Source: Portibacter lacus
GTDB lineage: Bacteria; Bacteroidota; Bacteroidia; Chitinophagales; Saprospiraceae
Length of the DNA: 64,000 bases
Direction: 5' to 3'
Assembly (NCBI RefSeq): GCF_021533215.1
Contig: NZ_JAJNKA010000005.1
Location: 1-64,000 of the forward strand
A program made the position numbers and the translations under genes. This document shows, one piece after another, positions 1 to 64,000 of the stretch. Position 1 is the stretch's first letter. Every line of letters starts with the position of its first letter. A model generated the notes under the pieces. The model had not been told where the DNA came from and made no database searches. It saw nothing but the letters and a program-made list of their open reading frames with translations.

Positions 1-132
1 ATTTGAAAATAAATTATGTAACTTTAAGAAAAAACAACCTAAAACACAGGTAATATAAAGTAGTTTAAAAGTAACTATACTTTAAAGATTTTATTTAAAC
101 CCGGTCAACGTTATTCAGGCATATACATATCT

Positions 133-167
133 CGAACTATCAACTTTCAACTGTCAACTATCAACTA
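133..167. repeat. Heptamer tandem array, unit TCAACTN
   Basis: Five consecutive 7-base units (the first degenerate: CGAACTA, then TCAACTT, TCAACTG, TCAACTA, TCAACTA) with exact period 7. The array ends two bases from the stop codon (170-172) of the minus-strand M28 peptidase, so on the coding strand it starts just after translation ends. Read that way the unit is NAGTTGA, closely related to the array behind the DUF2723 gene at 2274-2448. The rest of 1-169 is AT-rich and holds nothing I can name. Confidence 0.8.
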
Positions 168-169
168 AA

Positions 170-1783
170 TTAAGCTTTCCCGTTCGTAATCTTAAGATCT
201 GCTTCTTGATTCGACAGCTTCCAAGCAAGGTAAAAAATGTGTCTTGCAACATTCGTCATTTTATCAAAATTGATCTTATCAACAGTATCAGTAATCTTGT
301 GATAATCTTCATGGACACCATTGAAAAAGAAAATAGAAGGAATTCCGTTTTTCGCAAAATTATAATGATCTGATCTGAAGTAGAATCGATTCGGATCATC
401 TTCTGAATTGTATGTATAGTCGAGCGTGATCTGAGAATAATTACGGTTCACCTCCTCATTCGCATCATGTAAGTCTGTACTTATTCTATCAGAACCAATT
501 ACATAAATGTAATTCGGATTGTCTTTATACTTTTCATCTACTCTACCGACCATGTCAATATTAATATCTGCAATTGTATTTTCTAATGGAAAAACTGGAT
601 AAGTCGCATAATATTCTGAACCTAATAATCCTTTCTCTTCACCTGTTACCCAAAGAAACAAAATACTTCTTCTAGGTCCATTTCCTGCCATTTTAGCTTT
701 CTGGAAAGCTTCTGCTAATTCCAGAACAGTTGTAGATCCTGATCCATTATCATCTGCGCCGTTGTACACATCATCTCCCTTCATTCCTACATGATCGTAG
801 TGCGCCGATACAACAAGTAATTCATCTTTCTTATCTGTTCCTTCCATATAAGCAAGGATGTTATTACCAGCAAGTGAATAGTCTTTTCTCTTTTGGATAA
901 GCTTCATGTCTGTTTTAAGCTTCAAGCTCTTAGACTTTCCTTTCGCCATCTTCTTTCTAGCCTTGATCATTTTCTTAGACTTGCTCCCGATAATGTCCTT
1001 TGCGATGTTACTTGAAATATAAATACTATTTGCCACAGGAGCTTCTTCATCTTCTGACTGACCAATAACCACTGTCGGTCCTAAAAGTTTTCTCCTGTTT
1101 TCACCAAGCATTTTCTGGATATCTTTAGTGATAATCAAGACTGCCTTAGCGCCCATTTTATGAGCAAGTTCCAATTTCTTTTCTGGGTATTGTGACCATT
1201 CTGTTTCTTGCGTATCACCAGAAATGATGTATTTCCCATCTTCATCCATCGGTTCGCCTTCATTAATCATGATGACTTTTCCTTCAATTTTCGCACGCTT
1301 ATAATCTGTGTATTTCGGATCATCAATTCCATATCCTAAGAAAATTACTTCGTCTAGGTCAACTTCTCCTAAGTCCACGTTTTTATCAGGAAACGAAAGA
1401 AAGTCCCACAAATGCTTGTATCTGTTTTCGCCAACTGTAATCGAAATATCATCCCAGCTAATCCACTTGAAGTCAACTTTCTGAAAGTAACTATCTCCCG
1501 TGATTGGTTCGATGCCTATTCTTTTGATTTCTCCTGCTATATATGCTGAGGCCAAATCATTTCCCGGATATCCTGTTTCTCTACCTTGGAATTCATCTGA
1601 AGCCAGTATGGTCAAGTGTTTTGTTAAATCTTCTTTCGTAATCGTCATGGCAGCTTTGAAAGCAGGGTCATTTTCATCCACTTCTAACATCGCTGAAGAA
1701 TCAGGCTTGGTTACGCTTGAAATAAACTGTGCATTCATCAAGGTAGCACAACACACAAAAAGTAGTATTAAAGTATTTTTCAT
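170..1783 (-). CDS. M28 family zinc aminopeptidase, secreted
   Basis: A 537-residue exported metallopeptidase of the M28 family, which removes N-terminal residues from peptides with two zinc ions. Residues 1-19 form a Sec signal peptide ending in NAQ. Residues about 140-300 resemble a protease-associated (PA) insert. The catalytic part has the full ligand set: H328 (SAHYDH), D344 (NGADDN), the GEE pair E382/E383 (general base and ligand), D410 (NIDM) and H495 (HEDYHKITDT). It lies 18 bases downstream of rpiB on the same strand and is probably co-transcribed with it. Family assignment is firm; the natural substrate is unknown. Confidence 0.93.
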   Translation of the reverse strand: MKNTLILLFVCCATLMNAQFISSVTKPDSSAMLEVDENDPAFKAAMTITKEDLTKHLTILASDEFQGRETGYPGNDLASAYIAGEIKRIGIEPITGDSYFQKVDFKWISWDDISITVGENRYKHLWDFLSFPDKNVDLGEVDLDEVIFLGYGIDDPKYTDYKRAKIEGKVIMINEGEPMDEDGKYIISGDTQETEWSQYPEKKLELAHKMGAKAVLIITKDIQKMLGENRRKLLGPTVVIGQSEDEEAPVANSIYISSNIAKDIIGSKSKKMIKARKKMAKGKSKSLKLKTDMKLIQKRKDYSLAGNNILAYMEGTDKKDELLVVSAHYDHVGMKGDDVYNGADDNGSGSTTVLELAEAFQKAKMAGNGPRRSILFLWVTGEEKGLLGSEYYATYPVFPLENTIADINIDMVGRVDEKYKDNPNYIYVIGSDRISTDLHDANEEVNRNYSQITLDYTYNSEDDPNRFYFRSDHYNFAKNGIPSIFFFNGVHEDYHKITDTVDKINFDKMTNVARHIFYLAWKLSNQEADLKITNGKA

Positions 1784-1801
1784 TTCTTATTCATTGATAA
1801 A

Positions 1802-2233
1802 TTAACAAACTGGAATCTTATCCACACGTCTAGCATGGCGACCTCCCTCAAAATCTGTAGTGATAAAAGCTTTCACCATATTCTTTGCCATTTTTAAGCT
1901 CACAAAACGAGCAGGAATTGAAATGGCATTGGCGTTATTATGTTTTCGGGCTAACTCAGCTAACTCTACTTTCCAGCATATTGCGGCTCTAATATGTTGG
2001 TGTTTATTAGCAGTTATCGCTACTCCATTCCCACTACCACATATTATAACAGCTAGATCATGCTTTTTGTGTCCTAAAGCTTCTGCTAAAGGATGAATGT
2101 AATCAGGATAATCAACTGACTCCGCAGAATTAGTCCCATAATCTGTCACTTCATGCCCTTCTTTTTCAAGCATTCTAATGATCGGTGCTTTATATGGGAA
2201 ACCTGCGTGATCACCTCCAATAGCAATTTTCAT
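1802..2233 (-). CDS. rpiB: Ribose 5-phosphate isomerase B
   Basis: A cytoplasmic enzyme of 143 residues, the normal RpiB length, interconverting ribose 5-phosphate and ribulose 5-phosphate in the non-oxidative pentose phosphate pathway. Visible family marks are the N-terminal GGDHAG phosphate-binding turn, the catalytic Cys65 in IICGSGNG, and H98 within RKHNNANA. Some RpiB/LacAB relatives act on allose or galactose 6-phosphates; no such operon partners occur here, so the housekeeping role is most likely. It precedes the M28 peptidase with a short gap. Confidence 0.95.
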   Translation of the reverse strand: MKIAIGGDHAGFPYKAPIIRMLEKEGHEVTDYGTNSAESVDYPDYIHPLAEALGHKKHDLAVIICGSGNGVAITANKHQHIRAAICWKVELAELARKHNNANAISIPARFVSLKMAKNMVKAFITTDFEGGRHARRVDKIPVC

Positions 2234-2273
2234 AATTGTATTTTAAAATTTAAATCTCTTTAATAATTTAAAA

Positions 2274-2448
2274 ACTCAAGACACTCAACTTAGGACTTTA
2301 CGACTTAGGACTCAAGACTCTCGACTTAGGACCAAGACTTCCGACTTACTGACTTCAGACTTCCTGACTCTCTCTCCTCCTCGGACTAAAGTCCAAGCTC
2401 CTTTATGACTCAAGACTCTCGACTAAAGACTAAAGACTCCCGACTCAT
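2274..2448. repeat. Heptamer repeat array, unit GACTNNN, split by a hairpin
   Basis: About 19 units of a 7-base repeat starting GACT. The cleanest block is 2407-2448 (six perfect-period units: GACTCAA, GACTCTC, GACTAAA twice, GACTCCC, GACTCAT); 2302-2364 is a second block with a one-base slip at 2350. The two blocks are separated by a TC-rich stretch and the palindrome at 2380-2397. The array ends one base before the stop codon of the DUF2723 gene. On that gene's coding strand the unit reads NAGTCNN, resembling the NAGTTGA array behind the M28 gene. Confidence 0.8.
2380..2397 (-). repeat. REP-like hairpin, CTTGGACTTTAGTCCGAG
   Basis: On the minus strand this 18-mer is nearly a perfect palindrome (one T-G wobble). 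It differs from the copy behind the REP-associated transposase (17593-17610) by one base on each arm, and the two changes are compensatory: A-T pair here, G-C pair there. That conservation of pairing marks it as a copy of the same structured repeat. It interrupts the heptamer array. Confidence 0.7.
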
Positions 2449-2449
2449 C

Positions 2450-5400
2450 CTAATTATTCAACCCCTGCAAACTCCAGTTCCCCACTAATGCCTTCATTTC
2501 TGCTGCAAACTCAGGATCTCCCAATTTGTCTACATCATTAAGTATATTATTCGCACCTCTTAACGCCAGCACATATTCTCGCCTGAAACTATTGTCCCTA
2601 ACATCTTCAGCCATCCCTGTATCAAAAAAATTCAATCGTTCCGCTGAAACTTCTGCCAATATTCTCATGTGCTTTTTCGCTTTCTCCATCTCTCCAGACT
2701 GAATATACATTTGGATAAATGGATAGACTCCGTCATCATATGGGAAATTGAAATTAGGGAAACCTTCGAAATACTTATCTGCTAATGCTACCGCTTTATT
2801 TCTGTCATAAGACATAAATTCTTGTGCTCCTCTTAGAATTGCCATCTGCATTGCTTGGATTTCCGCTCCATAACTATTGTCAATGAACATTTTTTTCTTA
2901 TCGAAATTCCCCCATTGCCATTTGTTCATCACATTGTCATACAACTTCTCAGCATCAACTCGTCCACTTCCATAGATTCCTAATTCTGTTTGGGAAGCCG
3001 TCTTAAATGGAACCACTCTTAACGCTAGTCCTTCCAACTGCGTATAGTCATTGACACCCATCAATTTATCATTCTTGCACGTCACGGCGAAGTATATCGG
3101 TCGATCCCATATATTAGAACCAATAACATCCAATACTGCCATTTCATCTTTCCTCAAGTAAGTTTTACTCTGAGGAAATGTAAATGGAATATACGGAGCA
3201 ATCGCTGTTGGATCATTTGGATAATTCATATCTAAACGATCTACCGCTTCTCTATTCGTAGGAATAATCAAGTTCTTAGAAGGAATATATCCTTTCATTT
3301 TAGGATTAGCTCCTTGAGGTCGCGCATCACTTCCCATTAATTTTAAGGCAGAGATAATATTCGTCGGACTATTGTTATCTGGAGGATAGAAGAAAAGCTG
3401 ATTTCTTTGAGAACCTCTATAAGCGTCTTCTGAAATGGTCAATTTTATAGGTGGAGAATCATTGACCTTAGATCTTAATTTATTTATATACCAATCTACA
3501 GCAATCAAACTCAGATTAACCACTCTTACATCAGTCCTTATTTCTTCTACTTCTTGTGCATACCATAATGGATATGTATCGTTATCACCATAAGTGAAAA
3601 TGATCGCATTCTCATCCACCGAATTCAAGAAATTCGCAGCATAATCTCTAGATGCATAATGATCTTTACGACCCATGTCATCGAAGTTCTGCGTACCCAT
3701 TAAGATCGGAGCAATTAGTACCAAAGCTCCCGCGACTCCTGCAGCAGGAATCCCTTTGAACTTGTATTTCTCGAAGCCCATATATAGCGCATTCACCGCC
3801 ATGCCGATCCACATACAATAGGTAAAAATGGAACCTACAAGTACATAGTCTCTTTCTCTTGGCTCATTCGGAGGCTGGTTAGAATAAATAATAATCCCTA
3901 TACCAGTGATTAAGAACAACATCATTAATGCCATGAAGTCCTTCGGTCTCTTTCGCATATGGAAAAATAATCCGATTAACCCGAATATAAATGGCAACAT
4001 GTAGTAATTATTGTTTGCAAGACTTTGCATACTTTCTGGTAACTCAGATGTATCATAATCTAACTTAGCATCATCTACGAAACCTATTCCCGAAACCCAA
4101 TGCCCAGAACTCTTATCCCATGGATAATATCCTTGCGCTCCATTCTGTCTCCCTGCAAAGTTCCACATAAAATATCGGCCATACATCCATCCAAGTTGGT
4201 ACTGAACCAAAAACTTAATATTATAAGCCATGCCTGGTACATCCTTATCATTACCCCACCACATTCTGTGTAATTGTGGTCTTCCTGGATCACCATGACC
4301 TATCCTTGGAAATAATATTTTATCTTGAGATCGGTATTCATAATCGTACTTCTCATCTACGATCTCATACTTATCGCCTACTCTTCCATATCTCTTTTCA
4401 CTTTTAACCGAAACAGGTTGTGCGTCAAAGTGAGGTCCGTATAATAAAGCTCTTTCACCATATTGCTCTCTATTCAAGTATGGAAGCAATCTAACAGCGT
4501 CACTAGGAACATTCATGTTCACAGGTGTGTCAGCATTGGCACGAATAACAATTACTCCGATCGTAGAAAAGCCTATCGTTATTAAGGTCAATGCTACCAG
4601 ACTCATTTGCAACAGATATTTCCCTTTAGAATGAGCATATTTTAAACCAATAAAAACAAGTGCTCCTAGAAGTGCTAGTGTAATCACAAGTCCTGAATGG
4701 AACGGCAATCCAAGACCATTTACCGCGAAAATTTCAAAGTTTTTCCATAAGGTAGGAATTCCTACAACGATAAGTTTTTGTATAATTCCAATCCCCACTA
4801 AACCTGCACCTATTGCCAACATTCCTTTAAAAACAGTGTGCTTTTCATACTTTTTGAAATAGTATAATAAAGCAATTGCTGGAAGTGTCAATATAGAAAG
4901 TAAGTGAACTCCTGTTGATAATCCTACCGCATACAGTGAGAATAGCAACCATCTATCTGATTTATGGTTATCCGGTAATGCGTACCATTTAACAGCAGAC
5001 CAAAATGTAAGCGCTGTGAAAAATGTAGACATAGCATAAACTTCACCTTCTACTGCTGAAAACCAAACTGATGTAGCAAACACGGTAGATAATCCCGCGA
5101 CTAATCCTGAAAAAGCATTCGCAATTTGTGCACCACCTTCTAATTCTCCATCTCTTCCTACATAAGCTAACTTACCAAAGATCATGGTTGTCCATGCTAC
5201 GAACATTCCAACAAAGGCAGTACAAATTCCAGACATCATGTTCACTGCAAATGCAATATCAGAAAGTTTGCTGGAGAATATTTCACCGAAAAAAGCGAAT
5301 ACTCTACCTACAATCATGAACAGCGGTGCACCTGGAGGGTGAACTACTTGCAGCTTATAAGCACCTAAAATAAATTCACCAACATCCCACAAACTTCCAG

Positions 5401-5488
5401 TCCGCTCAGCCGAGAAAAAGAAAACGATCGCAGCTATTGCAAAGACACTCCAGCCTACAATGTTTATTAGTTTTTTATTTGATACCAT
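2450..5488 (-). CDS. DUF2723 multi-pass membrane protein, possible protein O-mannosyltransferase
   Basis: A 1012-residue inner-membrane protein. The first ~340 residues contain about ten hydrophobic helices and the DUF2723 signatures: a GAYKLQVVHPPGAP-type loop near residue 42, and WFSAVEGEVYAMS near 143. A second helix cluster (about 500-610) is followed by a soluble C-terminal region with TYGDNDTYPLWYAQ near 645 and a helical, TPR-like end. Established knowledge: DUF2723 belongs to the GT-C-like fold group and its eukaryotic relative TMEM260 is a protein O-mannosyltransferase. The same role here, perhaps in Bacteroidota general protein O-glycosylation, is inference. It is monocistronic and divergent from the gene at 5686. 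Confidence 0.85.
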   Translation of the reverse strand: MVSNKKLINIVGWSVFAIAAIVFFFSAERTGSLWDVGEFILGAYKLQVVHPPGAPLFMIVGRVFAFFGEIFSSKLSDIAFAVNMMSGICTAFVGMFVAWTTMIFGKLAYVGRDGELEGGAQIANAFSGLVAGLSTVFATSVWFSAVEGEVYAMSTFFTALTFWSAVKWYALPDNHKSDRWLLFSLYAVGLSTGVHLLSILTLPAIALLYYFKKYEKHTVFKGMLAIGAGLVGIGIIQKLIVVGIPTLWKNFEIFAVNGLGLPFHSGLVITLALLGALVFIGLKYAHSKGKYLLQMSLVALTLITIGFSTIGVIVIRANADTPVNMNVPSDAVRLLPYLNREQYGERALLYGPHFDAQPVSVKSEKRYGRVGDKYEIVDEKYDYEYRSQDKILFPRIGHGDPGRPQLHRMWWGNDKDVPGMAYNIKFLVQYQLGWMYGRYFMWNFAGRQNGAQGYYPWDKSSGHWVSGIGFVDDAKLDYDTSELPESMQSLANNNYYMLPFIFGLIGLFFHMRKRPKDFMALMMLFLITGIGIIIYSNQPPNEPRERDYVLVGSIFTYCMWIGMAVNALYMGFEKYKFKGIPAAGVAGALVLIAPILMGTQNFDDMGRKDHYASRDYAANFLNSVDENAIIFTYGDNDTYPLWYAQEVEEIRTDVRVVNLSLIAVDWYINKLRSKVNDSPPIKLTISEDAYRGSQRNQLFFYPPDNNSPTNIISALKLMGSDARPQGANPKMKGYIPSKNLIIPTNREAVDRLDMNYPNDPTAIAPYIPFTFPQSKTYLRKDEMAVLDVIGSNIWDRPIYFAVTCKNDKLMGVNDYTQLEGLALRVVPFKTASQTELGIYGSGRVDAEKLYDNVMNKWQWGNFDKKKMFIDNSYGAEIQAMQMAILRGAQEFMSYDRNKAVALADKYFEGFPNFNFPYDDGVYPFIQMYIQSGEMEKAKKHMRILAEVSAERLNFFDTGMAEDVRDNSFRREYVLALRGANNILNDVDKLGDPEFAAEMKALVGNWSLQGLNN

Positions 5489-5509
5489 AATTAGTCTTGA
5501 ATTAATCTA

Positions 5510-5517
5510 CAAAAGTA
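5510..5517 (-). promoter_or_regulatory. Candidate -7 box (TACTTTTG) for the DUF2723 gene
   Basis: Read on the minus strand this octamer matches the Bacteroidota sigma-ABfr -7 consensus TAnnTTTG exactly and would start transcription about 15 bases before the DUF2723 ATG. A good TTG at -33 is not visible, so the promoter call rests on one box. Confidence 0.45.
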
Positions 5518-5598
5518 ATAAAAATGAAGAGATTAACATTTTTTATCATGTGTAATGTTTCACTTTGATTTTTCGTCGTAAATTTAACGTTGAATATT

Positions 5599-5630
5599 CG
5601 GATAAAATACAATGAACGTCCGATAAAATA
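5599..5630. promoter_or_regulatory. Two direct repeats C(C/G)GATAAAATA, 21 bases apart
   Basis: CGGATAAAATA at 5599-5609 and CCGATAAAATA at 5620-5630 lie in the divergent spacer between the DUF2723 gene and the gene at 5686. A spacing of 21 bases puts both on the same DNA face, as for tandem activator sites. The function is not known. Confidence 0.3.
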
Positions 5631-5685
5631 ACCCTATCGTCGAAAAAGAAGCAACACTTTTCGATTTTAAGTCATCTTTTAATAA

Positions 5686-6321
5686 ATGCAGATGCTAAAG
5701 AGAATTTTAATCATTCTATTTTGGGGTTCGTCCGCCATGCTAATTCAAGCACAACAAGAAAAAGTTATTTTTCCTGATTTTCGTGCGGGAATTACACCGT
5801 CTTCGTTTCTGAACGGCTACAGTGGCGTCCAGTTTAGCATTGACAAAGCCATAAAACCTACAGTTAACTTAACGACCGAAATAGCATACATTTTCGATTC
5901 TCCTTATCAAGCTCAAGGGTTTAGAATAAGACCAGGAATAGAAAGTCTGGTGCTAAGAGGTAGAGGTATCGGGTTAACAATGGGAATTCATGGACACTAT
6001 CGATGGACGAAAGAATACCGGACCTTGATTCAGACCGCTTCGAATGGAGAGTTCCAGACCATTCTACATAACTACGAAAGAACTAGAAACTACTATGGCG
6101 GTGTAGGTACGATTAATATTTTCATACCTTCTGGAAAGCGATGGACATGGGAGTTTGGTGGTGGACTAGGTGCAGCGCGATATTTCATCAATGGCAGTCA
6201 AGAACCAATCATGATCGATCAGTTTTTCGAGGAAGAAGTTGATTTTTTTATTGACTGGAATTACAACATAGGACCAATATTTTACTTACATTTTAATATT
6301 TCATACGTTATTTCACCATGA
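5686..6321 (+). CDS. Secreted hypothetical protein, probable outer-membrane beta-barrel
   Basis: A 211-residue protein that I cannot assign to a named family. Residues 1-22 look like a signal peptide (LIQAQ end). The rest alternates short hydrophobic/aromatic strands (for example GIGLTMGIHGHYRW, and near the end YFLHFNISY-like strands), as expected for a small porin-like barrel. Its stop overlaps the ATG of the next gene by four bases (ATGA), so translation is coupled to the two downstream lipoproteins. A second ATG two codons in (5692) could also serve as start. Confidence 0.7.
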   Translation: MQMLKRILIILFWGSSAMLIQAQQEKVIFPDFRAGITPSSFLNGYSGVQFSIDKAIKPTVNLTTEIAYIFDSPYQAQGFRIRPGIESLVLRGRGIGLTMGIHGHYRWTKEYRTLIQTASNGEFQTILHNYERTRNYYGGVGTINIFIPSGKRWTWEFGGGLGAARYFINGSQEPIMIDQFFEEEVDFFIDWNYNIGPIFYLHFNISYVISP

Positions 6322-6836
6322 AGCACTTTGTGTGGTTAATCATGCTCTTACTGATCACCTCTTGCAAAAAGGATGACCTTATCGTTAATGGATTAGTTCC
6401 TGTTTATTTCGACGCACTTGATTTCTCTGAGATAGATAGTCAAGAACCGCGAGCGATTATTAAGCAAGGGAAGTTTGTTAAGGTGGGTAATTTTTTATTT
6501 GTCAATGATATAAAAATAGGGATTCATGTGATAGACAATACGAATCCAAATCAACCAGAATATGTATACTTCTGGCGGATTCCTGGCAATCAAAACTTTA
6601 CCATAGAAGGAAGTTTTCTTTACGCAGACAACGGACCGCACCTTTTAGTGATCAATATAGAAGACTATGCAAATATTCAATTTGTGAAATACATAGAGAA
6701 TACATTTTACGAAAATCTATTAGAGCAGTTTCCAGATGAGCCTGCAGAATATTTTGAATGCCCTGATCCTTCGAAAGGTTTGGTGAAATATTGGAAAAGA
6801 GCAGAAATTGTTAATCCAACTTGCTTAAAAATTTAA
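6318..6836 (+). CDS. Lipoprotein with LVIVD-type beta-propeller repeat, short form
   Basis: A 172-residue lipoprotein: hydrophobic N-terminus with lipobox ITSC (Cys16). The body contains one clear LVIVD-like blade (KVGNFLFVNDIKIGIHVIDNT) and a second (LLVINIEDYANIQF). It is translationally coupled to the gene before it and lies four bases ahead of a longer LVIVD lipoprotein. The closing 'VKYWKRAEIVNPTC' resembles the usual end of this family, so it seems complete rather than truncated. Probable surface or periplasmic protein; function unknown. Confidence 0.75.
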   Translation: MKHFVWLIMLLLITSCKKDDLIVNGLVPVYFDALDFSEIDSQEPRAIIKQGKFVKVGNFLFVNDIKIGIHVIDNTNPNQPEYVYFWRIPGNQNFTIEGSFLYADNGPHLLVINIEDYANIQFVKYIENTFYENLLEQFPDEPAEYFECPDPSKGLVKYWKRAEIVNPTCLKI

Positions 6837-6839
6837 CCC

Positions 6840-7595
6840 ATGAAATATATATTCATTTTCTTAGTTATTTTTCTTTCTGCTTGCAGCAATCTAGACCGAG
6901 CCGATGTAAGTAGCACCGCAACCCAATCTGGTTCTTATGCGAATCTTCTGGTGATCAATGATTACATGTACGTCATCAATAAAGAAAAACTTCAGACTTT
7001 CGATGTTAAAGATGGCGCAAATCCGATACTCTTGGACGATTTAGATCTCGGTTTTAATATTGAATCTCTGCTATATCATAAGGGAAACTTATTTATTGGA
7101 TCTCAGAGTTCAATGTTTATCTATGAAATTGCTAAAAGTGGAATACCTCAAGAGAAGTCGGTAACTAATTATGGATTCTTCGGGGAAGATTTTTGTAGGC
7201 AAGACCCAATTACTGTAAATGATGAGTATGCTTATGCGAGCTTGAGTGCTAGAATTTCTGGCGAATGTGCTAGGTTTCAGTTAAATGAATTAAGAGTGTA
7301 TGACATATCGAATATAGCGCAACCGGAATTAATCAATTCGATTCAGATGGAATCTCCGAAAGGATTAGCATTAGATGGCGATGTGTTATTTGTTTGTGAA
7401 AAGGAGAATGGTTTAAAAGTATTCGATGTTTCAGATCCGTTAAACTTAGAACTGATTCATCATTTCGATGGATTCGATGCTTTTGATGTGATTGCTGATG
7501 ATGGCTTAGTAATAGTGGTCGGACCTGAAAAGATCTACGAATATGACTATTCAGACATCGATAATATGAAATACTTATCGCAATTGGATTTTTAA
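6840..7595 (+). CDS. LVIVD repeat lipoprotein
   Basis: A 251-residue lipoprotein (lipobox LSAC, Cys15). The body is a set of beta-propeller repeats of the LVIVD type: 'LLVINDYMYVINKEKLQTFDV', 'LRVYDISNIAQPELI', and 'LFVCEKENGLKVFDVSDPLNLELI'. Such proteins are common on Bacteroidota cell surfaces and have no known catalytic residues. Last gene of a three-gene operon with 5686 and 6318. No terminator is evident behind it. Confidence 0.85.
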   Translation: MKYIFIFLVIFLSACSNLDRADVSSTATQSGSYANLLVINDYMYVINKEKLQTFDVKDGANPILLDDLDLGFNIESLLYHKGNLFIGSQSSMFIYEIAKSGIPQEKSVTNYGFFGEDFCRQDPITVNDEYAYASLSARISGECARFQLNELRVYDISNIAQPELINSIQMESPKGLALDGDVLFVCEKENGLKVFDVSDPLNLELIHHFDGFDAFDVIADDGLVIVVGPEKIYEYDYSDIDNMKYLSQLDF

Positions 7596-7682
7596 TAAAG
7601 ATCCTGTAAGCCAAGCAGAGCTAAGGTATTGTGCTAAGACTGTTGAGCTAGGTTTACGCTTCAGATATGCTTCTTGTAGATT

Positions 7683-7711
7683 GATAACATCACTGAAAAA
7701 GTGCTGTCATC
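7683..7711 (+). repeat. 29-nt imperfect hairpin, copy 1
   Basis: The segment folds into arms GAT/ATC, ACA/TGT and CACT/AGTG separated by symmetric single mismatches, with a GAAAA loop. A second copy at 32107-32135 differs by A to G and T to C at paired positions (CACT/AGTG becomes CGCT/AGCG), so the pairing is kept. The surrounding 7596-7805 spacer contains only this and the adjoining 20-bp tandem array. Confidence 0.65.
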
Positions 7712-7780
7712 AAGAAAAAAGTGCTGTCATCAAAAGAATTGTGCTGTCATCAAGAGAATTGTGATGGCTTCAGGACAGCA
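7701..7780 (+). repeat. 20-bp tandem repeat, four units
   Basis: GTGCTGTCATCAA recurs at exactly 7701, 7721 and 7741, followed by a degenerate fourth unit at 7761 (GTGATGGCTTCAG). The first unit overlaps the right arm of the 29-nt hairpin, suggesting that the array grew by duplicating one arm of that repeat. It lies just upstream of the sulfatase start; an open reading frame through it would add a non-signal-like extension, so it is treated as non-coding. Confidence 0.75.
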
Positions 7781-7805
7781 AAGAAAAGTTACTTACCTTT
7801 ATTCC

Positions 7806-9398
7806 ATGAAGTATCCATTTCTTTTCGCATCTATCTTTTTCATTATAATCACGCTGGTTATTTTTCAATCTTGTACTCCTAACAATCCCTCAAATTCTAC
7901 TCCAGAAAAACCCAATATCGTTCTGATCTACGCAGATGATTTGGGAAAAGGATTACTGAGCATAGAAGGTCAGAAAATCATTAAAACTCCTCACATAGAC
8001 CAACTCGCAAAAGATGGAATGCGATTCACAAACGCATATTCAGCCATGTTTTGTGCTCCAGCAAGAGCAACTCTAATCACTGGATTGCACGATCTGCATG
8101 CTGATGCATTTGAGATTCCAGGTGCTGGAATTTATAAGCGTATATCCACTGGCGAAGCAACCCTTGCCGAAATAGACAGCACTATAAAAAGTGTTTCAAC
8201 TCCGATTCCAGACCACCAAAAATTCATAGGAAACATCGCTAAAGAAGCGGGATATACTACAGGCCAATTTGGAAAACTAGAATGGGGATTCTCAGCAACA
8301 ATGGATCAAATGACAAGGCACGGCTGGGATCACTATTTAGGATATCTAGATCATCAGCGAGCGCATGGATTCTACCCACCATTTTTATTCGAGGATGGAA
8401 AAATCAGATATTTCGAAGGTAATACACTCGCTAATTGTGGTAAGTCTATCGAACGAGAAACAGATAAAGCATATCAAGAACGGTGGGATATGACTGGCAA
8501 GGCAACTTACTCACAAGATATATTCATGGATGGCGTTCATAAATTCCTACATGACAATAAAGAACGACCTTTCTTCTTATACTTCCCTACTCAACTTCCA
8601 CATGGACCCGTTTCGATCCCAGAAGTACATCCTGATTTCGTCAATAATGATTCATTGACACAAATAGAAAAAGAATATGCATCTATGGTAAAGTTGCTAG
8701 ATGACAATGTAGGAGAAATTATCCAAACCCTAAGGGAATTAGACCTCACAGATAACACAATCGTGATTTTCACAGGCGATAACGGCCATGAAATCTACTA
8801 TGCACAAGAAGGACGCGTCGTGAAACCCTATACCAATATGGAAACTGGAATCCGCTTCGATGACTTAACAGATAAATACTATAGCGAAATTGCTGGCGAT
8901 GTTTTCGATGGGAACAATGGTCGGGCAGGAATGAAAAGAAGCAACTTGCAAGGAGGGATTGAGGTCCCGCTAATCATCAAATGGCCTGGAAAGGTGAAGG
9001 CCAATTCAACGTCTGATCGATTAGTCGCTAGTTATGATTTTATGTCTACACTTTCGGATATGGTAGAAAATAAGTCGCTTTCCGAGACTGATGGAACTTC
9101 CTATTATAATACATTGATCGGAAAAAAAGAAGAAAACGATAGAGGCTATCTTGTCTATTCCTCATTCCAAGGACCAACTTTAATTAACTCAGGTGGATGG
9201 AAACTAAGGATGTATTATCCGAAGAATATATTTGAATTATACTACCTACCTGACGATTTTCGAGAAGAAAACAATCTAGCAGACCAGAATCCTGAAATAG
9301 TTTCCGAATTAAAGGCATTGCTCCTTGAAGAATGCGAAGGTGACTACATCAATGGCTTCTTTACCAATGCTAAAAACCAGATAGCCTATCGCCGATAA
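7806..9398 (+). CDS. Formylglycine-dependent sulfatase, lipoprotein
   Basis: A type I sulfatase that hydrolyses a sulfate ester, probably on a carbohydrate, from the cell surface or periplasm. The start chosen gives 530 residues and a lipoprotein signal peptide (VIFQSC); a longer frame from 7701 only adds codons made of tandem repeat. N-terminal metal ligands are in IYADDLG. The active-site signature CAPARATLITG supplies the Cys that a formylglycine-generating enzyme must oxidise. Further family marks are HGPVSIPE and FTGDNGHE. It stands alone, without a SusC/D pair, so its substrate is not indicated. The next gene is convergent. Confidence 0.93.
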   Translation: MKYPFLFASIFFIIITLVIFQSCTPNNPSNSTPEKPNIVLIYADDLGKGLLSIEGQKIIKTPHIDQLAKDGMRFTNAYSAMFCAPARATLITGLHDLHADAFEIPGAGIYKRISTGEATLAEIDSTIKSVSTPIPDHQKFIGNIAKEAGYTTGQFGKLEWGFSATMDQMTRHGWDHYLGYLDHQRAHGFYPPFLFEDGKIRYFEGNTLANCGKSIERETDKAYQERWDMTGKATYSQDIFMDGVHKFLHDNKERPFFLYFPTQLPHGPVSIPEVHPDFVNNDSLTQIEKEYASMVKLLDDNVGEIIQTLRELDLTDNTIVIFTGDNGHEIYYAQEGRVVKPYTNMETGIRFDDLTDKYYSEIAGDVFDGNNGRAGMKRSNLQGGIEVPLIIKWPGKVKANSTSDRLVASYDFMSTLSDMVENKSLSETDGTSYYNTLIGKKEENDRGYLVYSSFQGPTLINSGGWKLRMYYPKNIFELYYLPDDFREENNLADQNPEIVSELKALLLEECEGDYINGFFTNAKNQIAYRR

Positions 9399-9563
9399 TT
9401 GCAGCTTAGATCTCAAAACATACAACCAACTGCTCACGATTTTTGTGGAACTGAACGCTTCATGTTTCAAGGAAGTTTATCACATTGACCTAAATAAAGA
9501 CCAGCTACTTAAGATCTAATAAATATGGATGATCTCAGGAGCTGATTCGAGAGAAACCCTCCT

Positions 9564-12500
9564 TTATCCTTTATAATTCAGATAGATCCAATCCGCATTT
9601 AAAATATACTTGTCCTTATCTTCTTCGTTTTTAAAAACAACATATAAGTCTTGAATACCTTCTAGCGTTTTGAATGGAATTTCATATGACTCTTTACCAT
9701 TTTTCTTTGGATGAAAATATCCCACATCCGTTTGTCCTATTAACTTACCATCTTCAGAACCTATACGTAATTCCACTTTCCCTCCATAGTCATACCCAGC
9801 ATTATAGACACCGGCAATATTCACACTGTTTAGTCCCTTAAAGTCCACATCCTCAAACTTTAAAAATGTATTGTTAAGAATAGAACCCATAACCGTGCTT
9901 CCTTGGCTACCCCATGCGCTTAATCCTTCGCTATATTCATCTGCATTTTCAGCTTCTAATTTAGGCGCTTTGAAAACTATTTGATCACTTACAGAAAGTC
10001 TGCTTTCATTAACATTCGGGTTGCCACGATCCAAGTAAGATGCCATCAGAATGTACCTGCCTTTAGACTTATCTTTTACATGCTCATCAAGAGTTACTGT
10101 TCCTGATAATGGTAAGGTCTGCTCTTCTTTATCGGGCGTTCGTAAACTTAGAATATAATCGATTATTTTTCCCACTTCTTCTAAACTCAACTGAGGATGA
10201 GCTGACATCATCGTCTCTCCCCATACACCCGAACTCCCTTTGATGACGCTTCCGATTAACTTGTTTTTATCTTTCGAAGTATATTTATTCGCAATGTCCT
10301 TGTAAGCTGGGCCATTCACTTTCTCATCCATCGCATGACAAGCTTTACAGTCTGAAGCTTCTATTATTCTAAGTCCTTCTGGCTTTACACTTTGCTGATG
10401 TCCTACCGTCGCTAAGACAATATCTTTTCCTTCCGGTAGATAAGTAAAAGTTACCTTCACATCGCCTGCTTTTATACTTCCATCAGTCGTTTTTCCATCT
10501 TCCTTATCTTCTACGCTTACAGTATAATCAACTTTCTTTCCATCCCAGTAAATATTACTTGCTTCCGTATTAATAGTCAATTGTGGCGTTTCATTTCCAA
10601 CCATAATCTTTTGGGTAGTCGTAGATTTCCCATTAGACCCATCGGAAATAGTAAGTGAAACCGTATATATGCCTTCCTTTTCAAAGGTAAATGTTGGGTT
10701 TTCTTCCTTCGACTGCACTTTTTCTTCATCGAATGACCACTCAAATTTCAACTTGTCCTGGTCATAATCGATTGATTTCTCACCAGAAAATTGAACGGTT
10801 AGTGGTGCAGAACCCACTTCCTTATCTGCTTCGATCTTTGCAATTGGCTCCCTATTACCTTTGATGTATTTAATTCTGCTCAATCTAGCATCAAAATTTC
10901 GAGAATTCCATTTCTGACCATATTCAAGAACATAGAGCATTCCATCTTTACCAAAAATCATATCCATCGGATGCGAAAATTCTGTATTAGGCATAAATGC
11001 ATCCGCTTTTGCATAATTCTGATCTTTATCTAAAGTAACCACATATATCCAGTCACGCATCCACTCGTATACGAATAATTTATCCTCAAAGTATTCAGGG
11101 AATTCATCACCATGTCCTTCCGCATGAAATACCGGACCTGCCATTGGGTTAATACCTCCTTTGCCTATCCACGGGAATTCTTCTGATCGTCCATATCCAA
11201 ACCAGATTAACGATTCTTGCGCCGGAGGTAATTTTTCTAAACCTGTATTGTTCGGAGAATTATTGATCAAGTTATTAGGGTCAAATTGATCTAAAGACTT
11301 ACCTGCGGCGAAATCGTAATCAAAGTAAGCCTGATTATTTCCTCTAGTGTATGGCCATCCCCAAAATCCAGCCTTCCTTGCCTGATTAAATTCCCCCATT
11401 CCATCAGGACCCCGCTTAGGATCCGGCTTTCCTGCATCAGGACCTATATCTCCCCAATAAAGGTAGCCCGTCTTACTATCGATCGAATGTCTGAATGGAT
11501 TTCGAAGTCCCATAACATAAATTTCTGGTCTCGTTTTCGGTGTTCCAGGAGGAAATAGATTACCTTCTGGAATCGAGTACGTTCCATCGTCTTCAGGTTT
11601 GATTCTTAAAATTTTACCTCTTAGATCATTTGTGTTCGCTGCTGATTTTTGTGCATCCCAAAGTGCTCTTCCTGGTCTTTCATCTATCGGTGCATAGCCA
11701 GAAGATTCGAATGGATTCGTATTGTCTCCGAGCGTAATAAACAGATTTCCATTAGGTCCAAATTCTAGCGCACCTCCACTATGACAACACTTACGTATCG
11801 TAGGGATTTCTAAAAGAACTTTTTCACTATTTATATCTAATGAATCATCCGTAAAATTAAACCTCGAAACGCGCTGAATCGGGTCTTCACCAGGAGCAGA
11901 ATAAAACAAATAGATCCAATTGTTATCACTAAAGTTCGGATCTACCGCCAAACCAAGAAGCCCGTCTTCATTTGCATACGCTACATCCAGCGATCCAACC
12001 TCCCTAGTTTGATTCAGATTGAAATCATATAATTTCAGCAGACCTCTTCTTTCTACAAAGAGAATACCTTTGCCTTCTATTTCATCAAGTTCCATCGGCT
12101 CATTAAGGTTAAAATCTACCACTTCTTTACGGAATCGATTTTCTTCGGGAACTCGTTGCGTCTTCGCAAGTGCGTAATTTAGTTGATTATTGTCAATGGA
12201 ATTTTGGATAATGGACTGAAAGTCGGATGAATTCAGATCAAGATTAGCAGAAGGTTGGTCCATATAACTTCCATACCAAGGCCAGTCCATAGCCAATTTA
12301 GGCTTTGCTTCTATTCCAAAAAGACTTCCTCCAGATTCTACGAATCTCTCTACATCCGCTCTCTGGACATCATTTAGTATTTCTCCTGAGGTATAAAGCA
12401 ATACAATTGCCTGAAATGATTTCAGTGCATCTTCTGTAAATACTTCCTTTGAATCTGACTCAATAATAAACACTTCCGAAGAATCTGCTAACGCCTTGAT

Positions 12501-12638
12501 GGTGGCTTTAGCACTTGCGATGTCTTCTTTATTAGTGCTATTTTCGATGCTGAATAATAAGATTTTCTTTTCCTCTTTCGAACAAGAAAAAAGAAATATA
12601 ATGAAAAAAAGAAAAGGTATAAACTTGAAACGTTTCAT
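9564..12638 (-). CDS. PQQ-type sugar dehydrogenase lipoprotein with PKD, cytochrome c and CBM-like domains
   Basis: A 1024-residue lipoprotein (lipobox FSC, Cys19). Domains in order: a short ThuA-like alpha/beta region (about 25-145); a soluble-glucose-dehydrogenase-type six-bladed propeller (about 155-590, with LLGLAVDPNF, CCHSGGALEFGPNG and ILRIKPEDDG); a PKD domain (about 596-685); a class I cytochrome c domain with haem motif CKACH starting at residue 764 and a likely axial Met near 810; and a C-terminal CBM6-like jelly roll (about 890-1024). The arrangement suggests periplasmic oxidation of a sugar or other alcohol with electrons passed to the attached haem. The substrate and the use of PQQ are inferred from the family. 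It is transcribed alone. Confidence 0.88.
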   Translation of the reverse strand: MKRFKFIPFLFFIIFLFSCSKEEKKILLFSIENSTNKEDIASAKATIKALADSSEVFIIESDSKEVFTEDALKSFQAIVLLYTSGEILNDVQRADVERFVESGGSLFGIEAKPKLAMDWPWYGSYMDQPSANLDLNSSDFQSIIQNSIDNNQLNYALAKTQRVPEENRFRKEVVDFNLNEPMELDEIEGKGILFVERRGLLKLYDFNLNQTREVGSLDVAYANEDGLLGLAVDPNFSDNNWIYLFYSAPGEDPIQRVSRFNFTDDSLDINSEKVLLEIPTIRKCCHSGGALEFGPNGNLFITLGDNTNPFESSGYAPIDERPGRALWDAQKSAANTNDLRGKILRIKPEDDGTYSIPEGNLFPPGTPKTRPEIYVMGLRNPFRHSIDSKTGYLYWGDIGPDAGKPDPKRGPDGMGEFNQARKAGFWGWPYTRGNNQAYFDYDFAAGKSLDQFDPNNLINNSPNNTGLEKLPPAQESLIWFGYGRSEEFPWIGKGGINPMAGPVFHAEGHGDEFPEYFEDKLFVYEWMRDWIYVVTLDKDQNYAKADAFMPNTEFSHPMDMIFGKDGMLYVLEYGQKWNSRNFDARLSRIKYIKGNREPIAKIEADKEVGSAPLTVQFSGEKSIDYDQDKLKFEWSFDEEKVQSKEENPTFTFEKEGIYTVSLTISDGSNGKSTTTQKIMVGNETPQLTINTEASNIYWDGKKVDYTVSVEDKEDGKTTDGSIKAGDVKVTFTYLPEGKDIVLATVGHQQSVKPEGLRIIEASDCKACHAMDEKVNGPAYKDIANKYTSKDKNKLIGSVIKGSSGVWGETMMSAHPQLSLEEVGKIIDYILSLRTPDKEEQTLPLSGTVTLDEHVKDKSKGRYILMASYLDRGNPNVNESRLSVSDQIVFKAPKLEAENADEYSEGLSAWGSQGSTVMGSILNNTFLKFEDVDFKGLNSVNIAGVYNAGYDYGGKVELRIGSEDGKLIGQTDVGYFHPKKNGKESYEIPFKTLEGIQDLYVVFKNEEDKDKYILNADWIYLNYKG

Positions 12639-12732
12639 GGTTGGTTAAATATGTCGCTCCAATTATACTACATTGCTTCTATTCTGTCCTAAATTTCAAG
12701 GTCATTTTTCTCACTGAGATGAAATTAAACCA

Positions 12733-13590
12733 CTATAGCTTCAAAATTTTCTCAATTTTCTGCCTGATTCCATCTTCGAGCCTTAGATAATAAACTCCAC
12801 TAGGGAGTGCAATATTAACTATCTCTGTTTGAGATCGGGCACTTGTTGTTCCATTTCCGACAAGTATTCCGTTGAGATTAAAAAGCGAATAAGTGATTTG
12901 TTTGTCAGAGTTGTTCTTTACATTTAAAATATCCACAACTGGATTAGGGAAGATTTTAATTTCCGAGAACTCTTCTATATCGTTTGTATTGATAATCGCT
13001 GAACAGTTAGGATACCAGTCCAGAAATTGTTCAAAGGACATGGTGTCTAGGTGTTGACTTGAATACCGTACGTAGTTGAAATTTCCAAATACTTTACTAT
13101 GCTCAATCTGAAGAAAGTTATTTAAACAGGGAGTTAACATGTAAGTTGTAGGATAATGAGCATTGGAGTCTGGTTCTAGTGTTGAAATCTTAATAATTAT
13201 GGTGTCCCTAATGTCTAATGACATACTGAATTCGCAGTCAGGAAATCTGGACATAAAAGTAATAGAGTCTATTTCTAATTCAGGACCAAATAAAGTCTCA
13301 ACAATCTTAGCATCGTAATATTGGGGTAAATTATAATTATTTATATTCCCATAAGAACTATCTTTTTCTATTTCCAGTAATAAAATGGATGATTCACTTT
13401 CACTGAATAAGTCACAAAAATTATGAATAGCAGCACAAGAGCAGGCCATACTTTCGAATGAAAGCAAAATGAAGAAGAGAATCGAAGAAAACTTTAGAAG
13501 AGAAGCCATAAAAAAGTTTTTAGTTTTTGCAATGGTATAAACAAAAGCATGGTGAAAAATAGAAGTAAGGTATTGCCTCATGTTTTTCAT
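12733..13590 (-). CDS. T9SS type A sorted protein with Cys-rich N-terminus
   Basis: Up to 285 residues. The last ~75 form a type A T9SS sorting domain (KIFPNPVVDILNV, then a strand-rich stretch ending GVYYLRLEDGIRQKIEKI), so the product should be exported through the Por/T9SS machine. The start is uncertain: ATG at 13590 has a purine-rich AGGAG six bases ahead, but ATG at 13509 gives a clean signal peptide (MASLLKFSSILFFILLS). The mature N-terminus begins CSCAAIHNFC, which resembles the CxC start of netrin/TIMP-like modules, and two more Cys follow. I do not assign a function. ClpB lies upstream behind its own terminator. Confidence 0.75.
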   Translation of the reverse strand: MKNMRQYLTSIFHHAFVYTIAKTKNFFMASLLKFSSILFFILLSFESMACSCAAIHNFCDLFSESESSILLLEIEKDSSYGNINNYNLPQYYDAKIVETLFGPELEIDSITFMSRFPDCEFSMSLDIRDTIIIKISTLEPDSNAHYPTTYMLTPCLNNFLQIEHSKVFGNFNYVRYSSQHLDTMSFEQFLDWYPNCSAIINTNDIEEFSEIKIFPNPVVDILNVKNNSDKQITYSLFNLNGILVGNGTTSARSQTEIVNIALPSGVYYLRLEDGIRQKIEKILKL

Positions 13591-13707
13591 CTATTTCTCC
13601 TGGGTATATTTTTAAAGCTCTTACAAAATACATAAAACCTAAGTGGAATTCCAATATTGTAATTCATGAGATCCAAATACAAATGAGAAAATCAATAGTC
13701 TTTGAAT

Positions 13708-13740
13708 AAAAAAAGCCCGATCCTAAATTAGGATCGAGCT
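13708..13740 (-). terminator. Rho-independent terminator of clpB
   Basis: Reading the minus strand, a 13-pair stem (one G-T) with arms around GATCCTAA/TTAGGATC is followed by seven T residues. It lies 28 bases after the clpB stop codon. Confidence 0.9.
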
Positions 13741-13768
13741 TACTTCTTTATCAGTCTGATGTGGACTA

Positions 13769-16546
13769 TTATTTATCCTTCTTCCGTTTAGGTTGAGCGC
13801 CATTCTCACCTGAATCTTTCTCGATATCCTTCACCGCATCTTCCACTTTCTTCGTGGCCTTTTCTAAGTTCTCAAGATCCTTTTCCCGCTGACTTTTCAC
13901 ATTCCCGTTAGCACTAGATTTCGGCTTTCCAGAATCTTCCTTTAACGTCTCAGAGAATACAAATCCTTTATTATCTGTTGTCACATAAATCGTTTCACCA
14001 TCTACCAATGAACCTCCAAGCACAAACTTCGATAACTCATTGATAATCTCATTCTGGATAACTCTTTTTAGTGGTCTTGCACCGAATTGAGGATCATATC
14101 CTAAATCAGCAAGTAAGTCCATAGCAGAATCCGTCATCTCGATTTTTAATCCTTGACGTCCAAGATTCTTTTTCAATTTCCCAAGTAATAAACCTGCAAT
14201 CTTCTTGATTTCTTCCTTTGATAAAGGCAAGAACATAATCTTGTCATCTATTCTATTCAGGAATTCAGGCCGCAAATTCTCCTTAAGTGCTTCGAAAACC
14301 TCAATCTTCGTCGTATCAATAATATCTTGTCTGTGCTCTTCTCCTACTGCATCTAGATCTTCGAAATTTTCCAGAATTACATCAGAACCCATATTCGAAG
14401 TCATGATGATAATCGCATTCTTGAAATTCGCCTCTCTACCTTTATTATCTGTTAATCGACCATCATCTAGCACTTGGAGTAACACATTAAAAGTATCCGG
14501 GTGCGCTTTCTCGATCTCATCTAACAATACAATAGAGTAAGGTCTTCTTCTTACAGCTTCCGTTAATTGACCACCTTCATCATATCCTACGTATCCCGGA
14601 GGCGCTCCTACCAGTCTAGAAACAGAATGCTTCTCTTGGTACTCACTCATATCAATTCGAACGATCGCCTTTTCGTCATCGAATAAAACATCAGCTAGTG
14701 TCTTCGCAAGTTCCGTTTTACCTACCCCTGTTGGTCCAAGGAATATAAACGAACCGATCGGTCTGTTCGGATCTTGTAATCCTGCCCGTGAACGTCTAAT
14801 TGCATCTGAAACCGCAACAACTGCTTCTTTCTGCCCGATTAATCGCTTACCGATTTCTGCTTCTAGATTTAATAAACGCTCCCGCTCTGTCTTCATCATT
14901 TTCTGAAGTGGAATTCCAGTCCATCGGGAAACTACTTCTGCTATATCATTCGCCGTTACTTCCTCATTCGTAAATCGCGATCCTTCAGGAAGCAGGTCTA
15001 ATTTCTTCTCTACTTCTTTTAACTGGGCTTCTTTATCTTTAAGATCACCATATCGAATTCTAGCTACTTTCTCGAAGTCACTTTCTCTTTCTGCAACATC
15101 TGCTAAGTGCTCGAATTCTTCTATTTCTTTCTTAATTGCTTGTATTTCGTCTACGATTTCTTTTTCCGATTTCCAAGCAGCAGTTATCGAAGCTAATTTT
15201 TCCTTCGCATTCGCGATTTGCTCTGAAATAACTTTTAGCTTTCGTTTATCTCCTTCTCGCTTGATCGCTTCTTTTTCAATTTCCAGCTGTCTCACCTTTC
15301 TTTCCCACTCATCTACTTCTTCTGGAACAGAATCAAGTTCTAATCTTAATTTCGCAGCGGCCTCATCTATTAAATCAATGGCCTTATCTGGAAGCTGGCG
15401 ATCCGTAATATACCTATGCGATAATTCCGCCGCCGCAACTAATGCTTCATCTAGAATATCCATTTTATGATACACTTCATACCGCTCTTGAATTCCTCTC
15501 AAGATCGAAATCGTATCTTCCACAGATGGCTCATCTATAAATACCGTCAAGAACCTTCTAACAAGAGCCTTATCATTTTCAAAGTATTTCTGATACTCAT
15601 CTAAAGTCGTTGCACCGATGGTTCTAATTTCTCCACGCGCTAATGCTGGCTTCAAAATATTCGCAGCATCCATCGCTCCATTTCCTCCTCCAGCACCGAT
15701 CAAGGTATGGATCTCATCAATGAAAAGGATAAACTCGCCATCTGACTCTTTCACTTCCTTAATCACTGATTTCAATCTTTCTTCGAATTCTCCTTTATAC
15801 TTTGCTCCTGCTACTAAGGTCGAAATATCAAGCACAAATATTTGCTTGCTTAGTAGATTCTCAGGAACATCTCCTTTCACAATCCTCCACGCAATTCCTT
15901 CTACAATCGCCGTTTTCCCAACTCCCGCTTCTCCGATTAGTATTGGATTATTTTTCTTTCTTCTAGAAAGGATGTGTAGAATTCTTCTAATTTCTTCATC
16001 CCGCCCGATAATCGGATCGAGTTCACCTGATTCCGCACGCTCGTTAAGATTGATAGCGAATTTCTTCAAGGTATTATATTGACCATCACCACTCTGGTCT
16101 GTGACTTTCCTTCCTTTTCTTAATTCAGTGATCGCATCTTTCATTCCCTGAACACTTCCTCCCAGGCTTTTAATGATTTTAGAGGTTTTGTCAGATCCAT
16201 CTACAATTCCTAAAAGAATAAGCTCTACAGAAATGAATTCATCACTGTATTCTTTCATAAATTTCTTTGCCTTAGCAAGTGCCTTATTAGAATCATTAGA
16301 TAGATATTGTTTTCCTCCTCCTTCTACTTTGGGAAGGGAATTAATCTCGTCATTTAATTCCACCTTCAACTGACTTACTTGCACTCCCATTTTATTGAAT
16401 AGAAACTCTGGAATCTTTTCATCGATTTCCATAATCCCCATTATTAAGTGGCTGGTATCCACCACTTGTTGATCCTTGCCTCCAGCAAGTTGCTGTCCTC
16501 TGAGGATACTTTCTTGTGCTTTTATTGTGAAATTATCGTATGTCAT
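13769..16546 (-). CDS. clpB: ClpB/ClpA-family ATP-dependent disaggregase
   Basis: A cytoplasmic Hsp100 ring ATPase that threads aggregated proteins with DnaK help. Domains: Clp N-domain (1-145), first AAA+ module with Walker A GEAGVGKT at 205-212 and Walker B FILFIDEIHT, a coiled-coil middle domain (about 400-530) that marks the ClpB/ClpC type, second AAA+ module with GPTGVGKT and SIVLLDEIEKAH, and the small C-terminal domain. At 925 residues it is about 60 longer than typical ClpB because of a highly charged Lys/Glu-rich tail after residue ~870. No ClpP-binding loop was judged, so ClpC-like use cannot be excluded. It has its own promoter and terminator. Confidence 0.92.
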   Translation of the reverse strand: MTYDNFTIKAQESILRGQQLAGGKDQQVVDTSHLIMGIMEIDEKIPEFLFNKMGVQVSQLKVELNDEINSLPKVEGGGKQYLSNDSNKALAKAKKFMKEYSDEFISVELILLGIVDGSDKTSKIIKSLGGSVQGMKDAITELRKGRKVTDQSGDGQYNTLKKFAINLNERAESGELDPIIGRDEEIRRILHILSRRKKNNPILIGEAGVGKTAIVEGIAWRIVKGDVPENLLSKQIFVLDISTLVAGAKYKGEFEERLKSVIKEVKESDGEFILFIDEIHTLIGAGGGNGAMDAANILKPALARGEIRTIGATTLDEYQKYFENDKALVRRFLTVFIDEPSVEDTISILRGIQERYEVYHKMDILDEALVAAAELSHRYITDRQLPDKAIDLIDEAAAKLRLELDSVPEEVDEWERKVRQLEIEKEAIKREGDKRKLKVISEQIANAKEKLASITAAWKSEKEIVDEIQAIKKEIEEFEHLADVAERESDFEKVARIRYGDLKDKEAQLKEVEKKLDLLPEGSRFTNEEVTANDIAEVVSRWTGIPLQKMMKTERERLLNLEAEIGKRLIGQKEAVVAVSDAIRRSRAGLQDPNRPIGSFIFLGPTGVGKTELAKTLADVLFDDEKAIVRIDMSEYQEKHSVSRLVGAPPGYVGYDEGGQLTEAVRRRPYSIVLLDEIEKAHPDTFNVLLQVLDDGRLTDNKGREANFKNAIIIMTSNMGSDVILENFEDLDAVGEEHRQDIIDTTKIEVFEALKENLRPEFLNRIDDKIMFLPLSKEEIKKIAGLLLGKLKKNLGRQGLKIEMTDSAMDLLADLGYDPQFGARPLKRVIQNEIINELSKFVLGGSLVDGETIYVTTDNKGFVFSETLKEDSGKPKSSANGNVKSQREKDLENLEKATKKVEDAVKDIEKDSGENGAQPKRKKDK

Positions 16547-16582
16547 TTATATTATTTTCTTTTTATAATTGTCAATATTTGT

Positions 16583-16603
16583 GCTTCTGCCATGAGTAGA
16601 AGC
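16583..16603. promoter_or_regulatory. Inverted repeat GCTTCT-N9-AGAAGC at the clpB start site
   Basis: Six-base arms with a nine-base spacer, centred about 47 bases upstream of the clpB ATG and overlapping the expected transcription start of the promoter at 16604-16634. The spacer length equals that of the CIRCE heat-shock operator but the arms are unrelated. A repressor site for clpB is plausible, not shown. Confidence 0.4.
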
Positions 16604-16634
16604 TAAAATTACATTCATTATCTATTGAATCAAA
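16604..16634 (-). promoter_or_regulatory. Candidate Bacteroidota promoter of clpB
   Basis: On the minus strand TTTG (16634-16631) and TAATTTTA (16611-16604) are separated by exactly 19 bases, matching the -33 TTTG / -7 TAnnTTTG layout of Bacteroidota housekeeping promoters except for the last base. Transcription would begin near 16597, about 50 bases before the ATG. Confidence 0.6.
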
Positions 16635-16768
16635 TTTTTAGCCACGTTTATATTTTCTCACTTATCGGAAAGAATGTCAGTTTTGAGACAAGAAAACATG
16701 ACAATTTTACTTCTTAGATCACTAAATATCTTTCTTTTAATTAAAATAACTTTCTTAACTTAAAGAGC

Positions 16769-16789
16769 GATATTTTTTAAAAAAATATC
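16769..16789. other. AT-rich inverted repeat upstream of the transposase gene
   Basis: GATA followed by runs of T and A and closing TATC forms a 21-base inverted repeat about 45 bases before the RAYT start codon. It could be a terminator-like or protein-binding structure, or a consequence of base composition. The remaining clpB-RAYT spacer holds only the clpB promoter. Confidence 0.25.
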
Positions 16790-16833
16790 ATGCCTTGTGT
16801 TAATATTCTACATTTCTAAATCATTAATCAAGT

Positions 16834-17496
16834 ATGAAGGATTCTAAGATAGTAAACAAAAGAAATACAACTCCTGTTCATCCAATTGGCGCAACCTTCT
16901 TTATTACTTGCTCACTTAAAGGGGCGATAGAAGAAAATGAGTTGTTGAAAATCAAAGAGGAATACAATAATCGCATAAGTACCATCGGACATGCTGACAC
17001 GGAAGAATTGAGCAATGATAGAAAATACATTGCTAGTAGGAAATACCTGCTTGATATCGATGAAAAATTAAATGCGAATACGGGACCTACTTTCCTAGCT
17101 TCACCTGAAATTGCAAGAGTATTGCTTGCACGTATTGAGTCTTACCACATGAGGTATTATAAGTTACTGGCCTTGTCCATCCTACCTAATCACTTCCATA
17201 TGCTTATAGATACCAGTGTTCAGATTAAAGAAATATATGATCCCAATACCGTTCCTAAGAACTACGTGCAATTGGATAAAATCATTAGTCTTATTAAAGA
17301 AGGATCAGCAAGATATATCAACCATTATTGCAAAATCGATGAAAGACAAGTATGGGAAGATGAAAATTTCGATACTTATATCAGAGATGAAAAGATGCTT
17401 AGTAGTATCATCAATCATATAAAAACAAATCCAGTTAAAGCGGGATTGGTCAGATCATATGAAGAGCATCCATTTACATTTGTGAATGATTTGTAA
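16834..17496 (+). CDS. REP-associated tyrosine transposase (RAYT, IS200-like)
   Basis: A 220-residue single-copy Y1 transposase of the HUH superfamily. It has the family N-terminus (HPIGATFFITCSLKG), the metal-binding HUH pair H120-F-H122 in LPNHFHML, a C-terminal helix with the candidate nucleophile Tyr161 or Tyr165, and the typical ending DEKMLSSIINHIKTNPVKAGLV. RAYTs are domesticated transposases that nick and spread REP hairpins instead of themselves. Consistent with that, the 250 bases after the stop contain two related direct repeats and two REP-like hairpins. No terminal inverted repeats or target duplications of an ordinary insertion sequence were found. Confidence 0.93.
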   Translation: MKDSKIVNKRNTTPVHPIGATFFITCSLKGAIEENELLKIKEEYNNRISTIGHADTEELSNDRKYIASRKYLLDIDEKLNANTGPTFLASPEIARVLLARIESYHMRYYKLLALSILPNHFHMLIDTSVQIKEIYDPNTVPKNYVQLDKIISLIKEGSARYINHYCKIDERQVWEDENFDTYIRDEKMLSSIINHIKTNPVKAGLVRSYEEHPFTFVNDL

Positions 17497-17505
17497 TGCC
17501 CAGAG

Positions 17506-17627
17506 GAGACAAACCTTATAAATACTTTGAAAGTATACCCCTAACTTGCTGTTTATCATACCATTACTTGAAAATCATACTGCCCATTGGACCTTGGGCT
17601 TTAGCCCGAGACAATCCCTATAAATAC
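17506..17627 (+). repeat. Pair of REP-like units behind the RAYT gene
   Basis: The 20-mer GAGACAAACCTTATAAATAC at 17506-17525 recurs at 17608-17627 with two changes. The second copy is preceded by the 18-base palindrome CTTGGGCTTTAGCCCGAG (17593-17610), the first only by a half-hairpin remnant (GCCC AGAG). The palindrome is the partner of the copy at 2380-2397 with a compensatory pair change. Placement starting within ten bases of the transposase stop is what RAYT-cognate REPs show. Confidence 0.75.
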
Positions 17628-17723
17628 CTTCATGAATATGAATTATTATGTTGTTACCTCTTGACTCTAGCTTGTGAATGCGAATTAGATAAAATTCTGA
17701 TACGAAAATATTGTTTCCGAAAA

Positions 17724-17736
17724 GGTGCAGCGCACC
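17724..17736 (+). repeat. Hairpin GGTGCAGCGCACC, family GGTNCAGCGNACC
   Basis: Perfect five-pair stem with AGC loop. Related hairpins occur at 32291-32303 (GGTCC/GGACC) and, in opposite orientation, at 32359-32371 (GGTAC/GTACC). The fourth stem pair covaries G-C, C-G, A-T. Both this copy and 32291 are preceded by AAA and followed by G, two bases, then TTTGT. This hairpin closes the repeat region 17497-17799, where no gene is evident. Confidence 0.7.
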
Positions 17737-17799
17737 GAATTTGTTAATCGTCCACTTTAATTGTGAATTCAACCCCTAAACCTGGATAGTCAGAGGCTA

Positions 17800-18606
17800 T
17801 TAAGTATTAATATCCTTTTTCTTAAAAATAAAATAGGAAGCTACAATCAATGCTAACGACATCAATAAAAAGACGGCAAGATTTACAACCCTTAATTCAA
17901 ATCCTGGAGCAAAAATATTGAAATCCAGATAGTGATTTGGGGAGATATAGCCTAACCATTTAACCTGAGACACCGCCTTAGAAATCGCATCGATAAAGTA
18001 AGATCCAAAAACAACTCCAACGATAACGCCCATAAAATTGACCTTCCGCTTCACTAACATTGAAATAAAAACACCTAACGCTGTAAAGAAAACAAGCAAA
18101 CCTAATCCATGAATGTGCATGGTTCGAAACACAGACCAGTTTACATTGACCTCACCGAAAATCTTAACCCCTAGGTAAGCAAAGCAAACTTGAATCGTGA
18201 AAATCAAAGCTAGCAAAGTAAACAACACCATCATTTTCGTAAAATAAACCTGACCTCTCGTTATCGGCTTCGTCATCAGAAATTCTGCCGTCTTAACTCG
18301 TTGCTCTTTCGATATGATTGTTGCACCATTTGTCCCAGAATAAATTCCCATTAACAACACCAAGTAAAATCCATAATAGGTATTATACAGACCAATGATA
18401 CTGGTAAACATATTCGCGTCGATTCCGAAAGCTTTCAACATGGCTGGTGGCATCATATTCATAATAGATGACATAGATTCTCCAGCATCTTTGATATACG
18501 GAAACATAGACATTGTTGTAATGGTAAGAATCACCAAAACCGTTGCCCAAATCAATAAGTATTTAATTCCTCGCTTCAGCTCTTTGCTGTATAGGTTCCA
18601 GATCAT
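17800..18606 (-). CDS. ABC-2 type transporter permease
   Basis: A 268-residue inner-membrane subunit with six predicted helices and the N-terminal KELKRGIKYLLIW segment typical of ABC-2 (NatB/BcrB-like) permeases. It follows its ATPase gene with a three-base gap, so the two form an exporter. The large first periplasmic loop contains MSSIMNMMPPAMLKAFG, seen in permeases of this group. The cargo cannot be told from sequence. Confidence 0.88.
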   Translation of the reverse strand: MIWNLYSKELKRGIKYLLIWATVLVILTITTMSMFPYIKDAGESMSSIMNMMPPAMLKAFGIDANMFTSIIGLYNTYYGFYLVLLMGIYSGTNGATIISKEQRVKTAEFLMTKPITRGQVYFTKMMVLFTLLALIFTIQVCFAYLGVKIFGEVNVNWSVFRTMHIHGLGLLVFFTALGVFISMLVKRKVNFMGVIVGVVFGSYFIDAISKAVSQVKWLGYISPNHYLDFNIFAPGFELRVVNLAVFLLMSLALIVASYFIFKKKDINT

Positions 18607-18609
18607 CGA

Positions 18610-19485
18610 CTATCTTTCATAATAATTCATAAATAAGGATTCTAGATCTGGTTCTGTCAAGGTCAGATCAAATACTTCATGGTTAGATAACCAATTGATC
18701 AAAACCGTCGTTGAACCAATATATTCAAAGGAGAGTTTTTTATTGCTCCAAGTTTTCTTCTGAGCGCCTTCTGGCAATACCAGATTCGAAGGAACTTCCT
18801 TGAATATAACTTTGACCAGTTTCATTTGCTTCTTAAGCAATCCATCTATATTTTCTATCGCTACGATCCTTCCATTTCTAATAATCGCCGCCCGCTTGCA
18901 GATACGTTGAATTTCCGAAAGTACATGAGAGCTGAAAAAAATAGTGACACCTTTCTGATTTAGCTCTTCTAACTTGTTGAAAAACACATTTTGCATAAGC
19001 GGATCCAATCCCGAAGTCGGCTCATCCAAAATCAAAATTTCTGGCTCGTGAACCATTGCTTGGATGATTCCACATTTCTTCTTGTTTCCAAATGAAAGAT
19101 CTTCAATTTCTTTATCCAGATCTAATTCAAAGTCGCTAGCTAATTCTTCAATCTTGGTATAATCCTTAATCCCATAAAACCTGCAATGGTATTCAAGTAA
19201 CTCCCTAGAAGACATTCGATCATAATAATGAACCTCAGAAGGCAGGTAACCTATCGACTTTCTTAGCGATGCACCATGTTGAAAAACATCTTTTCCATTA
19301 ATAGTAGCTGAACCTGAGGTCGGCTGTAGCAATCCAATTAATGTTCTAATCGCAGTAGATTTTCCAGCACCGTTCGGACCGATAAAACCATAAACCTCTC
19401 CTTTTTCAATGGAGATAGAAACATCTTCGATACCCATCGATTTTCCGTAGTACTTCGTAAGATTCTTAATTTCTATTGCGTGCAC
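18610..19485 (-). CDS. ABC transporter ATP-binding protein
   Basis: A 291-residue ABC ATPase: Walker A GPNGAGKST, signature LSFGNKKKCGI (a departure from LSGGQ, frequent in ABC-2 exporters), Walker B ILILDEPTSGLDP, and H-loop SSHVLSE. A C-terminal ~80-residue extension follows, as in NatA/CcmA-like subunits. The start is a GTG at 19485; a TAG codon lies two codons further upstream in frame, so no longer start is possible. It powers the permease encoded next. Confidence 0.9.
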   Translation of the reverse strand: MHAIEIKNLTKYYGKSMGIEDVSISIEKGEVYGFIGPNGAGKSTAIRTLIGLLQPTSGSATINGKDVFQHGASLRKSIGYLPSEVHYYDRMSSRELLEYHCRFYGIKDYTKIEELASDFELDLDKEIEDLSFGNKKKCGIIQAMVHEPEILILDEPTSGLDPLMQNVFFNKLEELNQKGVTIFFSSHVLSEIQRICKRAAIIRNGRIVAIENIDGLLKKQMKLVKVIFKEVPSNLVLPEGAQKKTWSNKKLSFEYIGSTTVLINWLSNHEVFDLTLTEPDLESLFMNYYER

Positions 19486-19568
19486 AATCTATTCTTTGCC
19501 TATACTAATAATTATAAGTGTATATAGTTCTAAATGTAGGTCAATTTCCCAGTTTATCACTCTTAATA

Positions 19569-19587
19569 ATCAATGAATTCATATAGG
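19569..19587 (+). promoter_or_regulatory. 19-bp element ATCAATGAATTCATATAGG, copy 1
   Basis: Lies 46 bases ahead of the S74 fibre gene at 19634. The identical 19 bases occur on the opposite strand at 32045-32063, ahead of the other S74 fibre gene. It contains the palindrome ATGAATTCAT. The distance to the -7 box is 9 bases here and 20 there, about one helical turn different. Probably a binding site for a common regulator. Confidence 0.6.
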
Positions 19588-19596
19588 TTTACCATT

Positions 19597-19604
19597 TATT
19601 TTTG
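19597..19604 (+). promoter_or_regulatory. -7 box TATTTTTG of the first S74 fibre gene
   Basis: Exact match to the Bacteroidota -7 consensus TAnnTTTG, 29 bases ahead of the start codon. No TTG at -33 is visible; the 19-bp element occupies that region instead, which fits activator-dependent transcription. Confidence 0.5.
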
Positions 19605-19633
19605 AGAGATCTTAGCTATCTAAATAATAGATC

Positions 19634-21268
19634 ATGCGATTTCTAATTTGCCTACTACTTCTTACAATTCCAATAATTAGCTTATCTCAAAATATAATTC
19701 TTGGTCGCGACGCAGCCCCCATAAATGGTGAAAACGTTACCGAAAATTTTTCACTATTTAATAAGACGAAAGGAGCGTTCGCTGGCGGCCAATTAGCTAA
19801 TTCCCCGAACTGGAGCCCAGATTCATTAGGTTTGTTTTCTCTAGCTTGGGGATATAATGTGAAAAGTAAAGGAGAAGGGTCTTTTGCTGTTGGTAATCGA
19901 ACGACAGCATCCGGAATATATTCCGTTTCAATGGGTTATCAATCTTTAGCAGAGGGTGATTTATCATTCGCCTTCGGTGATCAATCCTATGCAAAAGGAA
20001 CATATGCTGTTGCTTTGGGAAGTCGAGCAATTGCTTCAGGGAATGAGTCATTTGCACTAGGTTTTGTGGAAGCTAATGGTCAATCTTCTTTTGCAACTGG
20101 CATTCTGAATGAAGCCAACGGTAACGCTACCTTTGTGATTGGTCAAAACAATTATGCCAATGGAAATTATTCCTTCGCTGCTGGTTCGAATTCAGAAACA
20201 CTCGGAGATCATTCTACCGCAATAGGAAGTGGTGTCAGAGCATATTCTTACAATGAATTTGTGATCGGATTAAACAATACATCTTACACTCCCAATTCAT
20301 CTACCGGGTGGGTGTCTTCTGATCGTTTATTTGTGATCGGAAATGGTATCAACAGCCCTTCTGATGCCATGGTTGTTTTAAAAAATGGAAACACTACCAT
20401 TAATGGAGAAACAACTCTAAATGGAAATAGCAGAATAACTGATTCAGCAAATCCAGAACTGCTATTTGAAAGAACGAGTCCTGGGTCTTACGACGCTAAA
20501 ATAAGAGTGGGTTCTACAGGTCACATGTATTTCGAGGGCGGAGCAGATATTTCATCTGGATTATCACCCATTATGACCCTCAGGAGTAATGGAAGGCTTG
20601 GTATTCGCGATTCGAGTCCCGATAAGGAATTTCACGTTAAAGGTCAAGCAAAAATTGAGGCATATAATACCAGCTCAGACGCCAATTTATATATGCAATC
20701 TGGGTCGGGACTAGAAGGAAGAGTCATAACTTACCAAAGAAATACCGAGGATATTTATCTGGGGGATGTAGACGATGTAGGAAATGATGTCTTTCTAAGA
20801 GCTGGCGGTAGCGAACGAATATCGATCTTGAATAATGGAAATGTGGGAATTGGGAATAGCAATCCTTCTCAGAAATTACATGTTCAAGGAAACATCTGTT
20901 ACACTGGTAGCATAGGTGCATGCTCAGATCGAAGATATAAGCTCGATTTTAAACCCATATCTTCCGCGCTTTCTAAAGTCAATCAGTTGAATGGATATTA
21001 TTATTACTGGAACCAAGATGCTTTTCCACAAAAGAATTTCAATGATGATCGACAGATTGGTGTGATCGCTCAAGAAATAGAAGCTATTTTTCCAGAAATG
21101 GTCATGACGGATGATGATGGATATAAGTCAGTAGATTATTCGAGACTTACACCAGTCCTCGTAGAAGCCGTCAAAGAATTATCTGATAGAAATAATGCTT
21201 TAGAAAAAGAGCTTAGTGAAATTAAAGAACAAATAAAATATTTAAAGGATGCACAAGTTAAAGACTAG
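19634..21268 (+). CDS. Secreted fibre protein: YadA-like head repeats and S74 self-cleaving chaperone domain
   Basis: A 544-residue exported protein (signal peptide 1-19). Residues about 60-205 consist of roughly 14-residue repeats of the trimeric-autotransporter head type (GSFAVGNRTTASG, SFAFGDQSYAKG, YAVALGSRAIASG). A beta-rich linker with NGNVGIGNSNPSQKLHVQG follows. Residues from about 430 form the intramolecular chaperone of peptidase family S74: a likely autoproteolysis Ser in CSDRRYK, the IGVIAQEIEAIFPEMV stretch, and a coiled-coil end. Phage tail spikes use S74 to trimerise and then cleave it off; Bacteroidota carry it in secreted proteins. A second such protein is at 30409. Confidence 0.88.
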   Translation: MRFLICLLLLTIPIISLSQNIILGRDAAPINGENVTENFSLFNKTKGAFAGGQLANSPNWSPDSLGLFSLAWGYNVKSKGEGSFAVGNRTTASGIYSVSMGYQSLAEGDLSFAFGDQSYAKGTYAVALGSRAIASGNESFALGFVEANGQSSFATGILNEANGNATFVIGQNNYANGNYSFAAGSNSETLGDHSTAIGSGVRAYSYNEFVIGLNNTSYTPNSSTGWVSSDRLFVIGNGINSPSDAMVVLKNGNTTINGETTLNGNSRITDSANPELLFERTSPGSYDAKIRVGSTGHMYFEGGADISSGLSPIMTLRSNGRLGIRDSSPDKEFHVKGQAKIEAYNTSSDANLYMQSGSGLEGRVITYQRNTEDIYLGDVDDVGNDVFLRAGGSERISILNNGNVGIGNSNPSQKLHVQGNICYTGSIGACSDRRYKLDFKPISSALSKVNQLNGYYYYWNQDAFPQKNFNDDRQIGVIAQEIEAIFPEMVMTDDDGYKSVDYSRLTPVLVEAVKELSDRNNALEKELSEIKEQIKYLKDAQVKD

Positions 21269-21275
21269 GTCTTAT

Positions 21276-22568
21276 TTATTTTGTCAATGTTTTAGCTCCA
21301 TTCTTTTTGATAATGACCCAAGCCATAATGGCGACACCTATGACTGCAATGACTAATTTCAGTTGAACTAGATTATTAATTCTCGGATCGCCTGCAATCT
21401 TACTTAATGCACCAAAAATGTTATTCGTCCCTACGAAAAAGCAGATACCAATAATAAACAGGCTGATTAGATTAAGCCATATTCCATTTTTAAAAGCACC
21501 CATGAGATCGGTTCTATTCACAATGATTAGCAAGTAGCAAGCAATCACAGGAAGTAATAAACCATTAATCGCTTGTGCGGCAATAATAACTGGAATTACT
21601 TTAAGTCCCGATAGTCCCATCACTAACCCTATTAACATTACACTGATCCATACCGACTTAAATCGAATCGTCTTTTCATCCCATAAATTACGGGAATCAT
21701 TGAAAGTACTTTTTGCTGTAATCGCTGCTGCAAGTGGACTGGTAATCGAAGAGCTGAGACCTGCAGCTGCAAGTCCTAACCCAAACATTGACCCAATAAA
21801 AGAGCCTCCTTTCGAACGTAGTGTTTCTGCTAAATTTACAAAACTAAACTCCCCTGAAACCTGAGTCCCTACCACCATAATGGACATCGAAATAATTCCT
21901 CCTATGATAATGGCGATGATTAACCCGATCCTCATTTGCCGAAGTTCCTGACCATGCTTTATGCCATTACCCAGAAAAATATTATAGGGAACAATGGTCG
22001 TACCGATAAGGCCAATTAAGAGCAAATCTGAATCTCCAGGAAAGGACGGAATGACCGCCTTCGAAGTGAATTCCAGGGCTGAAACATCAGATTTTAAAGC
22101 CGTATAAATAAAAGCAAAACCCATAATTGCTACAATTGCTCCTAGCAAACTTGTAATCAACTTAAAATTAGAAGTCCAGAGAAGTGAAAATCCAATAACG
22201 AAAATTACAACAGTCCCAACCCGAACGGAAACATCCGTAAATAAATTAAGACCAGCGACCGCACCGAGCATATTTCCTGCTTGATAGGCTGCACACCCAA
22301 ATGCGACCGACAGAAAAATCAAAATCAGCTGTCCCCATTTCCGATCTTTTCCACTCGATAAAATCTCGCCAATATTTTTTCCAGAAACTATGCTTAATCG
22401 AGCTGCTGCTTCTTGAAGCACAACTGTTCCTAATATAGAAAAAGTCAGCGCCCATAATAAATCTAGACCAAATGAAGATCCTGCTTTAGCCGCAGTAGTC
22501 ACCGTTCCTGGCCCTATAAAGGCTGCGGAAATAATGGACCAAAAAAGGATGGATCTGATATTCTTCAT
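21276..22568 (-). CDS. Nramp-family transporter with altered metal-site residues
   Basis: Eleven hydrophobic helices and overall Nramp character in 430 residues. An upstream in-frame ATG at 22640 would add 24 polar residues; the start at 22568 gives the usual N-terminus. In Nramps the substrate ion is held by Asp and Asn of DPGN in helix 1 and by Ala and Met of the helix 6 MPH motif. Here helix 1 reads GPGT (19-22) and helix 6 reads GTTIVPYN (V193-P194-Y195), so none of these ligands is kept. It is therefore an Nramp relative with a different substrate or mechanism, not a standard manganese/iron importer. It converges on the S74 fibre gene with a seven-base gap. Confidence 0.85.
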   Translation of the reverse strand: MKNIRSILFWSIISAAFIGPGTVTTAAKAGSSFGLDLLWALTFSILGTVVLQEAAARLSIVSGKNIGEILSSGKDRKWGQLILIFLSVAFGCAAYQAGNMLGAVAGLNLFTDVSVRVGTVVIFVIGFSLLWTSNFKLITSLLGAIVAIMGFAFIYTALKSDVSALEFTSKAVIPSFPGDSDLLLIGLIGTTIVPYNIFLGNGIKHGQELRQMRIGLIIAIIIGGIISMSIMVVGTQVSGEFSFVNLAETLRSKGGSFIGSMFGLGLAAAGLSSSITSPLAAAITAKSTFNDSRNLWDEKTIRFKSVWISVMLIGLVMGLSGLKVIPVIIAAQAINGLLLPVIACYLLIIVNRTDLMGAFKNGIWLNLISLFIIGICFFVGTNNIFGALSKIAGDPRINNLVQLKLVIAVIGVAIMAWVIIKKNGAKTLTK

Positions 22569-22826
22569 CGTTAAAAATATTCGGTTTTCTCGTGAGAAGA
22601 ATCTAAAGTAGTTAAAAAGTTTTACACCTGTTTCGAGCATTGATAGCTTTTCGTATCATTTTACCTTTGCCTTTTTACGCTTATTTAGTGATCCGAGAAC
22701 TATTGGTTTGATTTATGTACTACCTTTTCTGAGTTGGCTTTCTTTTATTAACTTTAATGGTCGTGGCTACTCAAGAATTAAAATTCAAGTGTATCCTCAA
22801 TATTTTTGCTTTAAAAAATCAAAGAA

Positions 22827-23252
22827 ATGGCAAAAGAAAAGATAAAAGAATATACTAACGGAGAAATTACCGTAGTTTGGAAACCGGAAAGATGCTATCA
22901 TGCTAAAAATTGCATCCATGAGCTTCCCGATGTATATAATCCTAATGAAAGACCGTGGATTAAAATTGAGAATGCAACAACAGAAGCGTTACAACAACAA
23001 GTTAAGACTTGCCCATCGGGAGCTTTAACTTACTATATGAATAATGAAACAAATCAAAATATGAAAGAAGATATCACACAAGCAGTAGTTGTTAAAAATG
23101 GCCCTCTAATCGTAAAATGTGATCTAGAAATAGAAGGCATCGACGGCGAGAAAACAATTAGAGAAACAAGAACATCTTTTTGCAGATGTGGCGCTTCTTC
23201 GAATAAGCCTTTTTGCGACGGAACTCATAAGAAAATTGAGTTTGTAGGTTAG
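22827..23252 (+). CDS. Fused Fer4_19-type and CDGSH iron-sulfur protein
   Basis: A 141-residue cytoplasmic protein with two iron-sulfur modules. Residues 1-70 are a divergent mono-cluster ferredoxin domain (Cys23, Cys29, Cys62 in TCPSGAL). Residues 85-141 carry a CDGSH zinc-finger-like domain with the 2Fe-2S ligands Cys119, Cys121, Cys130 and His134 (CRCGASSNKPFCDGTH). Such proteins are thought to be small electron or cluster carriers. It has no obvious operon partner. Confidence 0.9.
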   Translation: MAKEKIKEYTNGEITVVWKPERCYHAKNCIHELPDVYNPNERPWIKIENATTEALQQQVKTCPSGALTYYMNNETNQNMKEDITQAVVVKNGPLIVKCDLEIEGIDGEKTIRETRTSFCRCGASSNKPFCDGTHKKIEFVG

Positions 23253-23404
23253 GATCAAGCAATATTAACTCCCTCTAAGTCATTGGTTTATTACAGAAAT
23301 TTTTAATTTTTTCTGCGATAATCTGTGGAATTTGCGAGCAAATTATGTGTTATGAAATCTCGTAAAGAGAACTGATGCCCAATTTAGAATTAAGACTTGA
23401 TCCT
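23251..23404. other. Segment bounded by a 9-bp inverted repeat (AGGATCAAG / CTTGATCCT)
   Basis: Perfect nine-base arms at 23251-23259 and 23396-23404 enclose 136 AT-rich bases between convergent genes. The left arm overlaps the stop codon of the iron-sulfur gene. It might be a remnant of a small mobile element, but no target duplication is visible. Confidence 0.2.
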
Positions 23405-23418
23405 TGTTCTTACTTGCT

Positions 23419-24117
23419 TTAGAATTTTTTGCCGAAAACTTGGGTTGCAAAAACCGCATGAAGCTCACCATGATAACCAGCAGCTGTTCCTACACGATCA
23501 TATTTTGGGTTCATGATGTTCTTTCTATGACTAGGTGAATTCATCCAAGATCTAACCATTTTTTTAGCTTGGGCGGCATAGCTAGGAGCAATGATTTCTT
23601 TCTTATTCCCACTTGATCTGATGATGAAACCTTCATACATCACATTTTCAGACATGGCTTGAAATCCACCGCCATAGTAACTGACTCGATCTCCTACATT
23701 TTCCTTCTTGGATGTTTTCTGAGTATGAGAAATATCTCCGATCCTAATCTGATAATTATTCTGGTCTGTTGCTGCATTTTTTAAGACCTTATCCTTTTTC
23801 AGTAAGGGAAGTCCATTTGCCTTCTTCACTTTATTGATTTCCTTATGTATTAAATCAGCAAGTAAGTAGATATCTACATCTCGATGATTGATAATATCTG
23901 ATGAAGATGCGGTATTTTTCGAGGACGCGGTTTTCTTTTTTGCTGCCTTTGCAACTGCCGTCACCTTTTTACTGGGAACTGCCTTTTCTTCCAATGGTTT
24001 TGCATCTGGAGCACAACTAGAAAGCATGATACCAATTAATAAAAAAATGATGTTGAGGAAGCTTCTTTGTGGGTTACAAAATTTTTCATGCTTATTTTTA
24101 ACGAAATTCCGCTTCAT
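23419..24117 (-). CDS. CAP-superfamily (SCP/PR1-like) lipoprotein
   Basis: A 232-residue lipoprotein (lipobox LSSC, Cys35 after a positively charged N-region). A Lys/Ala/Ser linker leads to a CAP domain from about residue 80: LIHKEINKVKKANGLPLLKKD, the GDISHTQ segment with a CAP-site His, SENVMYEG, and the closing WMNSPSHRKNIMNPKYDRVG signature. CAP domains in bacteria bind ligands or act in the envelope; no enzyme activity can be claimed. Encoded alone. Confidence 0.9.
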   Translation of the reverse strand: MKRNFVKNKHEKFCNPQRSFLNIIFLLIGIMLSSCAPDAKPLEEKAVPSKKVTAVAKAAKKKTASSKNTASSSDIINHRDVDIYLLADLIHKEINKVKKANGLPLLKKDKVLKNAATDQNNYQIRIGDISHTQKTSKKENVGDRVSYYGGGFQAMSENVMYEGFIIRSSGNKKEIIAPSYAAQAKKMVRSWMNSPSHRKNIMNPKYDRVGTAAGYHGELHAVFATQVFGKKF

Positions 24118-24283
24118 GATCTTACTTAGTCTAATTCTGTTCTTTTTCTACTTAACAACCATATTAAGTATAACAGTATATAAGACCCAATAAAATCAGA
24201 TAACCCACAATTAGAGTGTGCTTTTTTTCAAAGTTCCAATCTAAAGCTTCTTTAGCCTATGAAAAATTAGTTGAATGAAATTT

Positions 24284-25495
24284 TTATTCCGCTACTTTAT
24301 ACTTCACCCTTATAAACCTTGGATGATAGATCGTCGCATCTTTCTGAATATCTTCCCAAAAGTCAAAGGTAATCGTATTGTAACTAATCAATAACTCTCC
24401 TGTCGAAGACAAGTGGTAATGTGCCTTCGCATTATAAGGCAGCAATCCTTCTGCATATTCTGGACATGTATAGACCTCATTAATCGGACCGAATGGCCCT
24501 ATTGGGCTAGTCCCCACTTGAATACCGACCTTATCGGAAATGCCAAATACTTGAAAAGTCAGTAGATAATGTCCATCTTCAGTAGGTGTAACACTGAGCT
24601 CATTAGAAATACCATTCGTTATCGGTGCAACCGCCATTTTATCTTTGTTCCAACCTTTCCCATCCCAATATCGCCACTTAGCGAAATCCTCTATATTCTT
24701 GGGTTTGACTCTAGCAGCTATTAATGACTTGTCTTCTCCCATAAGCCCATAAATGTAAAGGTAGCCGTCTGGATTCGATGCTGAAGCTGCCTTTGTATTG
24801 TTAAAGATTCCCGAACCAAAATAGACTCGGCCATACTTCGGATGAACGAATCCTAAACTTGTGGGTATTTGTTCTTGTTTTAAAAAATTCTCTTTGTATG
24901 GCTTATTAATTTTTAATAACGAAATGTTAGTTTGTTGAAAATCAAATACATTTGGTCCCGTTTTATGAACATGGTAGGCGAAAATATACATCGCATCATC
25001 CATCTCTTTATTGACAAACCCATCCCCTAACCAAAAATACTCGCCTTCTTCAGATAATTTATTGTTGGGTATAAAATAAGACTTTGGATTTCCTTTGTCA
25101 TCCTCGTTCCAAGTAAATTCCAACTTATCTTCGAGAGGCTTAATCCCATCTAGCCAAGCCATGGTATTGTTCACCATCACATTCCCGTCTTTCGGAACTC
25201 TATTTTCCACTTCACCGATGTAAGTGTCGCTAAATATAAATAGCGTCTTCTTCTCGGCATCACCTTGCCGTTCACTTCCATCTAAGGGAATCGTAAATAC
25301 TCCATCCGCTCCGAACCAGCCACTTTCCCTCTCCATTAATGAAGTCCATTCATCGGCAGGCTCACTTGTGAAAGTGTAGGAAGGGATCGTTTCGCTTGTC
25401 AATTTTTTCGTTTCAGCACACCCAATTATCAAGAACAAGCTAATACTAACCACTAATGTGTAGAATGCTGATGTATACTTTTCCGCTATTTCCAT
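24284..25495 (-). CDS. DUF4185/DUF5005-like beta-propeller lipoprotein, paralogue 1
   Basis: A 403-residue lipoprotein (lipobox IIGC, Cys26). The body resembles five-bladed propeller glycosidase-like families: GVFTIPLDG, LFIFSDTYIG, NNTMAWLDG, a YFWLGDGFV block, and the terminal LISYNTITFDFWEDI then PRFIRVK. It is clearly paralogous to the genes at 25486 and 35155. DUF4185 includes the GH183 endo-D-arabinanases, but I cannot say that this branch is catalytic. Its start overlaps the preceding gene by ten bases, so the two are translationally coupled. It sits at the left end of the mannose-glycan region. Confidence 0.75.
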   Translation of the reverse strand: MEIAEKYTSAFYTLVVSISLFLIIGCAETKKLTSETIPSYTFTSEPADEWTSLMERESGWFGADGVFTIPLDGSERQGDAEKKTLFIFSDTYIGEVENRVPKDGNVMVNNTMAWLDGIKPLEDKLEFTWNEDDKGNPKSYFIPNNKLSEEGEYFWLGDGFVNKEMDDAMYIFAYHVHKTGPNVFDFQQTNISLLKINKPYKENFLKQEQIPTSLGFVHPKYGRVYFGSGIFNNTKAASASNPDGYLYIYGLMGEDKSLIAARVKPKNIEDFAKWRYWDGKGWNKDKMAVAPITNGISNELSVTPTEDGHYLLTFQVFGISDKVGIQVGTSPIGPFGPINEVYTCPEYAEGLLPYNAKAHYHLSSTGELLISYNTITFDFWEDIQKDATIYHPRFIRVKYKVAE

Positions 25496-26628
25496 CCTGA
25501 AACATTTACAAAGTGAGGTCGATAATTATCAGCATTTCTAAATATGTCCACAAAAGTTCTACTGTTATTATTATAGGATATGACTAAGGTGTCCTCCGTA
25601 GAAAATTGTTCATGTACAAAAGCGTTATAAGTAAAAATTTGATCAATTGTTTCCGGTGTACAGTAGATCGTTTTTCTATCTTCAAAAGGTCCTGTTAGTG
25701 AATTACTCTTGTATAGATAAAGCTCTCTTCCTAATGCATAATTTTGATTCATCAAATAATACGATTCCTCTCTTTTAATTATACTAAACTGTTCTGAAAC
25801 ATTAGAAAATATGGGCGCACTATTTTCCTCTCCAATGATCCATTTTCCAGGCGAAGAGAAATATTCCCATTCACCTGACAAATCCGTCCCTTCTACTCTT
25901 GCCACATGTAAGAATTTATTAAAACCTGACTTATACGCCCCATAGATATAAGTATAACCATCTTCTTGCAATAGACAAGCCCCAAAATTGGCACCTGTAA
26001 ATTCCATTTTACGTTCTACCGATAAAACCTCCATTTCTGGATAAGAAATCGTTGCTAAATCTATCGCTGCATATTCGAAACCAAAGATTCCATCACCTTC
26101 TTTTCTCAGCGCAAACATGATCAACTGAATATTACCATCATGCATCTGACCATGACCTGGCCAATACCACCAACCTTCTTCAGGCGGAGTTAAAAACGCT
26201 CTTGGATTCTCTGGTGTTCCTTGATAATAGGTCGTGAATTCATCCCCTGATTCTATAACCAATGTATTGTTAATTAACGGTCCTCCAGGTCTACTTCGAT
26301 CTTCATTGACTCTTCCTAGAAAGGTGTCTCCAAAAATCCACAAGTTCGTATTTTCATTGATCGGAATAGAATATGTTGCATCACCTCCTGTCCAGCCATC
26401 CTCATATCTGGTAAAAAGATCATTAAGCTCCTGATTATGCACAGCAACGGTGTTTTCGTCCCAGCAATCTCTTGGATCATATGGATTCGTTACTGTAGTA
26501 TCGCCTTCCTCCTCTGGTGGATCTTTTTCTACATACTCCGTATCGTGCCTTGTAAAGTCTTTCTCTATATCTTCACATCCCACCACTAAAAAGAAAAGGA
26601 GAAAAAAAAGACATATATGTTTTTCCAT
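25486..26628 (-). CDS. DUF4185/DUF5005-like beta-propeller lipoprotein, paralogue 2
   Basis: A 380-residue lipoprotein (lipobox VVGC, Cys18) with the same plan as its neighbour: ATYSIPINENTNLWIFGDTFLG, PLINNTLVIESG, WYWPGHGQM and the C-terminal VISYNNNSRTFVDI. It is the least similar of the three paralogues. First gene of a two-gene operon, divergent from the mannonate dehydratase operon with only 55 bases between start codons, which suggests joint control. Likely surface-exposed and glycan-directed; activity unknown. Confidence 0.75.
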   Translation of the reverse strand: MEKHICLFFLLFFLVVGCEDIEKDFTRHDTEYVEKDPPEEEGDTTVTNPYDPRDCWDENTVAVHNQELNDLFTRYEDGWTGGDATYSIPINENTNLWIFGDTFLGRVNEDRSRPGGPLINNTLVIESGDEFTTYYQGTPENPRAFLTPPEEGWWYWPGHGQMHDGNIQLIMFALRKEGDGIFGFEYAAIDLATISYPEMEVLSVERKMEFTGANFGACLLQEDGYTYIYGAYKSGFNKFLHVARVEGTDLSGEWEYFSSPGKWIIGEENSAPIFSNVSEQFSIIKREESYYLMNQNYALGRELYLYKSNSLTGPFEDRKTIYCTPETIDQIFTYNAFVHEQFSTEDTLVISYNNNSRTFVDIFRNADNYRPHFVNVSGWK

Positions 26629-26683
26629 ATTCTAATTTCAAGCTGAAAAAGCTAAATTACAATTAAATATAGACAAATCTTTT

Positions 26684-27751
26684 ATGTTAAAACTAGGTCT
26701 GGGGCTTTACAAGAGCCTTCTTAATTCGCAAAATTTCCAATTTGCAAAGCAAACTGGAGCATCACATCTTGTCGTTCAATTAGTTGACTATATGAGCGGC
26801 GGCTCAAATCCCAACTTAGCTAATAATCACCTAAATGGTTGGGGTAAGACAAATAATCAGGAAAAATTCTGGGAATTTGAAGATCTATTAGCGCTGAAAA
26901 AAGAAATCAATGCACATGGTTTAGAATGGGATACGATAGAAAATTTTGATCCTGCACATTGGTATGATATTCTCCTAGATGGACCTGAAAAAGAGAAACA
27001 ACTGGACAACCTAAAGTACATGTTGAAAAACATGGGGAAAGCTGGAATTAGGAATATGGGTTACTATTTTAGTCTCGCTGGAGTATGGGGATGGACTAGC
27101 AAAAATTATGGAAGAGGAAATCCGATGACCGTCGGATATGATGCGAGTGCAATTGATTCTAATGCGCCCATTCCGAATGGTATGGTGTGGAACATGACTT
27201 ATAATGAAAATGCAAGTCCTGGAGTCATAGACTATGTGCCGAGAGAAGAAATGTGGGATCGACTAACATGGTTTCTCGAAAATATTCTGCCCGTTGCAGA
27301 AGAGAATAACATCAGAATGCTCGCACACCCTGACGATCCTCCTATGCCTGAATTAAGAAATACTGGCAGACTGTTTTATACTCAAGATTATTATGAAAAA
27401 CTGTTAGAGATTTCAGATAGTCCGAGCAATGGATTTGAATGTTGCTTAGGAACCATTCAAGAAATGAAGGGCTCGAATGTGTTAGATTTTGTAGACAAAC
27501 AAAGCCGTGATAATAAGATCGGCTACGTTCATTTCAGAAATGTAAAAGGGAAGGTTCCTAACTACAGAGAAGTATTCGTAGATGAAGGAGACATCGACAT
27601 GCCAGAAGTGATTCGAATTCTCAAAAGAAATAATTATGATGGCATCCTTATTCCAGATCACAGCCCAGCTATGAGTTGTGATGCTCCTTGGCATGCGAGT
27701 ATGGCGTATTCTATGGGATATATGAAAGCCTTGATTGAAAATGTTTCATAA
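26684..27751 (+). CDS. uxuA: Mannonate dehydratase, UxuA type
   Basis: A 355-residue cytoplasmic TIM-barrel enzyme converting D-mannonate to 2-keto-3-deoxygluconate with a divalent metal. Family marks: MLAHPDDPP with His215, FECCLGT with Cys254, YVHFRNVKGK with His283, the following FVDEGDIDM, and PDHSP with Asp325. First gene of a four-gene operon; its stop overlaps the next start by one base (TAATG). No uxuB or uxaC is present nearby, so the usual glucuronate source of mannonate is not indicated. Oxidation of mannose by the later operon genes is the better fit here. Confidence 0.9.
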   Translation: MLKLGLGLYKSLLNSQNFQFAKQTGASHLVVQLVDYMSGGSNPNLANNHLNGWGKTNNQEKFWEFEDLLALKKEINAHGLEWDTIENFDPAHWYDILLDGPEKEKQLDNLKYMLKNMGKAGIRNMGYYFSLAGVWGWTSKNYGRGNPMTVGYDASAIDSNAPIPNGMVWNMTYNENASPGVIDYVPREEMWDRLTWFLENILPVAEENNIRMLAHPDDPPMPELRNTGRLFYTQDYYEKLLEISDSPSNGFECCLGTIQEMKGSNVLDFVDKQSRDNKIGYVHFRNVKGKVPNYREVFVDEGDIDMPEVIRILKRNNYDGILIPDHSPAMSCDAPWHASMAYSMGYMKALIENVS

Positions 27752-28761
27752 TGAAGAGAAATGACTGTACGATAAATGACAACTGGACCTATAATGGGAT
27801 GAAGGTTGTATTTATGGAAAATGAATTTTTGAAAATTGGAATTCTCGTCGATCGAGGAAGCGATATATTTCATTTTGAATTCAAGCCTCTTCAGAAGAAT
27901 CTTTTACTGAAATTGGATAAGGATATTCATAATCCGAACGTCGTTTTCTCGCAAATGAGAAATACCAATAACCAATTCGAAGATTACTATTATGGTGGCT
28001 GGCAGGAAATTCTTCCGAACACGGCACCGATGAATTTGCGGGGTGCAGAACTGGGGCAACATGGGGAAGTGTCATTGATTCCATGGAAGTACGCCATTGT
28101 CCAAGATTCACCTGAAGAAGTCTCGCTCAAAGTCTGGACTAGACCATTGAGAATGCCATTACTCATTGAAAAAACGCTAACAATAAAAAAAGGAGAAAGC
28201 AATTTAATTATAGATGAAAAATTGACCAACGAATCTAATACTTCACTTGCCTTCATGTGGGGTCATCATATTGCTTTTGGTCTAGAGTTGTTAGGAAATG
28301 GTGGAAGAATAGAAACGAGTGCTACACAATTCGAAGCTGAAATATTAATGCCTGATCATCGCCTTTTCAAGCCGGGTATAAAACAAGATTGGCCGAAGGT
28401 GTTAGATATAAACGAAAACTTAGTTGATGGAAATACTATCCTTCCTAGCAGTAAACATTTTAGTGATTTAGGGTATTTAAGCGAATTTGAAGGAAGAGCA
28501 TTTTATCGTATTCATACAGATGAAATGGAATTCTCCGTCCACTGGGATAAGGTTATCTTCAAGTCCTTATGGTACTGGCAAGAACGATATGCAAGTCAAG
28601 ATTCTCCTTGGTGGGGTAATGCTTTTGCCATTGCTTTAGAGCCTTGGTCAGCAAAGTGGTTGCCTGATCCGTCAGCACAAGAAATGAAGGATAACTGGCT
28701 TAACATTCCTGAAAACGGAAGCATTTCTACTACATTAACCACTAATTGCCGATTAAAATAA
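27751..28761 (+). CDS. Aldose 1-epimerase-like protein (DUF4432-type)
   Basis: A 336-residue beta-sandwich protein of the galactose-mutarotase superfamily. Seen features are DRGSDIFHFEFKP near the N-terminus, GGWQEILPN, MWGHHIAFG and the ending ALEPWSAKW. Proteins of this type interconvert sugar anomers or bind sugars; in an operon with an SDR dehydrogenase that acts on one anomer, a mutarotase would be useful. It is coupled to uxuA by a one-base overlap and is followed seven bases later by the lactonase gene. Confidence 0.8.
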   Translation: MKRNDCTINDNWTYNGMKVVFMENEFLKIGILVDRGSDIFHFEFKPLQKNLLLKLDKDIHNPNVVFSQMRNTNNQFEDYYYGGWQEILPNTAPMNLRGAELGQHGEVSLIPWKYAIVQDSPEEVSLKVWTRPLRMPLLIEKTLTIKKGESNLIIDEKLTNESNTSLAFMWGHHIAFGLELLGNGGRIETSATQFEAEILMPDHRLFKPGIKQDWPKVLDINENLVDGNTILPSSKHFSDLGYLSEFEGRAFYRIHTDEMEFSVHWDKVIFKSLWYWQERYASQDSPWWGNAFAIALEPWSAKWLPDPSAQEMKDNWLNIPENGSISTTLTTNCRLK

Positions 28762-28768
28762 ACACGAA

Positions 28769-29638
28769 ATGGAGGCAAAACCAATTTTTGACATAAAGCT
28801 CGAGCACGGAGAAGGACCTGTATGGTGCCCAATAGAAGGAAAATTTTATTGTGTAGATTTGCTCAAAGGACACTATTATAAAGTAGATTACCAGACGCAG
28901 GAATCGGAACGGTTTGATGTTGGACAAGCACTCGGTGTGATGGCATTAAGAGCAGAAGGTGGAAGTGTTGTTGCTGTTCGAGATGGCTTTGGTACTTTTG
29001 ATGAAGAGCGTAAAACATTGACCCTTATAAAAAACTCGCCAGAGCGTGAAATCCACGAAACCAGAATGAATGATGGAGCAGTAGATCCTGCTGGTAGATT
29101 TCTTGCGGCGACCATGACCTATGACGGGATGAAACCCGTAGGCAATCTGTATGGTTTGGAATCTGATGACCATTACACTATCCTAGAAAAGAACCTACTT
29201 CTGCCGAATGGTATGGGCTGGAGTCCTGACAATAAGAAGTTTTTCCTCATCGATACGCATGAGAACGCCATGTTTGCTTATGACTATGAGATGACATCCG
29301 GCAAAATCTCTAATAAAACCATCCATATCCAGTGGTCAAAAGAAGAGTATCCAGATGGAATGGCGATTGATTCAGAGGGTGGTTTTTGGGTTGCAATGTG
29401 GATGGGTAGTAAAATTGAACATTATGATTCGGGAGGGAAGAAAATTGAAGAAGTAAAAGTACCCGTATTACATACAACGTCATGCTGCTTCGGAGGAAAG
29501 GATATGAAGACGCTATTGATAACAACTTCTAATCTTAATTTATCAAAAGCAGAGAAAGCAGCAAATCCACTGGCAGGACGAGTTTTCTCAGTTGAAACGG
29601 ATATAAAAGGACAAGTTCAAAAAAGATATAAAGGATAA
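28769..29638 (+). CDS. SMP-30/gluconolactonase-family sugar lactonase
   Basis: A 289-residue six-bladed propeller hydrolase that opens sugar lactones. The metal ligands of the family are recognisable: Glu15 in HGEGPVW, Asn in MNDGAVDPAG, Asn in LLPNGMGWS and Asp in YPDGMAID. No signal peptide, so cytoplasmic. Placed between a mutarotase-like protein and an SDR dehydrogenase, it most likely hydrolyses the lactone made by the latter, giving the acid for the UxuA-type dehydratase. Confidence 0.9.
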   Translation: MEAKPIFDIKLEHGEGPVWCPIEGKFYCVDLLKGHYYKVDYQTQESERFDVGQALGVMALRAEGGSVVAVRDGFGTFDEERKTLTLIKNSPEREIHETRMNDGAVDPAGRFLAATMTYDGMKPVGNLYGLESDDHYTILEKNLLLPNGMGWSPDNKKFFLIDTHENAMFAYDYEMTSGKISNKTIHIQWSKEEYPDGMAIDSEGGFWVAMWMGSKIEHYDSGGKKIEEVKVPVLHTTSCCFGGKDMKTLLITTSNLNLSKAEKAANPLAGRVFSVETDIKGQVQKRYKG

Positions 29639-29644
29639 TATAAC

Positions 29645-30394
29645 ATGGAAAAAAAAGTAATCGTCATCACAGGGGCATCATCGGGAATCGGCCGTTCGTG
29701 CGCCATTTATTTTATTGAAAAAGGTCATTATGTTGTGGGACTTGATGTCAATGAGGCAGCATTAGACGCAGTAAATGTTGAGGACCAATTTACCTTTATG
29801 AAATGTGATGTTTCAAAGGAAGCTGAAGTCAAGAAATGTATTGGAACTACGATTGAAAAATATGGCGATCTCGATATTTTGGTCAATAGTGCTGGCATTC
29901 AACGATATTCTACGGTTACTGAAACGACAGAGGAAGAATGGGACTTAGTGATGAATGTCAATTTGAAAAGTGCCTTCTTATGTGCGAAACATGCTATTCC
30001 TTCTATGCAGAAAAAAGGTCAAGGAGTAGTCGTCAATGTTTCAAGTGTGCAAGCTTATATTACTCAACACAGAGTTGCACCTTATTCTACTTCTAAAACT
30101 GCCATGCTTGGGTTAACTAGAAGTATTGCTGTTGATTATGCACCAGAAATTAGGTGCGTTGCAATTTGTCCAGGTTCTGTCGATACGGCAATGTTACAAG
30201 TAGCGTTTGATCAAGCGGAAGATCGAGATAAAACGTATAATGAAGTTGTAGACATGCATTTAATGAAACGAATCTGTCCACCTTCTGAAGTGGCAGCATT
30301 AATCGGATTCCTTTCAGGAGATGATGCTGGTTCCATCACAGGACAATCCTTTAGAATAGACGGCGGAATCGGGATTTCTATTCCTGGGAATTAA
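29645..30394 (+). CDS. SDR-family sugar dehydrogenase, probably NAD-dependent
   Basis: A 249-residue classical short-chain dehydrogenase: TGASSGIG at 9-16, NSAG near 81, Ser134, Tyr147 and Lys151 catalytic residues (APYSTSK). Asp34 at the end of the second beta strand favours NAD over NADP. Last gene of the four-gene operon. By context it oxidises an aldose at C1 to a lactone; D-mannose is my proposal because the product acid would be the UxuA substrate and two alpha-mannosidases are encoded nearby. Other sugars with the same logic remain possible. Confidence 0.88.
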   Translation: MEKKVIVITGASSGIGRSCAIYFIEKGHYVVGLDVNEAALDAVNVEDQFTFMKCDVSKEAEVKKCIGTTIEKYGDLDILVNSAGIQRYSTVTETTEEEWDLVMNVNLKSAFLCAKHAIPSMQKKGQGVVVNVSSVQAYITQHRVAPYSTSKTAMLGLTRSIAVDYAPEIRCVAICPGSVDTAMLQVAFDQAEDRDKTYNEVVDMHLMKRICPPSEVAALIGFLSGDDAGSITGQSFRIDGGIGISIPGN

Positions 30395-30408
30395 ATCATG
30401 AAAGTTAC

Positions 30409-32019
30409 CTATTTTAACTTTTTCTGTAATTCTTCGACCATAAGCTTTAGTTCTTTTATAGCACTGTTTTGCTGTTTCAGTTCATCAATTTCTTCTTGTA
30501 GATTTTCAATAACAACCTGCTGTTCTTGAATAGCTTTGGTGAGTACTGGAATTAATTTTGTGTAGTCCATAGACCAAAGATCATTTGAACTTCGCGGCTC
30601 CATTGCTGCCTCAGGAACAATTTTCGATACATCTTGCGCGAAAAAACCAATCGTTTCTACATAATTAGGTCCTCTCAGATTTACTATTCCACCATTTTCA
30701 TCTATTTCTGAACTATGGTGATGATATCTCAAAGGTTTTAATTTCATAACCAAATCAAGGCCCTTTTGAAGTGCACTTGAATTAGATTTTATCCTTTTGT
30801 CAGAATAAGTCTGCCATGCGAAAGCTCTTGCAGTCCCTAATAACAGTGTGGAACTATTTTGTAGCTGTAACGCACGAGAAACACCTGCGTTCCCATTATT
30901 ATAACCTACTGTAATCGATCCATTATTATACACTCTAAACTTTGTACTATTTGAGTTTTGAATTCTGAACGCGCCGAAGGTTGTTTGATTATTTATATGG
31001 AATTGATCTTCTGAAGGATTTGATTCAGAAATTCCAACATGTCCATTGTTATTTATGTTAATCCTTTCTGCTCCACCTGAATACATAACCACTTCGTCAG
31101 CAATATTTGATATATCACCAATCAATAGTTTATTATCTCCATGATCCAAGCGAATAACTTCTCCGGGATTTCCATTACTGAAAAGTAAACTTGCATCATC
31201 TGACACAGAGAATTGCTCTATTAAGGTTCGTCCTTTAGAATATATTCCTCGATATATTCCAGTTGCAAAAAGTCCTGTTCCAAACAAAGAGTTACTAGCA
31301 AAATAGCCACCATAATTAAATGATGACGTGTTTGCATTTGTAGCTATTCCAGAAATTCCTATTCCGTTTTTGCCATTACTAATAAAATAGCCGCCATAGT
31401 TTACTTCGGTATTATCATCTTTGTCATTGTTAGCTACTCCATACACACCATATCCAGCATTTCCTTGACTTATAAAATGACCTCCCTTATTACTAGCAAT
31501 ATTAGATGGGTTATTAGACCCTATATATGTTGCATTGCTAAAGACACCTGTGCCTTGACGACCATTCGCTTCAAAGTCTCCGCCTATTATTAAATGATTT
31601 AAAGAATTACTTGTTGCTATAACTTTAATTCCTGTTGAGAAATTCGTAGAATTAGATTCGAAATAACCTCCTGTTGTACTTCCTGAATTACTACTAAAAG
31701 CACTTGCATATATTCCTGTTGCTGTTCTTCCTGAAGATTTAAAGTAACCTCCATAAACATTTGTGCTGTTTGAAGATGAAGAAATAACTTCTCCTTGAAT
31801 AGCTTTTAATAAACCTTTTGTGAGATTTTGTGCTGATACTGTAGATACTATTCCAGTTGCATCATCACCTGAGCTATTAACCATGATTGCTGTACCTGCT
31901 GAATCAATATTATTTATTTCAAGTTCATTGTCTATGATTACTTTCTTCGATAAGTTTTGAGCGCAAATAAAATATGGCAATAGTGTAAACAGTAAAATAT
32001 ATTTCATTTTTACTTTCAA
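30409..32019 (-). CDS. Secreted S74-chaperone fibre protein, paralogue 2
   Basis: Up to 536 residues. ATG codons at 32019 and 32007 both precede the signal peptide (MKYILLFTLLPYFICAQ); a -7 box overlapping 32019 favours 32007. Residues about 35-270 are degenerate repeats built on 'GGYF.S.G..GTGI', a beta-helix-like pattern different from the YadA-like head of the gene at 19634. The C-terminus is the S74 self-cleaving chaperone: YSDKRIKSN, IGFFAQDVSKIVPEA, MDYTKLIPVLTKAIQEQ, then a coiled coil. It converges on the sugar dehydrogenase gene. Confidence 0.85.
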   Translation of the reverse strand: MKVKMKYILLFTLLPYFICAQNLSKKVIIDNELEINNIDSAGTAIMVNSSGDDATGIVSTVSAQNLTKGLLKAIQGEVISSSSNSTNVYGGYFKSSGRTATGIYASAFSSNSGSTTGGYFESNSTNFSTGIKVIATSNSLNHLIIGGDFEANGRQGTGVFSNATYIGSNNPSNIASNKGGHFISQGNAGYGVYGVANNDKDDNTEVNYGGYFISNGKNGIGISGIATNANTSSFNYGGYFASNSLFGTGLFATGIYRGIYSKGRTLIEQFSVSDDASLLFSNGNPGEVIRLDHGDNKLLIGDISNIADEVVMYSGGAERININNNGHVGISESNPSEDQFHINNQTTFGAFRIQNSNSTKFRVYNNGSITVGYNNGNAGVSRALQLQNSSTLLLGTARAFAWQTYSDKRIKSNSSALQKGLDLVMKLKPLRYHHHSSEIDENGGIVNLRGPNYVETIGFFAQDVSKIVPEAAMEPRSSNDLWSMDYTKLIPVLTKAIQEQQVVIENLQEEIDELKQQNSAIKELKLMVEELQKKLK

Positions 32020-32024
32020 AAGTA
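32017..32024 (-). promoter_or_regulatory. -7 box TACTTTTG of the second S74 fibre gene
   Basis: Exact TAnnTTTG match on the minus strand. Transcription would start near 32010, leaving almost no leader before the ATG at 32007. The 19-bp element shared with the other S74 gene lies 20 bases upstream. Confidence 0.45.
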
Positions 32025-32044
32025 AGTCTCCCTTTTTTCTAATT

Positions 32045-32063
32045 CCTATATGAATTCATTGAT
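32045..32063 (-). promoter_or_regulatory. 19-bp element ATCAATGAATTCATATAGG, copy 2
   Basis: Identical on the minus strand to 19569-19587. Both copies are oriented toward, and within 50 bases of, an S74 fibre gene. An exact 19-base match in a 64-kb window is very unlikely by chance. Confidence 0.6.
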
Positions 32064-32106
32064 TTTTACTTGCTCAAAACTGTATGTCTCGATTAAGTTG
32101 AAAAAT

Positions 32107-32135
32107 GATAACATCGCTGAAAAAGCGCTGTCATC
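32107..32135 (+). repeat. 29-nt imperfect hairpin, copy 2
   Basis: Same structure as 7683-7711 with the compensatory change CGCT/AGCG. It directly abuts the first unit of the 344-bp tandem repeat. A 60-codon reading frame that starts here runs through repeat sequence and is not considered a gene. Confidence 0.65.
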
Positions 32136-32985
32136 AGAAACAATTTCATGGTCTCACGTGCAGACTTGTCAGCTCACCAGATGAAGACTATGAATATTGT
32201 GAGGTTCAAAACGATTCTATTTTGCTCAACCGCTTCACATCGATAGGCTCACTGGAGGTGATACTATCGGTGATGCTATCAACTTAAAAAGGTCCAGCGG
32301 ACCGCGTTTGTATGTTTTCTTTTGAACATTAATCACCTATTATAAAAAATTCAATGCCGGTACGCTGTACCTAGTTTCTTCTATGATTTCAATTGTTACA
32401 AACAGGGTCGGTCCTCTGGACCTTATAGAGCTAATACATGATATTAAATCAAAGCACATCGAAAGGCTCACTCCTCCATCAGAAATAATTTCATGGTCTA
32501 ACGTACAGACTTGTCAGCTCACCAGATGAAGACTATGAATATTGTGAGGTTCAAAACGATTCTATTTTGCTCAACCGCTTCACATCGATAGGCTCACTGG
32601 AGGTGATACTATCGGTGATGCTATCAACTTAAAATCCATGCGAACCGCGTTTGTATGTTTTCTTTTGAACATTAATCACCTATAATAAAAAATTCAATGC
32701 CGGTACGCTGTACCTAGTTTCTTCTATGATTTCAATTGTTACAAACAGGGTCGGTCCTCTGGACCTTATAGAGCTAATACATGATATTAAATCAAAGCAC
32801 ATCGAAAGGCTCACTCCTCCATCAGAAATAATTTCATGGTCTAACGTGCAGACTTGTCAGCTCACCAGATGAAGACTATGAATATTGTGAGGTTCAAAAC
32901 GATTCTATTTTGCTCAACCGCTTCACATCGATAGGCTCACTGGAGGTGATACTATCGGTGATGCTATCAACTTAAAACCCATGCG
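32133..32985. repeat. Tandem 344-bp repeat, about 2.5 units, with embedded hairpins
   Basis: Unit A is 32133-32477 (345 bases), unit B 32478-32820 (343 bases) and unit C is partial, from 32821 to about 32985. Copies are nearly identical. Each full unit contains GGTACGCTGTACC (32359, 32702) and GGTCCTCTGGACC (32410, 32753); GGTCCAGCGGACC (32291) is intact only in A. Each unit opens with the ~60-bp element that also occurs near 35070 and 53721. Unit C runs into the last codons of the acetylesterase gene (stop at 32972-32974). No credible gene lies in 32020-32971. Confidence 0.9.
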
Positions 32986-34957
32986 GATCAAACTGATACA
33001 CCCTTCCCTTTGTCAACAAGTCAAAATCATCCGTCCTAAAAGGAAACACAGGCAAACCAAATCCATTCACTAAATTTAGAAATCCTGGATTATCAGACCA
33101 AGCATACCTTACATATTTGGGTTGCGGAACATCTGCCGACCAGACCTTCACGGTGTTATCTGAAATAATTTCAGCATCTGCCCAGTAGAACTTACCATCT
33201 TCACCAGCGATTGCGAATCCCCCAATTTTCTCACTTTCGAACCTTTTATGCAAACGACTTCCATAAGTATTAAGCTCAACTAAAATTTCGTTGCCCTGAA
33301 TGATGTTGCTGATATAAGTTGGACCTTTTTTCAATGGCATACCATAAACATAATGCAAAGCTAAATAAGAAAGACGTCGTCCAACTTCCGCTTTATTCTT
33401 AGGATGAATATTTCCCCCTTCTCCGATATCAATCGCAGTTACAATATCCACATTTTCCATTTCAGAAACTTTAAATTGGGAAGCTCTAAGCTCTGGCCAC
33501 AATTCATCTTTAGGCTCTTCTGTTTCTGCTCTATAATTCGCTAGTTGGACGATGAAAAAAGGGAGTTTCTCATTCTTCCATTTTGTTCTCCAGTCTGCAA
33601 TCATCGCGCTGAGCAGCTTTTCATATTCTTCTCCTCTCTGCTCATTGGCTTCTCCTTGATACCAGATCACTCCTGTAACAGGCAACTGATGAAGCGGAGC
33701 AATACTTCCATTATAAAGCAATGATGGATAGGAAAAAATACTTCCATTCGGATGAACAGGTTTAGGGAATTTTTTACTGTCAATTTTTATTCCCTTCTTA
33801 TATTTCCATTTTCCGTTTAAGATTTTATTTCCCCAGAATGCATTCGTATACATTCCTCCTAGCCCACCGATATCAAAAACCCTCACCGTTAGTTGATTAT
33901 CCTTTTCCTTCAAAAACGACTTCGGAACGATGTAACTCCTAAAGTTTCCGCTTCCAAAACTTCTTCCCACCTCATGTCCATTGACCCAGGTGATGTCATA
34001 ATCGTCGATCTGATTTAACTTAAGAACTAAATCTTCGTTTAGCGATTGCTTCTCTATATCAAATCGTTTTCTAAACCAAAAACTTCCATCGTGGTCTTCT
34101 TCTCCCAAATATTCCCAGAACATAGGAATCTCTGTCTCTTGCCAATCGCTTTCATCTAAATCTTCCTTCCACCATTCTCCTTCCATTCCTGGTCCTTTGT
34201 GGTAATATTTCTTATTCCACTTTGATTCACCAGCTTCAAATTCTGCTTGAAGTGTTTTAAAATCTTTACCAATCGATTCAATTTCACCCGTAACTTCATC
34301 GAACTGAGAAAACGTTTTCAACACATCCACTCCCATCCATGTTTCTATTGAAGTCGCTCCTAGATTGCTACTTATTAAACCGATAGGAACATCTTGAGAT
34401 TTACTCAAATATTGACCGAAAAAATACCCCACCGCACTAAAATTTTTAATGTTTTCTCGGTTAGCTTCTTCCCACATACCATCAGCAATTTCTTCTTGTG
34501 GGAGATAATCTGTAGCGACCTTTACATTTAGCAATCTAATATTCGATTCTGCATCAAATCCGATTTCTTCATCCGTTAAGCCTAGCATTCTAGCGGTATA
34601 TTGCATATTGGATTGCCCAGCACACAACCACAAATCACCAACAACCACATTAGATAGAGTTAGAGATTCCTTCTTTCCCGTTATTGTGAGATCAGCTGCT
34701 TCACCAATCTCCAAGTTCTTCAATATAAATTCAAACTCGCCAGTTTTTCTATTTACTTCGGTCTTTATTTTCGCATCGCGGAAATTCAACGTCAGAAACT
34801 TTTCCTTCTTCACTTTGCCTTGGATATGAATTTCACTATTCCTCGGAAGGACCATGTTAGACCCATAAATTTTAGGAAGGGAAATTTGTGCATTTAGACT
34901 GCTTCCTAAGAAAATTAGGAACACGAGAATTTTGAAATATTTTGACATTGTAAGCAT
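32972..34957 (-). CDS. Sialate O-acetylesterase-like SGNH esterase
   Basis: A 661-residue exported esterase that removes acetyl groups from sugars. ATG codons at 34957 and 34948 both suit the signal peptide (ending LNAQ). SGNH marks: LCAGQSNMQY with the nucleophile Ser, GVIWYQGEANE, and the catalytic His in EGGNIHPKNK. A beta-galactosidase-like jelly roll is inserted (WFRKRFDIE to NQLTVRVFD), as in the Bacteroidota members. In this locus it may deacetylate an acetylated mannose-containing glycan. The last codons lie inside the tandem repeat unit C. Confidence 0.9.
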   Translation of the reverse strand: MLTMSKYFKILVFLIFLGSSLNAQISLPKIYGSNMVLPRNSEIHIQGKVKKEKFLTLNFRDAKIKTEVNRKTGEFEFILKNLEIGEAADLTITGKKESLTLSNVVVGDLWLCAGQSNMQYTARMLGLTDEEIGFDAESNIRLLNVKVATDYLPQEEIADGMWEEANRENIKNFSAVGYFFGQYLSKSQDVPIGLISSNLGATSIETWMGVDVLKTFSQFDEVTGEIESIGKDFKTLQAEFEAGESKWNKKYYHKGPGMEGEWWKEDLDESDWQETEIPMFWEYLGEEDHDGSFWFRKRFDIEKQSLNEDLVLKLNQIDDYDITWVNGHEVGRSFGSGNFRSYIVPKSFLKEKDNQLTVRVFDIGGLGGMYTNAFWGNKILNGKWKYKKGIKIDSKKFPKPVHPNGSIFSYPSLLYNGSIAPLHQLPVTGVIWYQGEANEQRGEEYEKLLSAMIADWRTKWKNEKLPFFIVQLANYRAETEEPKDELWPELRASQFKVSEMENVDIVTAIDIGEGGNIHPKNKAEVGRRLSYLALHYVYGMPLKKGPTYISNIIQGNEILVELNTYGSRLHKRFESEKIGGFAIAGEDGKFYWADAEIISDNTVKVWSADVPQPKYVRYAWSDNPGFLNLVNGFGLPVFPFRTDDFDLLTKGRVYQFDPHGF

Positions 34958-35069
34958 GAGACAAAGTTATTATTAATTTTTTTATCTCTAGGTTCATGAT
35001 CTGAGATACTGACCTTCAGTTAGCCTCTCAATGATCATGGTTTTTATTGATATCTTTCATTTTAAAGAA

Positions 35070-35124
35070 TATTCATAGCCTCCGCTGGTAAGCGGACAGG
35101 TAACTCCATGTGAGACCATGAAGT
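35070..35124 (-). repeat. Inverted copy of the dispersed ~60-bp element
   Basis: Read on the minus strand, CTTCATGGTCTCACATG (35124-35108) and GAGGCTATGAATATT (ending near 35069) match the start of the 344-bp units. Between them is a perfect hairpin TCCGCTGGTAAGCGGA (35081-35096). It lies in the divergent spacer between the acetylesterase and the gene at 35155. Confidence 0.55.
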
Positions 35125-35154
35125 TTTTCACATTTTTTTTTAATCTTTATCGCT

Positions 35155-36348
35155 ATGTTTCAAAAACTAATTCTCTTCTGCATCGTGATATTGCTTGCAA
35201 GTTGTAAGCCCAACATTGACATAGAAAAAACAAATTCTACATCTCAAGTAGAATCCTTTATTCAACAAGACGCTGAATGGACAAATGCTTTTCTTCGTGA
35301 CGAAAATGTATTCGGAGTTGATGGAATTTTTTCCATTCCATTAAATGGAAAAGAATTTTCTAAACCCTCAGCAAAGGATTCTATACTGTTTGTTTTCAGT
35401 GATTCTCTCATTAAACTAAAGGGAAAAATCAAGGACAATAAGTTAGGAAATGATGAATATAAAATGATTCATAATTCCTTAGGAATAGCTACAGGTGAGG
35501 ATTTGATTAATTCGCTAAAGTTCGATTACAAGTCCGAAAATGGAATGCCTAAAACGGTATTCGAACCCAATGATGAAAATAAAGAACATTACTATTGGTT
35601 AGGAGATGGATTTGTTAACACCGCTGGAGATTCCGCTTTATACATTTTTGCGTATAAGATCATTGATGTAGAAACGGAAGGGTTTTTCAGCTTTGAGCAA
35701 TTATCTGTAGACATCCTGAAAATTGACAAACATGAGCGCTATCCATTTTCTAATTATGAGATCATCAAAACAGATCTGATGTTTCCTGTAGCTGGTTATA
35801 TGGGGCAGGCAACTTTCGGAAATGCCATTTTGGTAAACACAAATGAAGCTGGGGCGCCTCATCCAGATGGATACATCTACATTTATGGGACGATAGGTTT
35901 CGAGAAGGATTTATTTGCAGCGCGTGTGCTTCCAAATGATTTCGATAAGATGAGTGCTTGGAAATATTGGGATGGAAAAAGCTGGGTGTCTGAAAAGGAA
36001 AATGTGAAGAAACTTGTCAGCAATACCTCTAATGAAATGAGTGTTTCACCATTGCAGAACGGACAATTTGTACTCGTATATCAACATGCAGGAATGGAAC
36101 CTAGTGTTGTGATGCAACTTTCTAAGTCACCAGTAGGCCCATTTTATCCTCCGAAAACAATCTATCACTGCCCTGAAGTATTGGAAGATAAAGACTTTTT
36201 CGCCTACAATGCGAAAGGGCATCCTAGCATCTCCAGTCCTGACTCTTTACTCATTAGTTACAACGTAAATTCCTTTGACTTTTTCGTGGATGTTCTGACT
36301 AAGCCAAATCTTTACCGACCAAGGTTTATAAAAATTAGCTTAGATTAG
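35155..36348 (+). CDS. DUF4185/DUF5005-like beta-propeller lipoprotein, paralogue 3
   Basis: A 397-residue lipoprotein (lipobox LASC, Cys17). It aligns along its whole length with the protein at 24284: GVDGIFSIPLNG, ILFVFSDSLI, HYYWLGDGFVNTAGDSALYI, GYIYIYGTIG, YWDGKSWVSE and the end LISYNVNSFDFFVDV ... PRFIKIS. It heads a cluster with the GH38 mannosidase (33 bases downstream), tying the family to mannose-glycan breakdown. Whether it cuts or only binds glycan is unknown. Confidence 0.77.
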   Translation: MFQKLILFCIVILLASCKPNIDIEKTNSTSQVESFIQQDAEWTNAFLRDENVFGVDGIFSIPLNGKEFSKPSAKDSILFVFSDSLIKLKGKIKDNKLGNDEYKMIHNSLGIATGEDLINSLKFDYKSENGMPKTVFEPNDENKEHYYWLGDGFVNTAGDSALYIFAYKIIDVETEGFFSFEQLSVDILKIDKHERYPFSNYEIIKTDLMFPVAGYMGQATFGNAILVNTNEAGAPHPDGYIYIYGTIGFEKDLFAARVLPNDFDKMSAWKYWDGKSWVSEKENVKKLVSNTSNEMSVSPLQNGQFVLVYQHAGMEPSVVMQLSKSPVGPFYPPKTIYHCPEVLEDKDFFAYNAKGHPSISSPDSLLISYNVNSFDFFVDVLTKPNLYRPRFIKISLD

Positions 36349-36381
36349 CAAGGATTTTGAAATCGTTTAAACCCTTCCATT

Positions 36382-39300
36382 ATGTATAAAACGAAAATTT
36401 ATACTGCTTCTGCCGTGCTTCTTTTTCTTCTTTTATCGCTGCCGGTTTCCAGTCAACAAACCATAGAAATAGAAAATGAGTGGCCAGTTCGATCTGAAAC
36501 TTATTATCAAGGATTCCTAACGCCAAATGAAGGTGAACGGCTCGATTTTCTGCAAAATCTTCAGGATGAAAGTGTGGCTTTATTGGTTAGGGCTAATGAT
36601 GGCAAAAAATACCTTTCCTTTTCTGGAGAACCCGTCGTTGAAACGGAGGAAGAATACCTAACCTTTGTTTGGGAAATGGCATTAGCTGCAAGGTCAGGCG
36701 ATGCGAAGAAAACTCCATTCTTTGATTTGTATGTGAATAGTGAAAAGAAATATTCCTTTCCTGTTTTTACAGATCCAGAGCCAAGTGACTGGATCATCAA
36801 ATTAGACGATGGATCAGAACTTGCATTTGTCAGGTCGTTTAAAGACGATAAAAAAGGAGATCTTTTTGGGTTTATGTTTTTGACAATTAAATCCGGTGAT
36901 TATCCAGTAGGAGAAAGGTTAAGTATTAAAATACAGGGAAGCAAGTCTGCAAGCCAAGATTGGTATATGGCTTTCCAAAATGTTGTCAAAAAAGAACTTA
37001 CCGCTGAAATTCTGCCGGCCATTAAAAATACAAAGAATGGTCTCAAGCAACCGCTAGAAATAAAGTACAACCATCTTGGCAAGAAAACGAATTGCCTAAT
37101 TTCCATCGATGGTAAAGATGAAAAATCCTATCCCATCAAGGCAGGTGGAAATGAATTTACTTTAGAATTAGAGCCAGTAGAGGAAGCACGAAACATCAAA
37201 TTATCGTTCGCCGTTGATGGAGAGACTTCCGATTTCCATTTGAGACAAAAGCCCGTTCGTAATTTCGAGGTTTACTTTTTACCACATTCACATATTGACA
37301 TTGGATTTACGCATCTTCAGCATGAAGTCGAAGAAATGCAATGGAGGAATTTCGAAGAAGGAATTGCACTCGCTGAGAAAACTAAAGATTACCCGGAAGC
37401 ATCACGGTATAAATGGAATTCTGAAATTATGTGGGCCGTTGATTCCTATTTAAAAACAGCAACGCCCGAGAAAAAAGAAAAATTTATAGAAGCTGTAAAG
37501 AAAGGCTGGATCGGTCTAGATGCCCTTTACGGAAGTGAATTGACAGGATTGCAAAGAGATGAAGAATTGCTTCATATTGCAGATGCTGCCAATAGCCTAG
37601 AAAGTAACTATGGAATCAAACTAACTTCTGGAATGATCACAGATGTACCTGGATACAGTTGGGGAATTCATACCGCGCTTTTCGAAAATGATATCAAGTA
37701 TTTTTCCATAGGCCCGAATCACATGCCCCATCTTGCAAATGGTGGGTATCAAGTTGGGAATACGATCAATGAATGGGGAGACATACCTTTTTACTGGGTT
37801 TCCCCTTCTGGAGAGGACAAAATCCTATTTTGGATGTCCACACACGGGTACTCTTGGTTTCATGATTGGTTGCTAGGAACCCTTGATAAATCAGGAGGAA
37901 CTCCTATTCTCAAGTTTCTTAACGAACTAGAAGATGAAGGTTATCCTTACGATATTGTTCAGTTAAGATATACCATGGGAGACAATGCTGGACCAGATCA
38001 AGGCATGCCAGATTTTATCAAAAATTGGAACGAAACGTATGCGTATCCTAAATTTAGAATAGCGACTACCTCAGAAATGTTTAAGGATTTCGAAGCCAAA
38101 TATGGAGATAAACTGCCAACCTACAGTGGCGATTTGACACCATACTGGGAAGATGGAGCGGCTTCCTCAGCAACAGAAACAGGATTAAATCGAAATACCG
38201 CTGACAAATTGATTCAAGCAGAAGCATTGTGGGCAATGAGTGAAGAAGCATCTGAATTTCCAGTTGAAGTTTCAGATGAAGCATGGCGAAATGTGCTGCT
38301 TTTTTCAGAGCATACTTGGGGTGCGATTTCTAGCAAGTCTGATCCAGATAGTGATTTCACAAAAGATCAATGGAAGGTCAAACAAAGTTTCGCGCTGACT
38401 GCAGATAGCCTAGCTGTTCAATTGCTAACCAGCCAAGTAGAAGAAGGTAATATTTCGGATTTTTACGTTACGAATACCTCTTCTTGGAAAAGATCTGGCT
38501 TAATTACCCTTCCTAATTGGGATGAAAATTATGTATTGACACATAATGGTATTAGGGTTATGAGTCAATTTTTAACGGATGGGTCGCTAGTGTTTATTGC
38601 TCGTGGAGTTCCTGCCTATGAAACGAGGCTTTACGAGGTTTCCTATAGTCCTCCGTCCAATGAAAGAATGACCAAATATTTTGTCAGAAAAGATATAGAT
38701 ATAAAATTTGATAAAAATGGCAACTTAAGCACTCTGAGGCTGAGAAATAGAAATCATAACTTTATTGATTCAACAAGCCAATTTGGGTTTAATGAATATT
38801 GGTATACCGGATTAAATGCCGAAAATCCTCAAAGATCATCAAATGTCACAATAGATACGCTACATAAAGGGCCGATCTTTGATGAGTACATGATCACAAG
38901 TACAGCACCTGGCGCAGAATCGCTTTCTCGGCGAATTCGAGTCGTTCATATGCTAGGACAAATAGACATAGAGAACACGGTGGACAAGAAGAAAATAGTA
39001 GAGAATGAAAATGTACGTTACGCTTTTCCATTTTCAGTGCCCAATGCTAAAACTAAAATTGATCAAGCATTTTTTATCCTTGAACCAGATGAAAATCAGC
39101 TGGCTGGAGCCAATAAAAACTTCTACTGTCCTCAACGATTTGTAGATTTTTCCAATGATGAATATGGTGTGATTTTGGCCAATTTAGATGTTCCACTTGT
39201 GGAGTTCGGAGGAATGATCGGTCAAGAATGGATGCAAGACATGAACAAACGAAAGTGGAGAACGGAGCATGAAATGTCCACTTTACTGTTTTCCTGGGTG

Positions 39301-39717
39301 ATGAATAATACTTGGTTTGTCAATTATAAAGGTCATCAAGAAGGGCCGATCACCAGCCGATACAGCATAAAACCTTATCAAAAGTGGTCCGATGCAGATC
39401 GCAAGAAATTTGGAATGGAACAGAGCCAGCCGTTAATCGTTTCCTATGCGGATTTAGGTCAATTTTCGAATAAGCCGTTAGTGAATATATCTGGATCTAA
39501 TGATGTAATTGTTACTTCGTTTAAGCCTTCTAGAGACCAAAAAGGCTGGGTCATCAAATTGCTAAATGCCACTGATAAAAAATCGATAATTAATCTAGGA
39601 ATAGATGAAAAATATGCTGTTTATAAATCAAACAACAAAGAAGCAAATGGAGAAAAGGTAAGTGGTGACCTTTCATTAAAGCCTTGGGAATTTCTAATCA
39701 TAAAAGTTCAAAACTGA
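36382..39717 (+). CDS. GH38 alpha-mannosidase, secreted
   Basis: A 1111-residue exported glycosidase (signal peptide 1-24, SSQ end). An N-terminal ~290-residue beta-rich region precedes the GH38 catalytic domain, which opens with YFLPHSHIDIGFTHL (His302, His304 and Asp306; one His and Asp are expected zinc ligands). Asp421 in MITDVPGYSWGIH is the likely nucleophile; HTWG near residue 648 is another zinc-site candidate. C-terminal beta-sandwich domains follow. GH38 enzymes release mannose from alpha-mannosides in N-glycans and mannans. It is co-transcribed with 35155 and overlaps the next gene by one base. Confidence 0.9.
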   Translation: MYKTKIYTASAVLLFLLLSLPVSSQQTIEIENEWPVRSETYYQGFLTPNEGERLDFLQNLQDESVALLVRANDGKKYLSFSGEPVVETEEEYLTFVWEMALAARSGDAKKTPFFDLYVNSEKKYSFPVFTDPEPSDWIIKLDDGSELAFVRSFKDDKKGDLFGFMFLTIKSGDYPVGERLSIKIQGSKSASQDWYMAFQNVVKKELTAEILPAIKNTKNGLKQPLEIKYNHLGKKTNCLISIDGKDEKSYPIKAGGNEFTLELEPVEEARNIKLSFAVDGETSDFHLRQKPVRNFEVYFLPHSHIDIGFTHLQHEVEEMQWRNFEEGIALAEKTKDYPEASRYKWNSEIMWAVDSYLKTATPEKKEKFIEAVKKGWIGLDALYGSELTGLQRDEELLHIADAANSLESNYGIKLTSGMITDVPGYSWGIHTALFENDIKYFSIGPNHMPHLANGGYQVGNTINEWGDIPFYWVSPSGEDKILFWMSTHGYSWFHDWLLGTLDKSGGTPILKFLNELEDEGYPYDIVQLRYTMGDNAGPDQGMPDFIKNWNETYAYPKFRIATTSEMFKDFEAKYGDKLPTYSGDLTPYWEDGAASSATETGLNRNTADKLIQAEALWAMSEEASEFPVEVSDEAWRNVLLFSEHTWGAISSKSDPDSDFTKDQWKVKQSFALTADSLAVQLLTSQVEEGNISDFYVTNTSSWKRSGLITLPNWDENYVLTHNGIRVMSQFLTDGSLVFIARGVPAYETRLYEVSYSPPSNERMTKYFVRKDIDIKFDKNGNLSTLRLRNRNHNFIDSTSQFGFNEYWYTGLNAENPQRSSNVTIDTLHKGPIFDEYMITSTAPGAESLSRRIRVVHMLGQIDIENTVDKKKIVENENVRYAFPFSVPNAKTKIDQAFFILEPDENQLAGANKNFYCPQRFVDFSNDEYGVILANLDVPLVEFGGMIGQEWMQDMNKRKWRTEHEMSTLLFSWVMNNTWFVNYKGHQEGPITSRYSIKPYQKWSDADRKKFGMEQSQPLIVSYADLGQFSNKPLVNISGSNDVIVTSFKPSRDQKGWVIKLLNATDKKSIINLGIDEKYAVYKSNNKEANGEKVSGDLSLKPWEFLIIKVQN

Positions 39718-40655
39718 TGAACGGAGCGATTTCGACTAGACGAATAGGCAGACTTGTAAGTTGTATGCTAATATTTTGGTGGAGCACCACAGCTATGAAT
39801 GCGCATCCATTTACCTATTCCATCTGCAAATTGTACATCGGAGATCAATATATTTCTGGCAACCTAGAAGTATCGGCTGAAAATCTAATTTTCTTCAACT
39901 ATCTACATCTTGATTCAAACATTCGTTACACCGCAGATGAAATATTAGAAGCTTCCGAAGTATACAGGTCGTCTTTATCGGAATCTATCTTAATCCATTC
40001 AGAAGGAAGTGTCTTAAAAATTGAAGATTTTAGATTGGGTGAATTGTCCCTATCGGATCATATTTCTATTTCAGAACTTAAGGAAACCTTCATCCATTAT
40101 AGTTTCAAGATTAAATTAGAACAAGCAATTGATCACCTAGATGTTACGCATAGCATTGGTGCAGAATATCCATTAATCTCTTCCCTTTTGATCTTAGAAG
40201 TAGAGGGCAAGGAAGTAAAGAAAAGCTTTGATAATCTTGCGACTAATAAACTACATACGGTTTCATTTAACAAGAAAAGTAATCGAAATGCAACTCGGCT
40301 CCTTTTGGAAAAGGGAGATGTTTCGGCGTTAATAAAGATTCACACAACAGATGATATTTTAAAGGAAGCGTTAGGTGGGTTCGGTGTTTTAAAGGAAAAT
40401 CCTGGACTTCTGAATGAACTTCTGATCATTAAATCGAATGAACTTGTGATCCCTTTTTCTAATGTTCAATTTAATAGAACTGCTGATAACGGTATCGAGA
40501 TCACTGCTGAAGTCCCGATTGATAGCAATGTTGAACTAATCGCTGAATGGAAAGAATTCAATACAGTTTTGAAGAGTGTTCCGACAATAATTCTCACTGA
40601 TAAAAGCAAAAGTGAATTTACATTATCGAGGTATAGCAGGATATTAAGATGGTAA
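39717..40655 (+). CDS. Hypothetical secreted protein coupled to the GH38 mannosidase
   Basis: I do not recognise this 312-residue protein. The start at 39717 overlaps the mannosidase stop (TGATG), so translation is coupled; a start 11 codons earlier would overlap more and lacks support. Residues 1-29 look like a signal peptide ending MNAHP. The mature part is mainly beta-rich, beginning HPFTYSICKLYIGDQYISG, a little like the periplasmic regions of DUF6702 or HupE-type proteins, but without the membrane helices of the latter. No catalytic motif is visible. Confidence 0.65.
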   Translation: MNGAISTRRIGRLVSCMLIFWWSTTAMNAHPFTYSICKLYIGDQYISGNLEVSAENLIFFNYLHLDSNIRYTADEILEASEVYRSSLSESILIHSEGSVLKIEDFRLGELSLSDHISISELKETFIHYSFKIKLEQAIDHLDVTHSIGAEYPLISSLLILEVEGKEVKKSFDNLATNKLHTVSFNKKSNRNATRLLLEKGDVSALIKIHTTDDILKEALGGFGVLKENPGLLNELLIIKSNELVIPFSNVQFNRTADNGIEITAEVPIDSNVELIAEWKEFNTVLKSVPTIILTDKSKSEFTLSRYSRILRW

Positions 40656-40717
40656 ATTTCCCACATTTAGATTAGACCTTATAATCTTACAACTGGATGT
40701 TGGTTGTCATACTAAAA

Positions 40718-40744
40718 TTTGACAAATGATTAATCATTGTCAAA
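40718..40744. promoter_or_regulatory. 27-base palindrome with TTTGACA / TGTCAAA ends
   Basis: Arms TTTGACA and TGTCAAA plus ATGAT/ATCAT pair across the whole element, with a single extra A in the left arm. A further TTTGAC half-site is at 40761. It lacks a T-run, so it is not a typical terminator. The 40656-40969 spacer holds this, the operator-like repeat at 40968 and otherwise plain AT-rich sequence. A regulator binding site for the GntR-SusC operon is likely. Confidence 0.5.
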
Positions 40745-40967
40745 CTATATACTGACAATATTTGACCCAATAAATTCTGATAAGAGACGAGATCAAGGAT
40801 TATTCCCTGCATTGTTTTCTTTGCTTCATCGAATAATACTGACCTATTCCACAAAATTAAATTAACTCCTCACGCCCTATCCACTTATTTAATTCTAACA
40901 TATCTGACATTTGAATGGATAAATATTAGAAAATCTAAAATTATTTGAAAAAATTCTTACCTTGCTG

Positions 40968-40983
40968 GTATGTATGGACATAC
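40968..40983. promoter_or_regulatory. Operator-like inverted repeat GTATGT-ATGG-ACATAC
   Basis: Perfect six-base arms with a four-base spacer, just before the GntR regulator's likely start codon at 40988. Its GT...AC ends are in keeping with GntR/HutC operators (nGTnTAnACn type), so autoregulation is plausible. It spans the alternative ATG at 40970, which argues for the later start. Confidence 0.5.
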
Positions 40984-40987
40984 GGAC

Positions 40988-41719
40988 ATGGATTTAAAAA
41001 TTGAACACGATAGTAAAATACCGCTCTACTATCAAGTGGAAACATTGCTTAGAAAGCTCATTACACTTCCAAAGTATCAGAATGGAGAACTGCTACCGAA
41101 CGAAGTGGACCTTTCTAAAAGACTCGGCATTTCTAGAAGTACAACAAGACAAGCTATTAAAAATCTTGTGAACGAAAACCTACTTGAACGTAAGAAGGGA
41201 GTCGGAACAAGAGTTTCAAAACAGCCAACCATTTCACACCTTAGCAACTGGTTAAGTTTTACGAAAGAAATGAATGCCAAGGGGATAGACGTCATCAACT
41301 ACGAATTAGAAGTTGGTGACGTTATATCAAATGAAGAAGTCGCTAATGCGCTCAAGATTACACAAGGAAGACACGTATTAAAACTAAGAAGACTGAGGGG
41401 CACGTCCCAAAAACCTGCAGTCCTTACCACTTCTTGGTTTCATCCTAGAATTGATCTTTCAGAAGATGACGATTTCAACTTGCCTCTTTACGAGCTCTTG
41501 GACAAAAAGTACAATACCTTAGTCCACTTCTCTCAAGAAAAAATAAAGGCCGAAAAAGCCAATGCTGTTCTTGCAGACAAACTCAATATTGAAATTGGAG
41601 ATCCTGTTTTGTCTAGATCTAGAATTGTTTCAGACCAAGGAAAACGGGTCGTCGAATACAACAAGACATACTACCGAGCTGATAGTTTTACTTACTTCAT
41701 AGAATTAAAGAGAGAATGA
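40988..41719 (+). CDS. GntR/HutC-family transcriptional regulator with UTRA domain
   Basis: A 243-residue regulator: winged-helix DNA-binding domain (residues about 1-75, with IPLYYQVE and LSKRLGISRSTTRQAIKNL) and a C-terminal UTRA ligand-binding domain (about 95-240) that usually senses a sugar phosphate or similar metabolite. An ATG six codons upstream (40970) is possible. The stop overlaps the SusC start by four bases, so it is the first gene of the SusC/D operon. Most Bacteroidota glycan loci use hybrid two-component, SusR or ECF/anti-sigma control, so a GntR lead regulator is less common. Confidence 0.9.
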   Translation: MDLKIEHDSKIPLYYQVETLLRKLITLPKYQNGELLPNEVDLSKRLGISRSTTRQAIKNLVNENLLERKKGVGTRVSKQPTISHLSNWLSFTKEMNAKGIDVINYELEVGDVISNEEVANALKITQGRHVLKLRRLRGTSQKPAVLTTSWFHPRIDLSEDDDFNLPLYELLDKKYNTLVHFSQEKIKAEKANAVLADKLNIEIGDPVLSRSRIVSDQGKRVVEYNKTYYRADSFTYFIELKRE

Positions 41720-44700
41720 TGTTGTATAAAAACTTTAGTTTTCTAACTCACAATTTGTATCTGAATGCTTCCTTCAGATCATTATTTTTATTTCTAGTGC
41801 TTGCTTTTTCAGCAACAATCGTCACTGGACAAGATGTCTTAAATATAGAAGGGAAAGTGACTTCCGCTAATACGGGTGAAGAACTTATAGGTGTTAATGT
41901 ATTTTCAAATACGACTTCTGGAACCATAACGGACTTTAACGGAAATTTTGAAATCAGCCTAAAAGCAGGTGACACCCTAAAATTTAGCTACATCGGTTAC
42001 ACAAACTATAACGTTCCTGTCCTAAATAGCGACTTTCTGAACATCCAACTGAGCGAGCAGAGTAGTGTCCTTGATGAAGTTGTTGTGGTTGCTTACGGTA
42101 CTGTCAAGAAAAGTGACCTTACAGGTTCTGTTTCTAGCATCTCCGCAGATGACATTCAGAAAGCTCATGCAACGTCAGTCGACCAAGCCTTACAGGGCAG
42201 AGCCGCAGGAGTTCAAGTAACTCAAGTCAGTGGTAGACCAGGTGGAGAAACTTCGATAAGAATTAGAGGAACCAGTTCTATCAACGCTGGAAATGAGCCT
42301 TTATATGTTATAGACGGAATGCTAATGAATTCTGATAATGGTCAAGTGAATGTGGGCGCAGCAGCAGGTTCTTCTCTGAACGGTCTTTCAGCAATTAATC
42401 CTGCAGACATCGAATCCATAGAAATATTAAAAGATGCTTCGGCAACTGCTTTGTATGGTTCTAGAGGTGCCAATGGTGTCGTTCTTATTACAACTAAAAA
42501 AGGTGGTGAAGGAAGAAACAACATCAGTTTCGACAGTTATTTTGGCGTTCAGAAAATCTCTAAAAAATTAGACCTTCTTAACGGGGAAGAATTCGCCAAT
42601 TATATAAATGAATACAATAGAGAGGAAGGGTTTCCTGTAGATGTTCGATACATCATTCCAGAAGAAATAGGAGAAGGAACAGACTGGCAAGAAGCAATTC
42701 TTCGATCTGCAGCCATCCAAAGTTATCAATTAGGCCTTACAAGTGGTAGCAAAACAACCAGTTATGCTATTTCTGGAGGATACTTTAATCAAGAAGGAAT
42801 TATCATAAATTCCAATTTCGAAAGATATAATTTCAGGGTTAACCTTGAAAATAATTTCACCCAGAGACTGAAAGTTGGAGCTAATGTTGGATTAAGTCAC
42901 ATCACTTCGAATGGTGTGCTAACAGGGTCTCAAGGAACCGGAACGCTCTTACCCGGTGCGACCGTTTCCGCAGTCCTTTTTCAACCTAATTTAGCAGTGC
43001 TGAATAAAAACGGCCCTGGTGGTTATACCTTCCAAGATGATCGTGGAAGAAACATCGGAAACCCGGTTGCCGATGCACTTGAAACGGATAATATCAGTCT
43101 GAATTCAAGGGTTATCGGTTCCATGTTTGCGAATTACAAAATCCTAGATAACCTATCCCTTAAGGCGAGTCTAGGAGTAGATGGCTTTTCTGTAAAAGAA
43201 AACCGATACGTTCCTAATTTCTTAAAAAGAACAGAACCTAACAATGGAGAGGCGGTCGTCGGAACAGTAGACGGTGTCAGTTGGCTTACTGAACTAACAT
43301 TGAACTACAATAAAAACATCGGCAAGAGACATAACATAGATGCACTGGCTGGATATTCCATTCAAGGATTTAATTCCGAACGATTGTTTGCCTTTGCTTT
43401 AGATTTTCAAGACAACAGAACTGGATATCATAGTCTAAGCTCTGCATTGAATCCACAGCCACCGGCAACAGGAGAATCTGAATGGGGAATTCTATCTTAC
43501 TTTGGAAGAGCGAATTACATCCTTGATGATAAATACCTACTAACATTAACAGGACGATTAGATGGTTCTTCAAAATTTGGTAAAGAAAGTAAATATGGAT
43601 TTTTTCCATCCTTATCGGTAGCCTATAAATTACACAAAGAACCCTTTATTCAGAATCTAGGTCTCTTCTCAACATTGAAAGTCAGAATGAGTTATGGAAC
43701 AATTGGGAACCAAGAAATTGCTTCTTATACTTCATTAGCGACGGTAGGCCCAGCAGGGCAAGGAACCTTCACTAATAGTGAATCATATCTTGGTTTTCAA
43801 CCCTTGAGATTTCCGAATCCAGGATTGAGATGGGAAAGAACGAACCAAGCAGATATCGGAATCGACATGGAATTTATGGAAGGTAGAATCGGAATAGTTC
43901 TAGATGGTTACATGAAAAACACGAACGATCTACTATTAAACACACCCATTCCAACGACATCGGGATTCTCCAGTTATCTATCTAACATCGGAAAATTAAG
44001 AAATACAGGAGTTGAGCTTGGTATAAACTCGCACAATACAACAGGTGCTTTTATTTGGGACACCAATGCTAATATTTCCGTGAATAGAAATGAAATTCTA
44101 GCTTTAGTTGATGATAATGATATCCCAGTACCTGGCGTACTTCAGGTACCTACAGGATGGAGTTTCCTAAGAGTCGGACAACCACTCGGAACGTTTTTTG
44201 GTCTAAAATCTGATGGATTATTTCAAAGTGATGAAGAGGCACAACAAGCCGCAGTCTTAGCGGGTCAGAACGCGGAAGCTGGAGATCGAAAGTATGTGGA
44301 TTGGAATGGTAGAGATGCAGAAGGAAACTTAACGAACACTCCTGATGGAAAGATATCTGAAGCTGATCGCCAAGTCTTAGGCAAGGCTGCTCCTAACTTC
44401 ATCTGGAGCATGACGAACACCTTTGAGTATAAAAATTTCGACCTTTCGATTTTTGTCAATGGTTCTCACGGAAATAAAATGGTGAACGCTTATTTATTTG
44501 AAATCGGAACACTGCAAGGTGAAACGAATGTATTGACTTCCTACTGGGAAAATAGATGGACTCCAGAAAACCCGAACAACTTTTATCCTAAAGTGGCTCC
44601 TAGTGAACGAAATGTATTTAGTGACGCACAAATAGAAGATGCTTCATTTATAAGAATTAAAAATGTTGGTCTAGGTTATACCATCCCGGAGTCAATCGGA

Positions 44701-44886
44701 AGCAAAATAAACCTACAACGATGTAGAGTATATGCTAATGTTTCGAATCTGTGGACTTTCACTAAATATTCAGGCTATGATCCAGAAGTATTTGCATTCG
44801 GACAAAGTAGTCTACTGCAAGGAATAGATTATGGAGGATATCCATTATCACGAACTTTTCAAGGCGGAATACAAGTAACATTTTGA
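41716..44886 (+). CDS. SusC-like TonB-dependent outer-membrane receptor
   Basis: A 1056-residue glycan importer. After the signal peptide (ending VTGQ, about residue 39) comes a carboxypeptidase-regulatory-like domain (IEGKVTSANTGEELIGVNVF), the LDEVVVVAYGTVKKSDLTGS junction, a plug domain (IRIRGTSSINAGNEPLYVIDG, ILKDASATALYGSRGANGVVLI) and a 22-strand barrel ending in FQGGIQVTF. It pairs with the SusD-like lipoprotein encoded five bases later to take up oligosaccharides, here presumably mannose-containing, using TonB energy. Confidence 0.95.
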   Translation: MMLYKNFSFLTHNLYLNASFRSLFLFLVLAFSATIVTGQDVLNIEGKVTSANTGEELIGVNVFSNTTSGTITDFNGNFEISLKAGDTLKFSYIGYTNYNVPVLNSDFLNIQLSEQSSVLDEVVVVAYGTVKKSDLTGSVSSISADDIQKAHATSVDQALQGRAAGVQVTQVSGRPGGETSIRIRGTSSINAGNEPLYVIDGMLMNSDNGQVNVGAAAGSSLNGLSAINPADIESIEILKDASATALYGSRGANGVVLITTKKGGEGRNNISFDSYFGVQKISKKLDLLNGEEFANYINEYNREEGFPVDVRYIIPEEIGEGTDWQEAILRSAAIQSYQLGLTSGSKTTSYAISGGYFNQEGIIINSNFERYNFRVNLENNFTQRLKVGANVGLSHITSNGVLTGSQGTGTLLPGATVSAVLFQPNLAVLNKNGPGGYTFQDDRGRNIGNPVADALETDNISLNSRVIGSMFANYKILDNLSLKASLGVDGFSVKENRYVPNFLKRTEPNNGEAVVGTVDGVSWLTELTLNYNKNIGKRHNIDALAGYSIQGFNSERLFAFALDFQDNRTGYHSLSSALNPQPPATGESEWGILSYFGRANYILDDKYLLTLTGRLDGSSKFGKESKYGFFPSLSVAYKLHKEPFIQNLGLFSTLKVRMSYGTIGNQEIASYTSLATVGPAGQGTFTNSESYLGFQPLRFPNPGLRWERTNQADIGIDMEFMEGRIGIVLDGYMKNTNDLLLNTPIPTTSGFSSYLSNIGKLRNTGVELGINSHNTTGAFIWDTNANISVNRNEILALVDDNDIPVPGVLQVPTGWSFLRVGQPLGTFFGLKSDGLFQSDEEAQQAAVLAGQNAEAGDRKYVDWNGRDAEGNLTNTPDGKISEADRQVLGKAAPNFIWSMTNTFEYKNFDLSIFVNGSHGNKMVNAYLFEIGTLQGETNVLTSYWENRWTPENPNNFYPKVAPSERNVFSDAQIEDASFIRIKNVGLGYTIPESIGSKINLQRCRVYANVSNLWTFTKYSGYDPEVFAFGQSSLLQGIDYGGYPLSRTFQGGIQVTF

Positions 44887-44891
44887 ACATC

Positions 44892-46385
44892 ATGAAAAGA
44901 ACACACATATATATTATCGCAAGCTTTTTCCTTTTATTCGGCATGAATTCTTGTACGGATATTCTAGTAGAAGATCCACAAGATCAGATTTTTGTCGATA
45001 ATTATTTCGAGACAGAGAACGATGCTATTTCGGCAGTGAATTCCATTTACGCCATCTTGAATTCTACTAGTACACCGCCTACTTTCGGAGGTGTATATCA
45101 TAGTAGTTATTGGGTTGCAAGTGGTCTAGCAAGTGATGAAATGGAAAACAGATTCGTGGGCGTTCTAGAATATGATCAATTAGAAAATTTCACACATAAT
45201 CCAGTGAATGGAACGCTTTATGACCTCTGGCAGAATTGCTATAAGGGGATTAACAATGCGAATTTTGCCATTAATGGTATTCCTGATGTTTCCATGAACG
45301 AGGCTAGAAAAGCAAGTTTGCTAGGAGAAGCTAGATTCCTGAGAGGTCTGTTGTACTTTGAGTTAGTAAGATTATTTGGTGAAGTGCCATTATTTATAGA
45401 TACAGAGCCTCCATTATTTCCATCGAAAGCCAGCGTTAGCGAAGTATACGAACAAATTAAAGCAGATTTGACATTTGCTTCAGAAAATACATTTGCGGAA
45501 CATGATAGAGGCGATGGATTAGGTCGTGCAACTTCTGGTGCTGCGAAATCCTTGTTGGCCAAAGTTCACTTAACCATCGGAGAATATGCAGCGTGTATTG
45601 CCTTATGCGATGAAGTATTGGATTCGGGGCAATATGAACTTTGGGAAGATTTTGCAGATGCATTCAGGATAGCAAATGAAAATGGCAAAGAATCTATTTT
45701 TAATATTGGTTTCGGCGATGCAAATGGTTCTATTTCTTTCTGGGAAGTAGGTCAATTCAATGTCCGATTACTCCCTGCTCAATTGAAAGAACAAATTACC
45801 GGTGTAAATGCCCAAGGATGGCAAGTCGCAACTCAAGATCTATTCGATTCATACGACCCGAATGATCGAAGACGAGAAGTTACTTTAATGGATAAGGTAT
45901 TTGCCCTAGATGGAAGAGTTTTATCCATCGAACCACACATCAGAAAATATTGGGATCAAGAATCAGAGCCGAATGGTGGAAACACCGAAAACGATTTTCC
46001 TTACTTGAGATTATCTGACATTTACCTCATGAAAGCTGAAGCCATTAACGAGTTAAATAACGGACCTAATGCGGAAGCTTATGATGCCATTAATACCATT
46101 AGAAAAAGAGCACGATTCAATGGAGAAATAACCCTTGATGTGCTTCCTGACTTGGAAGGATTATCCTATGATTCTTTCAAAACGGCGCTTTTAAATGAAA
46201 GACGCTGGGAATTCACTGGAGAGGGAAAGAGATGGTTCGATCTCGTCCGGTTTAATAAGTTAGAAGAAACCGTGAAAGCAGCAAAACCTGAAGCTCAAGT
46301 AAGTGACTTTCACAAATTATTCCCGATTCCACAAGAAGAGTTAGACTTGAATAAAAATTTACTTCCACAAAATACAGGCTATTAA
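44892..46385 (+). CDS. SusD/RagB-like outer-membrane glycan-binding lipoprotein
   Basis: A 497-residue lipoprotein (lipobox MNSC) that caps the SusC barrel and binds glycan. An upstream TTG at 44883 overlapping the susC stop is a poorer start than this ATG. Family marks are the N-terminal YFETENDAISAVNSIYAIL, the TPR-like LLGEARFLRGLLYFELVRLFGEVPL, YLRLSDIYLMKAEAINEL, and ERRWEFTGEGKRWFDLVRF, ending in LFPIPQEELDLN. One base separates it from the ROK kinase gene. Confidence 0.95.
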   Translation: MKRTHIYIIASFFLLFGMNSCTDILVEDPQDQIFVDNYFETENDAISAVNSIYAILNSTSTPPTFGGVYHSSYWVASGLASDEMENRFVGVLEYDQLENFTHNPVNGTLYDLWQNCYKGINNANFAINGIPDVSMNEARKASLLGEARFLRGLLYFELVRLFGEVPLFIDTEPPLFPSKASVSEVYEQIKADLTFASENTFAEHDRGDGLGRATSGAAKSLLAKVHLTIGEYAACIALCDEVLDSGQYELWEDFADAFRIANENGKESIFNIGFGDANGSISFWEVGQFNVRLLPAQLKEQITGVNAQGWQVATQDLFDSYDPNDRRREVTLMDKVFALDGRVLSIEPHIRKYWDQESEPNGGNTENDFPYLRLSDIYLMKAEAINELNNGPNAEAYDAINTIRKRARFNGEITLDVLPDLEGLSYDSFKTALLNERRWEFTGEGKRWFDLVRFNKLEETVKAAKPEAQVSDFHKLFPIPQEELDLNKNLLPQNTGY

Positions 46386-46386
46386 G

Positions 46387-47328
46387 ATGAAGTACAGCAT
46401 TTGCTTTGATATAGGAGGAACAAGAATTAAGTTGGGCGTTATGTCTAATGCTGAGCTAATGCACCACGAATTAGTGGCTATAGATGATAATTCATCTTTG
46501 AAAACTGTTCTGGAGTTAATCAAAGAAAAAGTACAAGTCATACAGAAAATGTATGAGCATGACCAGCTTATTGCTATCGGAATGTCCTTACCGTGCTTCG
46601 TAGACTCTGATAAAAACAAAATTTTATCTAATTACGTAAAATACACGGATGCATCAGACATTGACCTAAACGAATGGTGTTTGCAAAATTTTGGCGTTCC
46701 TATATTTCTCGAAAATGATGCGAAAGCAGCCTTAATGGGTGAAGCATTTCATGGTGCAGGCAAAGGATATCAGGACTTAGTCATGGTCACTTTCGGCACT
46801 GGAATTGGTTCCGCGGTTATGCTTAATGGCCAACTCCTAAAAGGCAAAGACTATTTCGCAGGCAATCTAATCGGTCATTCTATAATAGACTTCAATGGCG
46901 ATCAGTGCAATTGTGGAGGAGAAGGATGCTTGGAATCTGTTGCTTCTTCGTGGGCACTAACTGAAAAAGTTGAAAATAGTGCTGCTAACATTGGCCTAAA
47001 AGATAAACCTTCTAAGATCGATTACAAGTACATCTTCGATGAAGAAAAGATGGGCAATCATGCCTTCGCCTACATTCTAGATGAATCATTGGATGCTTGG
47101 GGAAAAATGATGATAAACCTAATTCTTGCATACAATCCAGAGTGCATTGTGTGCGCAGGAGGCATTATGAACCAAGGGGAAGTCATCTTGAACAGCTTTA
47201 GAAAAACAATAGATCAGCATGGGTGGATCAGCTCAGAAAATGTAATTCTAAAAACAGCAGAAAACACAGATTTCGCCGCATTGTACGGCTTATCAGAAAT
47301 TATAAATCAAAAAATAAAAAGAGGATAG
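46387..47328 (+). CDS. ROK-family sugar kinase, probably manno- or glucokinase
   Basis: A 313-residue cytoplasmic kinase that phosphorylates a hexose with ATP. ATP-binding DIGGTRIKLG at 8-17, the catalytic region with LENDAKAALMGE, FGTGIGSAV, and the ROK zinc site His (in IGHSIIDF) plus CNCGGEGCLES. Placed between SusD and a mannose-6-phosphate isomerase homologue, mannose is the most likely substrate. The regulator ROK type is excluded by the lack of a DNA-binding domain. Confidence 0.9.
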   Translation: MKYSICFDIGGTRIKLGVMSNAELMHHELVAIDDNSSLKTVLELIKEKVQVIQKMYEHDQLIAIGMSLPCFVDSDKNKILSNYVKYTDASDIDLNEWCLQNFGVPIFLENDAKAALMGEAFHGAGKGYQDLVMVTFGTGIGSAVMLNGQLLKGKDYFAGNLIGHSIIDFNGDQCNCGGEGCLESVASSWALTEKVENSAANIGLKDKPSKIDYKYIFDEEKMGNHAFAYILDESLDAWGKMMINLILAYNPECIVCAGGIMNQGEVILNSFRKTIDQHGWISSENVILKTAENTDFAALYGLSEIINQKIKRG

Positions 47329-47332
47329 AGTG

Positions 47333-49081
47333 ATGGAACCGAATTACGATAAATTTCCGGTGGTTAAAATAGATGGCAATGAGAACGTTCAAGTTGGATG
47401 GGAGAATATTAGCAATCTAATAGAAGCAAAAATTGACGACGGTGCTAAACACATCGTTGTGGAATGCTATCATGGAGTAAATGAAAAACCTTTAGAAAAC
47501 ATCCTTAAGACTAAGTTCCAAGACGCTCTGATCATTAATTCCAGCAGTGTCTACAAAACGCAGGAAGAGATAGATGCTATTACTTTTCCAGATGTAACTG
47601 ATGATCGAATATTTGGACGGATAACGAATCTGAAAATCAAAGACCTATTCGACGATTTCAAGTTGGAAATTGCCAGATTGAAAATTGAAAAAACATCGGG
47701 TCCGGTCATCGTTTTTGGGATAGGAGCTTCTGTTATTCTGGAAGATCCACTTCTATTTATCTATGTAGATATGGCGCGCTGGGAAATCCAGATGCGAATG
47801 AGAAAAGGAGAAGTTTCGAATATCGGTACAGATAATTACATTTTAGATGTCGTTCGTCGTTATAAGCGTGCATTTTTTGTGGACTGGCGGATCTGCGATG
47901 CAATTAAAAAAGAAACCTTCGCGCACTGGGATTTTGTCATAGATGCCAACAAGGAAGAAGAGCCGAAGATCATACCGAAGGCAACCCTAGACAAGGCTTT
48001 AGGTCAAACGGTCAGTCAGCCATTTAGGCTTGTCCCATTCTTCGATCCAGGTCCGTGGGGCGGTCAGTGGATGAGAGAAGTTATCGGATTAAGCAAAGAC
48101 GAACCTAATTTTGCCTGGGGTTTCGATTGTGTTCCTGAAGAAAATAGTGTGCTGTTTCAGATCGGTGACGAAACACTTGAATTTCCAGCATCGAACCTCG
48201 TTTTCTTTCAGACCACAAGCTTGCTTGGAGAGATGGTAGAAAAGCGTTTCGGAGCGGAGTTTCCTATCCGATTTGACTTCCTCGATACCATGGATGGAGG
48301 AAACTTAAGCTTGCAAGTTCATCCTTCTGATGAATACATTAAAGCGGAATTCAATATGGATTATACCCAGGATGAAAGTTATTATATCCTGGATGCTGAA
48401 GACGACGGAATTGTTTACTTGGGCTTAAAAGAAGGTATAAATCCTGATGAGATGATAGCCGCTTTAAATGATGCGCAGCAACCAGGAAATACGTTTGATG
48501 CAGATAAATATACGGCAACTTGGCCAGCGAAAAAACATGACCATTTCTTAATTCCTGCAGGAACCGTTCATTGCTCAGCAAAGAATACTATGGTCCTAGA
48601 GATCAGTGCGACGCCATACATTTTCACATTTAAACTATGGGACTGGGACAGACTAGGATTGGATGGTCTACCGCGACCGATTAATATAGAGCGTGGAAGC
48701 AAAAACATAAAGTGGGATAGAGATGAAAAATGGGTAAAAGAAAATTTAATTGACCAAGTAGAAGTGCTTGAATCTGGTGATGGCTATAAATCAGAAAAAA
48801 CAGGTCTGCACGAAAGTGAATTTATAGAAACGGTAAGAACTTGGTTTTCCAAGAAAGTTACTCACCATACAAACGGAAATCTGAATGTCTTGAACCTCGT
48901 CCAAGGAAAAGAAGCCATTGTAGAAAGTCCTACGAATCAATTTCAACCCTTCATCATCCACTTTGCTGAGACATTCGTCGTTCCGGCAGCTGTAGGAGAA
49001 TACACGATTACACCACATGGACCATCCGAAGGTAGCGAATGTGCTACCATTAAGGCATATGTTAAAAATGAAAGCAAATGA
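47333..49081 (+). CDS. manA: Type I mannose-6-phosphate isomerase with extra N-terminal domain
   Basis: A 582-residue protein, roughly twice the length of a short class I isomerase. The C-terminal part (about 225-582) has the cupin metal site: Gln and His of LQVHPSDEY, Glu of DESYYIL, and His of IPAGTVHCSAKN. The first ~215 residues are additional; they have alternating beta/alpha segments (HIVVECYHGV, PVIVFGIGASVIL, RAFFVDWRICDAI) that recall P-loop nucleoside kinases but no Walker A motif is present. ATG at 47333 is preferred over GTG at 47330. It should turn the ROK product into fructose 6-phosphate. The stop overlaps the MFS start by four bases. Confidence 0.85.
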   Translation: MEPNYDKFPVVKIDGNENVQVGWENISNLIEAKIDDGAKHIVVECYHGVNEKPLENILKTKFQDALIINSSSVYKTQEEIDAITFPDVTDDRIFGRITNLKIKDLFDDFKLEIARLKIEKTSGPVIVFGIGASVILEDPLLFIYVDMARWEIQMRMRKGEVSNIGTDNYILDVVRRYKRAFFVDWRICDAIKKETFAHWDFVIDANKEEEPKIIPKATLDKALGQTVSQPFRLVPFFDPGPWGGQWMREVIGLSKDEPNFAWGFDCVPEENSVLFQIGDETLEFPASNLVFFQTTSLLGEMVEKRFGAEFPIRFDFLDTMDGGNLSLQVHPSDEYIKAEFNMDYTQDESYYILDAEDDGIVYLGLKEGINPDEMIAALNDAQQPGNTFDADKYTATWPAKKHDHFLIPAGTVHCSAKNTMVLEISATPYIFTFKLWDWDRLGLDGLPRPINIERGSKNIKWDRDEKWVKENLIDQVEVLESGDGYKSEKTGLHESEFIETVRTWFSKKVTHHTNGNLNVLNLVQGKEAIVESPTNQFQPFIIHFAETFVVPAAVGEYTITPHGPSEGSECATIKAYVKNESK

Positions 49082-50424
49082 AAAGCGAAGAATACAATAT
49101 CAAGTATGTCTATTTACTAACCGCTAGTGCCGCCTTAGGTGGCTTGCTTTTCGGGTATGATACCGCAGTAATTTCAGGAGCGATCGGTTTTCTTCAGACC
49201 AAGTTCGAACTCACTTCTGCCATGAAAGGTTGGGCTGCATCGAGTGCGATCGTGGGATGTATCATCGGAGCGATGCTTGCAGGGACTTTAAGTGATCTGT
49301 ATGGTCGAAAGAAAATATTACTACTAACTGCGGCCTTATTTTTTATATCTGCGATAGGAAGTGCCATTCCACAAAACCTTAGCTTTTTTGTCGTTGCGAG
49401 AATTATCGGAGGAATAGGTGTCGGAGCGGCTTCCATGCTAGCGCCATTATATATTACAGAGCTTGCTCCAGCTTCGATTAGAGGCAAATTAGTTTCCCTT
49501 TACCAACTAGCGATTGTACTAGGTATTCTTATTATTTTCTTTGTCAATTTATTAATACAAAACCTAGGAGATGAAGTATGGAATGTCGAGCAAGGGTGGA
49601 GGTATATGTTTGGTTCTGAAATCTTGCCTGCAGCACTATTTTTTATTGCGTTAATATTCGTGCCTGAAAGTCCAAGATGGCTTACTAAAAAAGGAAAAGA
49701 AACAGAAGCGCTTGCCATCTTAGCCAAGGTGAATAATCCATCAAAAGCGGATGAGATCATGGCTGAAATCAAAGAAACATTAAACGAAGAGAAAGGAACG
49801 ATTAAAGAATTGTTTTCTGGCAAATTCAGACCTGCCATCATCGTGGGAATCGTACTTGCCATCATTTCTCAAGTTCAAGGCATTAATGCAATCATGTACT
49901 ATGCACCAGAAATATTTAAAGAAATTGGAGCCACTTCGGACTCCGCGTTTACCCAGACGCTTATTATCGGAGTGATTAACACCCTTTTCACTTTTGTAGC
50001 AATTAGAATGGTAGACAAAGTTGGCCGTAAAGCATTATTGTTATACGGCGGCTTAGGTATGTTTATTAGCCTATTTGCAGTAGGTCTAGCCTTTTTCCTT
50101 GAATGGAAAGGGCTGGGCTTGCTATTTTTTATCCTGTGTTACATTGCTTGTTTTGCATTCTCATTTGGACCAGTTACTTGGGTGGTTATTTCAGAAATCT
50201 TCCCGAACAAACTGAGAGGAGTAGCAATGTCAATTGCAACCTTTTCGCTTTGGGTAGCGGTGTATGTAGTAACACAATTATTCCCTATTCTATTAGAATC
50301 AATGGGGCCAGCATTCACATTCTGGATATTCGCAGCGATGGCGCTGTTAGGAATGATTTTCACCTATACGAAAGTTCCTGAAACCAAAGGTAAATCACTA
50401 GAAGAGATCGAGAAAGCATGGTAA
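49078..50424 (+). CDS. MFS sugar porter (XylE/GLUT type)
   Basis: A 448-residue, 12-helix inner-membrane proton-coupled sugar importer. Sugar-porter marks are all present: GYDTAVISGAIGF in helix 1, DLYGRKK between helices 2 and 3, PESPRWL after helix 6, QVQGINAIMYYAPEIF in helix 7, and PETKGKSLEEIE at the end. It likely carries the monosaccharide released by the mannosidases to the ROK kinase or to the oxidative pathway. It overlaps manA by four bases and the GH92 gene by seven. Confidence 0.93.
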   Translation: MKSEEYNIKYVYLLTASAALGGLLFGYDTAVISGAIGFLQTKFELTSAMKGWAASSAIVGCIIGAMLAGTLSDLYGRKKILLLTAALFFISAIGSAIPQNLSFFVVARIIGGIGVGAASMLAPLYITELAPASIRGKLVSLYQLAIVLGILIIFFVNLLIQNLGDEVWNVEQGWRYMFGSEILPAALFFIALIFVPESPRWLTKKGKETEALAILAKVNNPSKADEIMAEIKETLNEEKGTIKELFSGKFRPAIIVGIVLAIISQVQGINAIMYYAPEIFKEIGATSDSAFTQTLIIGVINTLFTFVAIRMVDKVGRKALLLYGGLGMFISLFAVGLAFFLEWKGLGLLFFILCYIACFAFSFGPVTWVVISEIFPNKLRGVAMSIATFSLWVAVYVVTQLFPILLESMGPAFTFWIFAAMALLGMIFTYTKVPETKGKSLEEIEKAW

Positions 50425-52775
50425 AATTCAATATCATAAAATCACTGTTAATTGTTGTTGTTGGTATCATCAGCACCAGCGTCCATGGCCAAAAAGATCC
50501 TGTAGATTATGTAGATCCTCTTTCCGGAACCCATGATTCTAGGTGGATGATGTTTCCAGGAGCTGCGATGCCTTTCGGTATGGTGAAACTCAGTCCTGAT
50601 AATGAAAGGAGAGGATGGAAAGCAGGATATGAATACGATGTAGAAAATATTAGCGGATTTAGCCATATCCATTCTTGGACGATGGCGGGATTATTAACCA
50701 TGCCTACGAATGGGCCACTTAAGGTTATCCCTGGCGAAGAATATAATCCAGATCTTGGATACCGATCTAGGTTTTCTCATGATAACGAAGTTGCAAGTCC
50801 AGGATATTACTCCGTTCAGTTAGATGACTATGATATTAAAGCAGAATTAACTTCCACAACTAGAGCTGGCTTCCAACGATACACCTTTAATAATGTGGAT
50901 TCAGCACGAATCCTTATAGATCTACAGATAGACTCGGAATACAGTTATGAATTGTTTAATGGTGTAATAACTAAAGTCAGTGATACAGAGATAGAAGGAT
51001 TTTCAATGCACCAAAGTCTAAGAGGCGCGGGTTACAATGAGTATACTCTTCATTGGGTAATGAAATTCAGCAAACCTTTTACTTCTATGAATGGCTGGAC
51101 CAGAGACGGTGTGGTTAGAAATATTGAAGAAATTTTTTCTGGATGGGATCATTCAGATATCGGTGCCTTTGTCAATTTTGATTTAGAAGAAGGAGATGAA
51201 GTGTTGGTTCAGACTGGGATTTCATTGGTTAGCAAAGAACAAGCAAGGTTAAATCTTACTAAAGAAATCATTGAACCTTATGGTTGGGATTTTGACGCAG
51301 TAAGAAGCAATGCAAGAACTACTTGGAATGACTTATTGAAAACGATCGAAGTTGAATCTTCTGAAGAGGTCAATCTAAAGAAATTCTATACCAACATGTA
51401 CAGATCGTATGTAGGTAGAACGATATGGAATGATGTCAATGGTAAGTATGTGGACATGTACGAAAAAGTCCAACAATTAGAAGATCCTGATTCTCCAATA
51501 TACGGAGGTGATGCATTCTGGAATACATTCTGGAATCTAAATCAACTTTGGACATTGGCAACGCCAGATATTGCGAATAAATGGGTTAAGTCCCTCTTAG
51601 AGATATATGATAAAGGAGGTTGGCTTCCGAAAGGACCGACAGGAATTGAATATTCTAGTATCATGGTTGCCTCTCATGAAGTGCCGCTTATTGTAAGCGC
51701 ATATCAAAAAGGAATCAGAAATTATGATGTCGAAAAAGCCTATGAAGCTATAAAGCATGTTCAGACGACACCAGGAATTGCGCATAAAGCAGGTGGATTC
51801 GTGGGTAATCGGCAACTCGAAGAATACATGAAATATGGCTATGTTCCGTATGGTGCTGGGCCATCATCTAACACTTTAGAGTATGCTTTCGACGATTGGA
51901 CAGTCAGTCAAATGGCCAAATCCATGGGGAAAATCGAGGACTACAAATATTTTAAAGGTCGAGCCAATAACTATCGAAATCTATGGGATTCAACGAGACT
52001 ATATATGAATCTGAAAATGGAAGACGGAAGCTTCAAACCCGATTTTAGTCCGTTCTGCTGTACTACATTTCTAGGTTCAGGATGGTGTGAAGGAAACGCA
52101 TGGCAATATTCCTGGTTTGTTCCTCACGATTTAAAAGGGCTGATCTCTTTAATGGGTGTGGACACTTTTACACAGAGGTTAGAACTAGGATTCGAAAAAT
52201 CAAAACCTTGGCGCTTTAACTCAGAATCTACGCATGATAATAGCTTGTTTTCTATGGGTGTGCTTCCGATCAATCATGGAAACCAACCCAATATGCAAGC
52301 GGCCTATCTTTTCAACTATGCAAGAAAACCCTGGTTAACGCAAAAATGGTCTAGAGAGATCATGGATGTCTACTATGGCTTAGGTCCTAAAGAAGGCTGG
52401 CCTGGAGATGAAGATCAAGGGCAGATGGGCGCTTGGTATGTGATGAGTTCTATGGGTTTATTTCAAATGAGAGGTGGAGCTGCAGTACGTCCTGTGTATG
52501 AAATAGGAAGTCCAGTGTTTGATAAGGTGACGATTCATCTAGATGAACGTTATTATACTGGAAAAACCTTTGTCATAGAAACCATTAATAATTCAAAAGA
52601 GAATAAATATATACAATCGGCAAAGTTAAATGGAGCAGTGTTAAACAAGCCTTGGTTTTATCATGATGAATTGGTAAAAGGTGGGAAACTGACCATTGTA
52701 ATGGGACCTAATCCTAATAAAGAATGGGGGTCTTGTGAAACCTGTCCTCCACCATCTATGTCGAGTGAAGAATAA
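50418..52775 (+). CDS. GH92 alpha-mannosidase, secreted
   Basis: A 785-residue exported, calcium-dependent exo-alpha-mannosidase (signal peptide 1-24, VHGQ end). GH92 marks: VDYVDPLSGT and FPGAAMPFGMVKLSPD at the N-terminal beta-sandwich, then the (alpha/alpha)6 catalytic domain with EGNAWQYSWFVPHD (candidate general acid Glu) and GDEDQGQMGAWYVMSSMG (acidic base/metal residues; GDED replaces the common GNDD). GH92 enzymes trim alpha-1,2, 1,3 or 1,4 linked mannose from N-glycans and yeast-type mannans. Last catalytic gene of the SusC/D operon. Confidence 0.95.
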   Translation: MVKFNIIKSLLIVVVGIISTSVHGQKDPVDYVDPLSGTHDSRWMMFPGAAMPFGMVKLSPDNERRGWKAGYEYDVENISGFSHIHSWTMAGLLTMPTNGPLKVIPGEEYNPDLGYRSRFSHDNEVASPGYYSVQLDDYDIKAELTSTTRAGFQRYTFNNVDSARILIDLQIDSEYSYELFNGVITKVSDTEIEGFSMHQSLRGAGYNEYTLHWVMKFSKPFTSMNGWTRDGVVRNIEEIFSGWDHSDIGAFVNFDLEEGDEVLVQTGISLVSKEQARLNLTKEIIEPYGWDFDAVRSNARTTWNDLLKTIEVESSEEVNLKKFYTNMYRSYVGRTIWNDVNGKYVDMYEKVQQLEDPDSPIYGGDAFWNTFWNLNQLWTLATPDIANKWVKSLLEIYDKGGWLPKGPTGIEYSSIMVASHEVPLIVSAYQKGIRNYDVEKAYEAIKHVQTTPGIAHKAGGFVGNRQLEEYMKYGYVPYGAGPSSNTLEYAFDDWTVSQMAKSMGKIEDYKYFKGRANNYRNLWDSTRLYMNLKMEDGSFKPDFSPFCCTTFLGSGWCEGNAWQYSWFVPHDLKGLISLMGVDTFTQRLELGFEKSKPWRFNSESTHDNSLFSMGVLPINHGNQPNMQAAYLFNYARKPWLTQKWSREIMDVYYGLGPKEGWPGDEDQGQMGAWYVMSSMGLFQMRGGAAVRPVYEIGSPVFDKVTIHLDERYYTGKTFVIETINNSKENKYIQSAKLNGAVLNKPWFYHDELVKGGKLTIVMGPNPNKEWGSCETCPPPSMSSEE

Positions 52776-52822
52776 TAGTATTGACTTAAAAATTTTATAA
52801 AAACAAATTTAAATAAACTAGT

Positions 52823-53632
52823 ATGTATAAATTAAAATTTAAAATGTGGACACTTCTTGCAGTCTTATTTGCAGGAACTTTTACAATAACCTCATGTACC
52901 AAAGAGAAAGCAGCTCCAACAGTGAGCTTGTCAGATACGACGTTTACTGGAAAGATTGGTGAGACAGCAAGTACAACGCTATCGGCTGTTACTGACGGAG
53001 AGTACAAAGAACTTAGAATTACAAAATATTTAGGGACAGATGTGGATGATTCTTATGGAACGAATGGAACAATGACTGTATCATCAGCACTTCCGTATGA
53101 CTTCACGTATGTATTAAATGAAGAAGGTGCAGAGACACCTGTACGTTTCCAGTTTACAGTTGTAGACCAAGAAGATCAGACTGGAGATGCAAATTTTGTT
53201 ATTACAACGGATATTACTTTAGCCTATGTTTTGGTAAAATTTGACTGGAGATTAAACTCGAAATTAGGGAAATTATTTGCTGAGTCTGAACCAGAATCTG
53301 AGCAAATTATAGATTGTGAGAAAGACAATGTTTTTACTTTCAATGCTGATGGAACGATGTCGTTAGATTTTGGTGAGTTAACTGGATCTGGTGGAGGAAC
53401 TTGCGATTTTGATGGATTATCTGTTTATAGTACCTACGAAATTAGCAATGATGAATCGACATTATCGATGTCATTTTATAATGCTTTCGACCCTGGTGAT
53501 ATTACCACTGAGGTTTATACTATAAAAGATTATAGCTTAACGGATCTAGTAACGACCACACCAATTGACTTAAGTGCATTTGGTGGAATAGAATATGACT
53601 GGACTTATGCTTTCAAAGCGCAAGCAAAATAA
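52823..53632 (+). CDS. Lipoprotein with Ig-like and lipocalin-like domains
   Basis: A 269-residue lipoprotein (lipobox ITSC, Cys25). Residues about 30-135 form a beta-sandwich-like domain (TVSLSDTTFTGKIGETAS, FQFTVVDQEDQTG). Residues about 145-269 resemble the lipocalin-like domains common in Bacteroidota lipoproteins, with two Cys (IIDCEKDNVFTFNADGTM and GGTCDFDG). It follows GH92 by 47 bases and precedes a strong terminator, so it may be the last gene of the mannose operon and a surface glycan-binding protein in the SusE position. That role is inference. Confidence 0.7.
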   Translation: MYKLKFKMWTLLAVLFAGTFTITSCTKEKAAPTVSLSDTTFTGKIGETASTTLSAVTDGEYKELRITKYLGTDVDDSYGTNGTMTVSSALPYDFTYVLNEEGAETPVRFQFTVVDQEDQTGDANFVITTDITLAYVLVKFDWRLNSKLGKLFAESEPESEQIIDCEKDNVFTFNADGTMSLDFGELTGSGGGTCDFDGLSVYSTYEISNDESTLSMSFYNAFDPGDITTEVYTIKDYSLTDLVTTTPIDLSAFGGIEYDWTYAFKAQAK

Positions 53633-53662
53633 ACTTAATTCCAAATAATTTTTTATTTGATG

Positions 53663-53691
53663 GGCTGTCTATTTTTAGACAGCCTTTTTTT
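53663..53691 (+). terminator. Rho-independent terminator closing the mannose operon
   Basis: Perfect eight-pair stem GGCTGTCT/AGACAGCC with a six-base loop and seven T residues, 30 bases after the lipoprotein stop. Confidence 0.95.
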
Positions 53692-53720
53692 GTGGGTTGT
53701 TCGGATTGCCAGAAAACCAC

Positions 53721-53757
53721 TGATGGTCTCACATTCAGCTGAGGCTATCAATGTGGG
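53721..53757 (+). repeat. Diverged copy of the dispersed repeat element
   Basis: ATGGTCTCACATT followed by GAGGCTATCAAT and GTGGG matches the core of the element seen at the start of the 344-bp units and, inverted, near 35070. The outer parts CACATT/AATGTG pair as a hairpin. Confidence 0.5.
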
Positions 53758-53775
53758 TTTCGTAGTCATGAAAGA

Positions 53776-53841
53776 CTAAAACGGATTTAGAAACATGCCA
53801 AACATAGAGATATGTCGCAGCTTTCGATTGATCTTTTTCTC
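53776..53841 (-). pseudogene. 3' remnant of a duplicated lipoprotein gene
   Basis: On the minus strand these bases read EKKINRKLRHISMFGMFLNPF and a TAG stop, matching the last residues of the intact lipoprotein at 54607-55062 (EKKINRKIRQISMFGKFLKFLNPF region) with a small deletion. No upstream part of the gene is present, so this is a truncated duplicate. Confidence 0.75.
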
Positions 53842-53925
53842 AAAAAAATAGGGAATTAGTTGATTACAAGTGTCTTACATGAAAGTATAGAATAAAATTA
53901 ATTCGAAAATCAAAAAAACAAAGAC

Positions 53926-54495
53926 ATGAAAAATAATATTCAGAAAGCTATACCATTTTTGTTCATCTTTTTTTCCCTTTCACTTATTGCTCAAAACGAC
54001 ATTGATGAACCTATAAGAATGCAAAGGAAAAATGTTATAACTGCGGAAGCTGGTTTCAAATCATTATCAGGTGTTGGAATTAATTACACTAGACAAGTAA
54101 ATGAAAGGCTTGGAGTAGATGTTGGAGCTGGATTTGGTACCCAAATATTAAGATGGGGAGTAAGAGGTAGATACTTTTTATCTAAAAGAAATTTTTCACC
54201 TTTTGTTGGTGCTGGTCTAGTTTTGGTTCCGTTACAAGTTGATGGTGTAAATCTATACGATGAATTTGAAACAGAAACTGTGAATATTAATAGAACTGTA
54301 AATATGCAACTGGTTGGAGGGTTAGAATTTATGAGTAAAGGTGGCTTTACTATAAGTGCAAATTTAGGTTATCAGCTGCCGATAACGAAACCGTATACAA
54401 CGATAACTGATATTACTGATGAATCAAAATTTGCTTTAGACTTACTCTATGGAAAAGGTTTACTTATAGCAGGAAATATAGGTTACTCGTTTTAA
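53926..54495 (+). CDS. Small outer-membrane beta-barrel protein
   Basis: A 189-residue exported protein (signal peptide ending LIAQ, about residue 22). The mature part shows amphipathic strands of an OmpW/OmpA-like 8-strand barrel: VITAEAGFKSLSGVGINY, LGVDVGAGFGTQI, FVGAGLVLVPL, MQLVGGLEFMS, FTISANLGYQLP, ending in the aromatic LIAGNIGYSF required for barrel insertion. Function unknown. A long hairpin follows the stop. Confidence 0.8.
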   Translation: MKNNIQKAIPFLFIFFSLSLIAQNDIDEPIRMQRKNVITAEAGFKSLSGVGINYTRQVNERLGVDVGAGFGTQILRWGVRGRYFLSKRNFSPFVGAGLVLVPLQVDGVNLYDEFETETVNINRTVNMQLVGGLEFMSKGGFTISANLGYQLPITKPYTTITDITDESKFALDLLYGKGLLIAGNIGYSF

Positions 54496-54504
54496 TTTAT
54501 TATA

Positions 54505-54567
54505 AGTTTTATTGGAGCATTATATCATTTCACAAATGTAAAGTTGATATAATGTTCTAATAAAACT
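54505..54567 (+). terminator. Long hairpin between convergent genes, 23-pair stem with two G-U pairs
   Basis: Arms 54505-54527 and 54545-54567 pair over all 23 positions in plus-strand RNA, two of them as G-U; the loop is 17 bases. In minus-strand RNA the same two positions would be A-C mismatches. No T-run follows, so it may act as an RNA stabiliser or weak terminator for the OMP gene, ten bases after its stop. Confidence 0.55.
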
Positions 54568-54606
54568 ATTTGGATTTTAAATTTTAATTAAAATGTTTTT
54601 TCTTCC

Positions 54607-55062
54607 CTAAAACGGATTCAGAAACTTCAGAAATTTCCCAAACATGGAGATCTGTCGAATTTTTCGATTGATTTTTTTCTCCACCTTGGGCACAATATCC
54701 ATGAAGGATTTAATGTAAGGCTTACGAAGAATAGAGACAGAAAATTGTAGCTGTTGAGCCATATTCATTTTCTTCATTTCACTTTCGATCTGCTGATAAA
54801 GGTCATTCATCGTCGACTTATTCCGCTTCTGAAATTGATTAATATGCTTTAAAGTGTTCTTATCTGATCCATAGTCCATTGATTCTTGGAGTACCATATC
54901 AAAAACCTGAGCAACGCCATCCATTTTTTCTTCGATATCGATCGGCGCATTCACCAAACTTTTCAGCATTCTGGAATACTCTGCCTGTTGTGTCATCATT
55001 CTCGTCGAGGCACATGATCCAAGCAATGAAATGAAAATAAATCCTAGTATTATTCTACTCAT
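54607..55062 (-). CDS. Hypothetical lipoprotein, helical
   Basis: A 151-residue lipoprotein (lipobox LGSC, Cys17). The rest is predicted mostly helical and rich in Met, Lys and Gln, ending in basic KKINRKIRQI and FGKFLKFLNPF. No family recognised. A truncated copy of its 3' end survives at 53776-53841, so this gene was once duplicated locally. It is encoded alone, convergent with the OMP gene. Confidence 0.7.
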   Translation of the reverse strand: MSRIILGFIFISLLGSCASTRMMTQQAEYSRMLKSLVNAPIDIEEKMDGVAQVFDMVLQESMDYGSDKNTLKHINQFQKRNKSTMNDLYQQIESEMKKMNMAQQLQFSVSILRKPYIKSFMDIVPKVEKKINRKIRQISMFGKFLKFLNPF

Positions 55063-55283
55063 GGTCTATAAACTTATTTCGAATTTAAAATATTTTCTGT
55101 CTTTGGTTAAAACTTTCAATTAAGCATCAACCTGTCACTTTTTAGGCTTGACTCTGTGCAAAAGCGAAAGGTTTATTCATAGAAAATCCATCAAATTCAA
55201 AAAATCAATGCATTCTTACCTCCCACTCATCATCACATAAAAAGCATCGGACTAATCTAAATCGTAAAATGTGTTCCTACACA

Positions 55284-55317
55284 TTCCTTAATTTCCTTAA
55301 CAATTACATTTCCTTAA
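55284..55317. promoter_or_regulatory. Three TTCCTTAA direct repeats
   Basis: Copies at 55284, 55293 and 55310 (spacing 9 and 17) in the 348-base spacer ahead of the lipoprotein gene at 55411. Possibly a regulator site. The rest of the 55063-55410 spacer contains nothing else I can identify. Confidence 0.25.
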
Positions 55318-55410
55318 GTTAAACTCTCTTAAGGTCTGCAACATCAGGCACTTGCCTCCGTCTTTCTATCAAACAAACAACAATTAATCAATTATTTAAA
55401 AGAAAGCCTT

Positions 55411-56589
55411 ATGAAAAATTTCACAATCATAATCGGAATCGCAACCATGGTTTTCTTTAGTGCATGTACTTCATTAGAGAAAATGGTTGACAACGGGAAT
55501 TACGATGAAGCCATCGTAAAGTTAGCTCGAAAATTAAGTGGCAAGAAAAACAAAAAAGCTAAAGACCTTAAAATGCTTGAAGAAGCATTTCAAAAAGTAA
55601 CTGCTGAAGATCTTGCTTATGCAGAAAGATTAAAAACGACTGGAAGAGCAAGCAACTGGGATGAAATTTTTAACATTTACCAAAAAATAGATGATCGTCA
55701 AGATCTAATTATGCCTTTCCTTCCACTAGTAAGTAAAGATGGATACAGAGCAAAATTCAATTTTGCCAATGTTAATAGCCTTAAAAATGAAGCCGCTAAT
55801 AATGCAACCGCATACCACTACAATGAAGCCATTAGATTAATAGCTTTAGGCAAGAAAGGAGACAAGCGTGCTGCAAGACAAGCATATGATGGACTAGAAA
55901 CACTAGAACAATACACTGATCAGTATAAAGATAGTAGATCATTAAAAGAGGAAGCACAATTCTTAGGGACGAATAGAGTTTTGGTGAAACTTTACAACAA
56001 TACATTTGGCTTTATGCCTCGAGAAGTTGAAGAAGAAATCATGAGTGTAAATGTAAAAGAACTAAACACATTCTGGACTCAATATTATACAAAGAGCTCT
56101 CTAGGTTATGACTTTGATTATGTCGCTAGATTAGATGTAGATAACATTGACATAAGCCCTGAAAGAGAATATATCAATAGATATATAGATGAAAAGGAAA
56201 TCAAAGATGGATGGCAGTATGCCTTAGACGAGAAAGGAAATGTGAAAAAAGACTCTTTAGGTAATGATATTAAAGTGGACAAATATGTAAAAGTTGTTGC
56301 CCAAGTGATAGAAATCAACCGCCAGAAATCAGCAACAGCTTCAGGAAGATTTGGATTATTTGATGCAGAAACTAAAGAATTAATAGAGACCAGACCATTT
56401 TCAGTAGATGCGCACTTCAGTGATTTCGCAAGCTCTATGACTGGAGATCGAAGGGCCATAAGCGACAGAACGAGAGGTAGAATCAAAAACTATCCTTCAC
56501 CATTTCCATCAGATTTATTGATGACCATGGATGTTGCATACGAATTAAAAGAGTTAATGAAAACAGAGATGCGTCGATTCGCAATCTAA
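55411..56589 (+). CDS. Hypothetical lipoprotein with TPR-like N-terminus
   Basis: A 392-residue lipoprotein (lipobox FSAC, Cys19). Residues 20-170 are helical with TPR-like spacing (NGNYDEAIVKLARKL, KDLKMLEEAFQKV, ATAYHYNEAIRLIALG). Residues about 185-392 are alpha/beta and contain a conserved-looking block YVKVVAQVIEINRQKSATASGRFGLFDAETKELI. I believe this is a conserved Bacteroidota envelope protein but cannot name it. It ends at a clear terminator. Confidence 0.75.
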   Translation: MKNFTIIIGIATMVFFSACTSLEKMVDNGNYDEAIVKLARKLSGKKNKKAKDLKMLEEAFQKVTAEDLAYAERLKTTGRASNWDEIFNIYQKIDDRQDLIMPFLPLVSKDGYRAKFNFANVNSLKNEAANNATAYHYNEAIRLIALGKKGDKRAARQAYDGLETLEQYTDQYKDSRSLKEEAQFLGTNRVLVKLYNNTFGFMPREVEEEIMSVNVKELNTFWTQYYTKSSLGYDFDYVARLDVDNIDISPEREYINRYIDEKEIKDGWQYALDEKGNVKKDSLGNDIKVDKYVKVVAQVIEINRQKSATASGRFGLFDAETKELIETRPFSVDAHFSDFASSMTGDRRAISDRTRGRIKNYPSPFPSDLLMTMDVAYELKELMKTEMRRFAI

Positions 56590-56644
56590 AAGTGATTCAC
56601 TTCACTTAAGAAAAGTAAATTCAATTTCACATCGGTATAGTAAA

Positions 56645-56674
56645 AGGAGGCTTAAAAGTAAGTCTCCTTTTTTT
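56645..56674 (+). terminator. Rho-independent terminator of the lipoprotein gene
   Basis: Stem AGGAGGCTT/AAGTCTCCT (one G-T) followed by a run of seven T residues, about 55 bases past the stop. Confidence 0.85.
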
Positions 56675-56698
56675 ATGATTCTATGCTAGCATTCTTTT

Positions 56699-57076
56699 CT
56701 AGAAAGAAAATAGACTCTTTAACTTTTCATTGCGCAAACCAATTGCAATCCATGCAACTACGCCTACTATAATCGGAACGATCGTCATACTTACAGCGTC
56801 ACCATGAATAATATGCGTTGCAACTGCACCTCCTAACCAACCAGTCATAAGAATTGCACCTATAATAGAGGTTTTCGGATAGATGTATAATAAGATCATA
56901 AGGAGCTGTACAATTCCGAAATACAAAACGGACGAAGCTGGATAACCCATATCAGCGGCTCCTGCTACTGCCGTCTCACTTCCTGACAAATTCATTCCTG
57001 CACTCATCAGAAACATGATAGCGATTATCCCTTGGAGAATAATCGAGACCCACTTAATGGTTTTATTTTCTTTCAT
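56699..57076 (-). CDS. DoxX-like family membrane protein
   Basis: A 125-residue protein with four hydrophobic helices and the DoxX-like pattern: an N-terminal helix with LQGIIAIMFLMSAGMNLSG, then MGYPASSVLYFGIVQLLMILLYI, and TSIIGAILMTGWLGGAVATHI. Members are small inner-membrane proteins of uncertain role, sometimes linked to quinone chemistry. It follows the gene at 57113 by 36 bases on the same strand. Confidence 0.82.
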   Translation of the reverse strand: MKENKTIKWVSIILQGIIAIMFLMSAGMNLSGSETAVAGAADMGYPASSVLYFGIVQLLMILLYIYPKTSIIGAILMTGWLGGAVATHIIHGDAVSMTIVPIIVGVVAWIAIGLRNEKLKSLFSF

Positions 57077-57112
57077 TTTTTTTTCTAAAGAACGATATTA
57101 TTTTTCTTTTAT

Positions 57113-58327
57113 CTAAATTAAAATTTGATCCAGTTTCTGCTTCCATCTCGAGAAATACTCTTCATAACTATAATTTCCAGTTTTATGAATTAATGCATTA
57201 AAGAACAAATCTTCTCCATTTTCAAAGCTGGATCGATATTGCGTTCGGCCTTGTACGTTAATCGTACGAATTTCATGTTCTATTCTCTTTATCGCCATTT
57301 CATTATCTAGAATTATTGTAGACCAAACATAAGTAGCATGGGAGTTTAACAATTCCCAGATGTAATGGGTCATCTCCTCGCCTTTATATCTAAAAACGAA
57401 CCCGAACTGCGGGACCAATGTCATTAATAATTTACCTTGCTGGATCCGATCACTTAGATAAGCTAACTGCATCTTATTTCGAATACTTTCTTTCTCTAGC
57501 AAATGAAAAAGCAAATCTTTTTCAAAGAAATCTATATTTCCTAATGCTTCATCTCCATAACTTTCCATTGCTTCTTCGAAGGTGAAAAGATCTTGATCTG
57601 GGGGAGCAAATTTTGGTTTCTTGGATGACCATTGATCTAGCTTTTTAATTTTAAGGATTCGAATAAATTCTTCATTAATTTTACTTAAATCAGTAGACTT
57701 AACTGCTCTAATTCGCATCATTTCTATAGAACTTTCTACTTCTACAACTACATCAATACTTGACTTACCCAATATTGATTTGAAGTAGGGCTTGATGTAG
57801 TTATATTCTGGAATGCTATCAGGCATGGAAATGCGATGAATATTAGACTTTGTGTTCCATTTGAAGGTGTGAGGGAACTCTACATATCCAAGGTTAAATG
57901 TGATCTTTTTCAGCCCAATTTTGAGTGGAACGAGGATGGTTTTAAAGCTGGATTTCAGAAATGCTTTCTCTGTAATGATATCTGTAAGATTTTTCTTTTG
58001 ATAGCTACTTAGTAACCCTTCTAATTCTGTCCAATGCAGTGGTTCAAATTGCAATTTCTTAATTGGAAATTTTGCAACTTGTTCATGAAATCTCATGACT
58101 GAATTTGATTTATAATCGATAACACTCACCTTAAGAACCTGTCCATTCTTGTTAAATGAAATCATTTCTACTTCCCAATAAATCGCTGCTGAATCTTTAA
58201 ACTGCAGATATGCTGCAGGCAAGTTGGTGTCTCGCAAGGAAAGCTTCAGATCTTTGCTTAACGCAATACCTGCGTTAGAAATATGGATGATTATACTTCG
58301 CAAATTGGATTTTATATTAATATTCAA
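57113..58327 (-). CDS. Hypothetical cytoplasmic protein
   Basis: I do not recognise this 404-residue protein. It has no signal peptide. Visible features are a hydrophilic, Lys/Ile/Glu-rich composition, an N-terminal beta-rich half (residues 1-215), a probable linker near WSSKKPKFAPPDQDLF (about 235-250), and a helical C-terminal half with GKLLMTLVPQFGFVFRYKGEEMTHYIWE, where a short core may be conserved. Possibly two domains. Upstream of the DoxX-like gene and perhaps co-transcribed. Confidence 0.65.
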   Translation of the reverse strand: MNINIKSNLRSIIIHISNAGIALSKDLKLSLRDTNLPAAYLQFKDSAAIYWEVEMISFNKNGQVLKVSVIDYKSNSVMRFHEQVAKFPIKKLQFEPLHWTELEGLLSSYQKKNLTDIITEKAFLKSSFKTILVPLKIGLKKITFNLGYVEFPHTFKWNTKSNIHRISMPDSIPEYNYIKPYFKSILGKSSIDVVVEVESSIEMMRIRAVKSTDLSKINEEFIRILKIKKLDQWSSKKPKFAPPDQDLFTFEEAMESYGDEALGNIDFFEKDLLFHLLEKESIRNKMQLAYLSDRIQQGKLLMTLVPQFGFVFRYKGEEMTHYIWELLNSHATYVWSTIILDNEMAIKRIEHEIRTINVQGRTQYRSSFENGEDLFFNALIHKTGNYSYEEYFSRWKQKLDQILI

Positions 58328-58429
58328 TATCGGAATTATCTTTAAATCTATTCTATTAATGATAAAGATGAAGAGAATATCAACATTCTAAGAATAGTTA
58401 TTTAAATTGATGAATCTTAATAGGCACCT

Positions 58430-59350
58430 ATGAAACACATCTTTCTTTTACTTTTTTCTATCTCTTTCCTTATCAATACCAATGCCCAAAAGGAAACGAC
58501 TACTTTCAGAGTGATGGCTTGGAATATCCTGCATGGAGCGCGCGATATAGAAAATGGTCCACAACATGCGATCGAAATTATTAAAGAACTTAATCCAGAT
58601 GTGATCCTCATGGTAGAAACCTATGGATCAGGAAAAATAATTGCAGATGCCTGTGGATACAACTTCCACCTAATCGCTAAAGAAGGAACGGCATTAGATG
58701 ACAGAAGTGTCAACTTGTCCATCTATTCAAAATTCCCATTCGGAGATAGGATTGATACCGACTATCCATTTTATTTAGGAGGCAGAGAGATTTTTATTAA
58801 TGATCAAAAAGTACACTTTTTCTCTAATTGGTTCCATTACTTGCCTTGGGAAAATGAACCAGAGAAAATGGGCAAGTCAGTGGCCGAATTATTAGAATGG
58901 GAGAAAACGGAAACGAGGGTTAACATGGTTAATAATGTATTACCCGTCATCGAAAAATATGCAGTACAAACAGATAGTATTCCCTTAATCTATGCCGGAG
59001 ATATGAACAGTCCTTCTCACCTAGACTGGGGAGAAAACACAAAGGAAATTCATAATGGCTTGATCGTACCTTGGTATGCAACGAAAATTTTCCAGGATCT
59101 AGACATGATCGATTCATACCGCGAAATAAATCCAGATCCGATAACATCTCCTGGGATTACTTGGGATTCGAAAGGCAAAAGAGATGAACATCGAATAGAC
59201 TACATCTATTACAAAAGCCCTAAACTTAAAGCGGTTCATTCTAAATCCTATAAGGCATTTCTGGGAGAACCATTGTCTATAAATGGAAAGAAGATCAACT
59301 ATCCATCAGACCATGGAATAGTGATTACAGATTTTATACTCACCCAATAA
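58430..59350 (+). CDS. Secreted endonuclease/exonuclease/phosphatase-family protein
   Basis: A 306-residue exported hydrolase (signal peptide 1-19, NAQ end) of the DNase I-like fold. Catalytic marks: MAWNILHG (Asn), MVETYG (metal-binding Glu), IYAGDMNSPS (Asp and Asn), and the closing PSDHGIVITDF (Asp-His pair). Members cut phosphodiesters in nucleic acids, or phosphates and sphingolipids; the substrate is not evident. It is followed 22 bases later by a T9SS-sorted protein on the same strand. Confidence 0.88.
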   Translation: MKHIFLLLFSISFLINTNAQKETTTFRVMAWNILHGARDIENGPQHAIEIIKELNPDVILMVETYGSGKIIADACGYNFHLIAKEGTALDDRSVNLSIYSKFPFGDRIDTDYPFYLGGREIFINDQKVHFFSNWFHYLPWENEPEKMGKSVAELLEWEKTETRVNMVNNVLPVIEKYAVQTDSIPLIYAGDMNSPSHLDWGENTKEIHNGLIVPWYATKIFQDLDMIDSYREINPDPITSPGITWDSKGKRDEHRIDYIYYKSPKLKAVHSKSYKAFLGEPLSINGKKINYPSDHGIVITDFILTQ

Positions 59351-59372
59351 TTTCTGGCTAGACTATTTTAAC

Positions 59373-60464
59373 ATGCTTCGCAAAACTGTATGCTTCCTAA
59401 CCTGTTTATTAACCATAATTTATCTGGATGCACAGATAGATACGCTGTACGTATGCGATCCTGGCGATACGATTCAACTGGAAGTTGTGAAAGGCGCTTA
59501 TGCATATACTTGGTCTTCTGCAACAAGTCTGAGTAACGCGCACATTTACAATCCCATCGCCAAACCTTATGTAGAAACAACATACATCGCAGAGATTCTT
59601 ACAGGCATTAAGAATGAAAACCTCATCTCTAATGCTGACTTCTCAGAAGGGAATATCGGATTCACAAGCGATTACGACTTTAAAAAGATCATCATTTCCC
59701 AAGGAACTTATGGCGTTGACTACAGCCCTGCTGACTTAAATGGGATTTACTTTGCACGTTGTTCAGATCATACAGATGGCGCTGGAAAAATGATGGTGGT
59801 GGATGGGTCTCCTATTAGTAATTCTAACGTTTGGTGCCAGAATATTACAGTAGAACCGAACACTAATTACGCGTTTTCCGCTTGGCTAGCTTCTAGTAAT
59901 CCAGCGAATCCAGCTCAACTAAGTTTCCAGGTGAATGGGCAGCAAGTAGGAAACGTCCTGACAGCTACGACACAAGTTTGTGAATGGCTCCAGTTCTATG
60001 GTATATGGAATTCAGGAGAAACTGACTCCGCAGAAATCTGCATTATCAATAAAAATTTGAATCCAACGGGAAATGATTTTGCACTTGACGACCTTGCTTT
60101 TTACGAATTAGAAGACATCATCTACGATACCACTGTTGTTATCATAGAAGGCTTAATTGCCGCAAAAGAACGTCGAGTTTACTTCCCTACTGCCTTCTCT
60201 CCGAATGATGATAGAGAGAATGATCGCTTCGAAGTTTTCCTAGGTAAAGGAACCGAATTCATTAAAGAAATGAAAATTTTCGATGTCTGGGGAAATCAAG
60301 TTTTCAAAAGTGAATTATGCGTTTACCATGAAGAAACCTGCTTTTGGGATGGTTATGTCAATGGGAATCCAGCTCAAAATGGCACATACATTTATACCGC
60401 TAAAATTCTATTTTCAGATAAAGAAATACACCAATTCACGGGCAGTGTTCAGTTGATAAGATAG
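59373..60464 (+). CDS. T9SS type B sorted adhesin-like protein (CHU_C domain)
   Basis: A 363-residue exported protein (signal peptide 1-20, DAQ end). Residues 20-80 look like a PKD/Ig-type module; 85-255 form a jelly roll starting NLISNADFSEGNIGF that resembles CBM4/9-like or DUF642-like carbohydrate-binding folds; the last ~90 residues are the gliding-motility/CHU_C type B sorting domain (VYFPTAFSPNDDRENDRFEV, MKIFDVWGNQVF, NGTYIYTAKI). Likely attached to or released from the cell surface. Possibly in an operon with 58430. Confidence 0.88.
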   Translation: MLRKTVCFLTCLLTIIYLDAQIDTLYVCDPGDTIQLEVVKGAYAYTWSSATSLSNAHIYNPIAKPYVETTYIAEILTGIKNENLISNADFSEGNIGFTSDYDFKKIIISQGTYGVDYSPADLNGIYFARCSDHTDGAGKMMVVDGSPISNSNVWCQNITVEPNTNYAFSAWLASSNPANPAQLSFQVNGQQVGNVLTATTQVCEWLQFYGIWNSGETDSAEICIINKNLNPTGNDFALDDLAFYELEDIIYDTTVVIIEGLIAAKERRVYFPTAFSPNDDRENDRFEVFLGKGTEFIKEMKIFDVWGNQVFKSELCVYHEETCFWDGYVNGNPAQNGTYIYTAKILFSDKEIHQFTGSVQLIR

Positions 60465-60528
60465 CACTATATCCTGTTCTCAACTCTCACATTGACCATT
60501 AAAAAAAGATGACTCCCTTACCTAGATA

Positions 60529-62928
60529 TTAGTGTCTTCTTCTACTTCCAGAAAATTCCATCGCCTCGCCTTTTCCGAATCCATAACTTACTCCTAGTGT
60601 TACGAATCGACCTCTTTGGTAGAAGTTGTATTGGTACAAATCACCGAAATTCGTTTCACTTTCTCTAAAACTAGATGCGAATAGATCTCTTACACTTAAG
60701 CTAACTACCGTCTTACCCTTCATAAACTTCTTTCTTACCCCTAAATCTAGATAGGTATAGTCTGAAATTAGCGTTTGAAGAGTCTGTACTCTAGATCTAT
60801 AATTTCCTGTTACTTCGAAGTCAATCGATGCTGGAAGCTTAAACTTCGCAGTCGCTCTTGCCGACCATTGATCCGCATTAAAGTCAAAATTATTTGCCTC
60901 ATATACACCAGCTCTAGAAAAGTAGTTATAATTCGCATCTCCATTCAAGGTGATTTTCTTGTTAACGATGTATTTCGCATTCACTTCTAGACCAGTCGTG
61001 TTTTGTGTGCCAATGTTTAAAGGAATAGAAGTACTAACATTTCCGTCTAAAGTTGTAATTCGCTCTACAACATTTGTCGTATATCTGTGGTATACTCCAG
61101 CATTAAGAGAACCTTTATCGGCAATAAAAATAGCATTGACCTCATAAGAATCTGAAAACTCCGGAAGCAAGTCTGGATTTCCAGTTCTCACACTAAAGTT
61201 GTTTCTAATATTGAAGAAAGGATTAAGATCCCACATTCTTGGGCGAAATATCCTTTTCGAATATCCCGCTTGAAGAGATATAGCAGGTGTAACTTTATAA
61301 GAGGTGTGAATACTAGGGAACAAATTGGTATAGATTTGCTCGTTATTTTCATTCGTGTTTTCTAAAACCGTATTCAGATTCGTATGCTCTAGTCGAAGAC
61401 CACCTTTCACACCCCATTTATCTCCCTCGTAAGAAGACGTTGCGTAAGCAGCAGCAACTCCTTGGTTATAGTTGAAAACATTCGTTAAGTCACTCTGCAA
61501 TTCCCAGTTACCGTCTATAAAGTTTTCTACAGAATAGTCATTTCCTACATTCGAAAGCAAGTATTGAGCACCCGCTTCTACATTTACTCTTTCAGAAACA
61601 GGATGTGTGTAATCTAACTTGAAAGTATAATTCACATCTCCAAAATCAGTTCCCGTATTTTGGTTGAAATTGTTATCCACAGATCCTAAAGAATAAGCAT
61701 TAGCAAAGTTCGACATTTGGTCTTTGCTGAATGCTCGACCAATAGCGCTGAACAATAACGAACGATCTTTATGTTCCTTGAAATCTTTTTTAAACTGAAG
61801 TTCATATTGCCACTTAGGATTTCCTGCCGTCGTTAACTCATCTCTTCTCCAAGAGGAAAGCGCTTGATTGTTTTGATCTGTTAACGAAAACAGAGAAGTA
61901 GAATTTTCACTTTCATCTTCGAAAGCATAACTTCCAGAAAGCGTAACCACTGTATAATCATCAAAATGATAGTCTGTACCCAATATGAAGTTATAGTAGA
62001 TTTCATTTTTTTCAGAAGTACCTTCACTGATTATAGATTCTCCTGTGCTCAAGTTTCTGCTAATTGTTTCAAAAGTTCCAGGATATGTTCTAGTCCCTAC
62101 ACCGAACTGTGAAAAGAGGTTAAACTTATCCGTTCTTCGATTCACACTTACACCGATACTATGGTTAGCAGGTATTCCAGTATTTAAGGTAATAGAACCA
62201 TTAAGACCTTTTTTCTCATCTTTCTTTAGGATGATATTGATGATTCCAGCCGTCCCTTCTGCATCATATTTTGCACCTGGATTAGTGATCACCTCTACTT
62301 TTTCAATCATGTCAGCAGTAATAGTCCCTAATGCATTTCCAGACTCATCTGCGATTACAGAAGGTTTTCCATTAATCAACATCTGTACACCACCACTTCC
62401 TCTTAACTTAATATCTCCCTCTATTCCTACTGTAACGGATGGAACATTGTTTAAAACTTCCAGTGCACTTGCGCCAGTACTACTTAAGTCTTGACCGACA
62501 TTAAACACTCTCTTATCCAACTTGAATTCCGTCTGAGATTTCTCAGCACGAACGATAACCTCATCCATCATCTGAGAACTAGGACTTATGGTAATTAACC
62601 CAAGATCCGCAATACCTTTATTAAAATTTATTTCTGTAATTGTTTTCGTTTCGAAACCGATAAAACTCGCTTCTATAATCACATTATCATTTAATGCGCT
62701 TACCTCAAATCTTCCATCCACATCTGTCGTCGTACCAGCTATTAAATCTTTGGTATCAGCAGAAAGTACTGCGACAGTTGCATATTCTACAGGTAGGTTA
62801 CTCTGTCCTTCTACAATTGTTCCTCTAATGATAACTTTTAGACTTTCCTCGGCTATTGGACTTGGTCCTTGTGCAAATACACTGAACGCAAAACCGATTA
62901 TAAAAAGGATACCAGATAATTTTCTCAT
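60529..62928 (-). CDS. TonB-dependent receptor-like outer-membrane protein (OMP_b-brl_3 type)
   Basis: A 799-residue outer-membrane protein. Signal peptide 1-19; carboxypeptidase-regulatory-like domain (VIIRGTIVEGQSNLPVEYATV, about 28-110); MMDEVIVRAEKSQTEFKLDKRVFNV; plug domain (VLNNVPSVTVGIEGDIKLRGSGGVQMLINGKP region, VEVITNPGAKYDAEGTAGIINIILKK); then a barrel ending YGFGKGEAMEF and a short basic tail. This subgroup has no SusD partner and probably imports or exports other ligands such as metals or peptides. Encoded alone. Confidence 0.9.
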   Translation of the reverse strand: MRKLSGILFIIGFAFSVFAQGPSPIAEESLKVIIRGTIVEGQSNLPVEYATVAVLSADTKDLIAGTTTDVDGRFEVSALNDNVIIEASFIGFETKTITEINFNKGIADLGLITISPSSQMMDEVIVRAEKSQTEFKLDKRVFNVGQDLSSTGASALEVLNNVPSVTVGIEGDIKLRGSGGVQMLINGKPSVIADESGNALGTITADMIEKVEVITNPGAKYDAEGTAGIINIILKKDEKKGLNGSITLNTGIPANHSIGVSVNRRTDKFNLFSQFGVGTRTYPGTFETISRNLSTGESIISEGTSEKNEIYYNFILGTDYHFDDYTVVTLSGSYAFEDESENSTSLFSLTDQNNQALSSWRRDELTTAGNPKWQYELQFKKDFKEHKDRSLLFSAIGRAFSKDQMSNFANAYSLGSVDNNFNQNTGTDFGDVNYTFKLDYTHPVSERVNVEAGAQYLLSNVGNDYSVENFIDGNWELQSDLTNVFNYNQGVAAAYATSSYEGDKWGVKGGLRLEHTNLNTVLENTNENNEQIYTNLFPSIHTSYKVTPAISLQAGYSKRIFRPRMWDLNPFFNIRNNFSVRTGNPDLLPEFSDSYEVNAIFIADKGSLNAGVYHRYTTNVVERITTLDGNVSTSIPLNIGTQNTTGLEVNAKYIVNKKITLNGDANYNYFSRAGVYEANNFDFNADQWSARATAKFKLPASIDFEVTGNYRSRVQTLQTLISDYTYLDLGVRKKFMKGKTVVSLSVRDLFASSFRESETNFGDLYQYNFYQRGRFVTLGVSYGFGKGEAMEFSGSRRRH

Positions 62929-62961
62929 TACTTACTATTTAGTTCTATTTCTATTCTAACA

Positions 62962-62969
62962 CAAAAGTA
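62962..62969 (-). promoter_or_regulatory. -7 box TACTTTTG of the TonB-dependent receptor gene
   Basis: Exact TAnnTTTG match on the minus strand, giving a leader of about 27 bases. The divergent spacer 62929-63248 also has the palindrome AAGTTAACTT (63144-63153); otherwise nothing is evident in it. Confidence 0.5.
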
Positions 62970-63248
62970 CGAACAAAGTATACTTTGAAACGTAAATAAT
63001 ATGTGAACGACATGTTAAGCATGCCGACCAACAAGAATTAACATGAAATGTGTGTGGTTTATGTAGGTCAATGTCGATTCTAAAGCCTCAAACAACATCA
63101 TGAAATAGTTCATTTCTTCCTACTATCGGAAATATCATATCTTAAGTTAACTTGAGTCAGAGGTAATTATCAAATTCTGACGTAAAACCTAGATCACGGT
63201 TAATATTATTTATTTTATCTTGAGCAAATTGAATTTTAATCCAATTTT

Positions 63249-64000
63249 ATGAAAGCAATTGTTTGTTCATCCTTCGGCCCTCCTTCTAATCTTGAATTCA
63301 AAGATGTTCCAGATCCTATTCCAGCAGACGATGAAATCCTCATCAAAGTACACGCTTGCGGAATTAATTTTCCAGATACGCTGATCATACAGGGGCTTTA
63401 TCAGTTCAAGCCTGAATTCCCATTCTCGCCGAGTGGTGACATAGCTGGAGTGGTAGAAGCTGTAGGTTCAGCTGTGAAACATTTAAAGGTGGGTGATACA
63501 GTCATTGCGATGACTACTTACGGAGGCATGGCAGAGAAAGCAGTTGCGAAAGCGAGTGTTACTTTCCCGAAGCCCCCAGGAATGCCGATGGTGAATGCTG
63601 CCTCTTTTATGATTGCTTACGGTACTTCTTATCATGCTTTAGTGGATCGTGCAGAATTAAAAGAAGGAGAAACACTCCTTGTTCTCGGTGCTTCTGGAGG
63701 TGTAGGGCTTAGTGCTGTTGAAATCGGAAAACACCTGGGTGCACATGTAATCGCAGCAGCATCTACCGCTGAAAAATTAGCGCTTTGCGAGAAGCATGGT
63801 GCAGATGAATTCATTAATTACACGGAAGTTAATCTGAAAGAAAAGGTGAAAGAATTGACCAATGGAAAAGGAGTCGATGTGATTTATGATCCTGTAGGCG
63901 GTGATTTTTCAGAACAGGCATTAAGGGCAATTGCATGGAAAGGAAGACATCTGGTGGTGGGATTCGCAGCAGGAAGTATTCCGAAAATTCCATTGAATCT
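63249..64000 (+). CDS. NADPH:quinone oxidoreductase-like MDR protein, partial
   Basis: The first 250 codons of a medium-chain dehydrogenase/reductase; the gene runs off the window with no stop. It opens MKAIVCSSFGPPSNLEFKD and shows the quinone-oxidoreductase pattern: ACGINFPDTLIIQG, PSGDIAGVVEAVG, the nucleotide-binding GASGGVGLSAVEIGK, and DVIYDPVGG. The zinc ligands of alcohol dehydrogenases are absent, as expected for QOR. Substrate unknown; NADPH-dependent reduction of quinones or enals is typical. Confidence 0.9.
   Translation, partial: MKAIVCSSFGPPSNLEFKDVPDPIPADDEILIKVHACGINFPDTLIIQGLYQFKPEFPFSPSGDIAGVVEAVGSAVKHLKVGDTVIAMTTYGGMAEKAVAKASVTFPKPPGMPMVNAASFMIAYGTSYHALVDRAELKEGETLLVLGASGGVGLSAVEIGKHLGAHVIAAASTAEKLALCEKHGADEFINYTEVNLKEKVKELTNGKGVDVIYDPVGGDFSEQALRAIAWKGRHLVVGFAAGSIPKIPLN

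Follow-up and report, generated by a model that had tools for sequence, protein, structure and literature searches.

In Portibacter lacus we identified an operon of four genes that probably oxidises a sugar of a mannose-containing glycan, most likely mannose itself, in place of its phosphorylation. The operon is located at positions 26684-30394 of the window, by which we mean the whole stretch of 64,000 nucleotides of contig NZ_JAJNKA010000005.1 that was analysed. That it encodes an oxidative cassette leading from an aldose through a lactone and an aldonate to a 2-keto-3-deoxyaldonate is well supported by the protein families, by their conserved linkage and by the differing lactonase subfamilies that occupy one slot. 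To the complete reading, in which this is the non-phosphorylating cassette of an alpha-mannoside locus, with D-mannose as the likeliest substrate and 2-keto-3-deoxygluconate (KDG) processed by a kinase and an aldolase encoded elsewhere, we give an even chance. The first-pass annotation had proposed a joint oxidation of D-mannose by these proteins; the cassette stood up, while D-mannose as its substrate is unproven and partly supported, gaining from the grouping of the dehydrogenase with AldT, from the alpha-mannosidase link in two clades and from the KDG-kinase-like and KDPG aldolase genes of the genome.

Judging from the families, we infer reactions, cofactor and flux as follows. After import of the sugar, its anomers would be equilibrated by the DUF4432 protein; the AldT-like SDR would convert the sugar with NAD(P) to an aldonolactone, the SMP-30 protein would open the lactone and the UxuA-like enzyme would dehydrate the aldonate to a 2-keto-3-deoxyaldonate. 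D-mannose freed by the GH38 and GH92 enzymes would in this manner pass through mannonate to KDG, from which the KDG-kinase-like protein and KDPG aldolase would yield pyruvate and glyceraldehyde-3-phosphate.

Gene content of the locus

The operon is tight, its genes overlapping by one base or being separated by 6-7 bases, and all the genes that had been assigned to it are present. On the forward strand it encodes a UxuA-like dehydratase of a distinct subfamily (26684-27751, 355 aa), a DUF4432 protein (27751-28761, 336 aa; PF14486, 43.8 bits, 1.8e-11), an SMP-30/SGL lactonase (28769-29638, 289 aa; PF08450, 245 bits, 8.9e-73) and an SDR (29645-30394; PF13561/PF00106), the putative aldose 1-dehydrogenase.

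The operon sits in a SusC/D locus, where the genes from which a phosphorylating path had been predicted were all found. These are, on the forward strand, a GH38 alpha-mannosidase-like enzyme (36382-39717; PF01074 7e-13, PF07748 3.4e-6) and a GH92 alpha-mannosidase (50418-52775; PF07971 6.1e-152), both secreted by their appearance, a SusC-type TonB-dependent receptor (41716-44886; PF07715, PF00593), a SusD-type protein (44883-46385; PF07980 3.6e-34), a ROK sugar kinase (46387-47328; PF00480 3.4e-52), a ManA-like isomerase (47330-49081) and an MFS sugar porter (49078-50424; PF00083 1.8e-131). The isomerase, with an additional N-terminal part, had no Pfam match at 1e-3, and its residues 229-455 match 1qwr (E 2.8e-13), the mannose-6-phosphate isomerase ManA of B. 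subtilis. Because the locus itself includes this kinase and isomerase, which also accompany it in relatives, the oxidation of mannose would be a redundant second path.

The same strand also carries a GntR/UTRA regulator (40970-41719; PF07702 2.9e-26, PF00392 1.8e-15), a lipocalin-like protein that is recurrent in such loci (52823-53632; PF13648 3.6e-5) and, adjoining GH38, a protein at 39684-40655 with no Pfam match over the cut-off and with distant relatives similarly placed elsewhere. No k-mer of at least 8 bases that could represent a common operator was present in all three of the 55-base gap of the cassette, the GntR gap and the SASA/DUF4185 gap.

Four genes had been overlooked in the first-pass annotation. 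Three are of DUF4185 type, the family of GH183: one at 24284-25495 on the reverse strand (PF13810 1e-15, 58.2 bits against a cut-off of 39.5), which matches the endo-alpha-D-arabinanase 8hhv (E 1.7e-5), one at 35155-36348 on the forward strand, adjoining GH38 (PF13810 2.2e-15, 57.1 bits), and a DUF5005/DUF4185-type gene at 25486-26628, divergent from the operon on the reverse strand (PF16396 1.4e-22; PF13810 33.6 bits, under the cut-off). The fourth, also on the reverse strand, encodes a SASA carbohydrate esterase with a galactose-binding-like domain (32972-34957; PF03629 9e-23).

Enzymes of the cassette

The product of 26684-27751 belongs to PF03786 (164 bits against a cut-off of 23.7). It stays below both NCBIfam mannonate dehydratase cut-offs (TIGR00695, 106.1 against 199.55 bits; NF003027, 131.1 against 191 bits), and for this reason we call it UxuA-like and not UxuA. 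Residues H215, C254, H283, R285, D325 and H326 are conserved with canonical UxuA (HPDDPP, Cys, HxR and PDH motifs), and these metal motifs are kept in all 77 aligned UxuA-like rows, an alignment that left out L050, L054, L093, L095, the second L073 copy and four relatives at 27-28% identity. The protein is accordingly annotated as a putative aldonate (mannonate) dehydratase. At position 128 of the window protein clade A has Tyr, an active-site change of its own, in place of the Asn shared by clade B, the remaining rows and canonical UxuA; at position 137 its Trp replaces an Arg of clade B and canonical UxuA, although about 57% of the rows belonging to neither clade also have Trp.

The best PDB matches of the SDR are 3vtz (2e-54) and 2dtd (3.6e-49), which we take to be Thermoplasma AldT-type enzymes. 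A quick tree of 71 SDRs, drawn with a midpoint root and with few other characterised members, placed these two and the 22 cassette SDRs in one group (support 94), apart from the 4-dehydrogenase-like, D-mannonate-oxidoreductase-like, KduD and clade B SDRs. Cassette SDRs share 37-42% identity with AldT (37.8% for the SDR of the window). The NCBIfam aldose dehydrogenase family NF005007 was the top one of 230 families, yet with 265.8 bits against a cut-off of 341. The residue following the NAGI motif is Glu in AldT and 3vtz, where it presumably reads the C2 hydroxyl in mannose recognition; the 22 cassette SDRs have Gln (19, including that of the window), Asn (2) or Leu (1) instead. AldT is described as oxidising D-mannose, and in Thermoplasmatales the dehydrogenase and dehydratase genes are adjacent (PMC6901390).

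The SMP-30/SGL protein matched regucalcin (3g4e, E 1.9e-42), and the motifs align around the metal site, whose residues we assume to be the metal-binding ones. Among the best 80 of 402 relatives the lactonase slot of clade A is filled by the SGL type of the window in 5 loci and by a different SGL subfamily in 17, and in clade B it is filled by a PF10282 lactonase. The DUF4432 protein, present in 28 of the 29 clade A loci of these 80 relatives, had no match in the PDB at E 1 and is a candidate aldose mutarotase.

Conservation in relatives

The cassette genes are together in four relatives whose orthologues have 60-69% identity, which argues against a chance association; three of them keep the order, and in G050 the SDR is inverted and precedes the UxuA-like gene. 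Another genome, G022, has the locus, and the cassette was not found in it, which counts against the mannose reading.

Neighbourhoods were sampled in the best 80 of 402 relatives (29 clade A, 28 clade B and 23 other loci), many flanks being cut by contig ends. The tree, a quick one, contains no UxuA-like row for L050, L054, L093 or L095, and L050 and L054 were placed in clade A by DUF4432 alone. The 17 control regions, around canonical uxuA genes of relatives of the window, are not random DNA, and their genomes differ from those of most test loci. In this sample of 80, GH38, GH92 or GH76 was found in the flanks of 13/29 clade A, 24/28 clade B and 1/23 other loci, against 0/17 controls, and 27 of the 29 clade A genomes have GH92 somewhere. 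SASA occurs in 11/29 clade A loci of the sample, against 0/17 controls.

DUF4185 is the commonest neighbour of the cassette, outnumbering any mannosidase in the clade A flanks: within the best 80 of 402 relatives it was found in 20/29 clade A flanks and in none elsewhere. Close matches (best E <=1e-150, a cut of our own choice) are present in 5/5 cassette genomes and in 1/143 other relatives, and at E 1e-20 in 5/5 and 7/143. The model favours our own locus, G003, G032 and G050, because it was built with sequences from that locus and from their contigs. Fisher tests gave 1.1e-8 for close DUF4185 and 1.3e-6 for GH92 at >=59% identity, values that are descriptive given the non-independence of the relatives and the choice of cuts after the fact. 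No mannosidase thus follows the cassette more closely than DUF4185 does.

Fate of the 2-keto-3-deoxy acid

Candidates for the KDG kinase and aldolase genes that had been expected outside the window are located elsewhere in the genome, where a KDG-kinase-like PfkB gene and a KDPG/KHG aldolase gene lie in tandem after GAPDH and PGK (G000:C42:168303-169973). The aldolase is over the PF01081 cut-off; the kinase scores below every NCBIfam KDG kinase cut-off. Among the best 80 of 402 relatives these genes occur in 0/29 clade A flanks and in 3/28 clade B flanks, not above the canonical controls (3/17 and 2/17), and in 7/29 clade A genomes of that sample the aldolase was not found or only under the cut-off, an absence of little weight because many genomes are MAGs.

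In five relatives a pair of a 4-dehydrogenase (SDR4DH) and an FAA hydrolase (FAAH) accompanies cassette genes, the name 4-dehydrogenase, like that of the fucose-type clusters, being a putative one drawn from family and gene content. The pair is beside the cassette in L038, L047, L048 and L064, and in L166 it lies between the cassette-type SDR and GH38, the UxuA-like gene being on another contig. This looks like a lower branch of some relatives, which suits other sugars as well as KDG. It is unlikely, in our view, that the cassette makes KDG from mannose and that the two enzymes split 2,4-diketo-3-deoxygluconate into pyruvate and glycerate in an ATP-free path; if true, this would be Route III for mannose on a UxuA-type dehydratase, operating in parallel with the phosphorylating path that the locus also encodes.

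Only pairs sitting with cassette genes were counted as evidence. An FAAH relative is present in 26/29 clade A genomes of the best 80 of 402 relatives (the best one of our own genome at G000:C2), and its mere presence was dropped because 8 of the 20 FAAH regions examined (19 genomes, G163 twice) hold their own enolase-type or UxaA-like dehydratase by the FAAH or 4-dehydrogenase gene, in a separate cluster. In the other 12, some of them cut by contig ends, no such dehydratase was seen against the reference set.

Two further cases were kept outside the five. At a contig end, L162 (G003) carries an SDR4DH/FAAH pair and a GH92 gene separated by about 5 kb; in L059 an SDR4DH alone adjoins the UxuA-like gene.

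Identity of the sugar

The substrate may be a sugar other than D-mannose because of the ROK/ManA path, the tracking by DUF4185, the Tyr128 of clade A and the five SDR4DH/FAAH pairs. The main rival, which we hold possible but doubtful, is that the cassette oxidises a second glycan sugar freed by the DUF4185 enzymes while mannose is used via ROK and ManA. D-arabinose would be the obvious candidate, because DUF4185/GH183 enzymes have been described as endo-D-arabinofuranases; its 2-keto-3-deoxypentonate would be taken by the 4-dehydrogenase and FAA hydrolase to pyruvate and glycolate. Besides the distribution of DUF4185 and the five pairs, this agrees with loci such as L071 and L068/L161, which carry both catabolic paths, and with the invariance of D64 and D90 in 35/35 aligned DUF4185 sequences, columns compared within the DUF4185 set, GH183 being reported to have two catalytic Asp (PMC10115798). 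It also agrees with the kinetics of a characterised 4-dehydrogenase, whose kcat/Km is about 8.5-fold higher for D-KDP than for D-KDG (our ratio from Table 1 of PMC11199699).

However, clade B has mannosidases and DUF4185 in 0/28 flanks (best 80 of 402 relatives). UxuA substrates have the manno configuration, which D-arabinonate lacks. No DUF2961/GH172 exo-D-arabinofuranosidase turned up in 24 of 30 genomes, our own included, whereas the D-arabinan locus described in D. gadei has GH172 and a fucose isomerase. The dehydratases listed for D-arabinonate, acting on acids that share its C2-C4 configuration, are of the enolase or UxaA/GarD types (PMC6336799, section 6), and it is dehydratases of enolase or UxaA-like type that accompany FAAH in the eight separate clusters. 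D-arabinose was therefore not retained as first choice, weakened by the missing GH172 and by the known dehydratase families.

A rather unlikely alternative is that the natural substrate is not D-mannose but a different aldose of manno configuration from the glycan, such as 6-deoxy-D-mannose, D-lyxose or a modified mannose, on which the UxuA mechanism would hold. This would account for the kinship with UxuA and AldT, the separate ROK/ManA path and the Tyr128 of clade A, and the literature consulted describes an FAA-hydrolase branch by which the 6-deoxy acid of L-fucose is degraded. Against it, no enzyme of the locus indicates such a sugar. Moreover GH38 and GH92 are D-mannosidase families.

Relation to known pathways

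Bacterial mannose use is usually drawn through mannose-6-phosphate. Oxidative use via mannonate dehydratase has already been proposed for Thermoplasma and for a haloarchaeon (PMC6901390, PMC10963439). The route of Thermoplasma acidophilum (AldT, ManD and KDG aldolase) resembles our preferred reading, oxidation of D-mannose, in that the AldT-type dehydrogenase gene adjoins the mannonate dehydratase gene and mannose passes through mannonate to KDG; it differs in being archaeal, in the spontaneous hydrolysis of the lactone, in the cleavage of KDG by KDG aldolase and, as far as the consulted portions of the paper go, in the lack of mention of a mutarotase or lactonase (PMC6901390). The route predicted for Natronoglomus mannanivorans shares mannonate dehydratase genes in a mannanase cluster as well as KDG kinase and KDPG aldolase genes, but that haloarchaeal cluster is for beta-mannan (GH5, GH26, GH2) and, in the description given, has no dehydrogenase-lactonase cassette (PMC10963439).

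Route III pathways of L-fucose and pentoses likewise combine a dehydrogenase, a dehydratase and a 2-keto-3-deoxyacid, with the 4-dehydrogenase/hydrolase pair seen in five relatives; unlike the cassette, they are described with enolase or UxaA/GarD-type dehydratases (PMC6336799), and there is no FAA hydrolase among the window proteins scanned. PUL42, the D-arabinan locus of D. gadei, is as described also a Bacteroidota glycan locus with DUF4185/GH183 enzymes, and in place of its GH172 and fucose isomerase the Portibacter locus has GH38/GH92 and the oxidative cassette.

A literature search, mainly of titles and of the beginnings of abstracts, found among the papers listed proposals of the oxidative route for archaea only, and no mannose oxidation by a mutarotase-lactonase-UxuA-like cassette of Bacteroidota. 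Kept across several Bacteroidota families, the cassette provides named enzymes for asking whether the archaeal-type route works in bacteria, and a handle on the target of loci combining alpha-mannosidases with DUF4185 (GH183-family) enzymes.

Uronate genes and other UxuA-like loci

We consider it very improbable that the UxuA-like gene is a second mannonate dehydratase of the hexuronate pathway and that the other genes are incidental. Membership in PF03786 would agree with such a role, and outside both clades, in L073, L089 and L099, a D-mannonate oxidoreductase-like SDR adjoins the UxuA-like gene or lies a short way from it (46-50% identity to that of our own genome; 352 for L089 against the family cut-off of 281). 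In P. lacus, however, the absence of a uronate isomerase and of UxuB that had been noted was confirmed: at 1e-5 neither the glucuronate isomerases of the genome nor its mannitol-dehydrogenase-family reductase, closest to tagaturonate reductase, matched any window ORF, so that no UxaC-like or UxuB/UxaB-like protein was recovered. The SDR-type D-mannonate oxidoreductase of the genome matched only the cassette SDR, at 30%. The hexuronate pathway would have no use for a mutarotase or a lactonase, and the genome has separate uronate clusters. The cluster on C41 combines canonical uxuA with D-mannonate oxidoreductase, glucuronate isomerase, KduI, a near-KduD SDR and a DctP protein; the other, on C38, has a glucuronate isomerase, the tagaturonate reductase match and a protein of the galactarate/altronate dehydratase family. 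Because of these clusters, and because the cassette SDR groups with AldT and outside the D-mannonate oxidoreductase-like SDRs, the hexuronate role was rejected as the best reading.

RhaM-type mutarotases lie near UxuA-like genes in L085 and L123, and point to other substrates within the UxuA-like family.

Organisation of the locus

The operon at 26684-30394, here called the cassette, consists of four tightly packed genes (gaps of -1, 7 and 6 bases) encoding, from first to last, a UxuA-like dehydratase, a DUF4432 protein, an SMP-30/SGL protein and a short-chain dehydrogenase (SDR). Two overlapping DUF4185-type genes lie 55 bases away in divergent orientation, and downstream of the operon are found genes for a SASA esterase, a third DUF4185 protein, GH38, GntR, SusC, SusD, ROK, a ManA-like isomerase (assigned by a PDB match spanning residues 229-455), an MFS porter and GH92. 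The operon and mannosidase locus proposed in the first-pass annotation were borne out, with a gene content richer than first described. The window is the beginning of contig C39 of the 6.3 Mb genome.

The spacer at 32020-32971 carries long direct repeats with exact runs of 163 bases (offset 343), 129 (345) and 128 (688), perhaps three copies. Two Peptidase_S74 (endosialidase-chaperone) proteins, one with YadA-head repeats, flank the operon region at 19634-21268 and 30409-32019. No Pfam family scores above its cut-off for the protein encoded at 39684-40655; a distantly related protein (25%) adjoins GH38 in another genome (G032, locus L034), and weak likenesses (24-29% over short stretches, L060 being barely similar) occur near GH38 or a cassette SDR in L059, L060, L061, L064 and L065. 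In the interval 52776-53632 a lipocalin-like gene directly follows GH92, and in the relatives' loci L152 and L154 an FG-GAP-type protein is placed between the two.

The dehydratase and its relatives

The first gene of the cassette is not an ordinary UxuA. The canonical uxuA of this genome scores 430 bits and belongs to a uronate cluster on contig C41, whereas the window copy scores 162 bits and also falls under both NCBIfam cut-offs. Among 148 genomes searched, orthologues with 61-69% identity were found in four other genomes, and the next matches were only 27-37% identical, many of partial length. In the alignment HPDDPP, Cys, HxR and PDH were kept in all 77 UxuA-like rows, but a stretch common to 18/18 canonical sequences was absent from every one of these rows, and many positions invariant in those 18 differed.

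A scan retrieved 402 relatives, the best 80 of which were kept as loci. The quick tree placed 28 rows, the window among them, on one side of a branch with a support of 100, and 27 of these had DUF4432 nearby (clade A); a separate group (clade B) contained all but one of the 25 rows that have an RraA-like gene, other phyla falling outside. In clade A, position 128 is Tyr and position 137 is Trp. Canonical UxuA and clade B have Asn and Arg there, and the remaining rows share the Asn at 128 but vary at 137. The lactonase slot of clade A is filled by the SGL type of the window in the five loci nearest to it and by a different SGL subfamily in 17; three members of the latter gave no blastp match to the window protein at 1e-5, though both are PF08450. 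In clade B the slot is filled by a PF10282 lactonase, judged from the one member tested.

Genes for GH38, GH92 or GH76 were present in the available flanks of 13/29 clade A and 24/28 clade B loci, against 1/23 of the others and 0/17 canonical uxuA regions, and 27 of the 29 clade A genomes encode GH92 somewhere. L068 and L161 together keep most of the locus in one piece, comprising SDR, UxuA-like, DUF4432, SGL, DUF4185, SASA, GntR, SusC, SusD, ROK, ManA-like, MFS and GH92 genes. Cultured bacteria that carry the cassette include Winogradskyella bathintestinalis and Arenibacter sp. F20364. Judged by its families and neighbours, the cassette is a conserved module, predicted to be oxidative and to act on an aldose, linked to alpha-mannoside loci. 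Clade B loci with alpha-mannosidases (e.g. L086, L106, L114) also contain genes for RraA-like, CoA-transferase III, enoyl-CoA hydratase and SBP-like proteins.

Substrate of the cassette

The first-pass annotation suggested that D-mannose is oxidised by these enzymes, a pathway idea which is not new in itself and has precedents in archaea. D-mannose is still the likeliest substrate, and we would give it an even chance. In its favour, 22 cassette SDRs cluster (support 94) with Thermoplasma acidophilum AldT and the related structure 3vtz; AldT is described as oxidising mannose, its gene adjoining that of a mannonate dehydratase (PMC6901390). Outside clades A and B, SDRs like D-mannonate oxidoreductase near the UxuA-like gene (L073, L089, L099) also speak for mannose, as do the KDG-kinase-like and KDPG/KHG aldolase genes described below. 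Against it stand the phosphorylating path already offered by ROK and the ManA-like isomerase in the same locus, the Tyr128 and Trp137 changes of clade A, RhaM-type mutarotases near the UxuA-like gene in L085 and L123, and the association with DUF4185.

This last family was found in the flanks of 20/29 clade A loci and in none of the clade B, other or canonical uxuA regions. Whole-genome searches of 12 clade A genomes, in nine of which the flank has no DUF4185, gave a relative in every case, those of G148 and G149 being distant only. Using a search model that contained sequences from these same loci, close matches were obtained in 5/5 cassette genomes versus 1/143 others (G022); matches in G001, G014, G089, G117, G129 and G141 were weaker. 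In G022 the locus is split into two pieces and the cassette was not found, and this too counts against mannose. A GH92 at least 59% identical is encoded in G022 and in four of the five cassette genomes, G003 being the exception.

DUF4185 corresponds to GH183, described as endo-D-arabinofuranases with two catalytic Asp (PMC10115798), so that the cassette sugar could instead be D-arabinose freed by these enzymes. Two Asp columns are invariant in the 35 DUF4185 sequences aligned, and one of the window proteins weakly matches the endo-alpha-D-arabinanase 8hhv. However, GH172 was not found in this genome, and the D-arabinonate dehydratases named in PMC6336799 are enolase or UxaA/GarD enzymes.

Lower branch of the proposed pathway

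As the first-pass annotation anticipated, KDG-kinase-like and KDPG/KHG aldolase genes lie elsewhere in the genome, where they are in tandem. Neither KDG kinase nor KDPG aldolase was found in the 29 clade A flanks; in those of clade B the kinase and aldolase were no commoner (3/28) than at canonical uxuA (3 and 2 of 17). A KDG-kinase-like and a KDPG/KHG aldolase gene are near the UxuA-like gene in L083, L089, L096 and L108. Genome-wide, 22/29 clade A genomes have a KDPG aldolase over cut-off and 26/29 a relative of FAA hydrolase, near which an enolase-type or UxaA-like dehydratase was seen in 8/20 regions.

Three clade A flanks (L047, L048, L064) contain an FAA hydrolase, accompanied in every case by an SDR that shares 58-59% identity with one from the fucose-type cluster on contig C2 of this genome. 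The same pair is beside the cassette in G056 (L038). In G161 (L166) the pair has a cassette-type SDR (80% identical to the one in L052) on one side and GH38, DUF4185 and SASA on the other, the UxuA-like gene (L057) being on a different contig. Since these pairs accompany cassette genes, and since a characterised L-KDF 4-dehydrogenase is reported to oxidise D-KDG as well, with a kcat/Km 105-fold lower than for L-KDF (PMC11199699), Route III may be possible for KDG. The C2 cluster itself (about 10060-15110; L133 5061-10111) encodes a RhaM-type mutarotase, an SDR, an amidohydrolase, an FAA hydrolase, a second SDR and an enolase-superfamily dehydratase, and by this content resembles a Route III deoxysugar pathway.

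Two further sugar-related genes were noted in the window. The large protein encoded at 9564-12638 combines ThuA, glucose/sorbosone dehydrogenase, PKD, cytochrome c and CBM6 domains and is possibly a periplasmic sugar oxidase, and the 1012-aa protein encoded at 2450-5488 has a TMEM260-like protein O-mannosyltransferase domain.
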